Shown in pieces: positions 1 through 64,000 of a stretch of 64,000 bases of DNA; position 1 is the stretch's first letter, and each line of letters starts with the position of its first letter. A program made the position numbers and the translations under genes. Origin of the DNA: an uncultured Collinsella sp. (GTDB lineage: Bacteria; Actinomycetota; Coriobacteriia; Coriobacteriales; Coriobacteriaceae); assembly GCA_900541695.1 (NCBI GenBank), contig UQKL01000005.1, positions 42,671 through 106,670 of the forward strand, read 5' to 3'. The notes beneath the pieces were generated by a model that was not told the origin of the DNA, made no database searches, and saw nothing but the letters and a program-made list of their open reading frames with translations.

Positions 1-174
1 TTGGCCGATGTATGCCGTCTTGTTTTTGCTGTTGGTAAGAATGTAAAGGACGGGCCAGCTCTCGTCATGATGGGTCCCGGGCTTTGGCGTGCCAAAGTCC
101 TGAAGCGATTCGCTTGTCTCAAAGGGCTGGGGTAGGGGAAGCGTGTATTGCCGAAGGGCGAACTCATTACTCAT
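1..174 (-). CDS. GIY-YIG domain protein, N-terminal fragment (possibly DUF2075 helicase type)
   Basis: The first 58 codons of a minus-strand gene are present and the rest lies beyond the window edge. The ATG is at 174-172 and overlaps the end of the upstream MazG-like gene by 8 bases, which suggests translational coupling. Around residues 41-58 the segment WPVLYILTNSKNKTAYIGQ matches the start of a GIY-YIG nuclease fold (hydrophobic strand ending in YIL, then YIG). Proteins with this N-terminus often continue into a DUF2075 ATPase/helicase domain and sit beside MazG-like genes; that continuation is inferred, not seen. Confidence covers the GIY-YIG call only. Confidence 0.6.
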   Translation of the reverse strand, partial: MSNEFALRQYTLPLPQPFETSESLQDFGTPKPGTHHDESWPVLYILTNSKNKTAYIGQ

Positions 175-523
175 GATGGTCCGCCTTTCTGTATTCGTTA
201 GATGATGCATCGACGGGGTAGCGCTCGCCATTGCGCACGAGTTTGGACGAGAGCGCAGCTGGGAGATAGATTCTGTTTAAATCTGCGAAACGTAGGAGGA
301 AAAGGAGTGTGTCGGCGACTTCGTCTTCGATAGCTTGGCGTTGCTCGGTGTCTTCGAACATTTCTGCAATGCGCTCGTCGCTCACAAAACGAAAGAGCTG
401 AAGGAGCTCGGAGGACTCAGTTGCCATGCCTATGGCAAGCTCTTTTGGCGTGTGATATTTGCGCCAGTCGCGTGCATCACAAAAGTCCCTGACATGTTCC
501 GTCATGGCATCGAGCTTATCCAT
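167..523 (-). CDS. MazG-like nucleotide pyrophosphohydrolase
   Basis: This 118-residue protein looks like an all-alpha MazG/dCTPase-type NTP pyrophosphohydrolase, which hydrolyses a nucleoside triphosphate to the monophosphate and pyrophosphate. The family's acidic Mg-binding pattern is visible as ESSELLQLF (around 38-46) followed by EDEVADTLLFLLRF (around 69-82). The ATG at 523 is preferred over an in-frame TTG at 532 because GGGAGG lies nine bases upstream of it. The stop overlaps the start of the GIY-YIG gene, so the two are probably one transcript. The nucleotide specificity cannot be read from the sequence; house-cleaning or a role beside the nuclease partner are both possible. Confidence 0.8.
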   Translation of the reverse strand: MDKLDAMTEHVRDFCDARDWRKYHTPKELAIGMATESSELLQLFRFVSDERIAEMFEDTEQRQAIEDEVADTLLFLLRFADLNRIYLPAALSSKLVRNGERYPVDASSNEYRKADHHE

Positions 524-638
524 CGTCCGCAACCTCCCTGATGTTCATTGTTTTATTATGGCCGTATCTGGGATTTATTGCACATCATTTGGGGTGTGCG
601 GTTTGTTCGGTCGCGATTGCCTGGTAGGAGGTTTCACC

Positions 639-845
639 ATGAAGATCGAAGTTGACGTAGATCAGCTGCGCGAGAGCCTGCTCGACCGCGCGGGGTCTGC
701 GGCGGGCGTGGGCTTTCCGGCCGCCATGCTCGACGTGATGGATATCGAGGACGAGTCGCCCCAAGAGCTCCTAGCCCGAGCCGAACGCGAAGGCCTCGAC
801 CTCCGTGTCTTCGCCACAGGCGACGATACGGACGACGGCTGGTAG
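639..845 (+). CDS. small acidic hypothetical protein
   Basis: A 68-residue acidic protein of unknown function. It starts at ATG 639 with a clear ribosome site (TAGGAGG, 625-631) at good spacing, which is the main support for it being real. The sequence is rich in Asp and Glu, ends DDTDDGW, and has no membrane segment or Cys motif. It lies between the MazG-like gene and a convergent antiporter gene and is followed by a large inverted repeat that would end transcription from both sides. No family was recognised. Confidence 0.6.
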   Translation: MKIEVDVDQLRESLLDRAGSAAGVGFPAAMLDVMDIEDESPQELLARAEREGLDLRVFATGDDTDDGW

Positions 846-867
846 CCATAGCCACCCCTCAACCCTA

Positions 868-958
868 TCCCCACCCATAACTTGCGGTGAAATAGGGACT
901 GTTTAGGCTGCTAGAAGGCCTATTCAGTCCCTATTTCACCGCAAGTTATGGGTGGGGA
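868..958. repeat. 34-bp perfect inverted repeat with GGGAC core (family F5)
   Basis: Arms 868-901 and 925-958 are perfect reverse complements of 34 bases around a 23-base loop. Each arm contains AATAGGGACTG. The repeat lies between convergent genes, ending 4 bases from the antiporter stop, so it can act as a bidirectional terminator. Its GGGAC core is shared with the other palindrome families in the window. Confidence 0.9.
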
Positions 959-961
959 TGG

Positions 962-2563
962 CTACGACGCCAGTGTGGCGATGACGGCTTCGTCGCCGGC
1001 GTATATGAGGGTGTTGCCGTCGGGGATGATCGTTTGGCCGTCGCGCTTGAGCATCACCACGATAAACGGGTGCTTGCCTTGTGGCACATCGCGCAGGCGC
1101 AGTCCTGCCAGGCGACCGTGGGGCGTTACGGTGACCTCGCGCAATGTTACCTCGGCACGCTCTTCAAACGTCGGCGCGGCCATCACCAGAAGGTCTCCTT
1201 CCTCAATTACGGTATCGCCGTTGGGTAGCACCGGGTGCGCACCGTCGCGCAGCACCAGGACCACGAGCATGTCGGCGACGCTGCCAATATCGGCGAGCGA
1301 GCGCCCGGCAAACGGATGGCCCGCGCCTACCTTGAGCTTAACGAACGACATGCCGTCCTCGTCGCGGTAATCGTTAAACGTGCGGCGCACGTCGCCTTCC
1401 GCGTCGATCATGTCGAGCTTTTTCGCCACTGCCGGTAGCAGCGAGCCCTGCACTACAATGCTCGACACGGCAATCACAAAGACCAGGTCAAATAGGTCGT
1501 GCCCACCGGGAACACCGACCACCACGGCAAAGAGGCTAAACACGACCGAAGCCGCGCCGCGCAGACCCGCCCAGCTTACGAGCGCGACTTGGCGAGGATT
1601 GGTCTTAAAGGGCGCCAACAGCAGGCCGACGGCGATGGGGCGGCTCACGAAGAGCATAAACGCCATGAGCGCCAGGCCCGGCAACAGCATTTGCGGCAGG
1701 CGCGCGGGCGTGACGAGCAGGCCCAGCAAAAAGAAGATGGTCATCTCGGCCATTTCGGTGAGGGTATCAAAGAAGTGGGCCATCTCGACCTTGCCGGTGA
1801 TGTCGCTTGCACCCAGCACAATGCCTGCCAGGTATACGGCCAAAAAGCCGTTGCCGCCCAGGTAGCTCGGCAGCGCGTAGGCAACGATCGCCACGGCGAA
1901 CAAAAAGATGGTCTGCGCGCCCTCGGCCGTTGCGTGCGCGCGTTCAATGAGGCGGCTGGATGTCCAGCCGATGGCAAGGCCCAGTCCCACGCCCAGGGTG
2001 ATCTGCTTGGCCAACAGCACGGGAATGTCGATGTCGCCGCCCGCCGCGAGGGTCGCGAGCACCGCGGTAAGCATGTAGGCGACGGGGTCGTTGGAGCCCG
2101 ATTCGACCTCGAGCAGCGAGTCAGTCGCGCCCTTTAGCGAAAGGTTGTGCTCGCGCAGCACGCTAAAGACGCTCGCCGCATCGGTCGACGCCACGACCGA
2201 GCCCAGCAGCAGGCCGCCGATCCAGTCGAAGCCTAGTGCAAAATGCGCAAAGGCGCCCGTGATGCCGGCGGTGGCGATAACGCCGAGCGTGCTCAGCAGT
2301 ACCGCGGGCGCGGCGACGGGCTTGGCGCGGTCGATGTTGGTGTTAAAGCCGCCGTAGAACATGATGAACAGCAGCGCCGTACTGCAGACGGTTTCGGTAA
2401 GCGCGTAGTCGCTAAAGTCGATGTGCGCCGGCCCGTTGACGCCCAGCAGCATGCCGAGCGCGATAAAGATGAGCAGGGTAGGGAAGGGGAGCTTTTTGCC
2501 GACGGGTTTGATGGTCAGACACAAAATGATGACGAGGCCGATAAAGAGAAGTATCTGGTTCAT
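962..2563 (-). CDS. CPA1-family K+(Na+)/H+ antiporter with RCK-C domain
   Basis: A 533-residue inner-membrane antiporter of the NhaP2/CvrA type, expected to exchange K+ or Na+ for protons. Residues 1-390 form about 12 hydrophobic segments and include the transport-core ESGSNDP motif (around 153-159) and the GLRGAAS motif near residue 335. The C-terminal 140 residues are soluble and resemble an RCK-C/TrkA-C regulatory domain (for example PNGDTVIEEGDLLVM), with a second, weaker copy at the very end. Length fits NhaP2-type proteins. The ATG at 2563 has AGGAG upstream. Ion specificity is not determined. Confidence 0.88.
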   Translation of the reverse strand: MNQILLFIGLVIILCLTIKPVGKKLPFPTLLIFIALGMLLGVNGPAHIDFSDYALTETVCSTALLFIMFYGGFNTNIDRAKPVAAPAVLLSTLGVIATAGITGAFAHFALGFDWIGGLLLGSVVASTDAASVFSVLREHNLSLKGATDSLLEVESGSNDPVAYMLTAVLATLAAGGDIDIPVLLAKQITLGVGLGLAIGWTSSRLIERAHATAEGAQTIFLFAVAIVAYALPSYLGGNGFLAVYLAGIVLGASDITGKVEMAHFFDTLTEMAEMTIFFLLGLLVTPARLPQMLLPGLALMAFMLFVSRPIAVGLLLAPFKTNPRQVALVSWAGLRGAASVVFSLFAVVVGVPGGHDLFDLVFVIAVSSIVVQGSLLPAVAKKLDMIDAEGDVRRTFNDYRDEDGMSFVKLKVGAGHPFAGRSLADIGSVADMLVVLVLRDGAHPVLPNGDTVIEEGDLLVMAAPTFEERAEVTLREVTVTPHGRLAGLRLRDVPQGKHPFIVVMLKRDGQTIIPDGNTLIYAGDEAVIATLAS

Positions 2564-2884
2564 GGGTAGTGTCCGCTCCTGGGTGGTTGGCGTGGCACGG
2601 TCAGTTGTCTGCGGTTATTTGTACCCAAAGATGGTGGGTTTATGGGGCCGAGCCGCGGGCGTTCGCATTATCGACACGAGGCGGGGGGCGCGGGCGGTGC
2701 TGGTTGGGGCGTTGGTGCTGGTGGCGCGGTGTTTTCGGGGCGTGCGGGCGGCCGCTTGTGACCGTTGGCAGCGGTGGCACTTTCCAGCTTTATTGCAACG
2801 GAGTACAATGGGTAACGTTTAAGTTCAACTTGAAGTTTTAGTCGTGGCATCGGGCTTCGGCCGTAATGCAGGGAAAGGCGTTCC
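2564..2884 (+). promoter_or_regulatory. intergenic region with sigma-A-like promoter for the phosphatase gene
   Basis: This divergent 321-base spacer holds no convincing gene. A promoter candidate for the downstream phosphatase is TTTCCA (2781-2786), a 17-base spacer and TACAAT (2804-2809), placing the start about 65 bases before the ATG. No operator was seen. Confidence 0.4.
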
Positions 2885-3724
2885 ATGGCGATCTATGTGA
2901 CATCTGATGCTCACGGGCACGTGCGCGCGCTGGACGAGGCCCTTTCCAAGATCTCGCTGACGTCCGACGACACGCTGTACGTGCTAGGCGACATGATCGA
3001 CCGCGGTCCCGATCCGGTCGGTGTCATCAACTTGGTGCGGTCGCTGCCCAACGCTCGCGTGCTTAAGGGCAACCACGAGCAGATCATGCTCGACGCGATC
3101 ATTGGCCAGGACCCGCTCGATGCCGAGACCTGGGATATCAATGGCGGTTGGACCACGCGTCAGCAGCTCAACGAAATGGAATTTGAGGCATACGAGGGGC
3201 TGGTGCGCTGGGCTGCCGCCCTGCCGCTCTACGCGGTGGTCGAGACTGCCGAGCGACCGTATCTGCTGGTGCACGCCGGCGTTCAGACCGAGGCGGCGCG
3301 TGCGTTTTTGCTTGAGCATGGTGTCGATTGCGGCGACGGCAGGGGAGCGGTCGATGCCGATAGCGAGCTGCTGCAGCAAATGCTCGCCGTGCAGTCGTCC
3401 GATGACTTGCTGTGGATTCGTCACGGCTACTGGGATGCCCCGACGGGGCTGCTTTCTGCCGAGGGCAAGGGCCCGGTCGTGGTGAGCGGCCACACGCCCA
3501 CGGTGTCGCTGGGGCGTTATTGCGAGGTTGGCGGCCTGGCAGGGCTCGATGAGGAGTCGGGCCGCGGGCGGATGGTGCGCTTGGGTGGCGAGGATACCGC
3601 CGGCGTGCCCGATCGCATCGATATCGACTGTGCGGCGGCCACCGGTTCCGAGTTCGGCCGCGTGGGCATCCTGCGCCTGGACGACGGGGCGGAGTTTTAT
3701 GCGAACATTCTTCCTGGCGAATAA
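2885..3724 (+). CDS. PPP-type metallophosphatase (Ser/Thr phosphatase or Ap4A-hydrolase-like)
   Basis: A 279-residue cytosolic calcineurin-like phosphoesterase. The metal-ligand motifs appear in order: SDAHGH near residue 8 (family norm GDxHG), GDMIDRGP near 36, GNHE near 61, VHAG near 125 and SGHTP near 200. The spacing and the GDMIDRGP/GNHE pair are typical of PPP phosphatases related to PrpA and to symmetrical Ap4A hydrolases. The substrate could be phosphoprotein or dinucleoside polyphosphate. The ATG at 2885 follows GGGAAAGG. The gene appears to be transcribed alone. Confidence 0.85.
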   Translation: MAIYVTSDAHGHVRALDEALSKISLTSDDTLYVLGDMIDRGPDPVGVINLVRSLPNARVLKGNHEQIMLDAIIGQDPLDAETWDINGGWTTRQQLNEMEFEAYEGLVRWAAALPLYAVVETAERPYLLVHAGVQTEAARAFLLEHGVDCGDGRGAVDADSELLQQMLAVQSSDDLLWIRHGYWDAPTGLLSAEGKGPVVVSGHTPTVSLGRYCEVGGLAGLDEESGRGRMVRLGGEDTAGVPDRIDIDCAAATGSEFGRVGILRLDDGAEFYANILPGE

Positions 3725-3731
3725 CTTTGTT

Positions 3732-3753
3732 CCGCCGTTCTACCGAACGGCGG
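3732..3753 (+). terminator. hairpin after phosphatase gene
   Basis: A perfect 9-base stem (3732-3740 with 3745-3753) with a 4-base loop lies 8 bases after the stop. There is no U-tract, so it could be a 3'-end stabiliser or a Rho-dependent end. Confidence 0.4.
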
Positions 3754-3919
3754 CCACGTTGACGCTGCGCAGCCCCGAAGCACCCCATCTTGTCGCTCAA
3801 ACCGTCGCTCGCGTACGGAAGTACGCGTCGCTCCTCTTTCGCGCCAACCTGAGGCACTTCGAGACTGCTCGCTGTCGGTGCCAAAACATCGACGTTTCTT
3901 TTCTTCAAATTGATTCGAA

Positions 3920-5494
3920 TTAGGCGCCGTACGGGTTGCGGTCGCGTTCTATGCGTTGGCGAATGTGGGCGTATTCGACAATCAACAGCACCAGCAGTAG
4001 GGCCATGATAGCCAGGTAGCTCACGACGGCACCCATCAGGCCCAGCAGGTTGATTAGGATCACTGGGAGCACTACGCTCACGGCAAAGCAGATCAGGTAG
4101 ATCTTGGTGACGTCTCCAACGTGGCGCAGCACCGTGATAATGGCGTAGATAAAATCGATGGCCGCGGTTACGCCGCCAGCGACAACCATCAGCAGCGCCA
4201 ATGTGCGGTAGCGCTCAAAGTTGAGGCCGTACATAAAGCTCATGAGGGGAATGCCGGGGCCGGCCATAAATGCGGCGCATACGCCGGTGATGGCCACGAT
4301 CAGCGCCATAACGGCAATAATAATCAAGTCAAAACGGCGGCGTTTGCGCAGGTTCGCCCAAATGCTCGACAGACGCAAAAGCTGCGGTTTATAGACAAAT
4401 CCAATGCTCAGCAAAATAGCCTGCGCCGGAAAGAACAGGGCATTAAAGTACAGCTGATATTTGTAGGCCAGCGTGCCTTCCATCACAAACTTGGGCATGC
4501 TCTCGATGAGGTTGAACAGGAACAGTGCGCCAAAGAGCGGGGCGCACTGGACAAACAGGTGGCCGACCTCGCGCAGACTCACGCGACGCGATTTTTCGGT
4601 TTCGAGCAGGGCCAGCGGCGCGGTGACCAGCACGAGCGAGACGATGGCGGTGACACCCATGGCCATGGCCGCGATGGGCATGCTGCGCGTAAGGAACAGC
4701 GCCACGCTAAAGACCGCGATGACGCCGACGGAGCGCAGCGTTTGGCTCATGCCGGCCAGGTAGAGTTTATCGGCCTGCTGCAGGCGGCCCTCGTACACGT
4801 CCGCTACGCCGTCGATCACCTTATACAGGTAGACGCCCAGGCCGATCGTTGCCATCTGCGCGTCGTAGCCGCGGGCACTGCTGTATGCAAGGCCGCAGGC
4901 CAGCGCGAATGCTCCGCAAAGCCAGCGGTTGAGCTGGTAGGAGGCAAAGGACGCCTTCTCGTCGATGTCCGAGACCTGAAAATTGCGCACGCCGTAGTTG
5001 CACGCGATCATGATGAGCGTGCCGGTGACAAACGCAATGGAGAACTTGCCGGCTTCCTCGGCGCCCACGAGCTGCGTGGACACGATGGTGAGCAGAGGAA
5101 ACGCCATGCCCCATACGGCGGTGCCCAGGGTATTCCAAAGGTAGTCGCGACGGGTGGCATGATCTTCGTACTCGGCTTCTTGCGTGGAGAAGCCGCCGCC
5201 GTAGACGGCTCCGAGCAGGCGGTTCCACCAGGCATTGACCATGCGGTGGATGGGGCCGGGCTGGCGATCGCGCTCGCGGCGACGGCGTGTGGCCTGGTTG
5301 CTGTCGGGACCGCCGGCGTTACGCTGGCTTAGCTCTTGGATTCGTGCGAGCTCCTCGGCGGTGTGCGATGCGGGGAACAGGCCGTTCTCGATGCGTCCGC
5401 CCTGCCCGTGCGCCCCGCCCGATACGGTGGGGTCGGTGACGCCGTTGCGGCGGGCGATGGCGCGGCGAATACTATCGAGAGGCGAGATGCTCAA
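3920..5494 (-). CDS. polysaccharide flippase, Wzx/MATE-like membrane protein
   Basis: A 524-residue integral membrane protein with an N-terminal cytoplasmic tail of about 110 residues (rich in Arg and Gln) and then about 12-14 hydrophobic segments. Its layout fits the polysaccharide-biosynthesis (Wzx/RfbX) branch of the MOP superfamily, which flips lipid-linked glycans across the membrane. I prefer a TTG start at 5494, seven bases after AAAGGA; a GTG at 5533 is possible but has no ribosome site. The long charged N-terminus is unusual for the family. It may serve the glycan made by the distant glycosyltransferase block, but there is no direct link. Confidence 0.75.
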   Translation of the reverse strand: MSISPLDSIRRAIARRNGVTDPTVSGGAHGQGGRIENGLFPASHTAEELARIQELSQRNAGGPDSNQATRRRRERDRQPGPIHRMVNAWWNRLLGAVYGGGFSTQEAEYEDHATRRDYLWNTLGTAVWGMAFPLLTIVSTQLVGAEEAGKFSIAFVTGTLIMIACNYGVRNFQVSDIDEKASFASYQLNRWLCGAFALACGLAYSSARGYDAQMATIGLGVYLYKVIDGVADVYEGRLQQADKLYLAGMSQTLRSVGVIAVFSVALFLTRSMPIAAMAMGVTAIVSLVLVTAPLALLETEKSRRVSLREVGHLFVQCAPLFGALFLFNLIESMPKFVMEGTLAYKYQLYFNALFFPAQAILLSIGFVYKPQLLRLSSIWANLRKRRRFDLIIIAVMALIVAITGVCAAFMAGPGIPLMSFMYGLNFERYRTLALLMVVAGGVTAAIDFIYAIITVLRHVGDVTKIYLICFAVSVVLPVILINLLGLMGAVVSYLAIMALLLVLLIVEYAHIRQRIERDRNPYGA

Positions 5495-5570
5495 GGCGGA
5501 GTCCTTTCTATTGCTGCGCTCTAGTATAGACACGACGGCGTTTGATCGTGTTTTTGAACAGGTTGTTCAA
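5495..5570 (-). promoter_or_regulatory. flippase promoter with TTGAACA palindrome
   Basis: On the minus strand TATACT (5528-5523) is a good -10. Upstream, 5554-5570 is a perfect palindrome of TTGAACA and TGTTCAA around GGT, just above the expected -35, which is itself weak. This suggests a dimeric regulator site. Confidence 0.4.
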
Positions 5571-5594
5571 TATTGTAGGCGGTGCCATTCAGTA

Positions 5595-5654
5595 GTCGGC
5601 ACTTAGGGACGTTCCTTATGTGCCGACACTTTGGGAGTGTCCCTAAGTGCCGGC
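5595..5654. repeat. paired palindromes with GGGAC core (family F3)
   Basis: Two inverted copies of one palindromic unit lie head to head: 5595-5610 pairs with 5639-5654 with one G-T mismatch. The first unit is itself a hairpin (GTCGGCAC 5595-5602 with GTGCCGAC 5620-5627) with AGGGACG inside. A GGGGAC/GTCCCC remnant follows to about 5700. A half copy is near 18404. Confidence 0.75.
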
Positions 5655-5756
5655 ATCTGGGGACACTCCTTGGTTATTGCCTGTTCAAGAGCGTCCCCAA
5701 TGGCTAGGCCGCTTGCCTGTGATTTTTGACCGTTGGGCGGGCGCTTCGCCGTTGCC

Positions 5757-5772
5757 GCAAAAACGTTTTTGC
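5757..5772. promoter_or_regulatory. 16-bp perfect palindrome upstream of pckA
   Basis: GCAAAAACGTTTTTGC is perfectly palindromic with a central CG, the layout of LacI/CcpA-family operators. It lies 75 bases before the pckA ATG. The regulator is not in the window. Confidence 0.45.
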
Positions 5773-5846
5773 ATATCGGGTACAACGGGCTTTACGTGAG
5801 TAAAGTGCGCGCCGCGTCCGCGTGTCGCGTTTTTAAAGGAGGCCCC

Positions 5847-7517
5847 ATGCCTGGTGTTACCCCTGCAGAAGTTTTGTCCAACTTTGGCATTACGCTGGTC
5901 GAAGATCCCGCCGATAATCAGCCCCGCCTGCTGGTCGATCTACCCGCCGCGGAGCTCGTCGAGTACGCTATCCGCCGCGAAGAAGGCCGCATGGCATCCA
6001 ACGGCGCGCTGGTGATCGAGACGGGGGAGCGCACCGGCCGTTCACCCAACGATCGTTTTATCGTTGACACCCCCGATGTTCACGACAAGATCGCCTGGGG
6101 CGCCGTCAACCGACCGCTTTCGATTGAGAGCTACGAGACCATCAAGGCCGGTATCGTCGACTACCTCAACGAGCGCGACGTGTTCGTCACCCGCGGCATG
6201 GCCGGCACCGACCGCAACCATACGCGTCGCCTGCTCGTCGCCTGCGAGCGTGCCAGCCAGGCGCTGTTCATTAAGCAAATGCTCGCCCGTCCGCTCGCCC
6301 GCGAAATCGCGCGCACCGGCGAGCCGGACTTCTGCGTGCTCGCCGCGCCGGGCTACCAGTGCGATCCCGCCATCAAGGGCCTCAACTCCAGCGCCGCCGT
6401 GGTCATTAACTTCCAGGAGCGCGTGATTCTGGTTGCCGGCACCGGTTACTCCGGCGAAATCAAAAAGTCCATCTTCAGCGTCATGAATTACCTACTGCCC
6501 GTCGAGGACGACGTGCTACCCATGCACTGCTCGGCCAGCATGGATCCCGTCACGCACGAGACGGCCGTGTTCTTTGGCCTTTCCGGCACGGGCAAGACCA
6601 CGCTTTCGGCCAACCCCACGCGCCTGCTGATCGGCGACGACGAGCACGGCTGGTCCGACATGGGCATCTTCAACATCGAGGGAGGCTGCTATGCCAAGTG
6701 CGAGGGCCTGGACGCGTTCCATGAGCCCGAGATCTTCAACGCCGTCCGCTTTGGCGCCATCTGCGAAAACGTGGTGCTCGATGAGAATCGCAAGCCTAAC
6801 TATGATGATGTCTCGATCACGCACAACACGCGCGTGGCCTATCCCGTCGAGCATATCCCCAACGCGTGGACCAAGGGTATGGGCACCACCCCGAGCGTCG
6901 TGCTGTTTTTGACCTGCGATGCCTTTGGCGTGCTGCCGCCTATCTCGCGCCTGACGGCCGATGCCGCCATGTATCACTTTGTGACGGGCTTCACCGCCAA
7001 GATCCCCGGCACCGAGGTCGGCGTCACCGAGCCCACGCCCACGTTCTCCTCGCTGTTTGGCGAGCCGTTTATGCCGCTCGATCCCATGGTCTATGCCAAG
7101 ATGCTCGGCGAGCGTATCGCCGACGGACGCACCCGCGTCTATCTGGTCAACACCGGCTGGATTGGTGGCGGTTATGGCGTGGGCCATCGAATCGAGCTTG
7201 CATACACGCGCGCCCTGGTGGCCCGCGCCCTCGACGGTACCATCGAGGACAGCGAGTTCGTGCACGACGATATCTTTAACGTCGACATTCCTACCACGTG
7301 CCACGGTGTGCCCGACGGCATCCTGGTGCCGCGCCAGTACTGGCAGAGCACCGCGCGCTACGACGAGGCTGCGCACAACCTGGCGGTGATGTTTGAGGAG
7401 AACTTCGAGAAGAAGTACTCGCACCTGCCCGAGTCCGTCAAAGCCGCCGGCCCGCACGCCCAGGTGTCCGCCGAGGCCCGTCATCGCGGCCGCGGGTTGC
7501 TGGGACTCCGCCGCTAG
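5847..7517 (+). CDS. pckA: phosphoenolpyruvate carboxykinase (ATP)
   Basis: This 556-residue cytosolic enzyme interconverts oxaloacetate + ATP and PEP + CO2 + ADP. In fermenting gut bacteria it often runs toward oxaloacetate to feed succinate formation. The ATP-type P-loop GLSGTGKTT is near residue 245, the metal site GDDEHGW near 262, and NTGWIGGGYGVGHR in the C-terminal half; these separate it from the GTP enzyme. Length is slightly above the usual 530-540. The ATG at 5847 follows AAAGGAGG; the longer open frame upstream lacks a ribosome site. A LacI-like palindrome lies upstream and an F1 palindrome 16 bases after the stop. Confidence 0.96.
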   Translation: MPGVTPAEVLSNFGITLVEDPADNQPRLLVDLPAAELVEYAIRREEGRMASNGALVIETGERTGRSPNDRFIVDTPDVHDKIAWGAVNRPLSIESYETIKAGIVDYLNERDVFVTRGMAGTDRNHTRRLLVACERASQALFIKQMLARPLAREIARTGEPDFCVLAAPGYQCDPAIKGLNSSAAVVINFQERVILVAGTGYSGEIKKSIFSVMNYLLPVEDDVLPMHCSASMDPVTHETAVFFGLSGTGKTTLSANPTRLLIGDDEHGWSDMGIFNIEGGCYAKCEGLDAFHEPEIFNAVRFGAICENVVLDENRKPNYDDVSITHNTRVAYPVEHIPNAWTKGMGTTPSVVLFLTCDAFGVLPPISRLTADAAMYHFVTGFTAKIPGTEVGVTEPTPTFSSLFGEPFMPLDPMVYAKMLGERIADGRTRVYLVNTGWIGGGYGVGHRIELAYTRALVARALDGTIEDSEFVHDDIFNVDIPTTCHGVPDGILVPRQYWQSTARYDEAAHNLAVMFEENFEKKYSHLPESVKAAGPHAQVSAEARHRGRGLLGLRR

Positions 7518-7532
7518 CGCCGCCTTAGACCC

Positions 7533-7573
7533 AAAACCACCACGAAGGGGACAGGCACCTTTGTGGTGGTTTT
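7533..7573 (-). repeat. 41-bp palindrome, family F1 copy 1 (terminator-like)
   Basis: Arms 7533-7548 and 7558-7573 pair with one mismatch around a loop reading GGACAGGCA. The right arm ends in TTTT, so it can end pckA transcription. Two further copies, in the opposite orientation, are at 8493 and 10536. Confidence 0.85.
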
Positions 7574-7600
7574 GCTCGCGCGGATGACTCAGGTTACAAT
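7572..7600 (+). promoter_or_regulatory. promoter for the B3/B4 gene leader
   Basis: TTGCTC (7572-7577), a 17-base spacer and TACAAT (7595-7600). It overlaps the end of the F1 palindrome and would start a leader of about 137 bases near 7607. Confidence 0.55.
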
Positions 7601-7606
7601 ACGCCT

Positions 7607-7744
7607 GACATATCGTCCCCTTCTCCGGATGGGGACAGCGCAAGCGCTCTTGTGGCGGCACCGTAGGACTTTGAAGGTGGCCGTCGTAAGGGCGCTTTTT
7701 GTTTGGGTGCCCTCGCTCGGGCGCGAATCGTGAAGGGAGCACGT
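7607..7744 (+). ncRNA. structured 5' leader with internal terminator hairpin (attenuator-like)
   Basis: The leader contains a GTCCCC/GGGGAC hairpin (7615-7636) and then an 8-base stem GCGCTCTT (7644-7651) with AAGGGCGC (7688-7695) that runs straight into TTTTTGTTT. That is an intrinsic terminator about 45 bases before the ATG. A competing AGCGC/GCGCT hairpin (7637-7648) would use the same bases. Inside the terminator stem, GGCGGCACCG resembles the T-box core GGTGGNACCG with T changed to C. The leader is too short for a normal T-box, so the class is unknown. A third hairpin lies at 7707-7722. Confidence 0.5.
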
Positions 7745-8464
7745 ATGAAGAGCTTTATTGCCGAGGATTCATTTTGGGAGCTGTTTCCTCAGGCGGCGGT
7801 CGGTGTTGTGGTCGTGGAGGGTATGAAGCCCGCGGCCCAGATACCTCAAGAGGATGTGGACGCGATAGCGGCGCTGCTCGACCGTGCCAATATCGATGCG
7901 GAGCGTCATCTGACCAGCGATACAATCAGCGAGAACGCACCGGTCAAGGCATGGCGCGAGGCCTATCGTCTGTTCAAGACCAAAAAGGGCGCGCGCTGTT
8001 CAATCGAGAACCTGCTCAAGCGCGTGCTCAAGGGCAAGCCGGTGGGCCACATTACGCCCGCGGTGGATATCTATAACACGGTGTCGCTGTCCTATGCACT
8101 GCCCGTGGGAGGCGAGGATCTGCATGCGATTGAGGGGGACCTTCGCTTGAAGGTGACCGACGGCGGGGATGCGTTCCTGCCGCTTGGCGAGGAAGCGGAC
8201 GACCCGACGCTGCCCGGCGAGCTCGCCTACATTGACGATGCGGGCGCCGTGTGCCGCTGCTGGAACTGGCGCGACGGCGTTCGAACGGCTCTATCCGACG
8301 ATTCGGCCGACGCGTTTTTGGCGATTGAGTGCGTAGAGCCCGAGCGTATGGGGGACTGTCAGGCCGCCATCGATCGCTTAGCCGAGCTGCTTGAGCGCTA
8401 TCTGGGGGCGACGGTTGTCGTTAAGACGCTTGTGACCCGCGACAATCCCCGCGTGGAGCTGTAG
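7745..8464 (+). CDS. B3/B4 tRNA-binding-domain protein (PheRS beta B3/4-like)
   Basis: A 239-residue free-standing protein with the B3/B4 fold found in the phenylalanyl-tRNA synthetase beta chain, where it edits mischarged tRNA. The family signature DIYNTVSLSYALPVGGED is in the middle (around 115-132). Free-standing copies are thought to act in tRNA or aminoacyl-ester hydrolysis, but the substrate is unproven. The ATG at 7745 follows GAAGGGAGC; a longer frame starting at 7703 would overlap the leader hairpins and is not preferred. An attenuator-like leader precedes it and an F1 palindrome follows 29 bases after the stop. Confidence 0.8.
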   Translation: MKSFIAEDSFWELFPQAAVGVVVVEGMKPAAQIPQEDVDAIAALLDRANIDAERHLTSDTISENAPVKAWREAYRLFKTKKGARCSIENLLKRVLKGKPVGHITPAVDIYNTVSLSYALPVGGEDLHAIEGDLRLKVTDGGDAFLPLGEEADDPTLPGELAYIDDAGAVCRCWNWRDGVRTALSDDSADAFLAIECVEPERMGDCQAAIDRLAELLERYLGATVVVKTLVTRDNPRVEL

Positions 8465-8492
8465 CAACTTCTGCAAATCATACTCGCCGGTC

Positions 8493-8533
8493 AAAACCAC
8501 CACAAAGGTGCCTGTCCCCTTTGTGGTGGTTTT
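8493..8533 (+). repeat. 41-bp palindrome, family F1 copy 2 (terminator-like)
   Basis: Arms 8493-8508 and 8518-8533 are perfect 16-base complements around TGCCTGTCC. It is the same element as at 7533 but inverted. It ends in TTTTT and should terminate the B3/B4 transcript. Confidence 0.9.
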
Positions 8534-8637
8534 TATGTTGATGAGTTAACAAATAGGGCGCGCAGTGCTGGCGGCCGCTGGGTACGGTTAAGATGTTTAC
8601 CCGTTAGCATTATGCAAGCGAAAGGCGGTCGTCTCCC

Positions 8638-9087
8638 ATGCAGCAGAGCGACGAGACACGTTTCGAGGACTTTGTCGGACTGATCAGCGGACTCTACAAG
8701 GAGATCCAGCGCATTAAGACATCTGAGGGCGCAAGGCTGGGCCTTAAGGGCTCCGACATCATGTGCCTGTACTATCTTGAGCGCAGCAAGGACGGCCTGA
8801 CTGGTGCCGACCTCGCCCGCATGGCTGGCGTGACCCGCGCTGCCGTCTCGCGCACGCTGGCGCATCTGGAGGAGGGCGGCTACGTCGAAGTCGACGATTC
8901 GGGCGATGCCGCCGTTAAGTATCGCGCCCCGGTTCGCCTGACCACGTTGGGCGGCGAGAGCATGAACGAGGCCGATTGTATTATTCGTGAAGTGCTCGAC
9001 ACCACCGGCAAGGCCATGGGCGTGGAGCAGCGTGAGCAGATGTATGCGTCGCTGCGTACGATTCTCAACACCTTGCGCGAGCTGTAG
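8638..9087 (+). CDS. MarR-family transcriptional regulator
   Basis: A 149-residue winged-helix DNA-binding protein. The core DLARMAGVTRAAVSRTLAHL (around 61-80) is the helix-turn-helix, followed by a wing and a C-terminal dimerisation helix, as in MarR. Length is typical. It is followed 119 bases later by a degV-type gene on the same strand, so it may control that gene or a shared lipid-related pathway; the ligand is unknown. The ribosome site before ATG 8638 is weak (AAAGGCGG). Confidence 0.85.
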   Translation: MQQSDETRFEDFVGLISGLYKEIQRIKTSEGARLGLKGSDIMCLYYLERSKDGLTGADLARMAGVTRAAVSRTLAHLEEGGYVEVDDSGDAAVKYRAPVRLTTLGGESMNEADCIIREVLDTTGKAMGVEQREQMYASLRTILNTLREL

Positions 9088-9206
9088 GGCCGCCTGGGCA
9101 TTTGCTTCCCATTAACAACTGCATCGTCCCGTTTAAGCGCGTATACCGTGCCGGGGCATTGCTGTCAAAATTCCCTGCGCGGGACCTGCGCAAGAAAGGA
9201 TTCGCT

Positions 9207-10061
9207 ATGTCCGTCCGCATTATTACCGATTCCGCAAGCGATATGTCGCCGGCCGAGCATCCGGCACTGGCCGTTTTGCCGCTGTCCGTCACCTTTGGCA
9301 CCGATGTGTTCATGGATGGCATCGACATCGATCACCAGCGCTTTTACGAGATGCTCGTGGAGCGCGATGAGCTGCCCAAGACCGGTCAGGTCAACCCGTA
9401 CGCGTTTTCGCAGGCTATCGCCGAGGTTCGCGAAGCCGGCGATGAGGCTGTGATTATTACCGTGGGCGCTAAGCTCTCGGGCACCAATCAGAGCGCCCGT
9501 ACCGCGCTAGCCGAGGCGCCGGGCGGCGATGTGTACGTGGTTGATAGCAACAACGTCACCCTGGGTGAACGCATCCTGGTTGAGTATGCGCTGCGCTTGG
9601 TGGACGAGGGCCGTAGCGCGGCCCAGATCGCGGCGGCGGTCGAGGCCGTGCGCGACCGCGTGGTGGTTATCGGCCTGCTCGAGACGCTGGAGTACCTGGT
9701 GCGCGGCGGTCGCCTGTCTGCTGCTGCCGGCGCCGTGGGTACGCTGCTCAACGTAAAGCCTGTGGTAGCTGTCGAGGACGGCCTGATCGTGCAGCTGGGC
9801 AAGGCACGCGGTTCCAAGAACGGACGTAACCTGCTCAACCAGAAGGTCGAAAAGGCGGGCGGTATCGACTTTTCCATGCCGCTGGCGCTCGGCTATACGG
9901 GCCTTTCGGATGCGGTGCTCAAGAAGTATATCGAGGACAGCGCGGCACTGTGGGCTGGCCACACCGAGGGCGAGCTGCCCGTTCACACCATCGGTGCCAC
10001 CATCGGTACCCACGTAGGCCCCGGTGCCGTAGCCGTAGCCTTCTTCCAGCCCGCCAACTAA
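9207..10061 (+). CDS. DegV-family fatty-acid-binding protein
   Basis: A 284-residue cytosolic protein of the DegV/FakB family. These proteins bind a fatty acid and present it to the kinase FakA for phosphorylation and entry to phospholipid synthesis. The start IITDSASDMS, the KTGQVNPYAF segment (around 59-68) and GAKLSGTNQSA (around 89-99) match the family. The ATG at 9207 follows AAGAAAGGA. No fakA is in the window. The adjacent upstream MarR gene is a plausible regulator. A perfect F4 inverted repeat begins 14 bases after the stop. Confidence 0.88.
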   Translation: MSVRIITDSASDMSPAEHPALAVLPLSVTFGTDVFMDGIDIDHQRFYEMLVERDELPKTGQVNPYAFSQAIAEVREAGDEAVIITVGAKLSGTNQSARTALAEAPGGDVYVVDSNNVTLGERILVEYALRLVDEGRSAAQIAAAVEAVRDRVVVIGLLETLEYLVRGGRLSAAAGAVGTLLNVKPVVAVEDGLIVQLGKARGSKNGRNLLNQKVEKAGGIDFSMPLALGYTGLSDAVLKKYIEDSAALWAGHTEGELPVHTIGATIGTHVGPGAVAVAFFQPAN

Positions 10062-10074
10062 CCAACCTGCCAAC

Positions 10075-10164
10075 AAATGATCCCTTGGGGACGGAGGAAA
10101 ACGGATCATCGACCGCACGGAGGCCGCGAATGATCCGTTTTCCTCCGTCCCCAAGGGATCATTT
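10075..10164. repeat. 35-bp perfect inverted repeat with GGGAC core (family F4)
   Basis: Arms 10075-10109 and 10130-10164 are perfect reverse complements around a 20-base loop. Each arm is itself a small hairpin (ATGATCC with GGATCAT) enclosing TTGGGGACGGAGG. A half copy lies at 26268-26298 and a decayed copy near 17033. Confidence 0.9.
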
Positions 10165-10198
10165 CTTTATGCTGTTAATGCGGAGAAGGGAGCGAGCG

Positions 10199-10519
10199 AT
10201 GGCGTCTGAGGGCTTTTTTGAACGGGTGTACGAGGTGGTCGAGCAGATCCCCGAAGGGATGGTCGCCACGTATGGTCAGGTGGCGCTGCTTGCCGGTCGT
10301 CCACGAAGTGCGCGGTACGTGGGGTATGCCCTGCACAGCAATCCGCGCCCCGGCGAGATACCCTGCCATCGCGTGGTGTTTGCCGACGGGCGCATATGCG
10401 AGGGTTTTGCTTTTGGCGGTCCCGATGCTCAACGTGAGCTTTTGCTAGGGGAGGGTGTGGCGTTTAAGGACGACATGCATGTAGACTTGGCCGCCTGTCG
10501 CTGGCCAGCAGGGTTTTAG
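10199..10519 (+). CDS. MGMT/ATL-type DNA alkyltransferase domain protein
   Basis: A 106-residue single-domain protein related to the C-terminal domain of O6-alkylguanine-DNA alkyltransferase, which removes alkyl groups from guanine. The active-site motif IPCHRVV (around 62-68) keeps the acceptor Cys, so it may be a true methyltransferase rather than a Cys-less ATL. It lacks the N-terminal domain of full MGMT, which is common in short bacterial homologues. The ATG at 10199 follows GGAGAAGGGAGC. It sits between two palindromes (F4 upstream, F1 downstream). Confidence 0.85.
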   Translation: MASEGFFERVYEVVEQIPEGMVATYGQVALLAGRPRSARYVGYALHSNPRPGEIPCHRVVFADGRICEGFAFGGPDAQRELLLGEGVAFKDDMHVDLAACRWPAGF

Positions 10520-10535
10520 CGGCTCTACTGTGGCC

Positions 10536-10576
10536 AAAACCGCCACAAAGGTGCCTGTCCCCTTTGCGGCGGTTTT
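10536..10576 (+). repeat. 41-bp palindrome, family F1 copy 3
   Basis: Same architecture as the copies at 7533 and 8493, with arms changed to GCC/GGC. One arm change is matched by its partner (compensatory) and one is not. It lies 16 bases after the alkyltransferase stop and ends in TTTT. Confidence 0.85.
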
Positions 10577-10656
10577 CCGTTGTAGGTTTACCGGGGCTAA
10601 CTTATGGAGAAGCTATGGCGGCTCATATTGATGCTGCAAAGTAAACCACGGTGAAC

Positions 10657-10808
10657 TATATTTTATTCAACAACGGAGCGGGCAATAGGCGATGAAAAAG
10701 CCTGCCCTGTTGAGTTTGATTCGCATCCCTCCCCTCTGTGCGATTCAACGGTGTACTTCGGGAACGGGCCCGCTGGCAACTAACTGCCAGCGGGCCTGTT
10801 CCTGTTTG
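10657..10808 (+). ncRNA. candidate small RNA with three tandem hairpins
   Basis: A TATATT -10 (10657-10662; weak -35 CTGCAA at 10634) precedes three stems. Hairpin 1 (10671-10712) has CAAC/GTTG, GGGC/GCCC and AGGC/GCCT. Hairpin 2 pairs 10716-10725 with 10739-10748 with one mismatch. Hairpin 3 (10761-10802) is an 18-base stem with one mismatch and a 6-base loop, followed by TGTTTG. No open frame fits. The RNA class is not recognised. The rest of the 10520-10912 gap holds an F1 palindrome and the trpS terminator. Confidence 0.4.
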
Positions 10809-10849
10809 TCGGGGGAGTGCAATGGGCAGAGCCGAACCGGTCGGGCACC

Positions 10850-10877
10850 AAAAAAGGCGGACGCCGTAGCGCCCGCC
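10850..10877 (-). terminator. trpS terminator
   Basis: On the minus strand a GC-rich stem (10877-10869 with 10864-10856) runs directly into six T residues. It lies 36 bases after the trpS stop. Confidence 0.85.
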
Positions 10878-10912
10878 CTATAGCAATCGAAAGTTCTAGC
10901 CAGCAGATCGAT

Positions 10913-11962
10913 CTAGTACACCATGCCCATGGCGTCCTGAACCTCGGCCAGGGTCTGCTCGGCAATCTCGTTGGCGCGACGGTTGCCCTCGTGCAGCACG
11001 TCCTTCACATAGTCCAGATCGTTCTCATAGCGCTGACGACGCTCGCGGATCGGCGCGAAGTACTCGTTGACGGCCTCGGTCACGTACTTCTTGAGCTGGC
11101 CGGAGCCGGCCATGCCAATCTCCTCGGCAATCTCGACCTCGGAACGGCCAGTGCAGATGGCGGCGGTTGAAAGCAGGCCGGACACGCCGGGGCGGTTCTC
11201 GGGATCGAACGTGATCATGCGCTCGGAGTCGGTCTGGCTCTTCTTGATGCGCTTGGCCGTCTCCTCGGCGGTCATCGAGATGTTGATGGCGTTGCCGTAG
11301 CTCTTGCTCATCTTGCGACCGTCCAGGCCCGGCAGTAGCGGGGTCTCGGACAGCAGCGCTTCGACCTCGGGGAACACTTTGCCGTAGCGGTTGTTAAAGC
11401 GGCGGGCGATGGTGCGGGTGAGCTCGATGTGCGGCAGCTGGTCGCGACCGACGGGCACCACATTGCCCTTGCAGAACAGGATGTCGCAGGCCTGGTGCAC
11501 CGGGTAGGTGAGCAGAAGGCCGGTGAGCTCGTGGCCCGAGGCCTCCATCTCGGCCTTGACCGTGGGGTTGCGCGCCAGCTCGGCCTCGGAGACCAGCGAC
11601 AGGAACGGCAGCATGAGCTGGTTGGCGGCGGGCACGGCGGAGTGCACGTAGATCATGGTCTTGTCGGGGTCGATGCCGCAGGCAAGGTAGTCCATGACCA
11701 TGTTGTACACGTTGTCCTGGATGTGCTCGGTCGTGTCGCGGTCAGTGATGACCTGGTAGTCGGCGATGAGCACGTTGGTCTTGGCGCCCATGTTCTGCAG
11801 CTCAACACGGCCCTTGAGGGTGCCGAAGTAGTGACCCAGGTGCAGACGGCCGGTGGGGCGGTCGCCGGTGAGCATGGTGAACTTCTCGGGCGTTTTGGCC
11901 AGGCCCTCGCGAATGGCGTTGCTCTTTTGCAGCGCGACTTCGTAGCTGTTCTCGTTTGGCAT
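10913..11962 (-). CDS. trpS: tryptophanyl-tRNA synthetase
   Basis: A 349-residue class Ic synthetase that charges tRNA-Trp. The HIGH-type motif is GRLHLGHYFG (around 35-44) and the KMSKS loop is GRKMSKSYGN (around 210). Length fits bacterial TrpRS. The ATG at 11962 follows TTAGGAG; upstream in-frame codons have no ribosome site. The gene appears monocistronic with its own terminator. The 160-base leader shows no obvious T-box. Confidence 0.95.
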   Translation of the reverse strand: MPNENSYEVALQKSNAIREGLAKTPEKFTMLTGDRPTGRLHLGHYFGTLKGRVELQNMGAKTNVLIADYQVITDRDTTEHIQDNVYNMVMDYLACGIDPDKTMIYVHSAVPAANQLMLPFLSLVSEAELARNPTVKAEMEASGHELTGLLLTYPVHQACDILFCKGNVVPVGRDQLPHIELTRTIARRFNNRYGKVFPEVEALLSETPLLPGLDGRKMSKSYGNAINISMTAEETAKRIKKSQTDSERMITFDPENRPGVSGLLSTAAICTGRSEVEIAEEIGMAGSGQLKKYVTEAVNEYFAPIRERRQRYENDLDYVKDVLHEGNRRANEIAEQTLAEVQDAMGMVY

Positions 11963-12121
11963 GATTGCTCCTAACGTATGTTCATGGGTCAAGATGATAA
12001 CGCGTTTATTGGAGGGTCGGGGCGTAAGTACGCGAGGGGCTGGCAAGGGGTGGCTTACGCGATTGATGCGATGTAGTTGCACTTGGTCAGCGATGCCTTG
12101 GCACATTCTCGGCAGCTTACC

Positions 12122-13321
12122 CTAGAGCTTGTGGTGGCGCTCTTCCTTACGTTCCTCGGCTGCCTGCTCCTCCTGCTTAAAGGCGGGGTCGTCGGGGGTG
12201 ACGAGCTCATCCTCGTGCGTGCGCTTGTTGTAATGGTGGCGCAGCACGGGCTCAAACAGATGTAGATGCTTGGCAAAGGCCGCCGAGCCAATGGCGAGCA
12301 CGGTAAAGATGAGCACGCGCATGGGCACCTCGACCTGGTTGATCGCGGCGGCGCCGGCCGAAAGCATAATGCACCAGGCGTAGATGAGGAGCACTGCCTG
12401 TTTTTGGTTGTAGCCCTCTTGGATCAGGCGGTGGTGGATGTGGCCCTTGTCGGCCTGCCCGATGCTAATGTGGGCGCGCTTGCGGCGCACGATGGCGCTA
12501 AACGTGTCGATGATGGGCACGCCGGCAACGATGAGCGGGATGATAAGCGAGGTGAGCGCGGCGGTGCGGCTCACGTTGAGTAGCGAGATGGAGCCCAGCG
12601 CAAAGCCCAGAAGCAGCGACCCCGAGTCGCCCAAGAAGATGCTTGCGGGGTTGAAGTTGTAGCGCAAAAAGGCCAGACAGGCGCCAAAGAGCGCAATGGA
12701 GAGCGCGGCGGCGTCGATGCGGCCCGAGAGAACGGCCATCGAAAACATGGTGAACGACGCGATGCCGCAGATGCCCGTGGCTAAGCCGTCGAGGCCGTCG
12801 ATGAGGTTAATGATGTTCGTGAATGCCACCAGATAGATCACGGTGATGGGGTAGGCGAGCCATCCGAGCATGATCTCGCCGGGGGCAAACGGGTTGACGA
12901 TGACGCCGATCCGTAGGCCGCCGATACAGGCGATAAGCGCGGCGAGGACCTGTCCGGCCAGCTTTTGCTTGGGCTTGAGCTGGAAGACGTCGTCGATAGC
13001 GCCGGTCGCAAAGATGACGGTAAAAGAAAGCGCAAGTATGGGGTAGCTGATGTGCAGACGGGGGTGGGGCACCAAAACGGGCGGCCAACCCAGGTACCAG
13101 GTGCCTAGGATTTGCACAATACAGGCAACGACCAGGCCCAAAAACACCGCCGTTCCGCCCAAACGCGGGATGGGCTTGGTGTTGATGCGGCGCTTAGAAG
13201 GATAGTCGACGGCGTCGAGCTTAATTGCCAAGCGCTTGACCAGGGGCACCGTGAGGAAGGTCGTGATGAAGGCCGCCGCTGCCACGCATAGATACGGTAT
13301 GTAGCTCGGGGATGAAGCCAT
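12122..13321 (-). CDS. undecaprenyl-phosphate GlcNAc-1-phosphate transferase (WecA/TagO type)
   Basis: A 399-residue polytopic membrane enzyme of the MraY/WecA family that moves a sugar-1-phosphate from a UDP-sugar to undecaprenyl phosphate, the first step of teichoic acid or surface polysaccharide synthesis. Signature motifs are NLIDGLDGLATG, FLGDSGSLLLG and the HIHH loop in DKGHIHHRL, which places it with WecA/TagO rather than MraY. About ten membrane segments end near residue 340 and a charged tail follows. The start at 13321 is chosen by family length, since no ribosome site is visible there or at the upstream ATG codons. Confidence 0.88.
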   Translation of the reverse strand: MASSPSYIPYLCVAAAAFITTFLTVPLVKRLAIKLDAVDYPSKRRINTKPIPRLGGTAVFLGLVVACIVQILGTWYLGWPPVLVPHPRLHISYPILALSFTVIFATGAIDDVFQLKPKQKLAGQVLAALIACIGGLRIGVIVNPFAPGEIMLGWLAYPITVIYLVAFTNIINLIDGLDGLATGICGIASFTMFSMAVLSGRIDAAALSIALFGACLAFLRYNFNPASIFLGDSGSLLLGFALGSISLLNVSRTAALTSLIIPLIVAGVPIIDTFSAIVRRKRAHISIGQADKGHIHHRLIQEGYNQKQAVLLIYAWCIMLSAGAAAINQVEVPMRVLIFTVLAIGSAAFAKHLHLFEPVLRHHYNKRTHEDELVTPDDPAFKQEEQAAEERKEERHHKL

Positions 13322-13452
13322 GAATCTAAAAACCGCCAAGCGTCGAAGGAAAAGGTCAAAGGTTGCTAAGCGCAAAGGGCATAGCCGAACCATGATACTC
13401 GACCAAGGGGGGTGCATGGAATTGCACGCAGCGATAATCACGCGCTTACCAG

Positions 13453-13481
13453 ATATTAGGGTATTGTCGATGGCTTGTCGG
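13453..13481 (-). promoter_or_regulatory. promoter for the WecA/TagO-type gene
   Basis: On the minus strand CCGACA (13481-13476), 17 bases, TAATAT (13458-13453). It implies a 5' leader of about 125 bases. Confidence 0.4.
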
Positions 13482-13511
13482 GATACCGGCGGGGATCCAT
13501 ATGGGCTGTAA

Positions 13512-13538
13512 TGGTGGTTTTCGGCAAATGAAAACCAC
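13512..13538. terminator. GTGGTTTTC hairpin
   Basis: A perfect stem of GGTGGTTTTC and GAAAACCACC around a 6-base loop, upstream of the TagO-type promoter. It probably insulates that gene from transcription arriving on the minus strand. Confidence 0.45.
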
Positions 13539-13564
13539 CCCCCACGTTACGAAAATGAACCCAC

Positions 13565-13717
13565 CTAAAACAGGTGGGTGCCCTCATCGACTGTTCCAGC
13601 GTCCTTAACAACGAAGGATACCTGTACTAGGTACGACTGTGTGGGCTCCCTAAATAAACGCGACGGTTCACCCAGTTGCTCCGCGGGGGGCGGAATACCT
13701 ACATCATAAAGCGGCAC
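13565..13717 (-). CDS. possible 50-residue small protein or gene remnant
   Basis: This minus-strand frame, from GTG 13717 to a TAG at 13567-13565, encodes 50 residues with protein-like composition (it ends FVVKDAGTVDEGTHLF). Its lower GC and mixed third positions differ from a GC-driven shadow frame. The stop codon lies inside a perfect hairpin (CCCACCT/AGGTGGG, 13560-13577). The ribosome site is weak (GGAA). It could be a short real gene or the C-terminal remnant of a lost gene. No family was recognised. Confidence 0.3.
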   Translation of the reverse strand: MPLYDVGIPPPAEQLGEPSRLFREPTQSYLVQVSFVVKDAGTVDEGTHLF

Positions 13718-13846
13718 TTTGTCGATTCCAGTCTTGACATTACAAAATTCGTGTCGGACGATTACGGCGCCTTGGGCTTGGAGCCGTCTGTGCGGTCCGG
13801 GCTTTTGCGTTTGAGCTGCTGAATCGTTGTTTTGGAGCATGTTTTT

Positions 13847-14785
13847 ATGCCGACGTCGTTGACCGAACTTTTTTCGCCCGCCTGCCATTTGTGTCCACGC
13901 CGTTGCGGCGCGGCGCGCGACGAGGGCACGCGTGGCGTGTGCGGCGCCGACGACACGCTTAAGGTCGCCCGCGCGGCGCTCCATATGTGGGAGGAGCCGC
14001 CCATCTCGGGCGAGGCCGGCTCGGGCACGATTTTCTTTAGTGGCTGTTCGCTCAAATGCGTCTACTGTCAAAACCACGAGATCTCGACGGGCAATTTCGG
14101 TCTTGAGATTTCGCCCGAGCGTTTGGTCGAGATTATGCTGGAGCTGCAGGACCAGGGCGCCAACAACATCAACCTGGTGACTGCGACGCATTATGCTCAC
14201 CTGCTGCCGGTCGCGATTACCGCAGCGCGGGCGCGCAGGCTGGTCATCCCGATCGTCTACAACACGAGCGGCTATGAGCGGGCGAGTGCCGTGGCTGCCC
14301 TGGGTGACCTGGTTGATGTGTGGCTCACTGACTTTAAATATGCCGATGCCGGGCTTGCGCAGTCGCTTTCTCATATTAAGGATTACCCACGCGTGGCCGT
14401 GTCGGGTCTGGCCCAGATGGCGCGCGAGATCGAGCGCCGCGGGGGAGAGCTGGTGGACGAGGACGGACTCATGAAGCGCGGCATGATCGTGCGTCACCTG
14501 GTGCTGCCGGGGCATGCGGACGATTCGTGTCGCGTACTGGACCTGGTGTGGCAGACGGTGGGCGACGTGCCGATTTCGGTCATGAACCAGTACACGCCCA
14601 ATGCGCTCATGCGCGAGCAAGGCGGCGAGTTAGCACGCGCCGTGACGCGCGAGGAGTACGAGCAGGTGCTCGACCATGCCGACGACCTGGGCTTTACGAC
14701 GATGTTCTGGCAAGAGGGCGGCGCGGTAGACGAGAGCTTCACCCCAGCCTTCGACACCACCGGCGTCCTCACCAGCGCAAAGTAG
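13847..14785 (+). CDS. radical SAM protein, PflA-like (AmmeMemoRadiSam-related)
   Basis: A 312-residue cytosolic radical SAM enzyme. The [4Fe-4S] motif CSLKCVYCQ (CxxxCxxC, around 66-73) is intact. An N-terminal Cys cluster CHLCPRRCG (around 14-22) resembles extra ligands in PflA-like single-domain proteins. It is most like the stand-alone pyruvate-formate-lyase-activating-enzyme-like family of unknown substrate, since no glycyl-radical enzyme lies next to it. The ATG at 13847 has GGAG nine bases upstream; an earlier TTG at 13832 is less likely. Confidence 0.85.
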   Translation: MPTSLTELFSPACHLCPRRCGAARDEGTRGVCGADDTLKVARAALHMWEEPPISGEAGSGTIFFSGCSLKCVYCQNHEISTGNFGLEISPERLVEIMLELQDQGANNINLVTATHYAHLLPVAITAARARRLVIPIVYNTSGYERASAVAALGDLVDVWLTDFKYADAGLAQSLSHIKDYPRVAVSGLAQMAREIERRGGELVDEDGLMKRGMIVRHLVLPGHADDSCRVLDLVWQTVGDVPISVMNQYTPNALMREQGGELARAVTREEYEQVLDHADDLGFTTMFWQEGGAVDESFTPAFDTTGVLTSAK

Positions 14786-14849
14786 CGCGTTTGCCGATGA
14801 TTTTTCTGGGACGGGGATTAAAAAATCATTAGGAGTAGTCTTTTTGGGC

Positions 14850-14877
14850 GTTGACAGTTGGCGAGCCGTAGGTAAAA
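14850..14877 (+). promoter_or_regulatory. tRNA-Ala promoter
   Basis: TTGACA (14850-14855), 16 bases, TAAAAT (14872-14877), ending 14 bases before the tRNA. It is the best sigma-A match in the window. Confidence 0.8.
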
Positions 14878-14891
14878 TATCAACTTGTCCT

Positions 14892-14964
14892 GGGGACGTA
14901 GCTCAGTTGGGAGAGCGCTGCCGTCGCATGGCAGAGGCCGAGGGTTCGACTCCCTTCGTCTCCA
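14892..14964 (+). tRNA. tRNA-Ala (anticodon CGC)
   Basis: A complete cloverleaf: acceptor GGGGACG/CGTCTCC, anticodon stem CTGCC/GGCAG and loop GTCGCAT, giving anticodon CGC. Discriminator A; the 3' CCA is not encoded. Confidence 0.95.
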
Positions 14965-14980
14965 CCCTTGGATTTGATAA

Positions 14981-15010
14981 GCCGTCGACATTGTGTCGGC
15001 GGCTTTTTTT
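14981..15010 (+). terminator. terminator after tRNA-Ala
   Basis: A stem of 14981-14990 with 14994-15003 followed by seven T residues. It ends 18 bases before the next start codon. Confidence 0.85.
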
Positions 15011-15028
15011 GAAAGAAAGGGCTGTACC

Positions 15029-15448
15029 ATGGCCGAGCTTGAGTCCCAACCATTGTCCGACGAGGAGCGCGCCGAGTTGGAAGAGCTCCGCGCCGAGAAG
15101 GCTCGTCGCGAGGCCCAGGAAGAGGCACGCCGCGAGCGTGAGGAGCTGGCCGCCCTGCGCGCCGAGCGTGCGAAGGCCGATGAGGCCGCTGCCAAGGCCG
15201 CATCCGAGCCGGCGCCCGCCGCGTCCAAACCTCAGCCTAAAAAAGTCGCTCGTCCCAAGCCCGTCGATTCTAAGCCGAGCCGTGACGAGATGACGTTTGC
15301 CCAGCGCATGGTCACCTCTAAAGAGCCTGTGGACGAGGACGATATCCCCGGCATGCCGCCGGCTCAAAAGCTCATCATCGCGCTCGCCCTGATTGGGTTT
15401 ATCGTCTTTATGGGCTACACGATCACGGGCAGCATGGGGCTGCACTAA
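15029..15448 (+). CDS. coiled-coil protein with C-terminal membrane anchor
   Basis: A 139-residue protein of unknown function. Residues 5-55 are highly charged with a heptad-like Glu/Arg/Ala/Leu pattern, consistent with a coiled coil. An Ala/Pro/Lys linker follows, and residues about 113-133 (LIIALALIGFIVFMGYTI) form one membrane segment near the C-terminus. The layout suggests a tail-anchored cytoplasmic protein. The ATG at 15029 follows AAAGGG. It lies between tRNA-Ala and pncB and may be read from the tRNA promoter only if the terminator is bypassed. Confidence 0.6.
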   Translation: MAELESQPLSDEERAELEELRAEKARREAQEEARREREELAALRAERAKADEAAAKAASEPAPAASKPQPKKVARPKPVDSKPSRDEMTFAQRMVTSKEPVDEDDIPGMPPAQKLIIALALIGFIVFMGYTITGSMGLH

Positions 15449-15531
15449 CCGAACCGCACCCGGCGCCCCGCTCGCGTATTCCGCACCGCCCAACCCTCAA
15501 CCTCTGTACAACATATTCGAAAGGTCGCCCC

Positions 15532-17037
15532 ATGGCTTTGACCGACATCTCGCATCCCACCGACATCGCAATGCTCACCGATCTGTACGAGCTCACTATG
15601 GCCCAGGGCCTGTGGGAGAGCGGTAAAGCCAATGAGCAAGGTTGTTTTACGGCGTTTTACCGCGACCATCCGTTTGGTAGCGCGTACGCCGTTATGTGCG
15701 GCACCGCCGAGCTTCCCGAGCTCGTCGAGAATCTACGTTTTACGTCCGAGGATATCGAGTACCTAGCCTCGCTTCAGGCTCCCGCCGGCGGTGCGATGTT
15801 TAAACCCGCATTCCTCGACTACCTGCGCAACTTCCGCGCGCACGTGAACATTGACGCCGTGCCCGAGGGCGAGCTCGTTTTTCCGCGCGAGCCCATGGTG
15901 CGCGTTACCGGTCCGGCGCTGGAGTGCCAGCTGCTCGAGACGGCGCTGCTCAACATCGTCGGCTTCCAGACGCTCGTCGCCACCAAGACGGCGCGCGTGG
16001 TGTTGGCGGCGGATGGCCGTCCCGTCGCCGAGTTTGGCCTGCGCCGCGCCCAGGGTCCCGATGGCGGTCTGGCCGTCGCCCGCGCAAGCTATGTGGCCGG
16101 CTGCTCGTCCACGTCTAACGTCCTTGCCGGGCGCCGTTACGGTATCCCCGTCTTTGGCACACACGCGCACAGCTGGGTGATGAGCTTTGACTCCGAGCTC
16201 GAGGCCTTCCGCGCCTTTGCCAAGTCGAGCCCCAAGAATTGCACGCTGCTCATCGACACCTACGATGTGCGCGAGGGCTGCGAGCACGCCATTACGGTTG
16301 CCAAGGAGATGGAGGCGGCGGGCGAGCGCCTGTCGGCCATTCGCATTGACTCGGGCGACCTGGCCAAGCTCTCCAAGTATGTCCGCGGTCGTTTCGATGC
16401 CGAGGGCCTACCTTATGTGGGAATCTCGGTGTCCAACGACCTGGACGAGTACACGATTCAGTCGCTGCTCGACCAGGGCGCGCCCATCGACAGCTTTGGC
16501 GTGGGCACCAAGCTCGCGACCTGCTACGATCAGCCGGCGCTGGGCGGCGTGTACAAGCTTTCCGCCCGTCGTGCGAGCGATGCGGACCCGTGGACGCCGG
16601 TGGTGAAGCTCTCCGAGCAGCCCTACAAGCGCACGATTCCGGGCGTGCAGCGAGTGCGCCGCTATTACGACGGCTTTGGCGGCCCGGTCTGCGACATGAT
16701 CTATGACGAGGACCATCTGGCGGGGGAGGGCGCCGCGCGCGGCAATACCCTCGTGGCCGTGAACGATGCCGCCCTGGTAACCGATGTGTCGGAGCTTGAG
16801 TATCGCGAGCTGCTGGTGCCGATCGTGCGCGATGGCAGTGCGGTGGCTCCGCGTGAGAGCATCGAGGACGCGCGCGAGCGCTGTGCTTGGGCGCTCGATC
16901 ATCTGGACGCGGCTTTTAAGCGCTTCCTGTATCCGCAGACCTACGTGGTGGGTATGGAACAGGGCCTGGCCCAGGTGCGCGACGAGCTCGTGCGCAAGAA
17001 CATGGCCGCGGCATCGGCTTTCCCCTGGGCAAAATGA
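15532..17037 (+). CDS. pncB: nicotinate phosphoribosyltransferase
   Basis: A 501-residue cytosolic enzyme of the NAD salvage (Preiss-Handler) pathway that joins nicotinate and PRPP to give nicotinate mononucleotide using ATP. The start MLTDLYELTMAQGLWESG, the substrate-site FGTHAHSWVMS (around 207-217) and the IRIDSGDL phosphate-binding segment (around 279-286) match the family. Length fits the long Gram-positive type. The ATG at 15532 follows CGAAAGG. It ends 80 bases before proB on the same strand. Confidence 0.93.
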   Translation: MALTDISHPTDIAMLTDLYELTMAQGLWESGKANEQGCFTAFYRDHPFGSAYAVMCGTAELPELVENLRFTSEDIEYLASLQAPAGGAMFKPAFLDYLRNFRAHVNIDAVPEGELVFPREPMVRVTGPALECQLLETALLNIVGFQTLVATKTARVVLAADGRPVAEFGLRRAQGPDGGLAVARASYVAGCSSTSNVLAGRRYGIPVFGTHAHSWVMSFDSELEAFRAFAKSSPKNCTLLIDTYDVREGCEHAITVAKEMEAAGERLSAIRIDSGDLAKLSKYVRGRFDAEGLPYVGISVSNDLDEYTIQSLLDQGAPIDSFGVGTKLATCYDQPALGGVYKLSARRASDADPWTPVVKLSEQPYKRTIPGVQRVRRYYDGFGGPVCDMIYDEDHLAGEGAARGNTLVAVNDAALVTDVSELEYRELLVPIVRDGSAVAPRESIEDARERCAWALDHLDAAFKRFLYPQTYVVGMEQGLAQVRDELVRKNMAAASAFPWAK

Positions 17038-17065
17038 TCCGCATGCGACGGAGGAAAGCGGACTA
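17033..17065. repeat. decayed F4-type palindrome half copy
   Basis: ATGATCCGCATGCGACGGAG and the following bases match the F4 unit at 10075 with several changes, including in the GGGAC core. It overlaps the pncB stop codon. Confidence 0.4.
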
Positions 17066-17117
17066 TATTCTCGCTCACCCGTTCGCTCGCTTGCTCAGCA
17101 TTCGATTGGTTTGACGT

Positions 17118-18245
17118 ATGACGACTTCTTATAAAACGATGGTGGTAAAGATCGGCTCGTCCACGGTGGTGGGCGCCGATGGCAAGGTTAACCGCGCCTT
17201 TATCGGCGGGCTGGCCGATCAGGCTGCTGTCCTGCGCAAGCTCGGCTGGCGTCTGGTCGTGGTGAGTTCGGGCGCCATCGCCTGTGGCTATCCCGTGCTG
17301 GGCTTCGACCGCAAACCGGTCGGTGACCTGCCGAGCCTGCAGGCCTGCGCCTCGGCCGGTCAGTGCATCATCTCGTCGGCCTACGACGAGGAGTTCCATG
17401 CACGTGATCTGCTCACCTCGCTCGTGCTGCTCACACGTCACGACACGGCGCGTCGCACGTCCTATCTGCACGCGCGCGACGCCCTGCTGCGTCTGGTGGA
17501 GCTGGGCGTGGTGCCGGTCGTCAACGAGAACGACACCGTCACCGTCGATGAGATCAAGTTCGGCGACAACGACACGCTGGCGGCGCTCGTGAGCTGCCTG
17601 GTTTCCGCCGACCTGTGCGTGACGCTGTCCGACATCGACGGCCTCTACACCGCCAATCCGCATGAGGACCCCACGGCCGAGTTTGTCCCTGTCGTGCATA
17701 AGATCGATGCCAAGATCATCGCCTCGGCGGGCGATTCTTCGACCTCGGTGGGCACGGGCGGCATGATCACTAAGATCCACGCGAGCCGCATTCTGATGAC
17801 GGCGGGCATTCAGAGCGTGATTTGCTCGGGCGAGGAGCCCGATGCGCTCGTGCGCCTTGCCCGCGGCGAGAGCGTGGGCACGCTGTTCGACCCGCCGGCT
17901 GAGCGCCTGGATATTGCGCCCCGCAAGCTGTGGATTGCGCTGGGCGACAAGGCCCACGGCTCGGTGACGGTCGATGACGGTGCCGCGAAAGCTCTGGTCG
18001 GCCACGGGTCGTCCCTGCTTGCGGTTGGTATTCGTGAGGTCGATGGCGAGTTTGCCGAGGGTGATGTGCTCGACGTGTGCGACCCGAGCGGCATGGTTGT
18101 CGCGCGCGGTATCGCCGAGGCCGATTCGGACGTGTTGGAACTTGCTGCCGGCCGCCGCCAGGACCAGATCGCCAGCAACCGCCTGCTCGCAAACCTGGCC
18201 GAGAAGCCTGCGATTCACCGAGATAATTTAATCGTCTTCGCCTAA
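17118..18245 (+). CDS. proB: glutamate 5-kinase
   Basis: A 375-residue enzyme that phosphorylates glutamate with ATP in the first step of proline synthesis. The N-terminal amino-acid-kinase domain shows KIGSSTVVG (around 11-19), SSGAIACG and NENDTVTVDEIKFGDND (around 136-152). The last 90 residues form a PUA domain, as in two-domain G5K enzymes. No ribosome site stands out before ATG 17118. proA lies 1.7 kb downstream on the same strand but is separated by an opposing peptidase gene, so they are not a simple operon. Confidence 0.95.
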   Translation: MTTSYKTMVVKIGSSTVVGADGKVNRAFIGGLADQAAVLRKLGWRLVVVSSGAIACGYPVLGFDRKPVGDLPSLQACASAGQCIISSAYDEEFHARDLLTSLVLLTRHDTARRTSYLHARDALLRLVELGVVPVVNENDTVTVDEIKFGDNDTLAALVSCLVSADLCVTLSDIDGLYTANPHEDPTAEFVPVVHKIDAKIIASAGDSSTSVGTGGMITKIHASRILMTAGIQSVICSGEEPDALVRLARGESVGTLFDPPAERLDIAPRKLWIALGDKAHGSVTVDDGAAKALVGHGSSLLAVGIREVDGEFAEGDVLDVCDPSGMVVARGIAEADSDVLELAAGRRQDQIASNRLLANLAEKPAIHRDNLIVFA

Positions 18246-18259
18246 CCAATTGACGCTGC

Positions 18260-18357
18260 AAACGCCCCTAAGCGGCAATCTGACGTTCAATCGTCGGGCA
18301 TGACCAAAAGGTCAATGTCCTCCTCCTTCACGTCACTTTGCTCGCTTAGGGGCGTTT
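18260..18357 (+). terminator. long-armed inverted repeat after proB
   Basis: 15-base perfect arms (18260-18274 and 18343-18357) enclose 68 bases that hold nested TGACGT/ACGTCA and GACC/GGTC pairs. The outer arm ends GGCGTTTTCGCTTT. It probably terminates proB. Confidence 0.6.
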
Positions 18358-18403
18358 TCGCTTTCCGTCCTCTACCTGCGGCATCGTCATTGCCGGTACT
18401 TGT

Positions 18404-18429
18404 CCGGCACTTGGGGACATTCCTTTGCT
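18404..18429. repeat. half copy of family F3 with GGGGAC core
   Basis: CCGGCACTTGGGGACATTCC is the same sequence as half of the 5595 palindrome. It overlaps the stop codon of the S33 peptidase gene. Confidence 0.6.
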
Positions 18430-19846
18430 AGAAGATCCGGCGCAGGTCTCCGCGGTTGAGGGCTTCGTCGAAGAGGTGCTTGAATACCACGCTGCCGTGC
18501 AGGCCGTCGTGCTCGAACTCGTTCGTCACCCAGGCATGCGAGTTGCCCACGCGGCTGAGCGTGTCGAGCTGCATGCCCGAGTCCACGTACATGTCATCGA
18601 AGTACACGGCGGCCTGGAGCGGCACTTCGTTGCATGCTAGGCGCTGCGGATCGTAGATCTTGTCCCAGCTCGTGTCTTCCATCAGCAGGTCCATGGCGGG
18701 CTTGAAGGGCTTGAGTTCGGGCATCTGCTCAAACATCCACGGGAACATGGCCTCGCCGGTAAACATGAGCGGGCGCGCGAGGGTGTCGAACTCGGCACGG
18801 TGTGCCTTCTCTTCTGCCGCGGCCCAGCGAATGGGCATGGTGTCGCCGTCGGCGTAGATGAACTCCTGCAGCGTCCAGTACAGCGGGTTTGTGCGCGTGT
18901 TGGTGCGCTCGAAGGCGCGCATCAAAAAGCTGTCTGATACCGACGTTCCGCAGCTCAGCGTGCCGTCGCCGTCAACAAAAGCATGGTCGATAATCCAGTG
19001 CATGCGCTCAAAGCTCGGCTTCATACCAAAGTCGCTTCCCATGAGCTGCAGGCGCTCGACCGTCATCGGCGAGCCGTCGGGCAGTGCGGGCTTTTGCTCC
19101 TCGATCGCATCGGCCAGCGCCGCCACGCGCTCGACATCGGCGGGGTAGCGGTCGTAGTACTGCTGCGTCTTTGCTGCCATGCGCGGGAAGGTGTGTGCGT
19201 AGACCTCGCTGGCGCTCGCCGGCACGTGCGGAATGCCGCCGCAGGTAAAGCTTGCCGCCACGCCCTCGGGGAAGAGCGACAGATAGCTCAACGTCAAAAA
19301 GCCGCCGTAGCTCTGCCCGAGTGTGACCCATGGCTTGCCGCCAAAGCCCACCAGGCGCAGGTACTCAAAATCGCGCACGATGGAGCTGGCGAGGTGACGC
19401 TTGAGGAAGTCCGCCTGCGAGCGTGCGGCATCGGAGCCGGCTGCCGTCGCGCACTCGCCCAGTGCGGCAATCGTGCGCCCGTCTACGCAGCTGCTGCGTC
19501 CGGTGCCGCGCTGGTCGGGCAGGACGATGCGGAAGTGCTTGACGGCTTCCTCGATCCAGCCATCGCTGGTGGGCGACAGCGGACGCGGGCTTTCGCCGCC
19601 GGGGCCGCCCTGCAAAAAGAGGAGCAGCGGTAAATCATCGTTGATGCGGTCGGGTGCGCAAACCACGCGGTAGAAAAGCTTGATGCTCTCGGGCGCGCCG
19701 GCGATGGGCGCCGGCATGGCGCCGCGGCGCATGGTGCTGCCGACGGCCAAAAGCATTGGCTCAAGGCCGCGCCAGTCAAGGGGGACATCGATGCTGTGGT
19801 CCTCGACATACAGGCCGGGGACGTGGTATGAAGTGATGAGCGCCAT
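18428..19846 (-). CDS. alpha/beta hydrolase, S33 prolyl-aminopeptidase-like
   Basis: A 472-residue alpha/beta-hydrolase related to proline iminopeptidases (peptidase family S33), which release N-terminal proline. The oxyanion segment LQGGPGG is near residue 80, QRGTGRS near 115 and the nucleophile elbow GQSYGG near 180. An HG pair close to the C-terminus (HDGLHG) may hold the catalytic His. Length is that of large actinobacterial members. I prefer ATG 19846, six bases after GGAAG. No signal peptide is seen, so it is probably cytosolic. A proline-releasing enzyme between proB and proA is suggestive but not proof of a link. Confidence 0.8.
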   Translation of the reverse strand: MALITSYHVPGLYVEDHSIDVPLDWRGLEPMLLAVGSTMRRGAMPAPIAGAPESIKLFYRVVCAPDRINDDLPLLLFLQGGPGGESPRPLSPTSDGWIEEAVKHFRIVLPDQRGTGRSSCVDGRTIAALGECATAAGSDAARSQADFLKRHLASSIVRDFEYLRLVGFGGKPWVTLGQSYGGFLTLSYLSLFPEGVAASFTCGGIPHVPASASEVYAHTFPRMAAKTQQYYDRYPADVERVAALADAIEEQKPALPDGSPMTVERLQLMGSDFGMKPSFERMHWIIDHAFVDGDGTLSCGTSVSDSFLMRAFERTNTRTNPLYWTLQEFIYADGDTMPIRWAAAEEKAHRAEFDTLARPLMFTGEAMFPWMFEQMPELKPFKPAMDLLMEDTSWDKIYDPQRLACNEVPLQAAVYFDDMYVDSGMQLDTLSRVGNSHAWVTNEFEHDGLHGSVVFKHLFDEALNRGDLRRIF

Positions 19847-19959
19847 GTAATGCTTCCATTCGTTGCGGTGTTTCGGGTTGACCAATTCTACCGCCGTCGG
19901 CGAGGATGCGCATAAATCGGCTACCATGGTTGGCAAACATCTAAGAGAAAGGGCCGTCC

Positions 19960-21246
19960 ATGTCGGTCGATATAGCCACGTACGTTCACGATCTTGCCGT
20001 CGAGGCCAAGGCCGCTTCTGCCGCGCTTGCCACGGCGAGCGATGCCCAGCGCCAGGAGGCCGTGCGCGCCATGGCCGCGGCGCTGCGCGATGGTGTCGAT
20101 TGCATCATTGCCGCCAACGAGCTCGATATGTCTGCCGCGCGCGATGCGGGCACCTCGGCGGGGCTCCTCGACCGCCTGCTGCTGACGCCCGAGCGCGTTG
20201 AGGGCATGGCCGCCGGCCTGGAGAAGCTCGCTGAGTTGCCCGATCCCGTCGGCCGCGTGCTCGATCACCGCGTGCTTGCAAGCGGTGTGGACCTTACGCG
20301 CGTGAGTGTGCCGCTGGGCCTGGTCGCCATGGTCTACGAGGCGCGCCCCAACGTGACGGCCGACGCTGCTGGCATCTGCATCCGCACCGGCAACGCCTGC
20401 ATCCTGCGCGGCGGTTCGCTGGCCTATCACTCGTGCGCCATGATTGCCGAGCTGCTGGCCGATGCGCTTGAAGCCCAAGGCTTCCCGCGCGAGGCCGTGT
20501 CGATGATCGAGTCTACCGACCGCGAGGCCACCGGCGAGCTCATGAAGCTCCGCGGCATCGTCGATGTGCTCATTCCGCGTGGCGGTGCGGGCCTGATTCA
20601 GCGCTGCGTGCGCGAGTCGCTCGTTCCGGTGATCGAGACGGGCACGGGCAACTGCCACATCTACGTGCATGAGTCGGCCGACTTCGATAAAGCGCTCAAC
20701 ATTATCGTCAATGCCAAGACCCAGCGCGTGGGCGTGTGCAATGCCGCCGAGTCGCTGCTGGTCGACCGCGCCGTGGCCGACGCGTTTTTGCCCGCGGCTG
20801 TGGCTGTGCTGCACGACCACGGCGTGCTCATTCACGGCGACGAGGCCACGTGCGCCACATGCGCCGATTCCGGTCTTGCCGAGGGTGATGACTACGTCGC
20901 CGCGACTGAGGAGGACTGGGGTCGCGAGTACCTGGCTCTCGAGATGAGCGTGAAGGTCGTGGCAAACGAGGACGAGGCCATCGCACACATCAACCGCTAC
21001 GGCACGATGCACTCCGAGGCCATCGTTGCCGAGGACGCGGATGCTTGCGAGCGCTTCCTGGATGCGGTCGATGCCTCGGCCGTGTACGCCAACGCCAGCA
21101 CGCGCTTCACCGACGGCGGCGAGTTTGGCCTGGGTGCCGAGATCGGCATCTCGACCCAAAAGCTCCACGCCCGCGGCCCCTTCGCCGCCGAGGCCCTCAC
21201 CACCTACAAATACAAGCTCCGCGGCACCGGTCAGGTTCGCCCCTAA
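19960..21246 (+). CDS. proA: glutamate-5-semialdehyde dehydrogenase (gamma-glutamyl phosphate reductase)
   Basis: A 428-residue NADPH-dependent enzyme that reduces glutamyl-5-phosphate, the second step of proline synthesis. The aldehyde-dehydrogenase fold signature EARPNVTADAAG (around 127-138) and the catalytic-Cys segment VGVCNAAESLL (around 257-267) are present. Length fits ProA. The ATG at 19960 follows GAGAAAGGG. The stop codon TAA is fused to an F2 palindrome, and a strong intrinsic terminator follows 50 bases later. Confidence 0.95.
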   Translation: MSVDIATYVHDLAVEAKAASAALATASDAQRQEAVRAMAAALRDGVDCIIAANELDMSAARDAGTSAGLLDRLLLTPERVEGMAAGLEKLAELPDPVGRVLDHRVLASGVDLTRVSVPLGLVAMVYEARPNVTADAAGICIRTGNACILRGGSLAYHSCAMIAELLADALEAQGFPREAVSMIESTDREATGELMKLRGIVDVLIPRGGAGLIQRCVRESLVPVIETGTGNCHIYVHESADFDKALNIIVNAKTQRVGVCNAAESLLVDRAVADAFLPAAVAVLHDHGVLIHGDEATCATCADSGLAEGDDYVAATEEDWGREYLALEMSVKVVANEDEAIAHINRYGTMHSEAIVAEDADACERFLDAVDASAVYANASTRFTDGGEFGLGAEIGISTQKLHARGPFAAEALTTYKYKLRGTGQVRP

Positions 21247-21283
21247 ACCTACCAAAAAGGGACAGGTTTATTTTGGCAGGTTT
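21245..21283 (+). repeat. F2 palindrome copy 1 (GGGACAGG core)
   Basis: Arms 21245-21257 and 21271-21283 pair with one mismatch around GGGACAGG. Its first bases are part of the proA stop codon. Other copies are at 22016 and, inverted, at 23267. Confidence 0.85.
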
Positions 21284-21296
21284 TATCTGCGGTTTT

Positions 21297-21325
21297 GCCG
21301 GGCGACACGTTTGCCCGGCTTTTTT
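21297..21325 (+). terminator. proA terminator
   Basis: GCCGGGC (21297-21303) and GCCCGGC (21313-21319) followed by six T residues. Confidence 0.85.
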
Positions 21326-21417
21326 CTCCGTATACCTTTTCTGCCTTTCGGCTTGAGCTACGGCGATATACGATAATGACACCGTGTCCTAGCACCGACT
21401 CACCTGGAGGTATTGCC

Positions 21418-22017
21418 ATGTCCCAGATGCTTTCCGCCGGAATCACCCGCGACCGTGCGTTCGAACTGCTTAACGAGCACAACAAAGACCCGTTCCACAT
21501 CACCCACGGCGAGACGGTCGAGGGCACCATGCGCTACTTTGCGCGCGAGTTCGATCCCAAGAACGAGGAGTTTTGGGGCATCGTCGGCCTGCTGCACGAC
21601 TTGGATTGGGAGGAGCATGAGGACGACCCCGTGAACCACACCATCTATGCGGCAGAAATCCTCGAGGGCGAGGGCGCATCGCCCGAACTCATTCGCGCTA
21701 TTCAGACGCACACGTCCGATTTCAATGCCTCGCTGCCCAAGCCCGAGCTTCAGATGGAGAAGATCCTGTTTGCTTGCGACGAGCTCACCGGCCTGATCGG
21801 TGCTGCCGTGATCATGCGTCCGAGCAAAAGCGTCATGGACTTTACGACTAAGTCGCTCAAGAAAAAGTTCAAGGACAAGCGCTTTGCCGCCGGCTGCTCG
21901 CGCGACGTGATTTCGCAGGGCGCCGAGATGTTGGGCTGGGAGCTTCCCGAGCTCTTCGACCGCACCATCGCGGCCATGCAGTCCTTCGCGCCCGACCGCG
22001 ACACCTTCCAGGCCTAA
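21418..22017 (+). CDS. HD-domain phosphohydrolase-like protein
   Basis: A 199-residue HD-superfamily protein. HGETVEGTMRYFA (around 30-42), the metal-binding LLHDLDWE (around 58-65) and a later HT pair (around 102) are the expected His/Asp ligands of the fold. Related stand-alone proteins are annotated as hydrolases acting on nucleotides, but the substrate is unknown. The ATG at 21418 follows CTGGAGG. The TAA stop is fused to an F2 palindrome. Confidence 0.8.
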   Translation: MSQMLSAGITRDRAFELLNEHNKDPFHITHGETVEGTMRYFAREFDPKNEEFWGIVGLLHDLDWEEHEDDPVNHTIYAAEILEGEGASPELIRAIQTHTSDFNASLPKPELQMEKILFACDELTGLIGAAVIMRPSKSVMDFTTKSLKKKFKDKRFAAGCSRDVISQGAEMLGWELPELFDRTIAAMQSFAPDRDTFQA

Positions 22018-22052
22018 CCTGCCAAAAAGGGACAGGTTTATTTTGGTAGGTT
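22016..22052 (+). repeat. F2 palindrome copy 2, left flank of the RAYT gene
   Basis: Arms 22016-22027 and 22041-22052 (one mismatch) around AGGGACAGGTTTA. It begins inside the TAA stop of the HD gene. It is inverted relative to the copy at 23267, and the two bracket the RAYT gene. Confidence 0.85.
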
Positions 22053-22060
22053 TTATCTGG

Positions 22061-22101
22061 GAAAACGCTTCCGTTGGATGTTATTCAGCGGAAGCGTTTT
22101 C
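22061..22101. terminator. GAAAACGCTTCCG hairpin
   Basis: 13-base perfect arms (22061-22073 and 22089-22101) followed by TGTTTG. It could end transcripts from the HD gene (+) and perhaps from the RAYT gene (-). Confidence 0.65.
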
Positions 22102-22187
22102 TGTTTGACATGGTGACGCTGGCGAATGGCGGCGCCTCGCGGCAGACAGCTGCGCTTCGCCGTATCCGTAACTCGGCAAACGCGACG

Positions 22188-22946
22188 CTACGACGCGTTC
22201 TTGATAATCCATGTTCCCAGTCCGGTCAGCAGCTGAACCTGCTTAACCGTTAGCCCTTGTTTTCGAAGCGCGAGAATCGCCTCATTGCGAAGTGGCTTGG
22301 AGACGGATTTGAGTTCCGTCGGAGCACATCCTGCGACACTCTGCACGATTGCCGTGCCAAATTCGCATAGATCTTCCTCGCGAACCTTGGCTGTTGCGCT
22401 GGGGCGATAGGGAAGCGACGGCGTACTTTCCATGAGCCGAAGGTATGAGCGAGGTGTTGGGAATAAAACACCGACAACGCTGCCGGTAACATGCGGCCGT
22501 GACCTGGCACTCATTAGATACTCGCGATGGCTGCTCCAGGGATATTCGTCGTATGCCGCCAGTCCCGCTTTTTGTGGATTCAGATGAATGTATCGAATTG
22601 CCTCGAGTAAATATACTTCTGACTTAATGGGCGAATCCCAAAACCGCTCCTGAAACACGTGGCCGATATGCCCCGTCCGCGCATTGTACCTGCCCGCATA
22701 CGATACTGCTACCGCGTGCATCGCGTCGCTCTTGCGGTCGTCCGGATCGTCGATGAGCAGATGAATGTGGTTTCCCATAAGGCACCAAGCGATAAGCTCG
22801 ATATTGTGTTTGGGGAGGATCGCATCGAGGATCTGAAGCATGGCGATTCGGTCCTCGGCATCGTCAAACAGCAATTGCCCTCCGTTTCCACGCAACGTGA
22901 TGTGGAAATAACCGGTTGGTGACTTTGAACGAGGTTTTCTCGGCAT
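22188..22946 (-). CDS. REP-associated tyrosine transposase (RAYT, Y1/HUH), intact
   Basis: A 252-residue single-strand transposase of the IS200/IS605-related Y1 class. The HUH motif is NHIHLL (His60, His62). The expected catalytic Tyr is Tyr119 in RYIHLNPQKAG, in the position matching E. coli TnpA-REP. A C-terminal HTH-like tail (LTVKQVQLLTGLG) may add DNA contacts. The ATG at 22946 has AAAGGAGG at good spacing, so it is probably expressed. It is flanked by inverted copies of the F2 palindrome (22016 and 23267), which are the best candidates for its target DNA. Confidence 0.9.
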   Translation of the reverse strand: MPRKPRSKSPTGYFHITLRGNGGQLLFDDAEDRIAMLQILDAILPKHNIELIAWCLMGNHIHLLIDDPDDRKSDAMHAVAVSYAGRYNARTGHIGHVFQERFWDSPIKSEVYLLEAIRYIHLNPQKAGLAAYDEYPWSSHREYLMSARSRPHVTGSVVGVLFPTPRSYLRLMESTPSLPYRPSATAKVREEDLCEFGTAIVQSVAGCAPTELKSVSKPLRNEAILALRKQGLTVKQVQLLTGLGTWIIKNAS

Positions 22947-23193
22947 GGCCCCTCCTTTAGCTTGGATGGGCTGAAGATACCTCATTCGGAGGCTTCGGTT
23001 GTCGAGATTCAGTTCACCGACTATAGCTGCTACCTGCCGAAATGTTATTGCGTTTTCAAATTGATGCTTTTTAATGGTAATTGAGCAAGACAGGCGCGCT
23101 TGTTGTGGATGCGGCCGTTGGTTGCGTCGATCTGGACGGCCCCCGCGTGATGTCATCGCAAATGGGCTTCACGTATTCTACGGATATAGAAAA
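22947..23193. other. RAYT upstream spacer
   Basis: About 250 bases between the RAYT start and the carD terminator. No gene, RNA or clear promoter was seen. Confidence 0.5.
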
Positions 23194-23233
23194 ATGGCCG
23201 GGCGCTCACAAACAAAACGGAGCACCCGGCCAT
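23194..23233 (-). terminator. carD terminator
   Basis: A 14-base stem (23194-23207 with 23220-23233, one mismatch) which on the minus strand runs into TTTTTC. It lies 34 bases beyond the F2 palindrome that touches the carD stop. Confidence 0.75.
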
Positions 23234-23266
23234 TTACTGATTGTTTGTTGACGTTTGGCCAGATAA

Positions 23267-23303
23267 AACCTGCCAAAATAAACCTGTCCCTTTTTGGCAG
23301 GTT
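23267..23303 (-). repeat. F2 palindrome copy 3, right flank of the RAYT gene
   Basis: Perfect 12-base arms (23267-23278 and 23292-23303). On the minus strand it starts within the TAA stop of carD and has the core AGGGACAGG. It is inverted relative to the 22016 copy. Confidence 0.85.
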
Positions 23304-23787
23304 AGTTGAGGGCGGCTTGGGCTAGGCGGGCTTCGGCGGCCTCTTCGGTGACGCCCAGGGCCACGGCGAACTCCTCGATGGAGCGGCGCTTGGCTTCCTT
23401 GAGTACGCGCATGTAGTAGGAGCTGGGCTTTTTATCTGCTTCCTCGGCCTGGCGAATACGGTGCATCATGGTTTTTGCCACGCGAACCGTCTCGGGCGCG
23501 CCCAGCTTGAGCTGCTGCTTAAAGTGCGTCTCCTCGAGCGAGCTATTGCGCTCGGTAAAGGTGTCGCACTCCAGCTCATCGTAGTGGCTCAGCAGGTGCT
23601 CTGCATCTTGCTGGGAGATAGCGGCATGCAGACGGTCGGCCTGCGCCACGGGGTACATGAGAATCGTCTGCGCATGTCCCTGTTTGGTCTCGAGCAACAA
23701 CATGGGCTGCGGTGTGTCGTCCCTAAAGCCGACGACGGTGCAGACTCCCTGACCCGGATGAATGACGTGTTGACCGATTGAGAACAT
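23302..23787 (-). CDS. CarD/CdnL-like transcription regulator
   Basis: A 161-residue protein whose first 60 residues (FSIGQHVIHPGQGVCTVVGF) form the RNA-polymerase-binding domain shared by CarD, CdnL and TRCF. The rest is helical (for example SSYYMRVLKEAKRRS) and matches the DNA-contacting C-terminal domain. CarD proteins stabilise open complexes, notably at rRNA promoters in actinobacteria. The ATG at 23787 follows TTGGAGG. The stop is fused to an F2 palindrome and a terminator follows. Confidence 0.9.
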   Translation of the reverse strand: MFSIGQHVIHPGQGVCTVVGFRDDTPQPMLLLETKQGHAQTILMYPVAQADRLHAAISQQDAEHLLSHYDELECDTFTERNSSLEETHFKQQLKLGAPETVRVAKTMMHRIRQAEEADKKPSSYYMRVLKEAKRRSIEEFAVALGVTEEAAEARLAQAALN

Positions 23788-24129
23788 GCTACCTCCAACT
23801 TATACGAATTTACGTATGTTAAGAATACCACGATGACGTGCGCAAACCATCACTTTATGCAGGAAAAGCACACAACTCCGATAGGTAAGAGTATTCGATA
23901 AATAGAACGGCTTATTCATACGTTTATGCATTTCTAGAACGTGTATAAACAGCAGGCAAACCGCCAACTTTGTACCGCCGCGCAAGAGCGGTAGTCATTT
24001 TTGTGCATATGCAATATCTATTAGCTTTACCCTGCGACAGTAGTTACCGCTTGTGATAGAGTGCAACAAACTCTGGCTTTTGCCCTACGAGTGACCAAGA
24101 GCTCGGGGGCTTTAACACAAGGAGGATCT
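23788..24129. other. divergent spacer between carD and argS
   Basis: A 342-base AT-richer spacer. A possible argS promoter is GCGACA, 17 bases, TAGAGT around 24036-24064. No gene or strong structure was seen. Confidence 0.35.
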
Positions 24130-25983
24130 ATGCCCGAGAAGATTGAAGAGCTGGTACGCGCTGCGCTTGCTGCGGCCCAGGAGGCCGGCGACCTTTCCGC
24201 ATTTGAACTTGACGATTGCGCTATCGAGCGACCGGCTGATACTTCTCATGGCGAGTGGACCTCCACCATGGCCCTGAAGTCCGCCAAGCTGGCTCACTGC
24301 GCCCCGCGCAAGATCGCCGAGGCCGTCGTTGCCCATATGCCCGAGGACCCCGCGATCGAGAAGGTCGAGATCGCCGGTCCTGGCTTCATCAACTTCTACC
24401 TCTCCGTCGCCGTCAAGAACGCCATCTTTGGCGAGGCCCGCGAGAAGGGTATGGACTTCGCTAAGTCCAACGTCGGTGGCGGCCTGAAGACCCAGGTCGA
24501 GTTCGTCTCCGCCAACCCCGTCGGCCCCATGCACATCGGTCATGGTCGCTGGGCCGCTCTGGGCGACTCCCTTTGTCGTGTGATGGACCACGCCGGTTAC
24601 GACATCCAGCGTGAGTTCTACATCAACGACCACGGCTCTCAGATGAACACCTTCGGTAACTCCATCAGCACGCGCTATATGCAGCTTGCCGACATCATCG
24701 CCAAGCAGGGCGTGGATATCGACGAGGCTCACAAGCTGCTGATCGCCGACCGCGACGCCTTTGTTGCCGACGAGAACGACGAGCATCCCGAGACCCATCC
24801 GTATCAGGACAACTTTGCCGAGACCCTGGGCAAGGACTCCTACGGCGGCGACTACATCATCGACGAGGCCGCCGAGTTCTGGCGCACCGACGGCGATAAG
24901 TGGGTCAACGCCGATCCGCAGGAGCGCATGGAGAGCTTCCGCGAGCGCGGCTATGTAAAGATGGTCGACAACATGCGCGACCTTTGCCATGCCGTTAACT
25001 GCGACTTCGATCGTTGGTTCTCCGAGCGCTCGCTGTATGTGAAGGACACCGAGGGCGAGACCGCCGGCACCTCCGCCGTCGACCGCGCTTTTGAGAAGCT
25101 CGACAAGATGGGCTATCTCTACACCAAGGACGGCGCCCTGTGGTTCCGCTCCACCGACCTGGGCGATGACAAGGACCGCGTTCTGATCAAGTCCGACGGC
25201 GAGTACACCTACTTCGCCTCCGACGTCGCCTATCACTGGGATAAGTTCCAGCGCGTCGACCACGTCATCGACATCTGGGGCGCCGACCACCACGGCTACA
25301 TCGAGCGCGTCCGCTGCGTCTGCGACGCTCTTGGCTATCCCGGCAAGTTTGAGGTTCTGCTGGGCCAGCTCGTCAACCTGCTGCGTAACGGCAAGCCCGT
25401 CCGTATGTCCAAGCGCAAGGGCACCATGGTGACCCTGCAGGAGCTTGTCGACGAGGTCGGCTCCGATGCCGCTCGCTACACGCTCATCTCCAAGAGCTCC
25501 AACCAGATGGTCGACTTCGATATTGAGGCCGTTAAGAAGCGCGATAACTCCAACCCGGTCTATTACGTGCAGTATGCTCACGCCCGCGTGTGCTCCATCC
25601 TGCGCCGTGCCGCCGACGTTACGCCCGAGCAGGCTGACGAGATGGGCATGAAGGCCGTCGCCGCCAAGGCCATCGGTGAGAACGTCGATTACTCGCTGCT
25701 GACCGACCCGACCGAGCTCGCCCTTTCGCGTAAGCTCAACGAGCTCACCGACCTGATTGCCAGCTGCGCTCGCGACCGCGCCCCGTTCCGTCTGACGCAC
25801 TTTGCTGAGGAACTCGCCGGCGACTTCCACAGCTTCTACGCTGCCTGCCAGGTTCTGCCGAGCGAGGGCCGTCCCGTCGACCCCGAGCTTTCGCGCGCCC
25901 GTCTGGCCGCTTGCGACGCCGTTCGCGTGACGCTCGCCCTGGTGCTCACCCTCGTTGGCGTTTCCGCGCCCGAGCAGATGTAA
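24130..25983 (+). CDS. argS: arginyl-tRNA synthetase
   Basis: A 617-residue class I synthetase that charges tRNA-Arg. The HIGH motif is GPMHIGHGR (around 130-138) and the KMSKS equivalent is VRMSKRKG (around 422-429). The N-terminal Add-1 domain and the C-terminal helical anticodon-binding domain are both present; length is slightly above average. The ATG at 24130 follows ACAAGGAGG. Codon use is strongly biased toward C-ending codons, as expected for high expression. A strong terminator follows at 26033. Confidence 0.96.
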   Translation: MPEKIEELVRAALAAAQEAGDLSAFELDDCAIERPADTSHGEWTSTMALKSAKLAHCAPRKIAEAVVAHMPEDPAIEKVEIAGPGFINFYLSVAVKNAIFGEAREKGMDFAKSNVGGGLKTQVEFVSANPVGPMHIGHGRWAALGDSLCRVMDHAGYDIQREFYINDHGSQMNTFGNSISTRYMQLADIIAKQGVDIDEAHKLLIADRDAFVADENDEHPETHPYQDNFAETLGKDSYGGDYIIDEAAEFWRTDGDKWVNADPQERMESFRERGYVKMVDNMRDLCHAVNCDFDRWFSERSLYVKDTEGETAGTSAVDRAFEKLDKMGYLYTKDGALWFRSTDLGDDKDRVLIKSDGEYTYFASDVAYHWDKFQRVDHVIDIWGADHHGYIERVRCVCDALGYPGKFEVLLGQLVNLLRNGKPVRMSKRKGTMVTLQELVDEVGSDAARYTLISKSSNQMVDFDIEAVKKRDNSNPVYYVQYAHARVCSILRRAADVTPEQADEMGMKAVAAKAIGENVDYSLLTDPTELALSRKLNELTDLIASCARDRAPFRLTHFAEELAGDFHSFYAACQVLPSEGRPVDPELSRARLAACDAVRVTLALVLTLVGVSAPEQM

Positions 25984-26032
25984 GCTACGGATCATTTGAC
26001 CGTGTAGGTTCGGCTTTGCTGAGCCCTATAAG

Positions 26033-26062
26033 CCCGATCTCCATGCGGAGGTCGGGTTTTTT
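26033..26062 (+). terminator. argS terminator
   Basis: A 10-base stem with ATGC loop followed by six T residues. Confidence 0.9.
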
Positions 26063-26406
26063 GCGTTTGGTGAGACTATTTGGTTTGCTGGGAAATGCTA
26101 CCAAATTGCAACTATACCGGTTTACGGGGCTGAATCGCCAACTGGCGACCATGGTGCCAATAGTGAAATTAAACCCGCAGGTAGATGGCTTATTGTTTCT
26201 TGATAATGCAGGGTATGGTTGGCTTGCAGCATCCTGGCCCCGTAATCCGGCGTAGTTTTGAAAATTGTCCCTTGGGGACGGAGGAAAACGGATCATTTTT
26301 GTCTCGAAGAGGGGTGGCGGGATACCGTCCGTCACGAATTGGGCTCATCTCCTACGTTTGGACGCATATCCCGAACCATGCCGAAAAGTGCGAAAACAAA
26401 ACCGAC
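26063..26406. other. spacer left of IS110 element, with solo F4 half copy
   Basis: No gene was seen. Bases 26268-26298 are one half of the 10075 F4 repeat (CCCTTGGGGACGGAGGAAAA) without its inverted partner. The rest is AT-richer and unassigned. Confidence 0.5.
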
Positions 26407-26420
26407 GCTCCTATAAGTTG

Positions 26421-27659
26421 TCAAGAGGCAGTTTGCGGGAGCGTTCTCTCCAATTCGCACAGGAGCTCGTAATACCTCCTCTCCAGTTTCGTCGACCGCC
26501 GTTTCCCCCGTTCCAAGTGCCCGAGTGTGGCTGCGGACAGGCCGAGCTCCGCGGCGGCTTTCTTCTGAGTCACCCGCATCGCCTTGCGCATCTTCGCGAG
26601 CTCGGGGCCTTCCGGCGCGGCGCCGTCGGGGTTCGGGTCCATGAGCACGTGGTACACCTCCCGCGCTATGTAGCGCTTCAGGCAGCGGACCGCCTCCCGC
26701 CGGGACTTCCCCTCGGAGGTCCGCCTCGCCACGTACCTCCTCGTCCTCTCGTCGTACGCCATGCGCTTGATCGCGATCTCGTAGAGCGCCCAGTTCGCCT
26801 GCCGGTTGCCGCCGCGGTTGAGCCTGTGCCGGTCCGTCTTCCCGCTCGACGCGGGGATCGGGGAGGCGCCGCACATCATCGAGAACGCCGCCTCGCCCTT
26901 CAGCCTGCCGGGGTTGTCGCCGGCGGCCACGACCAGGGCGGCGGCGGTCGTGGTGCCGCAGCCCTCGACGCCGAGCAGCGCGGGCGCGTTCGCCTCCAGC
27001 AGCGCGCGGATGCGCTCGTCGAGGGACTCGACCTGGCTGCGGGCCTCCTTCCAGACCGCCGCGACGGACCGCAGCGAGGCCAGCACGCTCTCCTCGAGCG
27101 CGTCGCCCGCCTTCCTCCCGCGCGCGAGCAGCGGCATGAGGTCCTTCGGCCGCTCGCGGCCCCTGAACCGCTCCCTCAGGGCGCTCGGGGCCGTCGTGAG
27201 CATCGACTTCGCGCAGGCCACGCAGGACGTGGACGTCGCGACGGCCAGCCTGCGCGCGACGTAGAGCTGGCGCACCGCCTCGACCCAGCCGTCCTGCGAC
27301 TTCGGCACGGAGCAGCCCCTCCCGGACGCCGCCTTGCGCGCCGCGCGCTCGGCGTCCAGCGGGTCGCTCTTCCCCTCGCCGGGCCTCACCTTGTCCCTCT
27401 TGGGCCTGAGCACCTCGACGACGTTGTACCCGAGCTCCACGAGCCTCCTCGTCAGCCCGGCCCCGTACGATGCCGTGCCCTCGACGCCGACGACCATGCA
27501 GCTCCCCGGGTCGCCTATCGCCTCCGCCAGCCTGTCGTAGCCCTCGGGGTCGGCCCCGAAGCTCCCGCTCCAGATCTTCCTCCCGAGGCCGTCGAGCAGG
27601 CACAGGACATGCACGTCCTTGTGCGTGTCGACGCCCGCGATGACCGTTTCGCCTTCCAT
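26421..27659 (-). CDS. IS110-family DEDD transposase/recombinase with C-terminal HTH
   Basis: A 412-residue recombinase. The RuvC-like DEDD residues are Asp11 (GVDTHKD), Glu60 (VGVEGTASYG), Asp99 and Asp102 (KSDPLDAE). The Transposase_20 domain follows (GVEGCGTTTAAAL) with a catalytic-Ser segment ASSGKTDRHRLNRGG, so the enzyme looks intact. From about residue 355 an XRE-like helix-turn-helix (VTQKKAAAELGLSAATLGHL) is added, which ordinary IS110 transposases lack. ATG 27659 follows GAGGGGAGC. IS110 enzymes are guided by a bridge RNA, here expected just upstream. Confidence 0.9.
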   Translation of the reverse strand: MEGETVIAGVDTHKDVHVLCLLDGLGRKIWSGSFGADPEGYDRLAEAIGDPGSCMVVGVEGTASYGAGLTRRLVELGYNVVEVLRPKRDKVRPGEGKSDPLDAERAARKAASGRGCSVPKSQDGWVEAVRQLYVARRLAVATSTSCVACAKSMLTTAPSALRERFRGRERPKDLMPLLARGRKAGDALEESVLASLRSVAAVWKEARSQVESLDERIRALLEANAPALLGVEGCGTTTAAALVVAAGDNPGRLKGEAAFSMMCGASPIPASSGKTDRHRLNRGGNRQANWALYEIAIKRMAYDERTRRYVARRTSEGKSRREAVRCLKRYIAREVYHVLMDPNPDGAAPEGPELAKMRKAMRVTQKKAAAELGLSAATLGHLERGKRRSTKLERRYYELLCELERTLPQTAS

Positions 27660-27775
27660 TTTCGCTCCCCTCGGTCTGCCGCCTGCTCCGCGCCCGGGTC
27701 TCCCAGACATTGCACTGACGGGAGCGCTACAATCCAATTGGCTTGTCCGATTGTCCGCGCTCATGCTCCTATTAG
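27660..27775 (-). ncRNA. candidate bridge RNA region of the IS110 element
   Basis: On the minus strand, stem GAGCGC/GCGCTC (27762-27757 with 27727-27722) encloses ACAAT/ATTGT (27754-27750 with 27733-27729) and a 16-base loop containing CCAATTGG. A stem with an internal loop in this position fits bridge-RNA layout in the IS110 group. Its limits and target loops were not determined. Confidence 0.4.
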
Positions 27776-28158
27776 GTCATGGCAGGACTCCGGGACGCGG
27801 ATGCCGGGGCGAGACAGGTCGGATTTGAGGACGGCCGAAGAGGCGTCAGCAGGTCAGTGGGTCATCGTCCCGGCATTCAGCATCAGGGTAGCGCTGCGAC
27901 GCGGAAATCGCGCGCCGTTGCCGCGCCCCGCAGTGCCCGCTTCCCCCGAGAACAATTATCAGTGCAGGTAGCAGACTCGTTGTTTTTGAAAAAACAAGGG
28001 TATGGTCAGGGGCTCGGGGCAAACGTAGCAGATGGGCGCGATTCGTGGCGCGGCTATTCCAGGTGCCACGGCTTCACTCCTCTGGCGCGACATTTCAAGG
28101 CGCTTTTGAGGAGGAGTGTCCCTGATGACTGGGCGTTTAAGAACGTCCAATGACTAAG
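27776..28158. other. spacer right of the IS110 element
   Basis: No gene was seen. TTGTTTTTGAAAAAACAA near 27980 is a near-perfect AT palindrome. Confidence 0.4.
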
Positions 28159-28186
28159 TTGCAGGTGGCGGCGGTTGTGTTACACT
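28159..28186 (+). promoter_or_regulatory. rho promoter and long leader
   Basis: TTGCAG (28159-28164), 16 bases, TACACT (28181-28186). It leaves a leader of about 140 bases containing a CCGTC/GACGG hairpin (around 28229-28246). Long rho leaders are used for autoregulation in other bacteria; that is inference here. Confidence 0.5.
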
Positions 28187-28330
28187 AAAGCTGCGTATAT
28201 GACGCAAATATCTCGATACAGATCAATGATGTCCGTCGGTATTTGACGGAGCTAGACTGTTTAGCCGCCCTGAAGGTTTATGCAGGGAGCATGTGATCAC
28301 AGGGCTTGAAAAGAAAGTTGAGCAAACACT

Positions 28331-30913
28331 GTGTCTGATCAACAGCAAGAAAACGAAATAACGACGACGCAAGCCGCTCCCGCTGCACCGGTTGCGTCGG
28401 ACCAGGTCGCGGCGCCCGCGCAAGCCTCGGCTCCTGAGACGCCTAAGGCTGCTTCGACGCCTACGCCTGTAGCGGCTGAGAAGGCCGTGTCTGCAACTGG
28501 TGAGGAGGCTGCTCCGGCAAAGCCCAAGCGTACGCGCCGCGCGGCCAAGCCTGCCGATGACGGCGAGGAGGTCACCAAGCCCAAGCGCCGTACCACGCGC
28601 ACGACGCGCGCCAAGCGTACCGTTGCAGCTGACTCCTCGGCGCCGATTTCCGATGAGGTCGCGCAGGCACGTGCGTTGGCGCAGATTAGCGAGGCTCAGG
28701 TGGTGCGCGCCCGCCGTCGTGCTGCCGAGCGTGAGGCCGCGGCTCTGACCGAGCTTGCAGCTCCGTTTGTGCCCGAGACGCCTGCCGCCACCGAGACCCC
28801 TGTCGCCGACCAGCCAACCGAGAAGCCGGTACCGCGCACACGCCGTCGCACGGCTGCTAAGGCCGAGCAGGTTGCCGATCAGGTAACCCCCGAGCTCGCT
28901 GAGGCTTCGGTCCGTTCCGCGGCAGGGGAGGGCACATCGCCTGTTGAGCCCGCTGCGCCTGTCGAGGCCAGCGAAGTTCCCGTTGTCGATCCGGCTTTGC
29001 GCCCGCACCGTCGCGGTCGCAAGCCCAAGGCTTTCGTCGAGGCCGAGAAGGCCGCAGCCGCAGCCGCCGCCGCTCGGGATGCTGCGGCGACCGCCGAGCC
29101 TGCAACCGCTGCCGACGCGCCCGTCCAGGATGCTACGACTTCCGAGGCCGTTTCTGCCGATGTCGAGCCCGCCGACGTCCGTCCTGGTCGCAGCCATCGT
29201 ACTGCTGCTAAGCGCACGTCCAAGGCCAAGGCTGCCAAGAAGGGTGCGTCCGAGGTTTCCGCCGAGACGACCGCCGATGCATCGACTGATGCCGCCGAGC
29301 CCCAAGACGTCGAACAGTCTGCGTCCGAGAAGCCCAAGCGCGGTCGCAAGAAGTCCGCTAAGGCCAAGGCCGTCGAGCAGCATGCCGAGGCCGAGCCGCA
29401 GGGCGATTCCAATGCCGAGGCCAGCGATGATGCTTCGGCTAACGAAGACGCCTCCGCAACCGATGGCACCGCCCCCGTCGAGACCGAAGAGAGCGCTCGC
29501 CCCAACCGCCGTCAGCACAAGCGCAACGACGAGCGTAATGACCGCAACGAGCGCAAGGACGAGCGTAACAACGATCGCCGCAACCGTCAGCGCGACCGCA
29601 AGCAGCGCAATAAGGAGCGCAATTCCGCTCCGACTGAGCCCACGCTTTCGCGCGAGGAGCTCGCGGCCATGAAGGTCGCCGAGCTGCGCGAGAAGGCCAA
29701 GGAGTTCGAGATCGAGACGACCGGCAAGAAGAAGGCCGAGCTCGTCGAGGAGATCTACACTACCGCCGCAAAGGCCGAGGGTTTCCGCGATATCAAGGGC
29801 ATTCTGCAGATTCGCCCAGACAGCTCCGGCATCATCCACGCCCATGGCTACATGAAGTCCAACGACGACGCCTTCGTGCCCGCATACCTCATCCGTTCCG
29901 CGCGTCTGCGCACGGGCGATGTCATCGAGGGCTCGCTGCGTCCTTCGCGCGGCGGCGACAAGCGCGCCGGCCTCGCCAAGATCACGACCGTCAACGGCAT
30001 GGATCCTGAGCAGATTCGCAATCGCCCCAAGTTCGGCGACCTCACCCCGGTCTATCCCAACGAGCCGCTGCGCATGGAGCATGGCAAGGATTCCATTACC
30101 GGTCGTGCCATCGACATCGTGTCGCCGATCGGCAAGGGTCAGCGTGGCCTGATTGTGTCCCCGCCTAAGGCCGGCAAGACGACGATCCTCAAGAAAATCT
30201 GCCAGTCTATCTCGATTAACAACCCCGAGGTGCACCTCATCTGCCTGCTCGTCGACGAGCGCCCCGAAGAGGTCACCGATATGCAGCGTTCCATCAAGGG
30301 CGAGGTTGTGGCGTCGACCTTCGATATGCCCGCCGACAACCACACTCGCGTGGCAGAGCTCGTCATCGAGCGCGCCAAGCGCATCGTGGAACTGGGCGGC
30401 GATGTTGTAGTTGTGCTCGACTCCATCACGCGTCTTGCCCGCGCCTACAACTTGGCGGCGCCCGCCTCAGGCCGCATCCTTTCGGGCGGCGTTGATTCGG
30501 CGGCACTGTATCCGCCCAAGCGTTTTCTGGGTGCAGCCCGCAATATCGAGAACGGTGGCTCGCTCACCATCCTGGCCTCCGCACTCATCGATACCGGTTC
30601 CAAGATGGACGAGGTCATCTTTGAGGAGTTCAAGGGTACCGGCAACATGGAGCTCAAGCTCGACCGCGACCTGGCCGATCGCCGCATTTTCCCGGCCATC
30701 GACCCTGTTGCCTCGGGTACGCGCAACGAGGACCTGCTGGTCGACGAGCAGATGCGCCCGTTTGTCTTTGGTCTGCGTCGCATCCTCGCCGGCATGAACA
30801 ATACCGAGCGCGCGGCCGCATCGTTTATCAAGGGCCTCAAGGGCACCAACACCAACCAGGAGTTCCTGGTGCGTTCGGCCAAAAAGCATAGCGACTACGA
30901 GCAGACGTTCTAA
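28331..30913 (+). CDS. rho: transcription termination factor Rho with long disordered N-terminal extension
   Basis: An 860-residue RNA-dependent ATPase/helicase, about twice the E. coli length. Residues 1-440 are low-complexity: an Ala/Pro/Glu/Lys region and then a stretch of Asn/Arg/Asp/Glu (about 395-435). The conserved part begins with a SAP-like domain (AAMKVAELREKAKEFEIETT), then the cold-shock RNA-binding domain, the Walker A PPKAGKTTILKKI (around 612-624) and the Q/R-loop regions, all intact. Such extensions are known in actinobacterial Rho. The start is GTG 28331 with only a weak ribosome site. A strong terminator follows. Confidence 0.96.
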   Translation: MSDQQQENEITTTQAAPAAPVASDQVAAPAQASAPETPKAASTPTPVAAEKAVSATGEEAAPAKPKRTRRAAKPADDGEEVTKPKRRTTRTTRAKRTVAADSSAPISDEVAQARALAQISEAQVVRARRRAAEREAAALTELAAPFVPETPAATETPVADQPTEKPVPRTRRRTAAKAEQVADQVTPELAEASVRSAAGEGTSPVEPAAPVEASEVPVVDPALRPHRRGRKPKAFVEAEKAAAAAAAARDAAATAEPATAADAPVQDATTSEAVSADVEPADVRPGRSHRTAAKRTSKAKAAKKGASEVSAETTADASTDAAEPQDVEQSASEKPKRGRKKSAKAKAVEQHAEAEPQGDSNAEASDDASANEDASATDGTAPVETEESARPNRRQHKRNDERNDRNERKDERNNDRRNRQRDRKQRNKERNSAPTEPTLSREELAAMKVAELREKAKEFEIETTGKKKAELVEEIYTTAAKAEGFRDIKGILQIRPDSSGIIHAHGYMKSNDDAFVPAYLIRSARLRTGDVIEGSLRPSRGGDKRAGLAKITTVNGMDPEQIRNRPKFGDLTPVYPNEPLRMEHGKDSITGRAIDIVSPIGKGQRGLIVSPPKAGKTTILKKICQSISINNPEVHLICLLVDERPEEVTDMQRSIKGEVVASTFDMPADNHTRVAELVIERAKRIVELGGDVVVVLDSITRLARAYNLAAPASGRILSGGVDSAALYPPKRFLGAARNIENGGSLTILASALIDTGSKMDEVIFEEFKGTGNMELKLDRDLADRRIFPAIDPVASGTRNEDLLVDEQMRPFVFGLRRILAGMNNTERAAASFIKGLKGTNTNQEFLVRSAKKHSDYEQTF

Positions 30914-30950
30914 GTCGTCAACCGCACGCGGCGTTATTGCCGGCGCGATG

Positions 30951-30981
30951 AAGGGTCGGGGCTTGCGCCTCGGCCCTTTTT
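30951..30981 (+). terminator. rho terminator
   Basis: A 12-base stem with two G-T pairs and a TTGC loop, followed by TTTTT. Confidence 0.85.
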
Positions 30982-31058
30982 ATATCGCCACTCGGCGCCA
31001 GTTATCGACCATAAGACTGGCAAGCAGCAGGTTTCCCGTTTCAATCCGACATCGTCGC

Positions 31059-31087
31059 TTGCAATCGACAGGGCGGTTTCGCATAAT
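31059..31087 (+). promoter_or_regulatory. promoter for the Ala-rich membrane protein gene
   Basis: TTGCAA (31059-31064), 17 bases, CATAAT (31082-31087). The start site would be about 130 bases before ATG 31224. The rest of the 30914-31223 gap is empty apart from the rho terminator. Confidence 0.6.
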
Positions 31088-31223
31088 AGCTTTTAAGCTT
31101 CGCGACGGAAAACGCAGATGAAACGAACCATATACCGTTGCTTTGGGGCATAGCCCCGCTTCATCTTCTCTCGCGCAGCCAACTGAATGATGCGATTTGG
31201 GTGCTGGAAGATGGGGAGAGCTC

Positions 31224-32624
31224 ATGGCTTCTTCTGATGCAACACAACGAGCAGTCCTTGCCGGACTTTCGTGCGGGATCGGCCTGGCCGCCCCCGTGGT
31301 TATGTATGCCGCGACGCTGCCGTTTTCGTCGGTGAACGAGACGGTCGTGGCGGGTGCGGTTCCCTTCGCCGTGGGCGCGGTGGCGGGCGTGGGTATCTAT
31401 GCCGCCTCGCTGGGCATCTCCGAGTACCGTGCGCAGCGTGAAGAGCGTCTGTTCCAGCCCGATGCCATGGGCGGTGCTGCCAATCTCAATCAACATCAAA
31501 GTGAGTTCAAGACCGCCTCGATTCCGGCTCAGCAGCAGGATGCGACTCCTTACGCTGCGGCTTCTGCTTCTCAGGCTCAGGCGGAGCAGTCTACCTCGGC
31601 ATACCTTTCCGGCCTGACTGGTGCGTTCCAGCGCCGTCATGCCGATGATGGTGTCCCTACCATCGCTCGAGCCGCAGATGCTATGGACGAGGCCGAGGCT
31701 TGGTCCATGATCGACAGTATGCTCGACGACGATTCGCCGGTGAGCTGCGACCCTGCACACTCGCGCGACGTCTATCAAGTCGCCATCGACGAGCTTACCA
31801 ACGGCGGGCAGACCGGCTCCTTCAATCGTGACGACATCGCCGCCGCGGCGCGCGCCGTGTCGGGCTCCCAGGCCGCCCCTGCGGGCAGCACGGCGGCTTT
31901 CGTGGCACTCGTTGCCAACGCGGCAGCCAATAACGCCTACAACGCTACCTCGGGCGACGCGAACGCTTCTGCCGATTATTCGTACGTTGATGAAGCCATT
32001 ACCGCGGACGAGGAGGCCGTTGCCGCCCGCCGTGCCGCCGAGAGCTCGCTTTGGGGCGCTCCTGCTCAGCAGCAGGCGGCTGAGGCTGCGCCGTACAACG
32101 CAAACCTCGCCAGCATGCCTATCATCTCCGGTGCCGCGGACATCGATCTTGACGACCTCGATGAACCTGCAGCCATCACCGCATCGATTGATGCCCAAGA
32201 TCGCATCGACACCGGCGACCTTCCGGACGCCTCGCTCGAGGTCGATGTCCCCATGGCCGATTACTCGGGCCACGAGGACATGTGGGCCGCCGCCACCGCG
32301 ATTCTGGATGAGATTGACGAGCCCGCTCCTGTTGCAGTCCCCACTCCCGTCGCTGCCCCTCAGCCTGCTGCTCCCGCCTATGTCGGCCGTCACAGCGCTG
32401 TGTTCCCCGAGGATACCGCCCGTATCTCGCGCGAGAGCATCGAGCGGGCCGAGGCTATTGCCGCCGGCATTATGGAAAATCGTCGTCACGAGCGCGTCAA
32501 TCAGATCCTCGAGGAAGAGATCGAGCGCCTGCAGTCCTCTACCGCCAAGCGTACGGGCCGTGCCTATCTGAGCGTTATCGAGGGCGGTACCGCCAGCTTC
32601 GCGCCGCTCCGCGCGGAGGCATAA
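31224..32624 (+). CDS. Ala-rich protein with two N-terminal membrane segments
   Basis: A 466-residue protein of unknown function. Residues about 12-32 and 38-60 are hydrophobic membrane segments with a short loop. The following 400 residues are mostly Ala/Asp/Gln-rich and probably disordered, with acidic clusters (for example DIDLDDLDEP). The C-terminus has a charged helix (ERVNQILEEEIERLQSS) that may be a coiled coil. The ATG at 31224 lies after GGGGAGAGC. VanZ follows 7 bases after the stop, so the two are probably cotranscribed and envelope-related. Confidence 0.6.
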   Translation: MASSDATQRAVLAGLSCGIGLAAPVVMYAATLPFSSVNETVVAGAVPFAVGAVAGVGIYAASLGISEYRAQREERLFQPDAMGGAANLNQHQSEFKTASIPAQQQDATPYAAASASQAQAEQSTSAYLSGLTGAFQRRHADDGVPTIARAADAMDEAEAWSMIDSMLDDDSPVSCDPAHSRDVYQVAIDELTNGGQTGSFNRDDIAAAARAVSGSQAAPAGSTAAFVALVANAAANNAYNATSGDANASADYSYVDEAITADEEAVAARRAAESSLWGAPAQQQAAEAAPYNANLASMPIISGAADIDLDDLDEPAAITASIDAQDRIDTGDLPDASLEVDVPMADYSGHEDMWAAATAILDEIDEPAPVAVPTPVAAPQPAAPAYVGRHSAVFPEDTARISRESIERAEAIAAGIMENRRHERVNQILEEEIERLQSSTAKRTGRAYLSVIEGGTASFAPLRAEA

Positions 32625-32631
32625 CTTCTGC

Positions 32632-33081
32632 ATGGTTAAGATGAATCGAAAATGGGCGGTCGTGACCTGCCTGATGGCGCTCTTGATCTGGGGCAATTCG
32701 CTGGTTCCCGGCTCGGGGTCGGGCTCGCTGAGCCTAACGGTCATGGAAGCTATCCGCGGTTTCCTGCACGGCGTGGGACTTCCATATGAATGGGTGACCA
32801 ACTTTGTTGTTCGCAAGTGCGCGCATTTTACCGAGTATATGGTGCTCGGCATCCTGGCAACGCACGCTTTTGATTTTGAGGGCCGGCACACCTTTGACGT
32901 GCTGCTGCCCACGGCGGTGTTCCTGCTGCTGATTCCCTCGATCGACGAGACGATTCAGCTCTTTGTGCCGGGACGCGCCGGCATGATCACCGATGTGATG
33001 ATCGACTGCTGTGGAGCGGCAATGGGCGTTGTGCTCCGATATCTCTTACGGTCGCTGATGTACGCCAAAAAGGCCGCCTAG
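32632..33081 (+). CDS. VanZ-family membrane protein
   Basis: A 149-residue membrane protein with about four hydrophobic segments. The VanZ-type signatures are VRKCAHFTEYMVLG (around 60-73) and PSIDETIQLFVPGRAG (around 103-118). VanZ-like proteins are linked to low-level teicoplanin tolerance, but most chromosomal members have no proven role. GGAGG lies at 32616-32620, inside the end of the preceding gene, which supports coupling. A strong bidirectional terminator follows. Confidence 0.85.
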   Translation: MVKMNRKWAVVTCLMALLIWGNSLVPGSGSGSLSLTVMEAIRGFLHGVGLPYEWVTNFVVRKCAHFTEYMVLGILATHAFDFEGRHTFDVLLPTAVFLLLIPSIDETIQLFVPGRAGMITDVMIDCCGAAMGVVLRYLLRSLMYAKKAA

Positions 33082-33113
33082 GACGTATTGTTTGGTCCTA
33101 GGCGGCCTTTTTT
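33072..33113. terminator. bidirectional terminator between vanZ-like and ROK genes
   Basis: 13-base perfect arms (33072-33084 and 33095-33107) with a T-run at 33108-33113 and A-rich bases on the other side. Confidence 0.9.
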
Positions 33114-33195
33114 ATTTGAGGGCTTATATGAGGCGTGGTGGCGTCGTTCCATTGGTCGGATTTGCTGGGCGCGCCACGCCCCGTGGGTGCGTCTG

Positions 33196-34086
33196 TTACT
33201 GAAGCGCCTGTGCGCCCAGGGCAAGGCAACCCATGATGCCCTGCTTGCCCTCGAGGCTGTTGTTGACAATGTAGGTATCGATGTCGTTGACCTCGGGCGT
33301 GACGATATAGCCGTTGAGCATTTCGGCACATTTCTTGCGTGCGAGCGGCACGATGGGGGTGTGGTCGGCCACGCCGCCGCCGATGATGATCTTTTGCGGC
33401 GCGTAGCACAGCGTGTAGGTCATGAGCGCCTGTGCCAGATAGCCGGCGAGCAGGTCCATGGCCTCCGGGTCATCGGCCATGTCTCCGGCGCTCTTGCCAT
33501 CCCAGCGCTTTTTAACGCCGGGGCCGGCGATGAGGCCCTCGAGACAGTTGTCGTGGAAGGGGCAGGCGCTGTGCTCGCCAATGGTGTCGCGCGGGTCGCG
33601 CGTGACCAGGATGTGGCCGGCCTCGGGATGCATCATGCCGTGCACGAGCTTACCGCCCGAGAGCACGCCGGCGCCCACGCCGGTGCCGATGGTCAGGTAG
33701 ACCACGTCGGTGAGGCCCTTGGCGCAACCAAACGTGACCTCGCCCAGGCAGGCGACGTTGACGTCGGTATCGTAGCCGCAGGGGATATTGAGCTCGTTTT
33801 GGATAGTGCCCAGCAGGTCAAAGTAGCGCCATGCCGTTTTGGGCGTCTCCAGGATCTTGCCGTATTGGGGCGAGGCAGGGTTGACTGCGGTGGGGCCAAA
33901 GGCGCCGATGCCCAGCGCGGCGATGCCCTTGTCGGCAAACCATGCGTTGACGGCCTCAACGGTCTCCTGCGGGGTCGTGGTCGCGATCTGCTCGCGCTCT
34001 AGGACCGTACCGTCCGCATAGCCCGTGGCGCAGACCATCTTGGTGCCACCGGCCTCGAGCGCTCCGATAAGCTGCTGCTCTGCCAT
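33196..34086 (-). CDS. ROK-family sugar kinase, fructokinase-like
   Basis: A 296-residue cytosolic kinase of the ROK family. The N-terminal GALEAGGTKMVCA is the phosphate-binding start, TIGTGVGAGV (around 131-140) the second phosphate loop, and HPEAGH followed by a CPFHDNCLEGL zinc-binding segment (around 154-183) is typical of ROK fructokinases and mannokinases. The probable reaction is ATP-dependent phosphorylation of fructose or mannose. ATG 34086 follows GAGAGGA. Its promoter overlaps an 18-base imperfect palindrome. Confidence 0.88.
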   Translation of the reverse strand: MAEQQLIGALEAGGTKMVCATGYADGTVLEREQIATTTPQETVEAVNAWFADKGIAALGIGAFGPTAVNPASPQYGKILETPKTAWRYFDLLGTIQNELNIPCGYDTDVNVACLGEVTFGCAKGLTDVVYLTIGTGVGAGVLSGGKLVHGMMHPEAGHILVTRDPRDTIGEHSACPFHDNCLEGLIAGPGVKKRWDGKSAGDMADDPEAMDLLAGYLAQALMTYTLCYAPQKIIIGGGVADHTPIVPLARKKCAEMLNGYIVTPEVNDIDTYIVNNSLEGKQGIMGCLALGAQALQ

Positions 34087-34124
34087 AGTATTCCTCTCTC
34101 TGGGACGAGTTGCTCCGTGACTAA

Positions 34125-34142
34125 AGTATAGAGCTCTAAACT
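34125..34142 (-). promoter_or_regulatory. ROK gene -10 box with overlapping palindrome
   Basis: TATACT (34130-34125, minus strand) overlaps AGTATAGAGCTCTAAACT, an 18-base palindrome with one mismatched pair. A regulator bound there would block the promoter. Confidence 0.4.
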
Positions 34143-34165
34143 ATTTAAGAAAGCGCTATAGAAAG

Positions 34166-34198
34166 AAGCCTCGCAACGCGGCGGGCGGTGCGGGGCTT
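34166..34198 (-). terminator. aminotransferase terminator
   Basis: A 14-base stem with two mismatches that ends in CTTTCTA on the minus strand, 30 bases after the aminotransferase stop. Confidence 0.65.
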
Positions 34199-34227
34199 CT
34201 TTGGTTGCTTTAGTTGCCGGGCCGTCC

Positions 34228-35409
34228 TTACCCGCGCGGCTTGATTTTATCACGTAGCGACTTGAGGTTCTCCAGCGCCGCGTTAAGCGTCTCGTCTCGC
34301 TTGGCAAAGTGGAAACGAATCAGATGGTTGACGGGCTCGCGGAAGAAGCTCGAGCCGGGCACGGCGCCCACGCCCACCTTAGACGCGAGGTCCTCGCAGA
34401 ATTCGAGGTCGCTGTCATAGCCAAACTCAGAGATGTCCATCATGACGTAGTAGGCGCCCTGCGGCACGTTGTGCGTGAGGCCGATGCTGCCGAGTCCCTG
34501 ACAGAACAGGTCGCGCTTGGCGGTGTAGAGGTCGAGGACCTCCTGGTAATAGCTGTCGTCGAAGTTGAGGGCGGTGACGACAGCTTCCTGCAGGGGAGCG
34601 GCGGCACCCACGGTGAGGAAGTCGTGGACCTTCTTGATGCGCTCGGTGATCTGGGCCGGGGCAATGGTGTAGCCCAGACGCCAGCCGGTGATGGAGTACG
34701 TTTTGGACAGCGAGCTGCAGCTGATGGTTCGCTCGAACATGCCGGGCAGCGTGGCCATATAGACGTGCTCGTGGGGCGCGTAGACGATGTGCTCGTACAC
34801 CTCGTCGGTGATGCAGTAGGTGTCGTACTTTTTGCAGAGGTCGGCGATAAAGGTGAGCTCCTCGCGCGTAAAGACCTTGCCGCAAGGGTTGGAAGGGTTG
34901 CACAGGACGATGGCCTTGGGGTCGTTGTCGCGGAAGGCCGCCTCGAGTGTCTCGCGGTCAAAGTCGAATGTGGGCGGGTTGAGCGGCACGTAGATAGGCT
35001 CGGCACCCGAAAGGATCGTGTCGGCGCCGTAGTTCTCGTAGAACGGCGAGAAGATGACGACCTTGTCTCCGGGGTTCGTAACCGTCATCATGGCGGCCAT
35101 CATGGCCTCGGTGGAGCCGCAGGTGACTACGATATTCTCGTTGGGGTTTACCGACATGCCCATAAAATGCTCCTGCTTGGCGGCAAGCGCCTCACGCATG
35201 GCCTGGGAGCCCCAGGTGATGGAGTACTGGTGGTAAAGCGGCTTGGGGTCGGTGGCGATGGTGCTGAGGCTATCGAGCAGCTGCGCTGGGGGATCGAAGT
35301 CAGGGAAGCCCTGCGAGAGATTGACAGCGCCGTACTTATTGGAGATGCGTGTCATGCGGCGGATGACCGAATCGGTAAACGTTGCCGTGCGGTTGGAGAG
35401 TTCTTTCAT
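34228..35409 (-). CDS. class I/II pyridoxal-phosphate aminotransferase
   Basis: A 393-residue PLP enzyme. NLSQGFPDFDPP (around 31-42) and the PLP-Lys segment SSLSKTYSITGWRLGY (around 226-241) place it in fold type I, subgroup I. It is closest in style to aspartate or kynurenine-type aminotransferases (the ISNKYGAVNLSQGFPDF start is typical of the latter group). The amino donor is not resolved. ATG 35409 follows CGAAAGGA. Confidence 0.88.
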   Translation of the reverse strand: MKELSNRTATFTDSVIRRMTRISNKYGAVNLSQGFPDFDPPAQLLDSLSTIATDPKPLYHQYSITWGSQAMREALAAKQEHFMGMSVNPNENIVVTCGSTEAMMAAMMTVTNPGDKVVIFSPFYENYGADTILSGAEPIYVPLNPPTFDFDRETLEAAFRDNDPKAIVLCNPSNPCGKVFTREELTFIADLCKKYDTYCITDEVYEHIVYAPHEHVYMATLPGMFERTISCSSLSKTYSITGWRLGYTIAPAQITERIKKVHDFLTVGAAAPLQEAVVTALNFDDSYYQEVLDLYTAKRDLFCQGLGSIGLTHNVPQGAYYVMMDISEFGYDSDLEFCEDLASKVGVGAVPGSSFFREPVNHLIRFHFAKRDETLNAALENLKSLRDKIKPRG

Positions 35410-35519
35410 GACGGTCCTTTCGAGCATTTGCAGTGGGGCAAGTTTACTCCTATGAAACCGGTGGGATTTGCTCGAAATGGTCTCGAAAAACTCTTTTCAA
35501 AATTCTTGAAAATTGGGGC

Positions 35520-35548
35520 TTGCATCGCGTGGCGTTCCTTGCAATAAT
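35520..35548 (+). promoter_or_regulatory. tRNA-His promoter
   Basis: TTGCAT (35520-35525), 17 bases, AATAAT (35543-35548), 26 bases before the tRNA. It probably drives all three tRNAs. Confidence 0.7.
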
Positions 35549-35574
35549 AGTCGAGCGCGAAGCGCACAGGACAC

Positions 35575-35652
35575 GGTGGGTGTAGCTCAGTTGGCTAGAG
35601 CGACGGGTTGTGGTCCCGTAGGTCGAGGGTTCGAGTCCCTTTACCCACCCCA
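35575..35652 (+). tRNA. tRNA-His (anticodon GTG)
   Basis: A cloverleaf with anticodon loop TTGTGGT. The extra G at position -1 (35575) pairs with C73 as required for tRNA-His. CCA is encoded. Confidence 0.95.
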
Positions 35653-35674
35653 GTTTTTGCTTCGTGTTGATATC

Positions 35675-35750
35675 GGGTCGTTAGCTCAGTTGGTAGAGCA
35701 GGGGACTCTTAATCCCAAGGTCCAGGGTTCGAACCCCTGACGGCCCACCA
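35675..35750 (+). tRNA. tRNA-Lys (anticodon CTT), copy 1
   Basis: A complete cloverleaf with acceptor GGGTCGT/ACGGCCC, anticodon loop CTCTTAA and encoded CCA. Confidence 0.95.
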
Positions 35751-35763
35751 CACGATATCTCCT

Positions 35764-35793
35764 CTAAAGTCCGCCACAACGGACTTTAGCTTT
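35764..35793 (+). terminator. hairpin between the two tRNA-Lys genes
   Basis: Perfect CTAAAGTCCG/CGGACTTTAG stem with a 6-base loop, followed by CTTT. Confidence 0.6.
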
Positions 35794-35869
35794 GGGTCGT
35801 TAGCTCAGTTGGTAGAGCAGGGGACTCTTAATCCCAAGGTCCAGGGTTCGACCCCCTGACGGCCCACCA
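35794..35869 (+). tRNA. tRNA-Lys (anticodon CTT), copy 2
   Basis: Identical to copy 1 except A59 changed to C in the T-loop. CCA is encoded. Its last 19 bases recur at 36028. Confidence 0.95.
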
Positions 35870-35880
35870 AAGCAAGTTAA

Positions 35881-35910
35881 GACGGTCAACTTCGGTTGGC
35901 CGTCTTTTTT
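35881..35910 (+). terminator. terminator after tRNA-Lys copy 2
   Basis: GACGGTCAAC/GTTGGCCGTC stem with TTCG loop and six T residues. Confidence 0.9.
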
Positions 35911-36060
35911 GTTGACCTTGCATGGGGTCGAACCCGAAAGGGCGCGGAGCTGAGGAAACGCGTAAGCGTTTGCCAGCGCAGCGCGCAAGGCGCCTTGGCG
36001 CCGCAGCGGCCGCCTGCGCAGCAGGCTGACCCCCTGACGGCCCACCCAAAGATCGTTAAA

Positions 36061-36088
36061 GCGACTGGCTTAGGCTGGTCGTTTTTTT
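36061..36088 (+). terminator. second terminator in the duplicated unit
   Basis: A 9-base stem with wobble pairs and a TTAG loop followed by seven T residues. Confidence 0.7.
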
Positions 36089-36131
36089 GTTAACCTCGCA
36101 TGGGGTCGAACCCGAAAGGGCGCGGCCGCTT

Positions 36132-36992
36132 TCACAGATTGAGTCTACCCTGGGGATCGGTGAAACCGTCAGTACCCTCCTTGAGTTTCTTCTCGTCTGC
36201 CTTCACGCGACGCTCGAGCTTTTTTGTATCCTCGGCAGGCGGTAGGTTCTCGGGAACAATTCCGCGGTCGATGAGGCTGCCACGCACGCTCGTGTTGTTC
36301 TCGACGTGTTCTTGTTTGATCTGGTCCAGACCGTACAAGTCGTGTTCCTCGGCGTTGAAGGCCGTCATCGAGTTCGTGAGGTCCTTTGCTTTGATGAGAA
36401 CATCGGCTAGCTTGTCCGCCAATGCAGCACTCTTAGACACACCAAGCTGCCGCTTCATGTCCGCCGTGCTTCTGCCGCCGAATAACGCCTCATCGCCCTT
36501 CGACTTGATGATCGCGAATCCTTTGGAGTCCACGCCTCGTTTGAACGCAATGCCCGAGAGCTGTTTCTCTGAATCGGATAGCGAGTGGCACGCCTGCAAG
36601 CGCTGAATCTCTGCGAAGCGCTGCTCTATGAGCTCCTGACGGCGTGTCTGCACGGCGAAGTACGCCTGTGCGAGTGCGATTTCGGGCTTGTTTGGGTCTC
36701 CGTTTTGGGCGATTAAATAGCATGTGTAGCGCGTCAGCTTGTAGTCTTTAACCGCGCGAGCGGCGACACCGGCAGTTACCATTTTCGTGGTGTCACGAAA
36801 ATGGGAATCAACTGGAGTTTTGTTTGTTTCGCACGAGACTTTTGCCCTCTTAACAACTTCGGCGAAGTTCTCCCATCGAGTGTACCCCATGGGTTCCATT
36901 AAATCGCGTGCGAGCCAATATTCAACGCCGTCTTCCACATTGGCGTAGCTATCAAGTTCGACACGCCACTTCTCGATATCTCTACTGTCCAT
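36132..36992 (-). CDS. dinD: DNA-damage-inducible protein D (DinD-like)
   Basis: A 286-residue protein matching DinD, which in E. coli is SOS-induced and inhibits RecA filament function. The N-terminal segment WLARDLMEPMGYTRWENF (around 26-43) is the Bro/ANT-like domain start, and IAQNGDPNKPEIALAQAYFA (around 94-113) is the strongest family signature. Its GC is lower than its neighbours and it lies next to the tRNA-Lys duplication, so it was probably gained by transfer. No LexA-type box was found upstream. A poor ribosome site (GAGGAGATAT) precedes ATG 36992. Confidence 0.88.
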   Translation of the reverse strand: MDSRDIEKWRVELDSYANVEDGVEYWLARDLMEPMGYTRWENFAEVVKRAKVSCETNKTPVDSHFRDTTKMVTAGVAARAVKDYKLTRYTCYLIAQNGDPNKPEIALAQAYFAVQTRRQELIEQRFAEIQRLQACHSLSDSEKQLSGIAFKRGVDSKGFAIIKSKGDEALFGGRSTADMKRQLGVSKSAALADKLADVLIKAKDLTNSMTAFNAEEHDLYGLDQIKQEHVENNTSVRGSLIDRGIVPENLPPAEDTKKLERRVKADEKKLKEGTDGFTDPQGRLNL

Positions 36993-37075
36993 ATCTCCTC
37001 CTCGCTGGTCTATTGTCTATGCGGGCTTTGCCCACTCTGTATTCAGAATAAGGATACGCTGCCGTGCGGACACGA

Positions 37076-37110
37076 ATGGGCCCGTGCTGCTTCGAGCTCA
37101 CGGGGCCCAT
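37076..37110 (-). terminator. hairpin after the flavoprotein gene
   Basis: ATGGGCCCGTG pairs with CACGGGGCCCAT (one bulge) around 12 bases. There is no U-tract. Confidence 0.4.
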
Positions 37111-37152
37111 GGATATCGATTGGTTGTGTTCTGCTTTAGATAGGTGTCCGGT

Positions 37153-38679
37153 TTAATCCGCTCGATAGTGCGACCCGAGACTTTCAGTTCGCTTACGCAT
37201 GGCTTTGACCATTTCCTGTGCTAGTTGAATCTGCGATTGCAGGCGGGCGAGGGCTGCGACTTCGCTGTCCTGGGCTTTCTGTGTGCTCAAGGTCGTTGCC
37301 TCTGTCTTCAAGCCCTCAAGCTCGTGTAGTGCCTCGGATAGGCCCGTCTCGGTGCGGTTGATCATGCAGTAGCTACTCATCGTGTGCTTGAGGCTGCGAG
37401 CCAGACGCTCTGCATCTGCCTTGGCGAGGCCGCGCTGGGGGAGGGCGATATCCGTCTTCAAGGGCGTCTCAGGGGCGTCCAGCGCCGCCTGAGTCGCCGA
37501 TGCACCCGCAATCCGTCCGAACACGATACCGTTGGCGCTTGACAGGCCGCCAATGCGGTCGGCGCCGTGCATGCCGCCCGTTGCCTCGCCACAGGCGTAG
37601 AGACCCGCAACGCCGGTCGCGGCTGCCTTGTCGATCTTGATTCCGCCGTTGGAGGCATGGGCGTACATCGCTACGCGCATCTCGTCAGTCGGAGCAATGC
37701 CGTGCTCGTCCTGGAGCCATGTGGCAAAGGTCTGGACAAACTCGGGGACGTCCTCACTGGGGAAGTCGTAATGCAGCGCTAGGCCCTCGGCGCCCGCTTG
37801 GTCGATGGCAAGGTCGATAGCACGTGAATCCAGGCGTGACGTGAAGGGGCCGTATCCGGAGCGCTGCTCAAGCAGCTTGTCCAGTTTGTCGTCGTCGATG
37901 TCAACCGACTGATCGAATTTGACGTAGCGCCAGGTCTTCTCGTTAAAGACGAGGTTGCGCTTGGGCTCAATGAAGCCGGGCATCATCTGCATGAACTCTA
38001 TATTAGTAAGTGTTGCGCCGTGCGCCAGCGCGATGGCCTGCGAGGAACTGAGCACATCAGCCGACGTAAGGCTGCGCTCGAACAGGCCGCCTGTGCCACC
38101 GGCTGCGATGACCGTGGCCTTGGCAGCAAAGGGCACGATTCGATTTTCGGTAAGGTCGTAGAGTACGGTTCCGGTTATTCTGCCGTTCGTGTCCTCAACA
38201 AGGTCGATAAGCTCATGGCGGGGGAGCAGGCGAATGCCGAGCGACTCGATCCAGGTCGTCAGAGCGTCCTCAAGGGGCTTGCGGGTGAGGCCGCGCCACA
38301 TGCGCGTCTTGTGGTCAAAGCAGGGGATAAATTGCTTTTGTTGAGCACTCTTGGCGCTTTGCGGACGCTGGAGCTCAACGCCCAGGTCTTGCTCGAGCCA
38401 GTCAATCGCTTGGGGAATGCCGTGGACGAACGCTTGGACGAGTTCGGGGTCGGCAACGCCGCCGCCGACGGCCAGGATGGTGTCGATGAGGTCCTGCTCG
38501 TCGTCTTCGTTAACGGGTCCGATAAGCCCTAGGCCCCAGGTTCCGGGGAAGAAGCTCGATCCACTCATAGTCTTGCCGGCGCTTGCCACAGTGACGGTTG
38601 CACCCGTGCGTGCCGCTTCGATGGCGGCGCAAAGGCCCGCAATGCCAGATCCAATTACCAGTACATCAGTCGATTCCAT
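37153..38679 (-). CDS. FAD-dependent oxidoreductase, fumarate reductase/L-aspartate oxidase family
   Basis: A 508-residue flavoprotein. The N-terminal dinucleotide-binding motif VLVIGSGIAGLCAAIEA is at residues 6-22. The FAD-binding AAGGTGG (around 192) and a C-terminal HGADRIGGLSSANGIVFG (around 390-407) match the family, and the last residues SHYRAD resemble aspartate oxidases. No Fe-S or membrane subunit and no nadA/nadC lies nearby, so it may be a soluble fumarate-reductase-like enzyme instead of NadB. ATG 38679 follows AGAAAGGA. Confidence 0.8.
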   Translation of the reverse strand: MESTDVLVIGSGIAGLCAAIEAARTGATVTVASAGKTMSGSSFFPGTWGLGLIGPVNEDDEQDLIDTILAVGGGVADPELVQAFVHGIPQAIDWLEQDLGVELQRPQSAKSAQQKQFIPCFDHKTRMWRGLTRKPLEDALTTWIESLGIRLLPRHELIDLVEDTNGRITGTVLYDLTENRIVPFAAKATVIAAGGTGGLFERSLTSADVLSSSQAIALAHGATLTNIEFMQMMPGFIEPKRNLVFNEKTWRYVKFDQSVDIDDDKLDKLLEQRSGYGPFTSRLDSRAIDLAIDQAGAEGLALHYDFPSEDVPEFVQTFATWLQDEHGIAPTDEMRVAMYAHASNGGIKIDKAAATGVAGLYACGEATGGMHGADRIGGLSSANGIVFGRIAGASATQAALDAPETPLKTDIALPQRGLAKADAERLARSLKHTMSSYCMINRTETGLSEALHELEGLKTEATTLSTQKAQDSEVAALARLQSQIQLAQEMVKAMRKRTESLGSHYRAD

Positions 38680-38872
38680 CGGATTCCTTTCTCGTCCGGC
38701 GCATTGTCGCACGGGTGATCGGCAATGGGGCCGCAAAGACTCGGCAAATCGGTAAAGGGCAAATATGGCAGGTGGGCGTCATGGACGCTCTGACGCTCCA
38801 TCTCATCACATCTTGTATTTCGCCCCAACTGATATATCGGCATTAGCTACCCTGCGACAGCGCAAACAAAAA

Positions 38873-38900
38873 GAGCCGCTACCTGGGTGGGTAGCGGCTC
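38873..38900 (-). terminator. terminator of the GGGtGRT operon
   Basis: An 11-base perfect stem running into TTTTTG on the minus strand. Confidence 0.9.
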
Positions 38901-38935
38901 CAAAGCTCAACTATATGAGCATCGCGCGGGCGCGA

Positions 38936-39940
38936 TTAGGCCTTGAGGGCCTCCTCGACGGCGACAGCGCAGGCGACGGTGGCACCGACCATGGGGTTGT
39001 TGCCCATGCCGATGAGACCCATCATGTCAACGTGCGCAGGCACGGAGGAAGAACCGGCGAACTGGGCGTCGGAGTGCATACGGCCCATGGTGTCGGTCAT
39101 GCCGTAAGAGGCAGGGCCGGCGCCCATGTTGTCCGGGTGCAGGGTACGACCAGTGCCGCCACCAGAAGCGACGGAGAAGTACTTCTTGCCAGCCTCGAGG
39201 CGCTCCTTCTTGTAGGTGCCAGCGACGGGGTGCTGGAAGCGCGTGGGGTTGGTGGAGTTACCGGTGATCGAGATGTCGACGTTCTCGTGCCACATGATGG
39301 CAACGCCCTCGCGGACGTCGTCGGCGCCGTAGCAGTTGACGGCGGCGCGGGGACCATCGGAGTAGGGGATGGTCTCGACGACCTTGAGCTCGCCCGTGAA
39401 GTAGTCGAACTGGGTCTTCACGTAGGTGAAGCCGTTGATGCGGGCGATGATCTGAGCAGCGTCCTTGCCCAGACCGTTGAGGATGACGCGCAGCGGCTTC
39501 TTGCGAGCCTTGTTGGCGTTTAGAGCCAGGCCGATAGCACCCTCAGCGGCAGCGAAGGACTCGTGACCGGCCAGGAAGGCGAAGCACTCGGTGTCGTCGG
39601 AGAGCAGCATAGCGCCCAGGTTGCCGTGGCCCAGACCGACCTTGCGGTCCTCGGCGACGGAGCCGGGAACGGTGAAGGCCTGGATGCCCTCGCCGATGAT
39701 GGCGGCAGCCTCAGAAGCGGACTTGGCGCCACGCTTGACAGCGAGAGCGCAACCGAGGGTGTAGGCCCACTCGGCGTTCTGGAAGGCGATGGACTGGGTG
39801 TTGTTGACGATCTCACGCGGGTTGAAGCCCTTGTCGGTGCAGATCTGCAGAGCTTCCTCGAGGGAGGCGATGCCGTTGTCGGCGAGGCACTTGTTGATCT
39901 TGTCAGCGCGGCGCTCGTAACCTTCGAACGTAACAGTCAT
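38936..39940 (-). CDS. GGGtGRT protein
   Basis: A 334-residue protein named for its SGGGTGRTLHPDN segment (around 257-269). It is soluble, with a second Gly-rich motif GLIGMGNNPMVGATVA near the C-terminus. The biochemical role is unknown. It follows an IscU-like gene by 18 bases, an arrangement I know from other gut anaerobes, so a Fe-S-linked function is likely. Codon use is extremely biased, suggesting very high expression. ATG 39940 follows AAAGGGAGGGAAATAAC. Confidence 0.85.
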   Translation of the reverse strand: MTVTFEGYERRADKINKCLADNGIASLEEALQICTDKGFNPREIVNNTQSIAFQNAEWAYTLGCALAVKRGAKSASEAAAIIGEGIQAFTVPGSVAEDRKVGLGHGNLGAMLLSDDTECFAFLAGHESFAAAEGAIGLALNANKARKKPLRVILNGLGKDAAQIIARINGFTYVKTQFDYFTGELKVVETIPYSDGPRAAVNCYGADDVREGVAIMWHENVDISITGNSTNPTRFQHPVAGTYKKERLEAGKKYFSVASGGGTGRTLHPDNMGAGPASYGMTDTMGRMHSDAQFAGSSSVPAHVDMMGLIGMGNNPMVGATVACAVAVEEALKA

Positions 39941-39958
39941 AGTTATTTCCCTCCCTTT

Positions 39959-40693
39959 CTACTCGTGAACCGGGAACACGCTGGCGACGGAGTGAGTCTC
40001 CTCGTCGGTGCGCGGGTCGATGTACTTGGCAGCGTTCTCCCACTGACCATAGTGGCCCATAGCGCCAGCGATGGCCTCCTCGGGGGTCTTGCCGGCCTTG
40101 ACGGCGTCGGTGAACTTGCCGAGGTTCAGGAACTCGAATGCGATGATCTCGTTCTTGTCGTTGAGAGCCATGCGGGTGACGTAGCCCTGAGCGAGCTCGA
40201 GGTAACGAGCGCCCTTGGCCTTGGTGCCGAACATGGTGCCGACCTGAGAGCGAAGGCCCTTGCCGAGGTCGTCGAGGGAGGCGCCCACGGGCAGGCCGCC
40301 CTCGGAGAACGCGGTCTGGCTGCGGCCGTAAACGATCTGCAGGAAGATCTCGCGCATAGCAACGTTGATGGCGTCGCAGACGAGGTCGGTGTTGAGGGCC
40401 TCGAGGATGGTCTTACCGGGAAGGATCTCGGAAGCCATGGCGGCAGAGTGGGTCATACCCGAGCAGCCGATGGTCTCAACGAGGGCCTCCTCGATGATGC
40501 CGTCCTTGACGTTCAGTGTGAGCTTGCAGGCGCCCTGCTGAGGTGCGCACCAACCCACACCGTGCGTAAGACCGGAGATGTCGGAAATCTCCTTAGCCTG
40601 GACCCACTTGCCCTCCTCGGGGATGGGTGCGGGGCCGTGGTATGCACCCTTGGCAACGGGGCACATGTTCTCCACTTCCTGTGAGTACTGCAT
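39959..40693 (-). CDS. IscU/NifU-N-like Fe-S scaffold-type protein
   Basis: A 244-residue protein with an IscU/NifU-like core. Cys residues at GVGWCAPQQGACKL (around 46-59) and ETIGCSGMTHSA (around 73-84) fit metal or cluster ligands; GCSGMTHSA corresponds to the GCA/S loop of scaffold proteins. It is longer than SufU (144 residues) and carries an additional C-terminal region. It is the first gene of an operon with the GGGtGRT gene and shares its strong codon bias. ATG 40693 follows GAGAGGAGAGG. Function beyond the fold is inferred. Confidence 0.75.
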   Translation of the reverse strand: MQYSQEVENMCPVAKGAYHGPAPIPEEGKWVQAKEISDISGLTHGVGWCAPQQGACKLTLNVKDGIIEEALVETIGCSGMTHSAAMASEILPGKTILEALNTDLVCDAINVAMREIFLQIVYGRSQTAFSEGGLPVGASLDDLGKGLRSQVGTMFGTKAKGARYLELAQGYVTRMALNDKNEIIAFEFLNLGKFTDAVKAGKTPEEAIAGAMGHYGQWENAAKYIDPRTDEETHSVASVFPVHE

Positions 40694-41096
40694 GCCTCTC
40701 CTCTCTATCGTGTTGGCGTCCCGTCTGGGGGCCGTGGCTGGCGATTGCCGGGCGACCCTTCGAAAGGGACATGACATGCAGCCCCTATAATACCGCGAAA
40801 TGCACGGAATATTCGGCGAACGGCTCAGTTTTCGTAGCGAGATGCGCGGAACTTTCAATTGAAACGGTTTAACTCTATATTCTGTGGTCGTGCACTTCCG
40901 TAGAGGGGGTCCGTCTTGGGCAAGCTTTTGGTCAGCTTTTGTAAGCGTTGCAGGGGTTGACCTGTTGCAACGGTGCCGTTCGCCGCCTGTTTACTGCCTT
41001 TGGCCGCGCGAGCGAATTGTTTTGCGTGAATGTTTTGATGGCACGCTTCAATCGTGCTGTATTGGATGGCAAGCAGATCCCGGCGAAGGGAGCGCC
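40694..41096. other. divergent spacer with TTTCAATTGAAA palindrome
   Basis: This 403-base divergent region has no gene. The 12-base palindrome TTTCAATTGAAA (40853-40864) is a candidate operator. A TATTAT -10 near 40790 (minus) may serve the Fe-S scaffold operon. Confidence 0.35.
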
Positions 41097-41909
41097 ATGC
41101 AGCGCGTTTGGAGAACGGTTACCGGCTTTTACCATGTCTGTGCCCGCGGTACGGGCAAGCAGCTCATCTTTGAGGGCGATGAAGACCGGTGGGAGTTCTT
41201 GGAGCTGATGCGTGAGTGCTGCCGCAAGGCGGGCGTGACGGTTATCGCCTGGTGCCTTATGGGCAATCACGTGCGTCTGGTGCTTGCAGATTACGAGGAC
41301 GCGATGAGCGCGGCGATGCACCGGCTGCTTTTGACGTACGCGCGGCGGTTCAATAAACGCACGGGGCGCACAGGGCATCTGTTCCAGAACCGTTTTGACC
41401 GGCGCTCGCTCGATACCGACTGGCAGGTGATGGAGGCTATTCGCTCCGTTCACGCCGATCCGCAGGAGGCGGGCATCAGTCTCATTGAGCGTTATCCCTG
41501 GAGCAGCTTTCCGGAGCATTTGTGCGCTTACGACGGTGACGCGGCCGATGTCGCGAGGGGATTTTCTGATCCTTCTTGCGTGCTTGAGCTTTTTGGTTCT
41601 GCCGAGGGCTTTATTGCCTATTCGCTTTCGACGCCCGACGGCGGCGAACCGGCGCTGCGCGATATGAAAGAGACAGAGTGGGAACGCCACGCCTTTGCCG
41701 ACAAGATGGCGAAGAGCCTCGGGGTTCCGCTCAATGTGGTTAAAACTGCACCGCCGGCGCAGCGCGATACCGTTATTGTTGGATTGAGCAATGCCGGCCT
41801 TACGGTGCGCCAGATTGAGCGGTATACCGGGATTGGCAAAAGTACCGTCTCTCGTATCGTGCGCGCCCGCGCGCGAACGGCGATGCGGGCTGGCGGAAAC
41901 GTGATGTAA
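41097..41909 (+). CDS. RAYT-like protein lacking catalytic HUH and Tyr residues
   Basis: A 270-residue homologue of the RAYT at 22188, aligned with a two-residue offset. The HUH motif is NHVRLVL, so the second His (His62 in the intact copy) is Arg60. The segment matching RYIHLNP reads RSVHADP, so the catalytic Tyr is Ser117. The frame is open and the ribosome site before ATG 41097 (GAAGGGAGCG) is good, so the gene is not simply decaying. The C-terminus keeps a resolvase-like helix-turn-helix (VRQIERYTGIGKSTVSRIVR). It may be a domesticated DNA-binding protein. No flanking GGGAC palindrome was seen. Confidence 0.85.
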   Translation: MQRVWRTVTGFYHVCARGTGKQLIFEGDEDRWEFLELMRECCRKAGVTVIAWCLMGNHVRLVLADYEDAMSAAMHRLLLTYARRFNKRTGRTGHLFQNRFDRRSLDTDWQVMEAIRSVHADPQEAGISLIERYPWSSFPEHLCAYDGDAADVARGFSDPSCVLELFGSAEGFIAYSLSTPDGGEPALRDMKETEWERHAFADKMAKSLGVPLNVVKTAPPAQRDTVIVGLSNAGLTVRQIERYTGIGKSTVSRIVRARARTAMRAGGNVM

Positions 41910-42512
41910 GGTCGCCTGTTCACCGCAGTTGGGGTCGTCCATACGCCGCAACCAGCGTTCAAAAGCTTGGTACGGTAACTGCACTTCTTAATATGCATAG
42001 AACAATCGTCATCTTGCATAAAATAACAGCTCAGTCCGGGTTTGCCCGTGCCTACCCCCGTCTGCGCCGTGCAAAAAACGGAGTTTTCAGCATCGTGGTG
42101 CTGTCGGCACTGCCGCAATCTTGCAACATACGGGTCCCGAAGCTATTTATGCCTTCCGATCCGCCTCCGAAGCGCATGTATGTGATCCCTGAGACCGCGA
42201 TGCTTGTTCTAAAACACAATATATATGCGCCTGGAGACGTTGATTAACGCTTTCGATGCGTATACATACAGCTTGGCGTGCTGAATACTCGCAAAAATGC
42301 ACGTCGCACCCTATGGGACCCGTCTGCGGCAGGCGCGAAGCGAGTCGGAGCTCAGCAGAACGGGGCTTGGCGCATTGCTTGGCGGGCCCGGGGCCCTGCC
42401 GCAGGCCTTTGGTGCTGTGGAAAACGCCCGTGTTCGCGTCTGGCCGTGTGGTAAATGACAGACGGGGCGCCGGGCGCGCTGATTTTGTGTGTTCGTGCTC
42501 ATTAGGAAAACA
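41910..42512. other. 603-base spacer with weak structure
   Basis: No supported gene. CTGCGGCAGG (42324-42333) and CCTGCCGCAG (42395-42404) form a 10-base inverted repeat 61 bases apart, with GGGCCCGGGGCCC beside the second arm. An open frame at 41993-42247 has no ribosome site or family resemblance. Confidence 0.4.
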
Positions 42513-42535
42513 GAGCCGCCCGTATTGGGCGGCTC
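42513..42535 (-). terminator. suf operon terminator
   Basis: GAGCCGCCC/GGGCGGCTC with a 5-base loop, followed by TGTTTTCC on the minus strand, 33 bases after sufU. Confidence 0.8.
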
Positions 42536-42567
42536 GGCAATCAAAAACCTTGGATTCGGAGCATACG

Positions 42568-43002
42568 CTACTGGTTAGCTTGCCCCTCGAGCATGCCGTC
42601 GAGGGTGCGCCAGGCGAGCTCGGCGCATTTGACGCGGGCGGGCATGTGCGAGATGTCCTGGAGCTGGGCGGCTTCGTCCAGGTCTTCCAGGTCCTCCTCG
42701 GAGAGCTTCTCGCCGCGGATCATGGCGAGGAAGAGCTCTGCCAGGCGGCGAGCTTCCTCGACGGTCTCGCCGGTGATGAGATCGGCCATGATGTCGGCAC
42801 TGGCCTGGCTGATGGCGCAGCCGTGGCCGGTAAAGGAGGCCTCCTCAATCACGTTGTTCTCGACACGCAGCTGCAGAGTGAGCTCGTCTCCGCAGCTGGG
42901 GTTGATGCCGTCGTGCTCGTGCGTGGGAGCATCCATCTCGTACTTGTAGTCGGGGTGCGAGTTGTGCTCCATAAATGTGGTGGAGGTGTACAGATTACCC
43001 AT
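42568..43002 (-). CDS. sufU: SufU Fe-S assembly / sulfur-transfer protein
   Basis: A 144-residue SufU, the Zn-dependent sulfurtransferase that accepts sulfur from SufS in Gram-positive SUF systems. The three conserved Cys are in PSCGDELTL, GHGCAISQASAD and RVKCAELAW. The ATG at 43002 overlaps the sufS stop by 8 bases, with GGAG nine bases upstream inside sufS; a longer upstream frame is not needed. It is the last gene of sufCBDSU. Confidence 0.92.
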   Translation of the reverse strand: MGNLYTSTTFMEHNSHPDYKYEMDAPTHEHDGINPSCGDELTLQLRVENNVIEEASFTGHGCAISQASADIMADLITGETVEEARRLAELFLAMIRGEKLSEEDLEDLDEAAQLQDISHMPARVKCAELAWRTLDGMLEGQANQ

Positions 43003-44320
43003 TGAACGTGCTCCAAACGTGATGCAGGCCGGCGATGAACTTGTCAATGTCGGCCTTGTCGTTGTAGAAGGCCACGCTGGCGCGGCAGCAGGCAAGGTTC
43101 TCGACGCCCAGCCAGGTGAGCAGCGGCTGTGCACAGTGGTGACCGGCGCGGATGCAGACGCCGTCCATGTCCATGATGCTCGCGACGTCGTGCGGGTGGA
43201 TGCCGCGGACGTTAAAGCTCACAACGCCGTGGTGGTTGTCCCAATAGATGGAGCCGATGATCTGGACAAAGTCGAGCTGCATGAGCTCGCCCATCAGGTA
43301 GTGGACGAGTGCCTGCTCGCGTGCCTGGACGTTCTCGTAACCCACCGTGTTGACCAGGTAGTCGAGTGCCGCACCCGTGGCGAAGATGCCGGCGGCGTCC
43401 TGTGTGCCGGCCTCGAATTTCTCGGGAACGGGCGCCCAGACGGCGTCCTGCTCGGTAACAGAGTCGATCATCTCGCCGCCGGTGAGCATGGGCGGCATGG
43501 CGTTGAGCAGGTCCATCTTGCCCCACAGCACGCCGATGCCCATGGGGCCCATAGCCTTGTGTGCGCTAAAGGCAAAGAAGTCGGCGCCCAGGTCGGCCAC
43601 ATCGACCGGCATGTGCGGCAGCGACTGCGCACCGTCGACGACCAGGTAGCCGCCATACTTGTGCACGAGCTTGCCGAGGTTCTTGACTGGGTTCTCGACT
43701 CCCAACACGTTGGAGACCTGACCCACGGCCAGAATCTTGGTCTTGGGACCAACCTTGGCAAGAACCTCCTCGGTGGTGAGCTGACCGGTCTTGGTGGGGT
43801 AGAGGTAGACGAGCTTGGCGCCGGTCTCGCGGCAGACCTGCTGCCACGGAATCAGGTTGGAGTGGTGCTCCATGATGGTGATGACGACCTCGTCGCCCGG
43901 CTCGAGGACTGTGGGTGCAAAGCTCTTGGCGACCAGGTTGAGCGACTCGCTCGTGTTGCGGGTGAAGACGACCTCGTTGGCCTGTGAGGCGCCGATGAGG
44001 TCGGCGATCTGCTGGCGGACCTTCGCGATGGCGTCGGTGGCCTCGACGGACAGTGAGTACAGGCCGCGCAGGGGGTTGGCGTTCATGCGCTGATAGAAGT
44101 CACGCTCGGCGTCGAGCACGCAGGCGGGGCGCTGCGCGGTGGCGGCACTATCGAGGAAGGCGATCTCGGGGTGCTGCTGGAAAAGCGGGAACTGTGCCTT
44201 GTAGGGATTGGTCTCGATGTCGACGGTAGGCCAGCCGCGCGAGGCCTCGTCACTGGCGTCGAACTCCATAGGCTCCGGTGCGGTACAGGTATCGCATTTA
44301 ACGTGCTCGGTGTCGATCAT
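42995..44320 (-). CDS. sufS: SufS-type cysteine desulfurase
   Basis: A 441-residue PLP enzyme that removes sulfur from cysteine for Fe-S assembly. The PLP-Lys segment SAHKAMGPMGIG is near residue 254 and the active-site Cys in RAGHHCAQPLL near 400, as in group II desulfurases. It has about 35 extra N-terminal residues including KCDTC, not seen in typical 405-residue SufS. The ATG overlaps the sufD stop by four bases (ATGA), showing coupling. Confidence 0.95.
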   Translation of the reverse strand: MIDTEHVKCDTCTAPEPMEFDASDEASRGWPTVDIETNPYKAQFPLFQQHPEIAFLDSAATAQRPACVLDAERDFYQRMNANPLRGLYSLSVEATDAIAKVRQQIADLIGASQANEVVFTRNTSESLNLVAKSFAPTVLEPGDEVVITIMEHHSNLIPWQQVCRETGAKLVYLYPTKTGQLTTEEVLAKVGPKTKILAVGQVSNVLGVENPVKNLGKLVHKYGGYLVVDGAQSLPHMPVDVADLGADFFAFSAHKAMGPMGIGVLWGKMDLLNAMPPMLTGGEMIDSVTEQDAVWAPVPEKFEAGTQDAAGIFATGAALDYLVNTVGYENVQAREQALVHYLMGELMQLDFVQIIGSIYWDNHHGVVSFNVRGIHPHDVASIMDMDGVCIRAGHHCAQPLLTWLGVENLACCRASVAFYNDKADIDKFIAGLHHVWSTFNG

Positions 44321-45588
44321 GCGAGCTCCTCTTCAAAGTTGTTGATCAGGTTGTTGCCCAAGCGGACGACGGCTGCGCGGGTGCGCTCGTCGGTGGCGGA
44401 AAGCGCGGCGTCCTCCAGCTTGGCGCGAATGAACAGGTCCTCGGCGGCGTTTTGGTCAAGGCCACGGCAGGCGAGATAGAACAGTTGCTCGTCGCGGACG
44501 TGGCCGATTGTGGCGCCGTGGTTGCCGGCGACGTCGTCCTCGTCGCAGAGAATGACGGGAACGGTCTTGTTGTCGACGCCCTTGTTGGCCAAAAGCACCG
44601 TCTCGCGCTCGGTGCCGGTTGCGCCCTTGCAGCCGTGCACGAGGTCGATGGTGCCACGGTAGACCTTCTTGGACGTGCCAGTCAGCACGCCGTTGGCGTC
44701 GATCTCGCACTCGGTCTTGCAACCGCGGTGGCGCAGCTCGTAGTTAAAGTCGCGCACCTGCTCTCGGGCGCCCAGGTAGTCAGTATCGATGGTGACCTTG
44801 GCGGTATCGCCCAGCAGGTCGCCGGCAAGGCCGGTGGCGCTGGCGCCGGCACCCAGGACGGTGTGCTGCACGTTGACGCGCGCGCCCTCGTCCAGGAACA
44901 GGCCGGTGTCGTCGAGCGCGATCCAGCTATCGTCGAGCGTCTGCGTGCAGGTCACGTTGACGGTGGCGTACTCGTGGGCGCACACGCGTAGCACGGATCC
45001 CACGACGCCTTGGCCGGCAACGGGAGAGTCCAGGGCAATAAGCAGATCGAGCGTCGACTGGGGACGGGCGACGACGTCGATGGCGGCGATGGCCGCGGCT
45101 GCATCGACACCGCTCACGCGCACGGTAACCGTGGCGTGCTTGTATGCGGGCACATCGATGACGATGCGCTTGGTGGCGTGGTCGGCCAAGTAGGTGTAGG
45201 CAGCCTCGCCCATGCCGGTCTCGAAGGCTTCAGCAGGGGAGAGCTCCTCCTCGAGCTTGATGGCACCGGCCTGGTAGATGGAGGTGGCGGGCACGTCAAG
45301 CTCGGTCTCGGGCGTGATGCGGGCGCGGTCGGCGGCGTCGCCGGGGGCGGAGGCGCGGCGCTCGGGGAAGCGCTCGGCCATGGCGTCCATGGCGGCGTTA
45401 AATGCGTCGGCAGCGCCGCGGAACTGCTCGTCCAAGCCCTCGACCTTAACAGCCTCGGTGGGAGCGGCGGCAAGCTCGTCAGAGAGCTCGAGCTTGGTCT
45501 GGTTCATCTTCAGCCAACCCCAAGTGGCAGCTGGCATCGCATTGACCTGCTCAAGGGTGGTAGCAGCGGTGTTCGTGGTCTGGTTCAT
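44317..45588 (-). CDS. sufD: SufD-like component of the SufBCD complex
   Basis: A 423-residue SufB/SufD-family protein, a beta-helix partner of SufB. Its C-terminal half (for example ILCDEDDVAGNHGATIGHVR) matches the family core with the conserved His. The N-terminal 150 residues are divergent. The ATG at 45588 overlaps the sufB stop by one base (TAATG). It acts in the cytosolic SufBC2D scaffold. Confidence 0.9.
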   Translation of the reverse strand: MNQTTNTAATTLEQVNAMPAATWGWLKMNQTKLELSDELAAAPTEAVKVEGLDEQFRGAADAFNAAMDAMAERFPERRASAPGDAADRARITPETELDVPATSIYQAGAIKLEEELSPAEAFETGMGEAAYTYLADHATKRIVIDVPAYKHATVTVRVSGVDAAAAIAAIDVVARPQSTLDLLIALDSPVAGQGVVGSVLRVCAHEYATVNVTCTQTLDDSWIALDDTGLFLDEGARVNVQHTVLGAGASATGLAGDLLGDTAKVTIDTDYLGAREQVRDFNYELRHRGCKTECEIDANGVLTGTSKKVYRGTIDLVHGCKGATGTERETVLLANKGVDNKTVPVILCDEDDVAGNHGATIGHVRDEQLFYLACRGLDQNAAEDLFIRAKLEDAALSATDERTRAAVVRLGNNLINNFEEELA

Positions 45589-47000
45589 TATCCGATCGCT
45601 CCTTCCATCTCGAGCTTGATCAGGTTGTTCATCTCGACGGCGTACTCAAGCGGCAGCTCCTTGGAGACCGGGTTGGCAAAGCCGTTGACGATCATGGTGC
45701 GGGCCTCTTCCTCCGAGATGCCGCGGCTCATCAGGTAGAACACCTTGTCGTCGCCGATGCGGCCGATGGTGGCCTCGTGGCCGATGTCGACGTTCTTGGC
45801 GCGGATGTCCATGGCCGGAATAGTGTCGGAGCGGCTCTGGTCGTCGAGCATGAGCGACTGGCAGCTCACGGTTGCCTTGGAGCCCTCGGCCTTGGGCGTG
45901 GCCACGATAGAGCTACGGAAGGTCTGGATGCCGCCGCTCTTGGAGATGCCCTTGGTCTCGACGGTTGCCGAGGTCTCGGGCGCGTTGAGTACGACCTTAC
46001 AGCCGGTATCGAGGTTCTGGCCGGCGCCGGCAAAGGTGATGCCGGTAAAGCTCGAGCGGGCGCCGCGGCCGTTGAGCACGCTCATGGGGTAGAGATAACC
46101 CACATGGCTGCCGAAGGAGCCACTGATCCACTCGATGTCGCCGTCCTCGTCCACGCGCGCACGCTTGGTGTTGAGGTTGTACATGTTCTTGGACCAGTTC
46201 TCGATGGTCGAGTAGCGCAGGTGTGCACGCTTGCCCACAAAGAGCTCGACAGCACCGGCGTGGAGGTTGGCCACGTTGTACTTGGGTGCGGAGCAGCCCT
46301 CGATAAAGTGCAGGTCGGCATCGTCCTCGACAATGATGAGCGTGTGCTCAAACTGGCCGGCGCCCTTGGCGTTAAGGCGGAAGTAGCTCTGCAGCGGGAA
46401 GTCCAACTTGGTGCCCTTGGGAACGTAGACAAACGAGCCGCCCGACCACACGGCGCCGTGCAGGGCCGCAAACTTGTGGTCGGTGGGCGGGATGAGCGTC
46501 ATGAATTTCTCGTGGATGAGCGGCTCCCACTGCGGATCGTGCAGGGCTTCCTCAATACCGGAGTAGACGATGCCCATCTTGGACGCCGTGTCCTGCATGT
46601 TGTGGTAGACCAGCTCGGAGTCGTACTGCGCGCCGACGCCCGCCAGGTAGCTGCGCTCGGCCTCGGGGATGCCCAAGCGCTCAAAGGTGTTCTTGATGTC
46701 GTCGGGCACCGACTCCCAGTCGTGCTTTTGGTCGGTGTTGGGCTTGACGTAGGTGACGATGTTGTCCATGTCCAGGCCCTCGATGGAGGGGCCCCACGTC
46801 GGGTCGGGAAAACGATTGAAGATCTCGAGGGACTTGAGGCGCAGGTCGAGCATCCACTGCGGCTCGTCCTTTTTGGCGCTGATCTCGCGCACGATGTCGG
46901 GCGTGATGCCGGCGTCGAGGCGCTCGAATCCCTCCTCGCCATAGGTGAAGTCGTAGAGGCTGCGGTCGATGTCCGCGACCTCGGTGCGGTTCTTGGTCAT
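45588..47000 (-). CDS. sufB: SufB Fe-S cluster scaffold subunit
   Basis: A 470-residue scaffold protein on which Fe-S clusters are assembled with SufC and SufD. The segment WSGGSFVYVPKGTKLDFPLQ and the C-terminal PAMDIRAKNVDIGHEATIGR are strongly conserved family signatures. Length is standard. ATG 47000 follows AAAGGGGCG. It lies 12 bases after sufC. Confidence 0.96.
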   Translation of the reverse strand: MTKNRTEVADIDRSLYDFTYGEEGFERLDAGITPDIVREISAKKDEPQWMLDLRLKSLEIFNRFPDPTWGPSIEGLDMDNIVTYVKPNTDQKHDWESVPDDIKNTFERLGIPEAERSYLAGVGAQYDSELVYHNMQDTASKMGIVYSGIEEALHDPQWEPLIHEKFMTLIPPTDHKFAALHGAVWSGGSFVYVPKGTKLDFPLQSYFRLNAKGAGQFEHTLIIVEDDADLHFIEGCSAPKYNVANLHAGAVELFVGKRAHLRYSTIENWSKNMYNLNTKRARVDEDGDIEWISGSFGSHVGYLYPMSVLNGRGARSSFTGITFAGAGQNLDTGCKVVLNAPETSATVETKGISKSGGIQTFRSSIVATPKAEGSKATVSCQSLMLDDQSRSDTIPAMDIRAKNVDIGHEATIGRIGDDKVFYLMSRGISEEEARTMIVNGFANPVSKELPLEYAVEMNNLIKLEMEGAIG

Positions 47001-47012
47001 TGCGTCGCCCCT

Positions 47013-47813
47013 TTACGCCTGCTGCTCGGCAGCGGCAGACTCGGCCTGGGCGCGCTGCTCGGCGGCCTCGCGCTCGAAGGTCTCAAAGCCGTTCTTGTCG
47101 ATCCAGGGGATGAGCGAGGCGTCGTCCTCGCGCACGATGTGGCCCTTGACCATAACGTGGACGCGGTCGACATCCAGGTGCTCCAAAATGCGCGTGTTGT
47201 GCGTGATGATGAGCATGGAGCCGTCGCAGCTCTTGCGATACGCGTCCATGCCGTGGCTGACGGTGGACAGGGCGTCGACGTCCAGGCCGGAGTCAGTCTC
47301 GTCCAGGATGGCGAGCTTGGGCTGCAGCAGCAAAAGCTGGAGCATCTCGACCTTCTTCTTCTCGCCGCCCGAGAAGCCCACGCCCAGCTCACGGTTGAGG
47401 TAGGCGGTATCCATGTTGAGCTCGGCCGCGAGCTCCTTGACGCGGCGGCGGAACTCCTTACCCTTCATCTCCAGGCCGGGGCGGCCGGCGATGCTGGCGC
47501 GCAAAAAGCTCGACAGCGGCACGCCGGGGATCTCGACCGGTGCTTGGAAGCTCAGGAACAGGCCGGCGCGCGAGCGCTTGTCGGTGGTGAGCTCGGTGAT
47601 GTCCTGGCCGTCAAAGACGATACGGCCGTCGTTGACCGTGTAGACGGGGTCGCCCATGACCAGGTGGCCGAGGGTGGACTTGCCGGCGCCGTTGGGACCC
47701 ATCAACACGTGGGTCTCGCCGGCGGCGACGTTGAGGCTGACGTTGTGGAGGATGGTCTTCTCGTCCACGGAGGCGGTCAGACCTTCGATGGAAAGCAGCG
47801 GATTTGCGCTCAT
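47013..47813 (-). CDS. sufC: SufC ATPase
   Basis: A 266-residue cytosolic ABC-type ATPase of the SufBCD complex. Walker A GPNGAGKST is near residue 42, the ABC signature VGFSGGEKKK near 145 and Walker B LAILDETDSGLD near 170. I prefer ATG 47813, six bases after GAGAGGG, over an in-frame ATG 30 bases upstream. A Glu/Ala-rich C-terminal tail of about 20 residues is extra. It is the first gene of the suf operon. Confidence 0.95.
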   Translation of the reverse strand: MSANPLLSIEGLTASVDEKTILHNVSLNVAAGETHVLMGPNGAGKSTLGHLVMGDPVYTVNDGRIVFDGQDITELTTDKRSRAGLFLSFQAPVEIPGVPLSSFLRASIAGRPGLEMKGKEFRRRVKELAAELNMDTAYLNRELGVGFSGGEKKKVEMLQLLLLQPKLAILDETDSGLDVDALSTVSHGMDAYRKSCDGSMLIITHNTRILEHLDVDRVHVMVKGHIVREDDASLIPWIDKNGFETFEREAAEQRAQAESAAAEQQA

Positions 47814-47877
47814 GCTGTCCCTCTCTGTATATGGTGTACTCATAGGTGTACTAAACCCTAGGAATCTTCTCGGAATA

Positions 47878-47905
47878 AAGTTACTATGGGTTCGGCGTTA
47901 GTCAA
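47878..47905 (-). promoter_or_regulatory. suf operon promoter
   Basis: On the minus strand TTGACT (47905-47900), 16 bases, TAACTT (47883-47878), 65 bases before the sufC ATG. Confidence 0.6.
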
Positions 47906-47943
47906 GGGAAAACCCGACTAATCCACTCGACTTTTCAAATTCT

Positions 47944-48016
47944 GGGACAAAATAACCTGTTGTGTTTGTCCCACTTACTTTAAATTTGGGACAAACAAAC
48001 CTGGTTATGTTGTCCC
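47944..48016. promoter_or_regulatory. two 29-bp operator-like repeats between suf and the Rrf2 gene
   Basis: Copies at 47944-47972 and 47988-48016 have the same layout: GGGACAA at one end, TTGTCCC at the other, and AACCTG in the same internal position. Their starts are 44 bases apart, about four helical turns. They lie directly before the Rrf2 gene and upstream of the suf promoter, so they are probable Rrf2 binding sites. Confidence 0.7.
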
Positions 48017-48037
48017 AGATGCGATGGGAGGGTAGGT

Positions 48038-48469
48038 ATGCTCATTTCTTCCAAGGGCCGCTATGCCCTCCGACTGATGATCTATATCGCGGCGCTGGGC
48101 GACGCCGAGGGCAAGATTGCCTTGCGCGAGGTTGCCGACCGCGAGCGCATTTCGCAGAAGTATCTGGAGCAGCTGGTGCGTCCGCTTATGAAGGCGGACC
48201 TGCTTAAGAGCGTGCGTGGCAAGGGCGGCGGCTACATGATGGGCAAGGACCCGGCCGAGGTGCGTGCCGGCGACATCTTGCGTGCCGTTGAGGGCAGCAC
48301 GGCTCCGGTGGCGTGCGATGGCATCGACAACAGCTGCGCCCGCAGTGACTTGTGTTCCACCGTCAAGTTCTGGCGTGGTCTGGATGACGTGATCGAAAAG
48401 TACGTCGACGGCGTGACGTTGGCCGACCTGGCCGCCGTCCCCGAGATCAACTTTGACATTAAGCTGTAG
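48038..48469 (+). CDS. Rrf2-family Fe-S-type regulator (IscR/SufR-like)
   Basis: A 143-residue winged-helix regulator. The N-terminal HTH (ERISQKYLEQLVRPLMKADL, around 36-55) and wing (RGKGGGYMM) are standard. Cys93, Cys100 and Cys106 match in place and spacing the three cluster ligands of IscR (92, 98, 104), so a [2Fe-2S] cluster is likely. It is divergent from sufCBDSU and follows two matching operators, which suggests that it senses Fe-S status and controls both itself and suf. The ATG at 48038 follows GGGAGGG. Confidence 0.92.
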   Translation: MLISSKGRYALRLMIYIAALGDAEGKIALREVADRERISQKYLEQLVRPLMKADLLKSVRGKGGGYMMGKDPAEVRAGDILRAVEGSTAPVACDGIDNSCARSDLCSTVKFWRGLDDVIEKYVDGVTLADLAAVPEINFDIKL

Positions 48470-48477
48470 GGCTGCAA

Positions 48478-48765
48478 ATGGCATCTCTCGACAAGGTGTA
48501 TAAGCAAATCGAAGTTTTTGCTCGGGAATGTGACGCCGAGACGGTCGTGTTGTTTGGTTCTCGTGCTCGAGGCGACAACTTGCCCAAGAGCGATATTGAC
48601 ATCGCCGTAGCAGGTTGCCGGGATTTCGGCCGTTTCTCATATTTGATCGAGGAACATCTTGATACTCTTTTAGATGTAGATGTCGTCAATCTCGATGAGC
48701 CCTTATCGCAGCAATTGCTCGATGAAATTGCCAGGGATGGTGTGATTCTGTATGAAAAAATATGA
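48478..48765 (+). CDS. MNT-type nucleotidyltransferase (antitoxin-like)
   Basis: A 95-residue minimal nucleotidyltransferase. The signature LFGSRARGDNLPKSDIDIAV (around 24-43) has the GS motif and the two metal-binding Asp. Such proteins pair with HEPN partners; in the MntA/HepT system the antitoxin AMPylates the toxin. The downstream HEPN gene overlaps by 14 bases. It starts 8 bases after the Rrf2 stop with a weak ribosome site, so it may be read from the Rrf2 transcript. Confidence 0.85.
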   Translation: MASLDKVYKQIEVFARECDAETVVLFGSRARGDNLPKSDIDIAVAGCRDFGRFSYLIEEHLDTLLDVDVVNLDEPLSQQLLDEIARDGVILYEKI

Positions 48766-49171
48766 GAACTTTGCCAGCGCCTTGGCGAATCTTGAGGATG
48801 CGCCCAATCAGGATCTTAACAATGATTTTGTTCAGAGTGGATTGATTAATAAGTTCAATCTTCAATTTGAACTGAGCTGGAAGCTCCTTAAGCGTCTGCT
48901 CGAGTATGAGGGCGCCACGCTTGCCGCGTCGGGGTCTCCTCGTGCCATCTTGAAGGAGTCCTACCGATTCTACGACTTTATTGATGAGGCAGCCTGGCTG
49001 GATATGCTCAGAGACCGCAATACGAACGTCCATATCTACGACAACAAGCTCGCTCAAGATTTGATTCAGCGCATCTTGAACGTCTATATTCCCGCTTTCT
49101 GTCAGTTGAGAGACGGGCTGACGAAACGTTACGGCGAGCTTCTGTTGGCGCCCGACGACCAGTTTGTCTAA
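48752..49171 (+). CDS. HI0074/HEPN-type nucleotidyltransferase partner (toxin-like)
   Basis: A 139-residue helical protein of the nucleotidyltransferase-substrate-binding (HI0074) family. RNTNVHIY (around 89-96) fits the R-x4-H-x-Y motif of HEPN RNases, so it may be an active toxin subunit. The HI0073/HI0074 branch has less direct toxin evidence than MntA/HepT, so activity is open. It overlaps the MNT gene by 14 bases. Confidence 0.83.
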   Translation: MKKYENFASALANLEDAPNQDLNNDFVQSGLINKFNLQFELSWKLLKRLLEYEGATLAASGSPRAILKESYRFYDFIDEAAWLDMLRDRNTNVHIYDNKLAQDLIQRILNVYIPAFCQLRDGLTKRYGELLLAPDDQFV

Positions 49172-49209
49172 TTCCTTAAGATTTCGCGGAGGGTTGTTGC
49201 CGTTTACCG

Positions 49210-49230
49210 AGGGGTTGTTGTGCAACAACG
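49210..49230 (+). promoter_or_regulatory. GTTGTTGTGCAACAAC palindrome
   Basis: Seven-base arms around TG, 70 bases before the surface protein gene. TTGTTGTGCAAC recurs after the gene near 51144. A regulatory role is possible. Confidence 0.3.
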
Positions 49231-49299
49231 GGCGAGCTGCAATACTTATTTTTATCTTTGCAAACTGAACTTTAACTACACCAATGCAGGGAGGATCTT

Positions 49300-51078
49300 A
49301 TGCAGCCCAAGCATTCTGCGATTGTCGCGGGTCTGACGCTGGCGCTTTCGTTTGGCGCCGTTTCCGCGCCGGCACCCGCCGCTGCCGAGGAGCCCACGCC
49401 GGGCGTTGCCTCGGATGCCACCGATATCGATAAGGGCCTTTACACCCAACAGTCCTTCTCGGGCGTGCTGAGGTCGGTCCAGGGCGTTTCGTTTGTCAAC
49501 GTGACTCCCGAGATGAAGTACTTCACCAAATATGAGAGCCATGGCAACTATAACCAGGGCTTTTCGTATGGTGACGGCTACAACGCGCTGGGCTATTACC
49601 AGTTCGACCGCCGTTGGTCGCTCATTCCGTTTATGAAGCAGGTCTACAACTACAGCCCCGAAAAATACAGCATGCTCAAGGATGCGATTGATCGCGGCAG
49701 CGAGATTTCCAACGCGAACAATCCCATGTCCGAGAACGGTCAGCTCACCGAGCTGGGCCGTATCGCGCAGGAGGCTTTCCAGGGTGCTTACAACACCGAT
49801 CCTGTTGAGTTCTCAGCACTTCAAGATGCCTATGCGTACAACTCGTACTATGCGGTGACCGAGGCGTGGCTCAAGAGCGGCCTGGGTATTGATATTTCGG
49901 GCCGCGCCGATTGCGTCAAGGGCATGGTGTGGAGCATTACCAACATGTGCGGCACTGGTGGCTGCAGGGACTTTTTCCGCTGGGCGAATCTTTCCAACGA
50001 TATGTCCGACCGCGAGTTTGTGATGGCGCTCTCCAATAGCGTGGTCAACAATGTCGCCACCAAGTTTTCAAGTCAGCCCCAGTATCATGAGGGCTGGAAG
50101 AATCGTTATAAAAATGAGCTGAAGGACTGCTTGGTTTTTATCGCCGAGGATGAGGCTGCCGCTGCGACGCCCGTGCAGCCTGAGCCTACGCCGGCGCCCT
50201 CGCCGACACCTGATTCGAATGACGACTCGAGTGACGATGCCAACGATGACAGGATGGATGCGCCCTCGACCGATGCTGACGGTAATGGCTCTGCTGGTGG
50301 CACTACCAATGACGGCTCTACCTCGAACGGCTCCGATTCGAACGGCCCTGCTGCGGGCGATTCGTCTTCAAACTCTGCCGGCAATACTAACAGCGCCGCC
50401 TCTGGTTCGACCGACGCTGACTCCTCTAACTCATCCACCGGCTCGAGCGATTCGTCCGTTGGCATCGGCTCTAACAACGGCTCTGGCTCTGACGCAACCC
50501 CTGATTCCGATGCTTCCAAGGACGACTTGAATAAGGCACCGGACGCTCCCGTTGCTTCGCCGGACAAGAAGCCCTCTTTCTCCGTGCAGCTTGGTTCTAC
50601 GCTGGGCTCTTCGCTGATGGCTGGCGTCAATAACGGTTCGACCCAGAACAAGGACAACTCTGATCAGGCTTCCACGGAAAAGACCGAAGCCTCAAAGGGC
50701 GACTCCAAGGACAAGGCTTCCGAGAAGACCGAATCCGATAAGGGTTCTAGCCCTGAGGAGAAGGACGACAAATTCGCTCAGAAGAAGGACGAGAGCAAGA
50801 CCGAGGGCGAAAAGAAACAGTCCGAAGACGACGACAAGAGCGGTGCTGACAACCAAGTCCAGGAGCAAAATGACTCCAAAACGGTGACCACCACGACCAC
50901 GACGACTACAACTACCAAGTCCTCGGGCGGCAACATGCCCAAGACGGGCGATCTGATTGTGATGGCGAGCCTTGCCAGCGCGAGCTTGGCCACACTGGGC
51001 GCTACGTCTATCGTAAGTGGTAAGCATAAGCTCGATCAGCAGAAGAAGGCTTCTGGGGAGGACGGCTCGGAGGAGTAG
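49300..51078 (+). CDS. sortase-anchored surface protein with lysozyme-like domain
   Basis: A 592-residue surface protein. Residues 1-29 form a signal peptide ending in an APAAA-type site. Residues about 70-290 form a lysozyme-like domain with FTKYESHGNY (likely catalytic Glu) and GYYQFDRRWS. Residues 290-540 are low-complexity Ser/Asp/Asn and then Lys/Glu/Asp stretches, with a run of Thr codons near 530. The sorting signal is MPKTG, then a hydrophobic segment and a positively charged tail. Such an enzyme could act in cell-wall remodelling. ATG 49300 follows GCAGGGAGG. Confidence 0.82.
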   Translation: MQPKHSAIVAGLTLALSFGAVSAPAPAAAEEPTPGVASDATDIDKGLYTQQSFSGVLRSVQGVSFVNVTPEMKYFTKYESHGNYNQGFSYGDGYNALGYYQFDRRWSLIPFMKQVYNYSPEKYSMLKDAIDRGSEISNANNPMSENGQLTELGRIAQEAFQGAYNTDPVEFSALQDAYAYNSYYAVTEAWLKSGLGIDISGRADCVKGMVWSITNMCGTGGCRDFFRWANLSNDMSDREFVMALSNSVVNNVATKFSSQPQYHEGWKNRYKNELKDCLVFIAEDEAAAATPVQPEPTPAPSPTPDSNDDSSDDANDDRMDAPSTDADGNGSAGGTTNDGSTSNGSDSNGPAAGDSSSNSAGNTNSAASGSTDADSSNSSTGSSDSSVGIGSNNGSGSDATPDSDASKDDLNKAPDAPVASPDKKPSFSVQLGSTLGSSLMAGVNNGSTQNKDNSDQASTEKTEASKGDSKDKASEKTESDKGSSPEEKDDKFAQKKDESKTEGEKKQSEDDDKSGADNQVQEQNDSKTVTTTTTTTTTTKSSGGNMPKTGDLIVMASLASASLATLGATSIVSGKHKLDQQKKASGEDGSEE

Positions 51079-51110
51079 CCTCTCGGTTGCCAGATAACTA
51101 AAGAATCGGG

Positions 51111-51146
51111 ACGGGGTCCGGTGCGAATGCGTCGGGCCCCGTTTTG
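51111..51146 (+). terminator. terminator of the surface protein gene
   Basis: ACGGGGTCCG with CGGGCCCCGT (one mismatch) followed by TTTTG. Confidence 0.75.
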
Positions 51147-51280
51147 TTGTGCAACGATTAGTTGTGCCCCCTCACACCTCTTGTGACTACCGTTGCCCGA
51201 TATGTTCGCGCGGCGACATCGGTACATGCGATGCGGTCATTACAATTGGCATCGTGCTGCGATTTAGGGGGAACGTTTTG

Positions 51281-53077
51281 GTGTCTGAACAGGCAAATGT
51301 TGATTGTGCTGCTGGCTTTGGCGTGCGCTTGATCGGCTGTGCCGACGATGCGGTTTTGCCCATTGGCATACACGGCTATGCGGAGGCCCTTGGTTGCTGC
51401 GTGCTGGTTGACAAGACCATGTTTATTGCCGATGTGTTGGACTGCGACGCGTCCGTTGTGGTGTGCTGTCGACCCGAGGGTTTTGGCAAGAGCATGAACT
51501 TGTCGATGCTCAGGGCTTTTCTGGAGCGTCCTGCGGTCGGTCGCGCCGGTCGGAGCTCGTTTGCCGATGCTCAGATTTGGGATGCAGGCGGCGGGCGTTA
51601 TCGGGATGAGTATGCTTGCTATCCGGTGATATCGCTGGACTTTTCTGGCGCTACGAGGCGTGGCCCCGCTGTTGCCGGTGTCGTGCGCGATGTCCTTTCG
51701 GGCGAGTGCGCTCGCTTGTTGGCGCTCTTGGGGGCTCCGGATTTAGCTCGAGATAAGGTGCGTCACATCGAACGCGTCGCGCGCGGCGTGGCGAGCGCGG
51801 ACGAGGTTGACTCGGTGCTCGGTGTGCTCATAGAGCTGCTGGAGATGGCCTGCGATGAGCAGGTTGTATTGCTCGTTGATGGGTACGACGCGGCGTGGTT
51901 GGGCCGTGCGAGCGCGAGGGGCGCTTCCGGCGCCGATTCGGCGGATCTATTTGATCGCGTGCTTTTCGAGGCCATTGCCACTGCGGGCGATTCGTTGCGG
52001 CTGACGTGTCTGATGGGGGAGTGTCCCCGTCCTGCTGAAGCGGCGCTTTCTTTGCATGGCTGCTCGTATTGTCTGACGACGCCGCTTTCGACCTGGTGTG
52101 ACCGTTGGTTCGGCTTTTCGGATGCCGAGGTTCAGGCTCTGTTGAATCATGCTGGGCGCGAGGAATACCTGGATGATGCGCGTGAATGGCTCGAGGGATA
52201 TCGGTTTGGTAGGGTCTATTGCTCGAGTCCGGCGCGTGCGATCGGTTTTCTGGACCGAGGCTGCACGGCGCCTGTACGCGCCGATTTGTATGGGTATGCG
52301 GATTGCCTGAGTAGGGTAGTTGCCGGGTGGAATCTCGACCGCCTTTCGGTCTTGTTTGATTTGCTCGAGGCCCATGGGTGTGCTGAGGTCCCGCTTTGTT
52401 TGGGCACTGCAGAGCCAGATGTCTCGCCTGACGATAGCATGTGGACAGCGCTGTATCTGTCTGGTTTTCTCACGACGGATATGACTGAGGAGCCAGAGCA
52501 TGGCGATCGTCTCCGTGCTTTGCGATTGCCCAATAAAGAGCTTCGCCAGGCCTTGCGTCTAGTGATTGTTGAGTGGTTTGAGTGCGCTGCCGAAGACATT
52601 CGAGACGTCGATGCGTTTCGCGACGGGCTGTGCCATGGGAACGAGGACACCGTGAGGCGGGCGCTAAGCCGCATCTTGGGAGATGCGGGAATCGGTGCGA
52701 CCGACCCAGATACACCGCTGCCATATCACCTACTCTTGCAAGGACTCTGCTTTGGATTGCCGGGCTATGCCAATCCTGCTTCGAGGCGAAAGTGTGGCGC
52801 GGATCGCTGGGACATCCAGGTTTTTCCTACGGGCGCCGTGTTTGACATAGCCGATACGATCGGTATGCTCGATGAACGTCCGCTGATAACGATCAACATG
52901 ATGTATGACCCCGATGTGGATGCGCTGGGGTTGGAATTGCTGGCCGTGCAGTCGCTACTCGACATAGAGCGCGACGGCATCGACGAAATCCGTGTACCAC
53001 GCCCCGGCGTGGGTCGCATGCGCTGGGGGTTCGGTTTTGATGGGCAGCATGTGGCTACGGTGTGCCAGCGGCTTTAA
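51281..53077 (+). CDS. AAA-ATPase-like protein (PF09820 type)
   Basis: A 598-residue protein of the AAA-ATPase-like family. The segment VLVDKTMFIADVL (around 42-54) and the P-loop RPEGFGKSMNLSML (around 66-79) are diagnostic. A Walker B-like VVLLVDGYD is near 200. The C-terminus (DIQVFPTGAVFDIADTIGM) sits where related proteins carry a PD-(D/E)XK nuclease, but its active-site residues were not clear. These proteins are multi-copy accessory genes in gut bacteria with unknown function. I prefer GTG 51281, after TTAGGGGGAAC, over the longer frame from 51149. Confidence 0.78.
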   Translation: MSEQANVDCAAGFGVRLIGCADDAVLPIGIHGYAEALGCCVLVDKTMFIADVLDCDASVVVCCRPEGFGKSMNLSMLRAFLERPAVGRAGRSSFADAQIWDAGGGRYRDEYACYPVISLDFSGATRRGPAVAGVVRDVLSGECARLLALLGAPDLARDKVRHIERVARGVASADEVDSVLGVLIELLEMACDEQVVLLVDGYDAAWLGRASARGASGADSADLFDRVLFEAIATAGDSLRLTCLMGECPRPAEAALSLHGCSYCLTTPLSTWCDRWFGFSDAEVQALLNHAGREEYLDDAREWLEGYRFGRVYCSSPARAIGFLDRGCTAPVRADLYGYADCLSRVVAGWNLDRLSVLFDLLEAHGCAEVPLCLGTAEPDVSPDDSMWTALYLSGFLTTDMTEEPEHGDRLRALRLPNKELRQALRLVIVEWFECAAEDIRDVDAFRDGLCHGNEDTVRRALSRILGDAGIGATDPDTPLPYHLLLQGLCFGLPGYANPASRRKCGADRWDIQVFPTGAVFDIADTIGMLDERPLITINMMYDPDVDALGLELLAVQSLLDIERDGIDEIRVPRPGVGRMRWGFGFDGQHVATVCQRL

Positions 53078-53101
53078 GCGCCGAGGTGTTTCCGGCTTCC
53101 G

Positions 53102-54121
53102 TTACTCGGTGTCCTTCATGGGCGGCATGGGCTTCCAGTTGGGATCCTTGATGATCTTGCGGGCGTCCTTCATGCCTCGACGCAGCGCCGGAATGCCGGT
53201 CTTAAAGCACTTGTCGACCGCGGCCAGGCGAATGAATTCCTTGCAGAAGGTCGCGGCATTGCCCAGGCGGAACAGCATGGGGTGGTAGTCACCGTAGATC
53301 TGCATATAGCGAGCGAGGAAGCCTCGGTTGCGCATGATGTAGTAGCGGTTGGTGTCGCTCGTGGAGTTGAGCTGGCGCTTGCCGGCGATATCCCAGTTAG
53401 AGACGGCGCGGGCGCGCTTGAGCACCACGTCGGCAACAACGGCGGCGGGGAAGTGTTGGCTGGCCACGTAGCCGTAGCAGGCATCGTCGCCGTAGATAAA
53501 GAAGCGCGCATCGGGCAGGCCAATCTTGTCGACCACGCGGCGCGAGAACATGCCGCCCTCAAAGCACAGCTGGTTCATGGTGCGGTAGCCCTCGGGACCC
53601 AGATCCCACTTAGCGATGGGGTTAGGGATGCCAAGTGAAAGGATGAGCTGGTACTGCCAAAAGAAGGCGCCGCCGTCAAAGTCCAGGCGCGAACCCTGGA
53701 TAACATCGTAGCGGTCGGTCCACTTGGCAAGACGCTCGATGCCTTCGGGGATGACGAGCACGTCATCGTCCATTACCCAGAACCACTGGGCGCCTAGGTC
53801 GTAGGCGCACTTGGTACCGGCGGAGAAGCCGCCCGCACCACCGCCGTTTTCGAGCTGCGGGGCGTAGATCACGCGGTCGGTGCCGCCCTGCGCGTCGGGC
53901 TGCTCGGTGTCGATGCCCCACAGGTTGGCCAGGCGCTCGTAAAATGCGGCGCACATGGCCTCGGTCTCGCGCGAATTCTCGTTATCGACAATCACGATGC
54001 GCCAGGGCGCTGCCGTAAGCTCGGTCATGGAGTCGAACAAGTTGGCCAGGAGTTCCTGGCGCTTGTACGTAACGACGACAATGGCGAGCTTATCGATGGG
54101 AGCGGGAAGGGTTGAAGGCAT
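53102..54121 (-). CDS. family-2 glycosyltransferase, GlfT2/rhamnosyltransferase-like
   Basis: A 339-residue GT2 enzyme. VVVTYKRQELL (around 13-23) begins the nucleotide-sugar domain, the metal-binding WVMDDDVLV is near 117 and IYGDDACYGY near 210. The long insert and these motifs resemble galactofuranosyl and rhamnosyl transferases of actinobacteria. It is opposite to, and upstream of, the five-gene GT run that begins at 54493, and may share a promoter region with it. ATG 54121 has AAAGGA 12 bases upstream. Confidence 0.82.
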   Translation of the reverse strand: MPSTLPAPIDKLAIVVVTYKRQELLANLFDSMTELTAAPWRIVIVDNENSRETEAMCAAFYERLANLWGIDTEQPDAQGGTDRVIYAPQLENGGGAGGFSAGTKCAYDLGAQWFWVMDDDVLVIPEGIERLAKWTDRYDVIQGSRLDFDGGAFFWQYQLILSLGIPNPIAKWDLGPEGYRTMNQLCFEGGMFSRRVVDKIGLPDARFFIYGDDACYGYVASQHFPAAVVADVVLKRARAVSNWDIAGKRQLNSTSDTNRYYIMRNRGFLARYMQIYGDYHPMLFRLGNAATFCKEFIRLAAVDKCFKTGIPALRRGMKDARKIIKDPNWKPMPPMKDTE

Positions 54122-54492
54122 GGGGCAATATATCCTTTCACGCGCGGCGGGCGAGTGCAGCGCGGAAGCTATCGAATACGTCCTTGGGACTGTCCTATTG
54201 TAAAGGCTCGGCGCACCTTGACGGCAAGCTTTGAATAAAACGCAGGAACCTGTCATGGGCGAGGTGACTGCTATACGCGACATTAATGCGCTGATTACTG
54301 CTTGAGAGTACGAGTGTTTCAGCGACCGTGATTAAGCGCAGCGCTTCGATGGATATGTTGCGTGCGGCTTCGGGCTGCATGACGTCCTTTCTTATTGGTT
54401 TGCCTCTGCGGGCTCCATAGATTATATAAACGCCCGCTGGCGCGCTGACCCTTTGATACCATGAAACGACAGGTATTTCCTAAGGAGCACAT

Positions 54493-55596
54493 TTGTCTAC
54501 TAACGCCTCTGGCAGCCCTGTTCTGTCGCTGCTTATTCCCATTTACAATGTTCAGCGCTACCTGCGCGAGTGCCTCGATTCCGCCCTGGCGCAGACGCTC
54601 AAGGATATTGAGATCATCTGCATTAACGATGGGTCGACCGACAACTCGCCGGCGATTATCCGCGAGTATATGGAGCGCGATGGGCGCGTCAAGATGATCG
54701 ACAAGGCCAACAGCGGCTACGGCGACTCGATGAACCACGGTCTGGAGATGGCGCGTGGCAAGTACGTTGGCATCTTGGAGTCCGATGACTTTATGGCGCC
54801 CGACGCACTCGAAAAGCTTGTCTCGGCCGCCGATAGCAATAATGCCGACTTTGCGAAGGCGAATTTTGATTTCTACTGGTCTAAGCCCGAGGAGCGCCGT
54901 TCGCTGCACGAGATGTTTAAGGCCAAGGACTGCGGCAAGCCGGTGCACCCGAGCGACACGACGCAGTTCTTTAAGCAAAAGCCGTCGATTTGGTCGGCAG
55001 TGTACCGTCGCGATTTTCTTGAGCGCAACGGCATTACGTTCCTGCCGACTCCGGGGGCATCCTTTCAGGACACGTCATTCGCCTTTAAGGTGATCGCGTG
55101 CGCCGATAAGGCTGTTTACCTGCATGATGCTGTTTTGTCGTATCGACAGGACAACGAGAATTCCTCGGTCAATTCTTCGGCTAAGGTCTTTTGCGTCAAT
55201 ACCGAGTATGCCGAGATTGAGCGTTGGATTCGAGAGGATTATGCCCGCGACCACGCAAGCGTCGATGTCGCGCGCATGCTCAAGTTCAATCAGCTCATTA
55301 AGTACGATTCGTACATGTGGAACTACGTGCGCCTAGCGCCTAAGTTCTATAAGGAGTTCCTGGTTCAGATGGCCAAGGAGTTCCAAGCGGCCTTGGACGC
55401 GGGGGAGTTTTCGCTTGACGATCTCAAGCCGTGGAAGCGCGCAAATCTCGCTGCCATCCTCAAAGATCCTGAGGGCTGGGTTGACGAGCATCCGAGTTTT
55501 GCGACGGATGGTGCCTTGGGGCGTGCTAAGTATTACGCCTCGGTTGGAGGCCCAGGTGTGGTTGCTGCCTTCCTCATCGAATCGCTGAGGGGGTAG
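54493..55596 (+). CDS. family-2 glycosyltransferase
   Basis: A 367-residue GT2 enzyme with PIYNVQRYLRECLDSAL, INDGSTDNS and the catalytic ESDDFM. The start is TTG at 54493, seven bases after AAGGAG. Its first 110 residues are nearly identical to those of the GT at 56718, while the C-terminal halves differ more. It begins a five-gene run on the plus strand. The donor and acceptor are unknown. Confidence 0.85.
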   Translation: MSTNASGSPVLSLLIPIYNVQRYLRECLDSALAQTLKDIEIICINDGSTDNSPAIIREYMERDGRVKMIDKANSGYGDSMNHGLEMARGKYVGILESDDFMAPDALEKLVSAADSNNADFAKANFDFYWSKPEERRSLHEMFKAKDCGKPVHPSDTTQFFKQKPSIWSAVYRRDFLERNGITFLPTPGASFQDTSFAFKVIACADKAVYLHDAVLSYRQDNENSSVNSSAKVFCVNTEYAEIERWIREDYARDHASVDVARMLKFNQLIKYDSYMWNYVRLAPKFYKEFLVQMAKEFQAALDAGEFSLDDLKPWKRANLAAILKDPEGWVDEHPSFATDGALGRAKYYASVGGPGVVAAFLIESLRG

Positions 55597-55602
55597 GTCG
55601 AC

Positions 55603-56643
55603 ATGGGAGAGACTTTGACCCCCAAAGCGACCATTGTCGTTCCCGTCTACAATTCGTCGCGCTCCATTCAGCGATGCCTCGATTCGCTGTTGGTCCAGTC
55701 TGAGCGTTCGATTCAGGTTGTCTGCGTCAACGACGGTTCGACTGATGATTCGTTGAACGTGTTGCGCCAGATCGCGCAGGCCGACGATCGCGTACTGGTG
55801 ATTGACCAGGAAAACGCGGGTGTCTCGTGCGCTCGAAATACCGGTATCGATGCGGCCGAGGGCGAGACTGTCTTCTTTGTGGACGCCGACGATTACATCG
55901 ATGCCCAGACGGTCGAGCGCGTGCTGCATGCCATGGAGTCGTCAGATGCCGAGGTCGTCGTTTTTGGCGGCGTCTGTGAACCTGCCGATGCCGCCCCCAA
56001 ACGTGTCCAGCAACTCATGAGCCCCAAAGCTGGTACCTTCGGCGCCCGTGATCCCCAACTGCTGTTCCATTCGAATGCGCAGCCCTATGCCTGCCGTGCG
56101 GCTTTTTCGCGCGAGCTGCTCAATCGCGAAGGCATTCGCTTCGCCCCCGGTTTGGCTTTGGGCGAGGACGTCGTCTTCCAATTTGTGGCTTATGCGCTTG
56201 CCCGTAAGACCGTCGTCATGCCGGACAAGTTCTACCACTACGTGATGGAGAGCGAATCGGCGACGCATGAGTTCAACAGTGTCGAGGCTCGCGCCAAAAA
56301 GCTCGATGCCCATATGAGAATGCTCGAGGGGGTCTTGGAGGACTGGGCGGGCTACGGTCTTATGGACCTGTGTCCCGGCGAGCTGATCACCTGGTTCCTG
56401 GACCTTATCGTGTTTGATTTGGCGCGCTTGGATTCCGATGACTTCCATCGCGTGACGGCTCGCGTCAACATGGACCTCACGACGTTTTTGGGAACGGAGT
56501 GGGCGGATATGCCTGCTAAGGGCGCCGTTCGCCGTGTTGCCCACAAGCTCGTTGCGGCGACCTCGGGCGTTTCGATGGCAGATGCCACGCTGTTCTATCT
56601 TTCGACTCGCGGTCTCAAAGCCTGCCTGGAGCGCTTTGTATAA
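55603..56643 (+). CDS. family-2 glycosyltransferase
   Basis: A 346-residue GT2 enzyme. VVPVYNSSRSIQRCLDSL, VNDGSTDDS and the metal motif FVDADDYID are present. The C-terminal 170 residues are specific to this gene. It starts 7 bases after the previous stop, so the genes are cotranscribed. Confidence 0.85.
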   Translation: MGETLTPKATIVVPVYNSSRSIQRCLDSLLVQSERSIQVVCVNDGSTDDSLNVLRQIAQADDRVLVIDQENAGVSCARNTGIDAAEGETVFFVDADDYIDAQTVERVLHAMESSDAEVVVFGGVCEPADAAPKRVQQLMSPKAGTFGARDPQLLFHSNAQPYACRAAFSRELLNREGIRFAPGLALGEDVVFQFVAYALARKTVVMPDKFYHYVMESESATHEFNSVEARAKKLDAHMRMLEGVLEDWAGYGLMDLCPGELITWFLDLIVFDLARLDSDDFHRVTARVNMDLTTFLGTEWADMPAKGAVRRVAHKLVAATSGVSMADATLFYLSTRGLKACLERFV

Positions 56644-56717
56644 TTCCAAGCGCTGCCGCCCGCCGCAACCCGGCTGCTAAAATAACCCTGTTACACGCTA
56701 TTCAACAGGAGGTTCTC

Positions 56718-57836
56718 TTGCAGAACTCTGATACCCCTAAAGTTTCGCTGCTTGTTCCCATTTGCAATGTCGAACGCTACCTGCGCGAGTGCCTCGATTC
56801 CGCCGTGGCGCAGACGCTCAAGGACATCGAGATCATCTGCATCAACGACGGTTCCACCGATAGCTCGCCGGATATCATCCGCGAGTACATGGAGCGCGAC
56901 CCCCGTGTGAAGATGATCGACAAGGCCAACAGCGGCTACGGTGACTCGATGAACCGCGGCCTGGAGATGGCGCGCGGCGAGTACGTGGGCATCCTTGAGT
57001 CCGACGACTTTATGTTTGAGGATTCGCTCCAAAAGCTGGTCGCCAAGGCCGATGCTGAGCATGCCGATGTGGTGAAGGGCGACTTTTACCTGTATTGGTC
57101 CACGCCCAGCGAGCGCCGTGAGCTGTTTGGGATTATCGACGAGCATATGACGGGCGCCGCGTATCGCCCCGTCGATCGCCCGGGCATCTTCTACCGCAAA
57201 CCTTCCATTTGGTCGGCTATCTATCGGCGCCAGTTCCTCAACGACAATCAGATTCGGTTCCTTCCCACGCCGGGTGCCTCGTATCAGGACGCAGGCTTTA
57301 ACTTTAAGGTTTGGGCTTGCGCCGAGCGTGCCGCGTTTATTGCGGACCCCATTTTGTGCTATCGCCAGGATAACGAGAAGAGCTCCGTTAATTCGCCCAA
57401 CAAGGTGTTTTGCGTATGCGACGAATATGCCGAGATGCAGCGCTTTTTGGATGAGCGTCCCGAGCTCAAGGCTCAGCTCCAGGGGATTTTAATGCGCATG
57501 AAGGTCGATACGTATCGTTGGAATGACGAGCGTTTGGTCGATGAGCTGCGCGAGCAGTTTTGGCAGAAGGCCTCGCCCGAGCTCAAGGCCGATTGGGATG
57601 CTGGTCGCTTTGATCTGTCGCTGTTCGACCCGCGTGGCGAGACCGACTTGCGCCTGATGGTCAAGTCGCCCCGTGCCTATATCGATTCGCGCTTTGACTT
57701 TAAGAAGCCTGGCAAGCTCAATACGTTTAAGCATTACTTTAAGATAGGCGGTCTGCCGCTGGTCTGGCGTGTGCTGACGTATCAGCGCACCTACGGCGAC
57801 AACCCGCACCCCGATGACGTTCCGGTCGCACGGTAG
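56718..57836 (+). CDS. family-2 glycosyltransferase, paralogue of the 54493 gene
   Basis: A 372-residue GT2 enzyme that starts with TTG 56718 after ACAGGAGG. The segment from RYLRECLDSAVAQTLKDIEI to EYVGILESDDFM is almost identical to the 54493 protein. Both share the later SIWSAVYRR/SIWSAIYRR and FLPTPGAS segments, and diverge after about residue 230. This points to duplication followed by specialisation of the acceptor part. Confidence 0.85.
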   Translation: MQNSDTPKVSLLVPICNVERYLRECLDSAVAQTLKDIEIICINDGSTDSSPDIIREYMERDPRVKMIDKANSGYGDSMNRGLEMARGEYVGILESDDFMFEDSLQKLVAKADAEHADVVKGDFYLYWSTPSERRELFGIIDEHMTGAAYRPVDRPGIFYRKPSIWSAIYRRQFLNDNQIRFLPTPGASYQDAGFNFKVWACAERAAFIADPILCYRQDNEKSSVNSPNKVFCVCDEYAEMQRFLDERPELKAQLQGILMRMKVDTYRWNDERLVDELREQFWQKASPELKADWDAGRFDLSLFDPRGETDLRLMVKSPRAYIDSRFDFKKPGKLNTFKHYFKIGGLPLVWRVLTYQRTYGDNPHPDDVPVAR

Positions 57837-57848
57837 GAGCACTTGACT

Positions 57849-58916
57849 ATGGCTACCCCCAAGATTTCCGTTGTCGTTCCCATCTATAAAGTGGAGGAGT
57901 GCCTGACCTGGTGCCTGGACTCCCTGCTTGCGCAGGACATGCCCGATTGGGAGGGCGTGCTGGTCAACGATGGCTCGCCGGACGGCTCGCGCGATATTGC
58001 GGTTGCCTATTGCGAAAAGGACGCGCGCTTTACGCTGGTTGATAAGCCAAACGGGGGCCTGTCGAGTGCACGTAATGCAGGCATCGCCGCGTCCACGGCG
58101 CCTATCGTCGCGTTCTTGGATTCCGACGACCGCTTTACGCCCGATGCATGCCGCGTGATCGTCGATGCCTTTGAGCGCGAGGACTGCGACGTTTTGACCT
58201 TTGGCGCGAATCCGTATCCGCTCGAGGCGGGGTATCCGTGGCTTAACTATGTGCTGAGCCCGCGCGATGTGTCATTTGAGGGCTATAGCACCGACCTGCT
58301 GTTTAAGGAAGCGTCTCGCCCCTTTGCATGGCGCACCGCCTGCAAGCGTGAGTTTTTGCTGGGCAACGGGATCGTGTTCGACGAAACCGTTAAGTATGGC
58401 GAGGACCAGGTCTTCGATTTTGCCGTGTACGGTCGTTCGCATAAGACCGCGCTTATCTCGAACAAGCTGTATGACTACCGCGTGGCGCGCAAGGGTTCGC
58501 TCATGGACACCATGCGCTACGACGACGAGACACGTCTGCTGGAGCACGTGAAGATTTACTCCGCGGTGCTGGCTGACTGGCAGCGCGACGGTCTCGATGC
58601 TCAGCACGCCGATGACCTGGCATATTTCCTGTGCGATCTTGTGCTGTACGATGCGCTCAGGCTTCTGGGTACGGGCTGCGGCAAGGTGTTTGCTGCCGTT
58701 GCCACAGCGCTTGCCGGTTCTGCCGTGGGCAACGATGCTGCGCTCGCACAATGCGCTTCTTCTGTTGCTGCTATGGTGCGTGCGGCGCTTACCAGCAAGG
58801 CCACCAATGCCCGTGAGTGCAAAAAGCTCATGTTCGATTACGACGTCTTGAGGTTTGGGCGCCTGGGTGCCTGCAAACGCATGGCAGCGAACGCCCTGGG
58901 AAAGCGAGAAGTGTAG
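57849..58916 (+). CDS. family-2 glycosyltransferase
   Basis: A 355-residue GT2 enzyme with SVVVPIYKVEECLTWCLDSL, VNDGSPDGS and FLDSDDRFTP. ATG 57849 lies nine bases after AGGAG; a TTG at 57843 would be only three bases away. It is 12 bases after the previous gene and abuts the next one (TAG then ATG). Confidence 0.85.
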   Translation: MATPKISVVVPIYKVEECLTWCLDSLLAQDMPDWEGVLVNDGSPDGSRDIAVAYCEKDARFTLVDKPNGGLSSARNAGIAASTAPIVAFLDSDDRFTPDACRVIVDAFEREDCDVLTFGANPYPLEAGYPWLNYVLSPRDVSFEGYSTDLLFKEASRPFAWRTACKREFLLGNGIVFDETVKYGEDQVFDFAVYGRSHKTALISNKLYDYRVARKGSLMDTMRYDDETRLLEHVKIYSAVLADWQRDGLDAQHADDLAYFLCDLVLYDALRLLGTGCGKVFAAVATALAGSAVGNDAALAQCASSVAAMVRAALTSKATNARECKKLMFDYDVLRFGRLGACKRMAANALGKREV

Positions 58917-61403
58917 ATGAGTATCAAGCGTTTGGCACTTTGCCGCAGTCAGGGCCGTCTGTTTGTGCTGCTTCGTTTTGCCGGTCAGGATGTCGCCGCG
59001 CTTATTGAGCGGGAGGGTTCTCAAGCGTTTGCCCATGCGACGGCGAGTGGTTCTTGTGTGCCGTCGCTGGTGCTCCCGGTCGATCATGGCCGTGTGCTGG
59101 CGCTTTGCCCTTCCGTTTCCGATTACGAGCGCGAGCTCGCCATTTTGGTGCTTCCGTTTTTGGATGGCGCGTCGATGGATGTCGTTTTTGCATCCGGTGG
59201 CCAAAGGTTGGGCTCTATTCGCCTCGATAGCCGCGTGGCCAAGCTGGAATCCAAGATTAACTACAAAGCAAAGCCTGCGATGTGTGCGCTCGTTCGCGAT
59301 GCACAGCGCAGCGAGTGCTGCGGTCGCTATGAGATCGATGCCGTTCGTTATTTACCGGCAGACGCCGGCGCGGTGTGGCGCTATGAGGTTACCTGGGCTG
59401 GAGACCTCCAGTGCGCACCTGAGCTCCAGATTTTCGATACGCATATGAATGCCATCGATGTCACCGTGCATGTGTTTGAGTCGCAGGTCGATGTTCCTCA
59501 GCGCAACGGATGCCGCGTCAATAAAACGTATCTGAGCGTTGAGATGCCTCAGGATATACGAGATTTTGTCGCGATTGTGAGCGATCCCACAGAGCAGATC
59601 CAGAGCGGGTTTTGCGCCATGGATGGTCGCCTGTACAACGGCATGCTCGATGACAGTTGGAACCGCATGAAGGACGCGCGTGCAGACGACGCAGCTTATC
59701 GACGTTGGTTTGAGCAACATCGCGCAAAGCCGGGCGATTTGGCGTGCCAACGTGTCGCTTCGGCGGCCTTTGCCTATAGGCCGCTCGTGAGCATTGTGGT
59801 GCCGTGCTACAAGACTGATCGGGTCTACCTGCGCGAGCTGCTGGACTCGGTGCTAGCCCAGAGCTATGACAACTGGGAATTGCTGCTTATGGACGCCTCG
59901 CCCGAATGGGACGCGGTGGCCGACCTTGCGGTGGACGCCAATGACGAGCGCGTTTGTCGCATTGGGCTGCCCGGCAACGGCGGCATCGTGGTCAACACCA
60001 ACGCGGGTATTGAGCAAGCGACGGGCGACTACATCGCGTTCTTGGACCATGACGACATTCTGGAACCGGACGCGTTATTCCAGTATGTTTCCGCGCTGAA
60101 CAAGGCTGCCGAGGGCGAGCGTCCCCAGGTCCTGTTCTGCGACGAGGACATGTTCCAGAAAACGGGGGAGTGGGGCCAGCCGGTCTTTAAGACCAAACTC
60201 AACGTTGACCTGCTCTATAGCCATAACTGCGTGACGCATTTCCTGATGGTGGAGAAGGCGCTTATTGATCGCATTGGCATGTCCCCAGAAGACGTTGCGG
60301 GCGCCCAGGACTACGACCTGACGCTTCGCTGCCTTGCGGCGGGCGCGCGGTTTGAGCATGTTGCGCACGTGCTGTATCACTGGCGCGTTCATCCGGGGTC
60401 GACCGCCGATGGCTCTGCCGATAGCAAGCCGTATGCTATTGAAGCCGGGCGCCTTGCGCTGCAGCGTCACTTTAACGAGCTGGGCATTTGCGGAACGGTC
60501 GAGGAGACCGAGACGCCGTTTGTCTATCGCATGCGCTATGCGCTGCCGGAGCCTGCGCCGCTGGTGAGCATTGTGATCCCCACCAAGGACCACGTTGAGA
60601 CGCTCGATGCCTGTGTGATGTCGATTGCCCAGAAGGCCACGTATGCCAACTATGAGATCGTCTTGGTGGAGAACAACAGCGAAGCCCCGGATACGTTTGC
60701 GTATTACGAAACCCTGCCGGAACGCGTGGCTTCAGCATCAGGAGGCAAGGGCATCGCGCGCGTTGTGTACTGGCCGGGCGAGTTCAATTACTCTCAGATC
60801 ATCAATTTTGGTGTGGAGCACGCTAAGGGCGACTACCTGTTGCTGCTCAACAACGATACCGAGGTTATAAGCCCGGACTTTATCGAAGAGATGATGAGCT
60901 ATCTGCAGCGTCCCGATGCGGGAGTGGTGGGCGCCAAACTCTACTTTGCCGATCATCTGGTGCAGCATGCCGGCATTTTGGTTGGCGTGCGTGGCGCACT
61001 TGCCCATGCCAACCAGGACTTCTCGGCAAAGCGCGAGGGCTATCTTGCCCGCGCTGTGCGCCCGGGCAACTTTAGCGCCGTAACGGGTGCCTGCCAGATG
61101 GTGCGACGCGACGTATTTGAGCGCGTCGGCGGCTACAACGAGGAATTCGCCGTTGGCTTTAACGACGCAGACTTTTGCCTGCGCGTATGGGAGGCGGGCT
61201 ACCGCACCATCTTTACGCCCTATGCCGAGCTGTACCACTACGAGTTCACCTCGCGCGGCAGGGAAGAGGCCAACGAGGAAAAGCTGCGCCGTTGGAAACG
61301 CGAGCAAGCGCTGTTCATGCAGCGCTGGCCGCAGTTCTTCCTCAACGGCGACCCATGGCTCGGACCAAACCTATCTGCCGATAGTGAGTACTTCTCGCTT
61401 TAG
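58917..61403 (+). CDS. large glycosyltransferase with two GT2 domains
   Basis: An 828-residue protein. Residues 1-270 form a domain of unrecognised fold. The first GT2 domain (around 285-500) has SIVVPCYKTDRVYLRELLDS and FLDHDDILEP; the second (around 545-800) has SIVIPTKDHVETLDACV and LLNNDTEVISP with a late CLRVWEAGYRT. Tandem GT2 proteins of this type extend surface polysaccharides, often with two linkage types. It starts directly at the previous stop. Its own stop overlaps the convergent ATPase gene by four bases. Confidence 0.85.
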   Translation: MSIKRLALCRSQGRLFVLLRFAGQDVAALIEREGSQAFAHATASGSCVPSLVLPVDHGRVLALCPSVSDYERELAILVLPFLDGASMDVVFASGGQRLGSIRLDSRVAKLESKINYKAKPAMCALVRDAQRSECCGRYEIDAVRYLPADAGAVWRYEVTWAGDLQCAPELQIFDTHMNAIDVTVHVFESQVDVPQRNGCRVNKTYLSVEMPQDIRDFVAIVSDPTEQIQSGFCAMDGRLYNGMLDDSWNRMKDARADDAAYRRWFEQHRAKPGDLACQRVASAAFAYRPLVSIVVPCYKTDRVYLRELLDSVLAQSYDNWELLLMDASPEWDAVADLAVDANDERVCRIGLPGNGGIVVNTNAGIEQATGDYIAFLDHDDILEPDALFQYVSALNKAAEGERPQVLFCDEDMFQKTGEWGQPVFKTKLNVDLLYSHNCVTHFLMVEKALIDRIGMSPEDVAGAQDYDLTLRCLAAGARFEHVAHVLYHWRVHPGSTADGSADSKPYAIEAGRLALQRHFNELGICGTVEETETPFVYRMRYALPEPAPLVSIVIPTKDHVETLDACVMSIAQKATYANYEIVLVENNSEAPDTFAYYETLPERVASASGGKGIARVVYWPGEFNYSQIINFGVEHAKGDYLLLLNNDTEVISPDFIEEMMSYLQRPDAGVVGAKLYFADHLVQHAGILVGVRGALAHANQDFSAKREGYLARAVRPGNFSAVTGACQMVRRDVFERVGGYNEEFAVGFNDADFCLRVWEAGYRTIFTPYAELYHYEFTSRGREEANEEKLRRWKREQALFMQRWPQFFLNGDPWLGPNLSADSEYFSL

Positions 61404-62377
61404 CGCGAAGTAATGCCAAGTTCCGGCAAAGTATCCTCAAGAGCTGCAAGGGCGGTGGGGTTCAAGTACTCCTCGTTCAAGCAGCTCTTGTCATATCGAA
61501 AACGTGTGTCTCGTGAGCATTCGATGAGTTCTGCAGTAAAGAACTTCTCCCAGCTAAAGAACTTTGAGCTTTCGATATGTTCAGCGGGGTTAAGCAGCAT
61601 GTCCTTAATGTATTTGCTGTTGAATAATCCCGACTTCAACACGAGCCATTCAAACGATTCCGGTAGGAATAGCTTGATGTTCTTTCGGCGCAATAGAGCA
61701 GCTGCTTCCGCAATTTCTGGTCCAAAGGCGGCGCCGTCGGCAATCACGAGGATGTCGTTTTCCGGTGCGTCCATAATGCAGTTGCAAATATTTGATTTTC
61801 CTCCCGCGCTGATGTACTTAATGCTGCTCTTTTTGCATAGCAAACTGAAGAATTCGTAGCCCGAATTTGTGTCCTCGACGATGACAAGCTCGGGCCTCTC
61901 GCCTCTAAATTCAGTATCATCGTAAATACGATATGTAGAGGTGTAGACACGAGAGTAAACGGGATACTTCGTTGTGGTTCGGTTGGTGTTCTTAAGACCG
62001 TAGATTTCATCAACGCTATAGGGCAGTTGGCGCAGTGACTCTCTGGCGACGATTACGTAGTAGTTTGAGCTACGTTTTGCTTCATGGGCAAATTCTCTTG
62101 ATCGAACAAAAGTATTGCCCTCATCAATAAAAACAATACTGCTGGAAATCTCTTGGAGATCTCTGCGCCAATATTTTCCAGATATTGTTTTACAGGGCAC
62201 TTTGCAACTTACTGTTACGCCGCTTTGTGCCCCAAGCTCTTCGTGGGCTGCCACCATATCAAGCAGAGTTGTCTTCCCTGTAGCACTGTTTCCTTGGATG
62301 ATGGTCAGATTTCTATTGATGGTCAGTTTAAACTGAACACGGTTATTTTGAATAATTACCTTGTATGATCCGCGCAT
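61400..62377 (-). CDS. P-loop ATPase with possible C-terminal TOPRIM-like domain
   Basis: A 325-residue cytosolic protein. The Walker A motif QGNSATGKTTLLDM (around 29-42) and a likely Walker B SSIVFIDEGN (around 79-88) form a small ABC-like ATPase. From about residue 160, LVIVEDTNSGYEFF and DILVIADGAAFGPE have the Glu and Asp placement of a TOPRIM nuclease domain, as in OLD or PARIS-type proteins; this is inference. GC is lower than in its neighbours. The ATG overlaps the stop of the upstream DUF4869-like gene (TGATG), so the two are coupled. Confidence 0.6.
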   Translation of the reverse strand: MRGSYKVIIQNNRVQFKLTINRNLTIIQGNSATGKTTLLDMVAAHEELGAQSGVTVSCKVPCKTISGKYWRRDLQEISSSIVFIDEGNTFVRSREFAHEAKRSSNYYVIVARESLRQLPYSVDEIYGLKNTNRTTTKYPVYSRVYTSTYRIYDDTEFRGERPELVIVEDTNSGYEFFSLLCKKSSIKYISAGGKSNICNCIMDAPENDILVIADGAAFGPEIAEAAALLRRKNIKLFLPESFEWLVLKSGLFNSKYIKDMLLNPAEHIESSKFFSWEKFFTAELIECSRDTRFRYDKSCLNEEYLNPTALAALEDTLPELGITSR

Positions 62378-62826
62378 CAGGAGTTCTCCCTAAGGCATTT
62401 TCCAGCTATGGGGACAAGGTCAAACATCGTGTGAACGACATCGCCTGTGTTCGCAATGACAGCCGTGAATTTGCCGTTTCCAAAATCCATTAAATGGTAG
62501 AGATTGATTGCTAAATCCTTTTGCGCGGCGATCCGCAGAATCCAGTAGGCGCAATTATCACCGCAATTTGAGGCGTTATATACGTTCTTCGGCATAAAGT
62601 ACATAAGCAGCAGTGTTTTGGTGCCGCTGGATAGTTTTTCGGGAGGAATGATACCTAGAATCTTGGTATCGATTGCATTGGGGCCTACCACGGTGCCTTT
62701 GTCGATGGATTTTATGACCCTTTGAGCAAAGGCATCTTGAAACCACTGGGGCGAATAGACGTTATCGAAGTAAACCGACGTGTTGTAGATAACGTTTTCC
62801 ATATCACCATAGTGAATTGTTAGCAC
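62377..62826 (-). CDS. DUF4869-like protein
   Basis: A 149-residue protein that I recall as matching DUF4869, whose members begin with a GDM..IYNTSVYF segment (here LTIHYGDMENVIYNTSVYFD). The function is unknown. I prefer GTG 62826, which follows AAGGAG by five bases and gives the family N-terminus, over an upstream ATG at 62856. There is no membrane segment. Its stop overlaps the ATPase start, which implies a fixed-ratio pair. Confidence 0.7.
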   Translation of the reverse strand: MLTIHYGDMENVIYNTSVYFDNVYSPQWFQDAFAQRVIKSIDKGTVVGPNAIDTKILGIIPPEKLSSGTKTLLLMYFMPKNVYNASNCGDNCAYWILRIAAQKDLAINLYHLMDFGNGKFTAVIANTGDVVHTMFDLVPIAGKCLRENS

Positions 62827-62964
62827 GTTAGCTCCTTCGGCTTGCTGATTTGGCATTTAGTGAGATTGATTATATCGCAGCACATGAGGCGGGCGTTATC
62901 GGCCCGCGGTAGATGTGATTGATGACCAAGGTTTGAATTTAATTTGACCATGCCCGTGCGTAGC

Positions 62965-63230
62965 TTGCTTTAGTGGCTTGAGTTATAGATAATAATCTTG
63001 AGCTAAGCTCCGTGTGGCGGCACGTAAAAGCTGTACTGTGCTTGGGCAGGTAAAAAGTCCAAGACGATTAGATATCCGAGAGGATATCGAGCCCGCACCG
63101 GGGAGATAAGGTGAGTCCGCGCCGGGGACTATAATTCCGGCGACAACTAGGTTTCCGTGAGGATGCCGCGGCTGACAGCCAGCAGAAAACCGCCTCTTTG
63201 ATTATCAGCCGGGGTTATCCCGGCTTTTTT
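62965..63230 (+). ncRNA. structured non-coding RNA with strong terminator
   Basis: A promoter TTGCTT (62965-62970), 17 bases, GATAAT (62988-62993) precedes a structured stretch. GATATCC-GAGA-GGATATC (63071-63088) is a perfect hairpin. CGCCGG/CCGGCG (63120-63142), TCC-GTGA-GGA (63154-63163) and the terminator GCCGGG/CCCGGC (63208-63224) with six T residues follow. The RNA would be about 230 bases. It ends only 13 bases before the ATG of the PBECR4-like gene, so it is either an independent RNA or a terminating leader. It could be one of the actinobacterial gut motifs (raiA or Collinsella-1), which I cannot verify. The part of the gap from 62827 to 62964 is empty. Confidence 0.6.
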
Positions 63231-63242
63231 GATTGGGGCAGT

Positions 63243-63846
63243 ATGGGTAGGGCTGAAGATCGGAAGGCGATAGTTGCGGAAATTAATCAGGCAGCAAAAC
63301 TTTATCGCGGTTTTCTTGTCGGAAAGTCATTCATGTACGTTTTCGATGACAGGTATATCGAAGTTATTTATAAGGCCGAAAATTTCAAGCATTTAACTGG
63401 CGTAGATAGTCATTTGTAGGCAGTTTTTCAAATTGGCATCCAGAGGAAAACTTGCTGCGTCGCAGATCGACTTTTCGAATCGCCATCCCTACGCTCTGTG
63501 TCGCAGAAAAGTCAACCATATTGTTCAGCTTGCCTCTTTTGCAACCTCCGCGTGCTTTATGCTCGAAGACATATCAACAAAATCGCAGTGCTATAAGTTT
63601 GGAACAACAGACTTGAACTTTTCCTTACTCATGAACTATAGGGGCGGTTGTTATATTGCTGAATCTTTAAGGGACGAAGATTGTTTTTCAAAGGCCCACG
63701 ATGTGCATCTGGTCACTCATATCTTTTCGAGACAGAACGATAAGAAGCTATATGATTCTCTCTTGTTTAAAGATGGTGATTTCGATGATTCCCAGCTTCC
63801 AAGAACTATTAGGTCTCTCCTAGATTCCTCTCTTCTTGCTCATTAG
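63243..63846 (+). pseudogene. PBECR4-like nuclease-domain protein, frameshifted
   Basis: Two adjacent frames together look like one protein of about 200 residues. The first runs from ATG 63243 to TAG 63417-63419 (59 codons; AAKLYRGFLVGKSFMYVFDD and NFKHLTG). The second resumes in the next frame as RQFFKLASRGKLAASQIDFS and continues to 63846. One extra base around 63417 explains the break. The family is that of PBECR4 proteins, which I recall as a barnase/EndoU-like nuclease set often linked to phages. GC is low, suggesting transfer. A sequencing error remains possible. Confidence 0.55.
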
Positions 63847-64000
63847 AAGATTCAAAGACGCGTGCGAGCGCCCATACACTCTCACCGCTTGCCGCATGCT
63901 TAAACGATTTACGTCGACTTTTCGGTGACGCATAATTTCTTTCGCAAATTGACAACCGCATAGCGGAACACGGCCCGCGCCCCGTCATATGATTTCTAGC
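63847..64000. other. terminal spacer
   Basis: The last 154 bases hold no gene, repeat or hairpin that I can support. Confidence 0.5.

Follow-up and report, generated by a model that had tools for sequence, protein, structure and literature searches.

A probable REP variant with a GGGAC core near the hairpin tip is linked to RAYT genes in Collinsella and other bacteria

RAYT-like tyrosine transposase genes located within inverted repeats have been described under the names TIRYT and TIRtron (Di Nocera et al., 2013; PMC3733652). According to the available part of that paper, some TIRYT inverted repeats carry a GGGGWSAS motif, the other repeats being called unrelated, and some of the repeats are self-complementary and occur in repeated families or dimers (PMC3733652). 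As regards TnpAY1 subclass 2.1, no REP-like sequences are reported near the genes in the corresponding part of the survey by Quentin et al. (2018; PMC6006769), which also describes the hairpins of IS200/IS605 elements as being recognised in single-stranded DNA (PMC6006769). Collinsella is absent from the main text of the TIRYT paper (PMC3733652), and no GGGAC motif was found in the available part of the DeepHGT paper (PMC7771070), which names both Collinsella and palindromes. A literature search for GGGACAGG gave nothing on the subject among the matches listed (titles and abstract openings).

The DNA analyzed here (the window, a stretch of 64,000 nt) had been credited in a preliminary description with five palindrome families sharing a GGGAC core. 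Families F1 to F4 are genuine and were found at the positions given there, including the halves near 18404 and 26268. F1 comprises the units 7533..7573 (+ strand; stem CCACCAC/GTGGTGG bordered by AAAA and TTTT, GGGAC core at 7548), which lies 16 nt past the end of the PEPCK gene, 8493..8533 (−), which begins 29 nt past the end of the gene 7703-8464, and 10536..10576 (−), where the compensatory arm change from CCACC/GGTGG to CCGCC/GGCGG described previously was confirmed, along with a mismatch. In F2, the unit 21245..21283 (+) adjoins a gene 3' end, and the units 22016..22052 (+) and 23267..23303 (−) belong to the inverted repeats on the two opposite flanks of one of the RAYT genes, RAYT-A. F3 consists of the unit 5595..5627 (+) and its inverted partner 5621..5655 (−), the pair spanning 5595-5655, plus a decayed half at 18404..18425 (+), which does not figure among the units listed by the hairpin rule. 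The F4 pair, which spans 10072-10167, is formed by 10077..10109 (+) and its inverted partner 10129..10163 (−), with dyads 53 nt apart; decayed F4 halves adjoin an IS110 gene (26262..26297, +) and overlap the nicotinate phosphoribosyltransferase gene at its 3' end (17032..17066, +). The latter half had been missed, as had a new family, F6 (14797..14829, +), which agrees at 27 of 29 letters with the inverted repeats of RAYTs L235 and L236 from two other genomes.

The fifth family, F5 (867..959, no strand assigned), is a separate palindromic repeat standing outside the GGGAC hairpin group. It is a genuine 42-bp inverted repeat at 868, and 14 copies could be aligned: the seven with GGGAC in the left arm seem to represent a single locus (the window and six relatives, with common flanks), whereas the seven dispersed copies in genome G001 have CGGAC, CGGTC, GTTCC, GTGTC, or GTACT at this place and conserved outer arms. 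F5 was therefore rejected as a member of the GGGAC group, since its centre varies among the dispersed copies.

Among the nine registered units of the window with at least six contiguous pairs, a threshold that leaves out weaker units such as that at 10536, eight are no more than 60 nt away from a gene 3' end, the median distance being 28 nt. Among these nine, the exception to the previous observation that almost all the palindromes occur at gene 3' ends is F3, which is located between apparently divergent genes; a Pfam search with the gene 3920-5533 beside it gave no match. Rfam, used at gathering thresholds on the window, returned four tRNAs and nothing on hairpin elements.

Both of the RAYT genes previously reported in the window were recovered. 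RAYT-A (22188..22946, −) encodes 252 aa if translation begins at the likely start codon, in a frame open to 23156. Its HUH motif (NHIH) and its YIHLNP motif are intact, and it matches PF01797 with 33.0 bits (cut-off 23) and NF047646 with 69 bits (E 3.9e-19), which is below the curated cut-off of 80 bits. The predicted model is closest to the E. coli TnpAREP structure 4er8 (E 3.5e-7) and shows five C-terminal helices. RAYT-A itself does not match the HTH_23, HTH_28, and Bac_DnaA_C profiles; these were weakly matched (E up to 0.05) by 13, 5, and 3 of 47 relatives, respectively. The inverted repeats around RAYT-A are 54 nt long and 94% complementary. RAYT-B (41097..41909, +; 270 aa, in a frame opening at 40884) scores 34.1 bits with PF01797 (cut-off 23) and 36.3 bits with NF047646 (cut-off 80), and lacks intact catalytic residues: HVR replaces HUH (GNHVRLV), and a serine replaces the catalytic tyrosine (RSVHADP). 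No flanking inverted repeats were detected at this locus, which is common to 15 relatives. RAYT-B belongs to a lineage that is losing its catalytic residues.

In the GGGAC hairpins, the core occupies positions −5 to −1 relative to the dyad base, which places it on the tip's 5' side. GGGAC ranks first among all the 5-mers in this register, both in the window (7 of 82 dyad tallies, both strands) and in two genome samples, the counts being 7, 15, and 23 vs. 0.06, 0.25, and 0.31 expected, respectively; GGGACAGG occurs six times in the window, 1.89 occurrences being expected. It might be argued that GC-rich genomes are bound to yield many GGGAC palindromes, and hairpins as such are indeed only modestly more numerous in the window than in shuffled sequences (48 vs. 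27.6). The in-register counts, together with the scrambled-core control described below, refute this explanation, to which we attach practically no probability: the GGGAC palindromes are far more frequent than chance allows.

The register is also marked at RAYT loci. Counting each GGGAC hairpin once and requiring its full context, 225 were collected beside 205 of these loci, and 180.5 of them show the same offset (+6), while arm shuffling gave 23.85 GGGAC hairpins per round, 1.27 of which were at +6. An initial count gave 231.5/282 (144/164 in Coriobacteriia, 85.5/116 in Bacillota and others), with a control of 32 offsets, one of them at +6, in which ties were counted separately and without deduplication; this control was redone for the 225-hairpin count. 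GGGAC points inward in 222 of the 282 hairpins at RAYT loci and in all five close hairpin pairs in the samples.

These data also bear on whether the sites are read as double-stranded DNA, the C-terminal helix-turn-helix binding duplex GGGAC as it would at the end of an ordinary transposon, with the hairpin as a by-product. The helical C-terminal region in the RAYT-A model and the helix-turn-helix matches of some relatives are in line with such binding. However, the arms covary (score 1.09 vs. 0.21 in shuffled and 0.17-0.23 in slid alignments), which duplex sites do not call for, although the units were preselected for at least six contiguous pairs, so that the pairing is partly due to selection, and pairs changed on both sides number eight, no different from the mean of the shuffles, so that discrimination comes from the score and the cells alone. 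The register to the dyad is moreover exact, and the site of a dimer would be symmetric, whereas only 38-79% of 94 units have bases at +1 to +5 that are complementary to GGGAC. Recognition of the duplex therefore seems unlikely to us.

Inverted repeats were searched for, without reference to GGGAC, around RAYTs from Coriobacteriia, Bacillota, and a few other groups. They were found at 147 of the 184 distinct RAYTs for which both flanks are available, the remaining 37 having no significant inverted repeat. GGGAC, which is the top 5-mer in these repeats, is present in 127 of the 147, as compared with 14.1 expected (155/201 and 134 in a count that includes loci fetched twice and uses shuffles keeping base composition only). 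The other 20 are without GGGAC, and some of them have unlike cores. Where in-register hairpins occur on both sides of the gene, the core is GGGAC in 52 of 65 distinct cases (55/69 before deduplication).

The arms differ between RAYT lineages and are kept within a lineage. In 29 pairs of RAYTs showing 75-97.5% protein identity, the mean arm identity is 0.97, as against 0.72-0.73 in the adjacent DNA, taking the best-matching units of each pair and bearing in mind that many of the pairs come from the same few lineages. The fact that the arms are conserved so far above the adjacent DNA suggests that they are read or otherwise constrained. The idea that target recognition is separated from structure, put forward at the outset, is thus half right: the arms do vary between lineages, but within a lineage they appear to be more than mere scaffolding. 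A few distant RAYTs have like arms (L106 and L195, at 43% protein identity, share 14/14 arm letters in their best-matching units), which counts against strictly lineage-specific arms.

The genome census relied on a 35-position covariance model, for which 47 units flanking RAYTs, in part from the genomes searched, served as training set. In 43 genomes of the genus, it gave at least 2,973 GGGAC-core matches, as against 6 with the scrambled core, so that elements can be found genome-wide with a very low background. Both strands are included in these figures and a perfect palindrome may count twice; they are lower bounds, since at most 150 candidates were scored per genome (at most 28 in the wider run). 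The median is 91 matches in the 35 RAYT-bearing genomes of the genus, and the sampled units are mostly extragenic (3/45 genic).

At least five matches, a threshold chosen because a RAYT-bearing genome may start with about two built-in training matches, were obtained in 78/99 RAYT-bearing genomes vs. 9/147 RAYT-less ones, assuming that the same 246 genomes underlie both tallies and scoring four weak RAYT matches as present (78/95 vs. 9/151 when these are left out). Outside the genus, the figures are 49/68 and 8/142, respectively. Since the genomes are related, they do not count as independent observations of this association. Taken with the register and the enrichment, it strongly supports the earlier proposal of REP-type elements with GGGAC as their link to RAYTs; neither of the outcomes named beforehand as refuting it, a frequency no higher than chance or equal frequency in related genomes lacking RAYT genes, was observed.

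The link is not absolute. G006 has 71 matches and no detectable RAYT. F2 is present in 23-46 copies in 22 genomes, and in 19 of these a search for the cognate RAYT-A at E 1e-60 found nothing; among the 43 genomes, RAYT-A is intact in only 2 and truncated in one more. The presence of the repeats therefore does not need the gene today. No cognate RAYT was found for F1, F3, and F4 in the sample of RAYT loci. Conversely, 21 RAYT-bearing genomes have fewer than five matches, and six of them (G056, G085, G203, G209, G187, and G236) nonetheless have GGGAC repeats at the RAYT, which indicates that having the gene is not enough for a high copy number. In G051, the core has switched together with the RAYT: this genome has 36 GGGTC matches vs. 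1 GGGAC match, and the hairpins flanking its single RAYT likewise read GGGTC. No convincing residues separating the GGGTC from the GGGAC RAYTs were identified, the best column having K in 3/4 vs. 7.9%.

If the hairpins were intrinsic terminators or mRNA-protecting stem-loops retained for gene expression, GGGAC would be a motif of transcription or of RNA, with only a secondary link to RAYTs. The location near gene 3' ends fits this explanation, as do T being the most frequent base at each of the four places past the stem (63-73/141 units) and the flanking of the F1 stem by AAAA and TTTT. However, the same hairpins flank RAYT genes, inverted, in several phyla, their numbers track the presence of RAYTs, the G051 core follows its RAYT, and terminators do not require a fixed 5-mer at one register. 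We regard this explanation as quite improbable, more so than binding to the duplex.

The palindromes are, in our opinion, likely to be the terminal hairpins and dispersed REP-like copies of TIRYT-type RAYTs reading an apical GGGAC. These RAYTs would resemble TnpAY1 subclass 2.1 in having an HUH/tyrosine domain and a C-terminal helix-turn-helix. In single-stranded DNA, probably at replication forks, one strand would fold into a hairpin displaying GGGAC on its 5' apical side, directly before the dyad base; the RAYT may read this core, which would give the hairpin its polarity, and the arms may constitute a second, lineage-specific layer. The RAYT would cut and copy, as one unit, an inward pair of GGGAC hairpins around its gene, or around nothing as in the REPIN-like F4 pair. 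A benefit such as transcription termination may be added to this.

A broader interpretation, which we propose only tentatively, is that of a two-layer RAYT code in single-stranded DNA. It would consist of an apical core that is nearly universal (GGGAC in most cases, GGGTC or a similar word in others) and fixed at −5 to −1 across phyla, and of arms that change faster but are kept within a RAYT lineage; the core could be swapped during evolution, the repeat set of the genome following. RAYT-B, found in one clade of the genus, would perhaps be a non-catalytic repeat binder: it has no hairpins and has lost the tyrosine and then the HUH in many species, while purifying selection persists.

If the elements are read by these RAYTs, a large, supposedly REP-less subclass gains a REP type that lacks the GTAG foot and has its recognition letters in an exact register at the tip. 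The way domesticated transposases recognise DNA and the origin of new REP families would then become directly testable, as the natural core swaps (GGGAC to GGGTC) and the arm swaps at a fixed core amount to ready-made mutants.

As to how these elements compare with known systems, RAYT-A shares the HUH/Y1 fold of IS200/IS605 elements (IS608, ISDra2), judging from its predicted model, and differs from them by its extra C-terminal region; five of six IS200-like loci of relatives (L001-L004 and L027) have no GGGAC hairpin, and at the sixth (L028) one F2 unit was found, at one flank only. Features in common with canonical GTAG REPs and REPINs (subclasses 2.2, 2.4, and 2.5; E. coli, Stenotrophomonas) are hairpins near gene ends, inverted pairs, a RAYT set between hairpins of its own family, copies that outlast the gene, and a dispersal in many copies, for the most part extragenic and close to gene 3' ends. 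The conserved letters are however at the tip here and not at the foot, and assignment to the canonical type was rejected, GT[AG]G being present within 6 nt of the foot in 3/141 units (2.7 by shuffling). With subclass 2.1, as far as the available part of the survey shows (PMC6006769), the loci have in common the Y[IV]HLNP motif and, in some relatives, a putative helix-turn-helix type C-terminal domain; the length is similar (median 238 aa vs. 252 aa in RAYT-A), the HUH motif is listed there as NHVH and NH[YF]H and reads NHIH in RAYT-A, and the difference is that hairpins occur at most of the RAYT loci sampled here, which resemble the subclass in these features. TIRYTs share with RAYT-A and most of the RAYTs sampled the long inverted repeats flanking the gene. 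Compared with the available description of TIRYTs (PMC3733652), what differs here is the single core in 127 of the 147 repeats, the single register of most GGGAC hairpins, the arms varying with lineage, the switchable core, and the copy number (more than 100 matches in six genomes of the genus). F1 fits GGGGWSAS exactly (GGGGACAG), and F2 (AGGGACAG), F3, F4, and F6 depart from it by at least one letter. We regard the GGGAC hairpins as a REP variant, the motif of which appears to be the one already known as GGGGWSAS in the inverted repeats of TIRYTs.

The F1-F4 palindromes of the preliminary description, hairpin families sharing GGGAC, are present as claimed in the window (64 kb, 60% GC), where the over-representation of GGGACAGG was also confirmed (6 occurrences versus 1.89 expected). 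Two named matches of the window's glutamate 5-kinase, which are not its closest ones, come from Collinsella species (77 and 79% identity), pointing to Collinsella as the probable genus and Coriobacteriia as the probable class. When every 5-mer was counted directly before the dyad base of hairpins whose stem has 7 or more contiguous pairs and starts 6-10 nt out, GGGAC ranked first in the window (7 versus 0.06 expected), in 400 kb of G001, the genome nearest to the window with 40% of sampled 31-mers in common (15 versus 0.25), and in 325 kb of another genome of the genus, G006 (23 versus 0.31). These hairpins belong to many arm families (CCACCAC, CCTGCC, TGTGAC, TAGTCA, and CTCAA, for example). 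The family F6 shares 27/29 letters with the flanking repeats of the RAYTs in G042 and G014, and one G006 family resembles those of a G015 RAYT (24/29). Based on gene calls made with a simple script, the registered units lie at most 60 nt from a gene 3' end in 8/8 cases in the window (those having a 3' neighbor), 13/17 in G001, and 10/14 in G006; between codirectional genes, the 3' end is the nearer one in 5/5, 7/11, and 8/10 cases, respectively (about half at random). Only 3/45 units are genic, versus 82-84% of random positions.

RAYT-A (22188-22946, minus strand), whose catalytic motifs are intact, is enclosed by an inverted pair of F2 copies (22014-22067 and 23252-23305; 54 nt, 94%). We analyzed 209 candidate RAYT loci, from the relatives plus 80 named loci, mostly Bacillota; 205 fit the RAYT profiles and 201 have both flanks, several being one gene fetched twice. 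Local alignment of the upstream flank with the reverse-complemented downstream flank, a search blind to GGGAC, gave scores above every shuffle at 155/201 loci, 134 of which contain GGGAC, more than any other 5-mer. Recounted by distinct protein (188 RAYTs, 184 having both flanks), inverted repeats occur at 147/184, with GGGAC in 127/147 versus 14.1 expected: 70/85 in Coriobacteriia, 56/60 in Bacillota and others, and 1/2 in Bacteroidota.

The position of the core is fixed with respect to the dyad, which falls exactly one base past GGGAC (offset +6) in 180.5/225 distinct RAYT-adjacent hairpins taken in full context, ties being shared; arm shuffling left 23.85 GGGAC hairpins in each round, of which 1.27 had this offset. 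An earlier, wider tally gave 231.5/282 GGGAC hairpins beside RAYT genes at offset +6, with 222/282 pointing inward and 60 outward. Among the 65 distinct RAYTs with in-register hairpins on both sides of the gene, the core is GGGAC in 52 and GGGTC in 4; single variants include TGGTC, GGGCC, AGGAC, GTGAC, and GTGCC, and a few of the remaining cores look like spurious dyads. Arm covariation scored 1.09 versus 0.21 after shuffling, in units preselected for pairing.

The arms at RAYT loci vary by lineage. A usable unit was available at 111/205 loci, corresponding to 102 distinct proteins. In RAYT pairs with at least 75% protein identity (37 pairs), arm identity is 0.97-0.98 and loop identity, taken over the opposite half, 0.95-0.99. 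In the 42 pairs at 60-75%, arm identity falls to 0.67, while the loop holds at 0.92. Below 50%, the mean arm identity is 0.40-0.49, barring one pair at 0.57, and up to 2% of the pairs have nearly whole arms in common, often of a TGACAA-like type. Across 29 pairs at 75-97.5%, the arms average 0.97, versus 0.72-0.73 in the adjacent 60-nt stretches (about 0.48 at random). Judging from these sequence comparisons, the arms therefore look constrained inside a lineage and exchanged among lineages. Arm and loop are able to change separately, the RAYT loci L007 and L010 having nearly the same arm and different loops.

A covariance model built from 47 units, with matches taken at E up to 0.1, found at least 2,973 matches in the 43 genomes of the genus, some of which contributed to its training, and its scrambled-core version 6. 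The median is at least 91 matches across the 35 RAYT-bearing genomes, and the five without RAYT show 0, 1, 1, and 3 matches, and 71 in G006. At least 5 matches were found in 78/99 genomes with RAYT and 9/147 without in the class (246 genomes), and in 49/68 and 8/142, respectively, outside the genus; since genomes share descent, P values for this association overstate the evidence. F2 is present in 23-46 copies in 22/43 genomes and in none of the other 21 (up to 3 mismatches); two genomes, G004 and G053, have an intact RAYT-A, and G018 has a truncated one. Either the F2 elements persist beyond the RAYT-A gene or another gene spread them.

Three RAYT-bearing genomes of the genus have fewer than 10 matches (G045, 2; G051, 1; G056, 9). 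We inspected the GGGAC-poor, RAYT-bearing genomes apart from G107, G028, G139, G176, G183, G197, G215, and G076. The RAYT flanks have a GGGTC core in G051 and G179, TGGTC in G030, TCGTC in G227, a GACGAC-like core in G045, and AGGAC in part in G216; the RAYT repeats of G199 are of other appearance, and G177 has none at its RAYT. In G051, a GGGTC model gave 36 matches versus 1 with GGGAC, and both hairpins flanking the sole RAYT are among the former; the core of the dispersed repeats therefore tracks that of the RAYT in this genome. G056, G085, G203, G209, G187, and G236 carry GGGAC repeats at a RAYT, yet at most 4 matches in the class census. G044 has 21 GGGTC-core matches alongside 105 with GGGAC.

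RAYT-B (41097-41909, plus strand) was found at 21 loci with the same surroundings, which reduce to 16 places (the window plus 15 genomes) and to 13 different coding sequences; flank alignment detected inverted repeats at none. Among 121 protein sequences (the query and the 120 matches listed out of 899), 67 have Ser at the position of the catalytic Tyr and 35 have a disrupted HUH. The fact that 32 of these 35 carry Ser suggests that Tyr was lost before HUH. Many species lack Tyr and have lost some of HUH, yet the reading frame stays open, and pN/pS among 4 intact forms is 0.15, versus 0.24-0.33 for Tyr-less forms, values that indicate relaxed yet purifying selection on the latter; close pairs of other RAYTs mostly show dN/dS of about 0.04-0.25. 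Among the 188 distinct RAYTs, inverted repeats are absent in 11/12 with altered catalytic residues versus 30/176 intact ones (4 of these 30 lack a usable flank), a pattern largely due to one lineage, since 9/12 are RAYT-B.

Other repeats occur in the window. F5 (866-960), which is palindromic and some 90 bp long, has matches in 23/43 genomes of the genus (at least 16-42 in 22 and at least 2 in one, both strands counted) and follows the opposite logic to the GGGAC hairpins: its arms are conserved (AAGTTGCGGTGAAATA) and its variable center often covaries with its pairing partner. At 47943-48017, overlapping hairpins with arms TGGGACAA form a chain in which GGGAC sits in the stem and the centers are TAACC and AAACC; this chain may represent a further repeat family. 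Three tRNA genes, two of them near-identical, lie at 35576-36125, with repeated spacer and tRNA-end pieces downstream. About 120 nt separate a decayed F4 half (26262-26297) from an IS110 transposase gene (26421-27764), on its 3' side, and the rest of the window yielded no second half; REPs as IS targets are the topic of PMC1525189.

The solved structure closest to the predicted RAYT-A model is 4er8, which shows the E. coli RAYT together with a REP hairpin of its own; pLDDT exceeds 90 for most of residues 81-210, the C-terminal helices have good confidence, and residues 1-68, upstream of the likely start at 71, are below 50. Di Nocera (2013; PMC3733652) coined the term TIRYTs and gave GGGGWSAS in some of their repeats, and Quentin (2018; PMC6006769) assigned 20/26 TIRYTs to subclass 2.1, for which REP-like sequences were reported to be absent. 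Among the open-licence papers listed by our literature searches, we found no description of GGGAC hairpin elements in Collinsella, nor of the dyad register, arm exchange, or core switch. Particular loop letters matter in vitro for group 3 TnpAREPs, according to PMC8266576, which therefore provides a precedent for reading of the tip. The flanking repeats of the RAYTs L106, L172, L187, L111, and L222 each contain at least two hairpin cores in tandem, like BIMEs. Finally, E. coli REPINs, as described in PMC8049555, are more common with a RAYT than without and yet persist without it; the GGGAC hairpins likewise combine RAYT-linked abundance with persistence in the absence of a RAYT.
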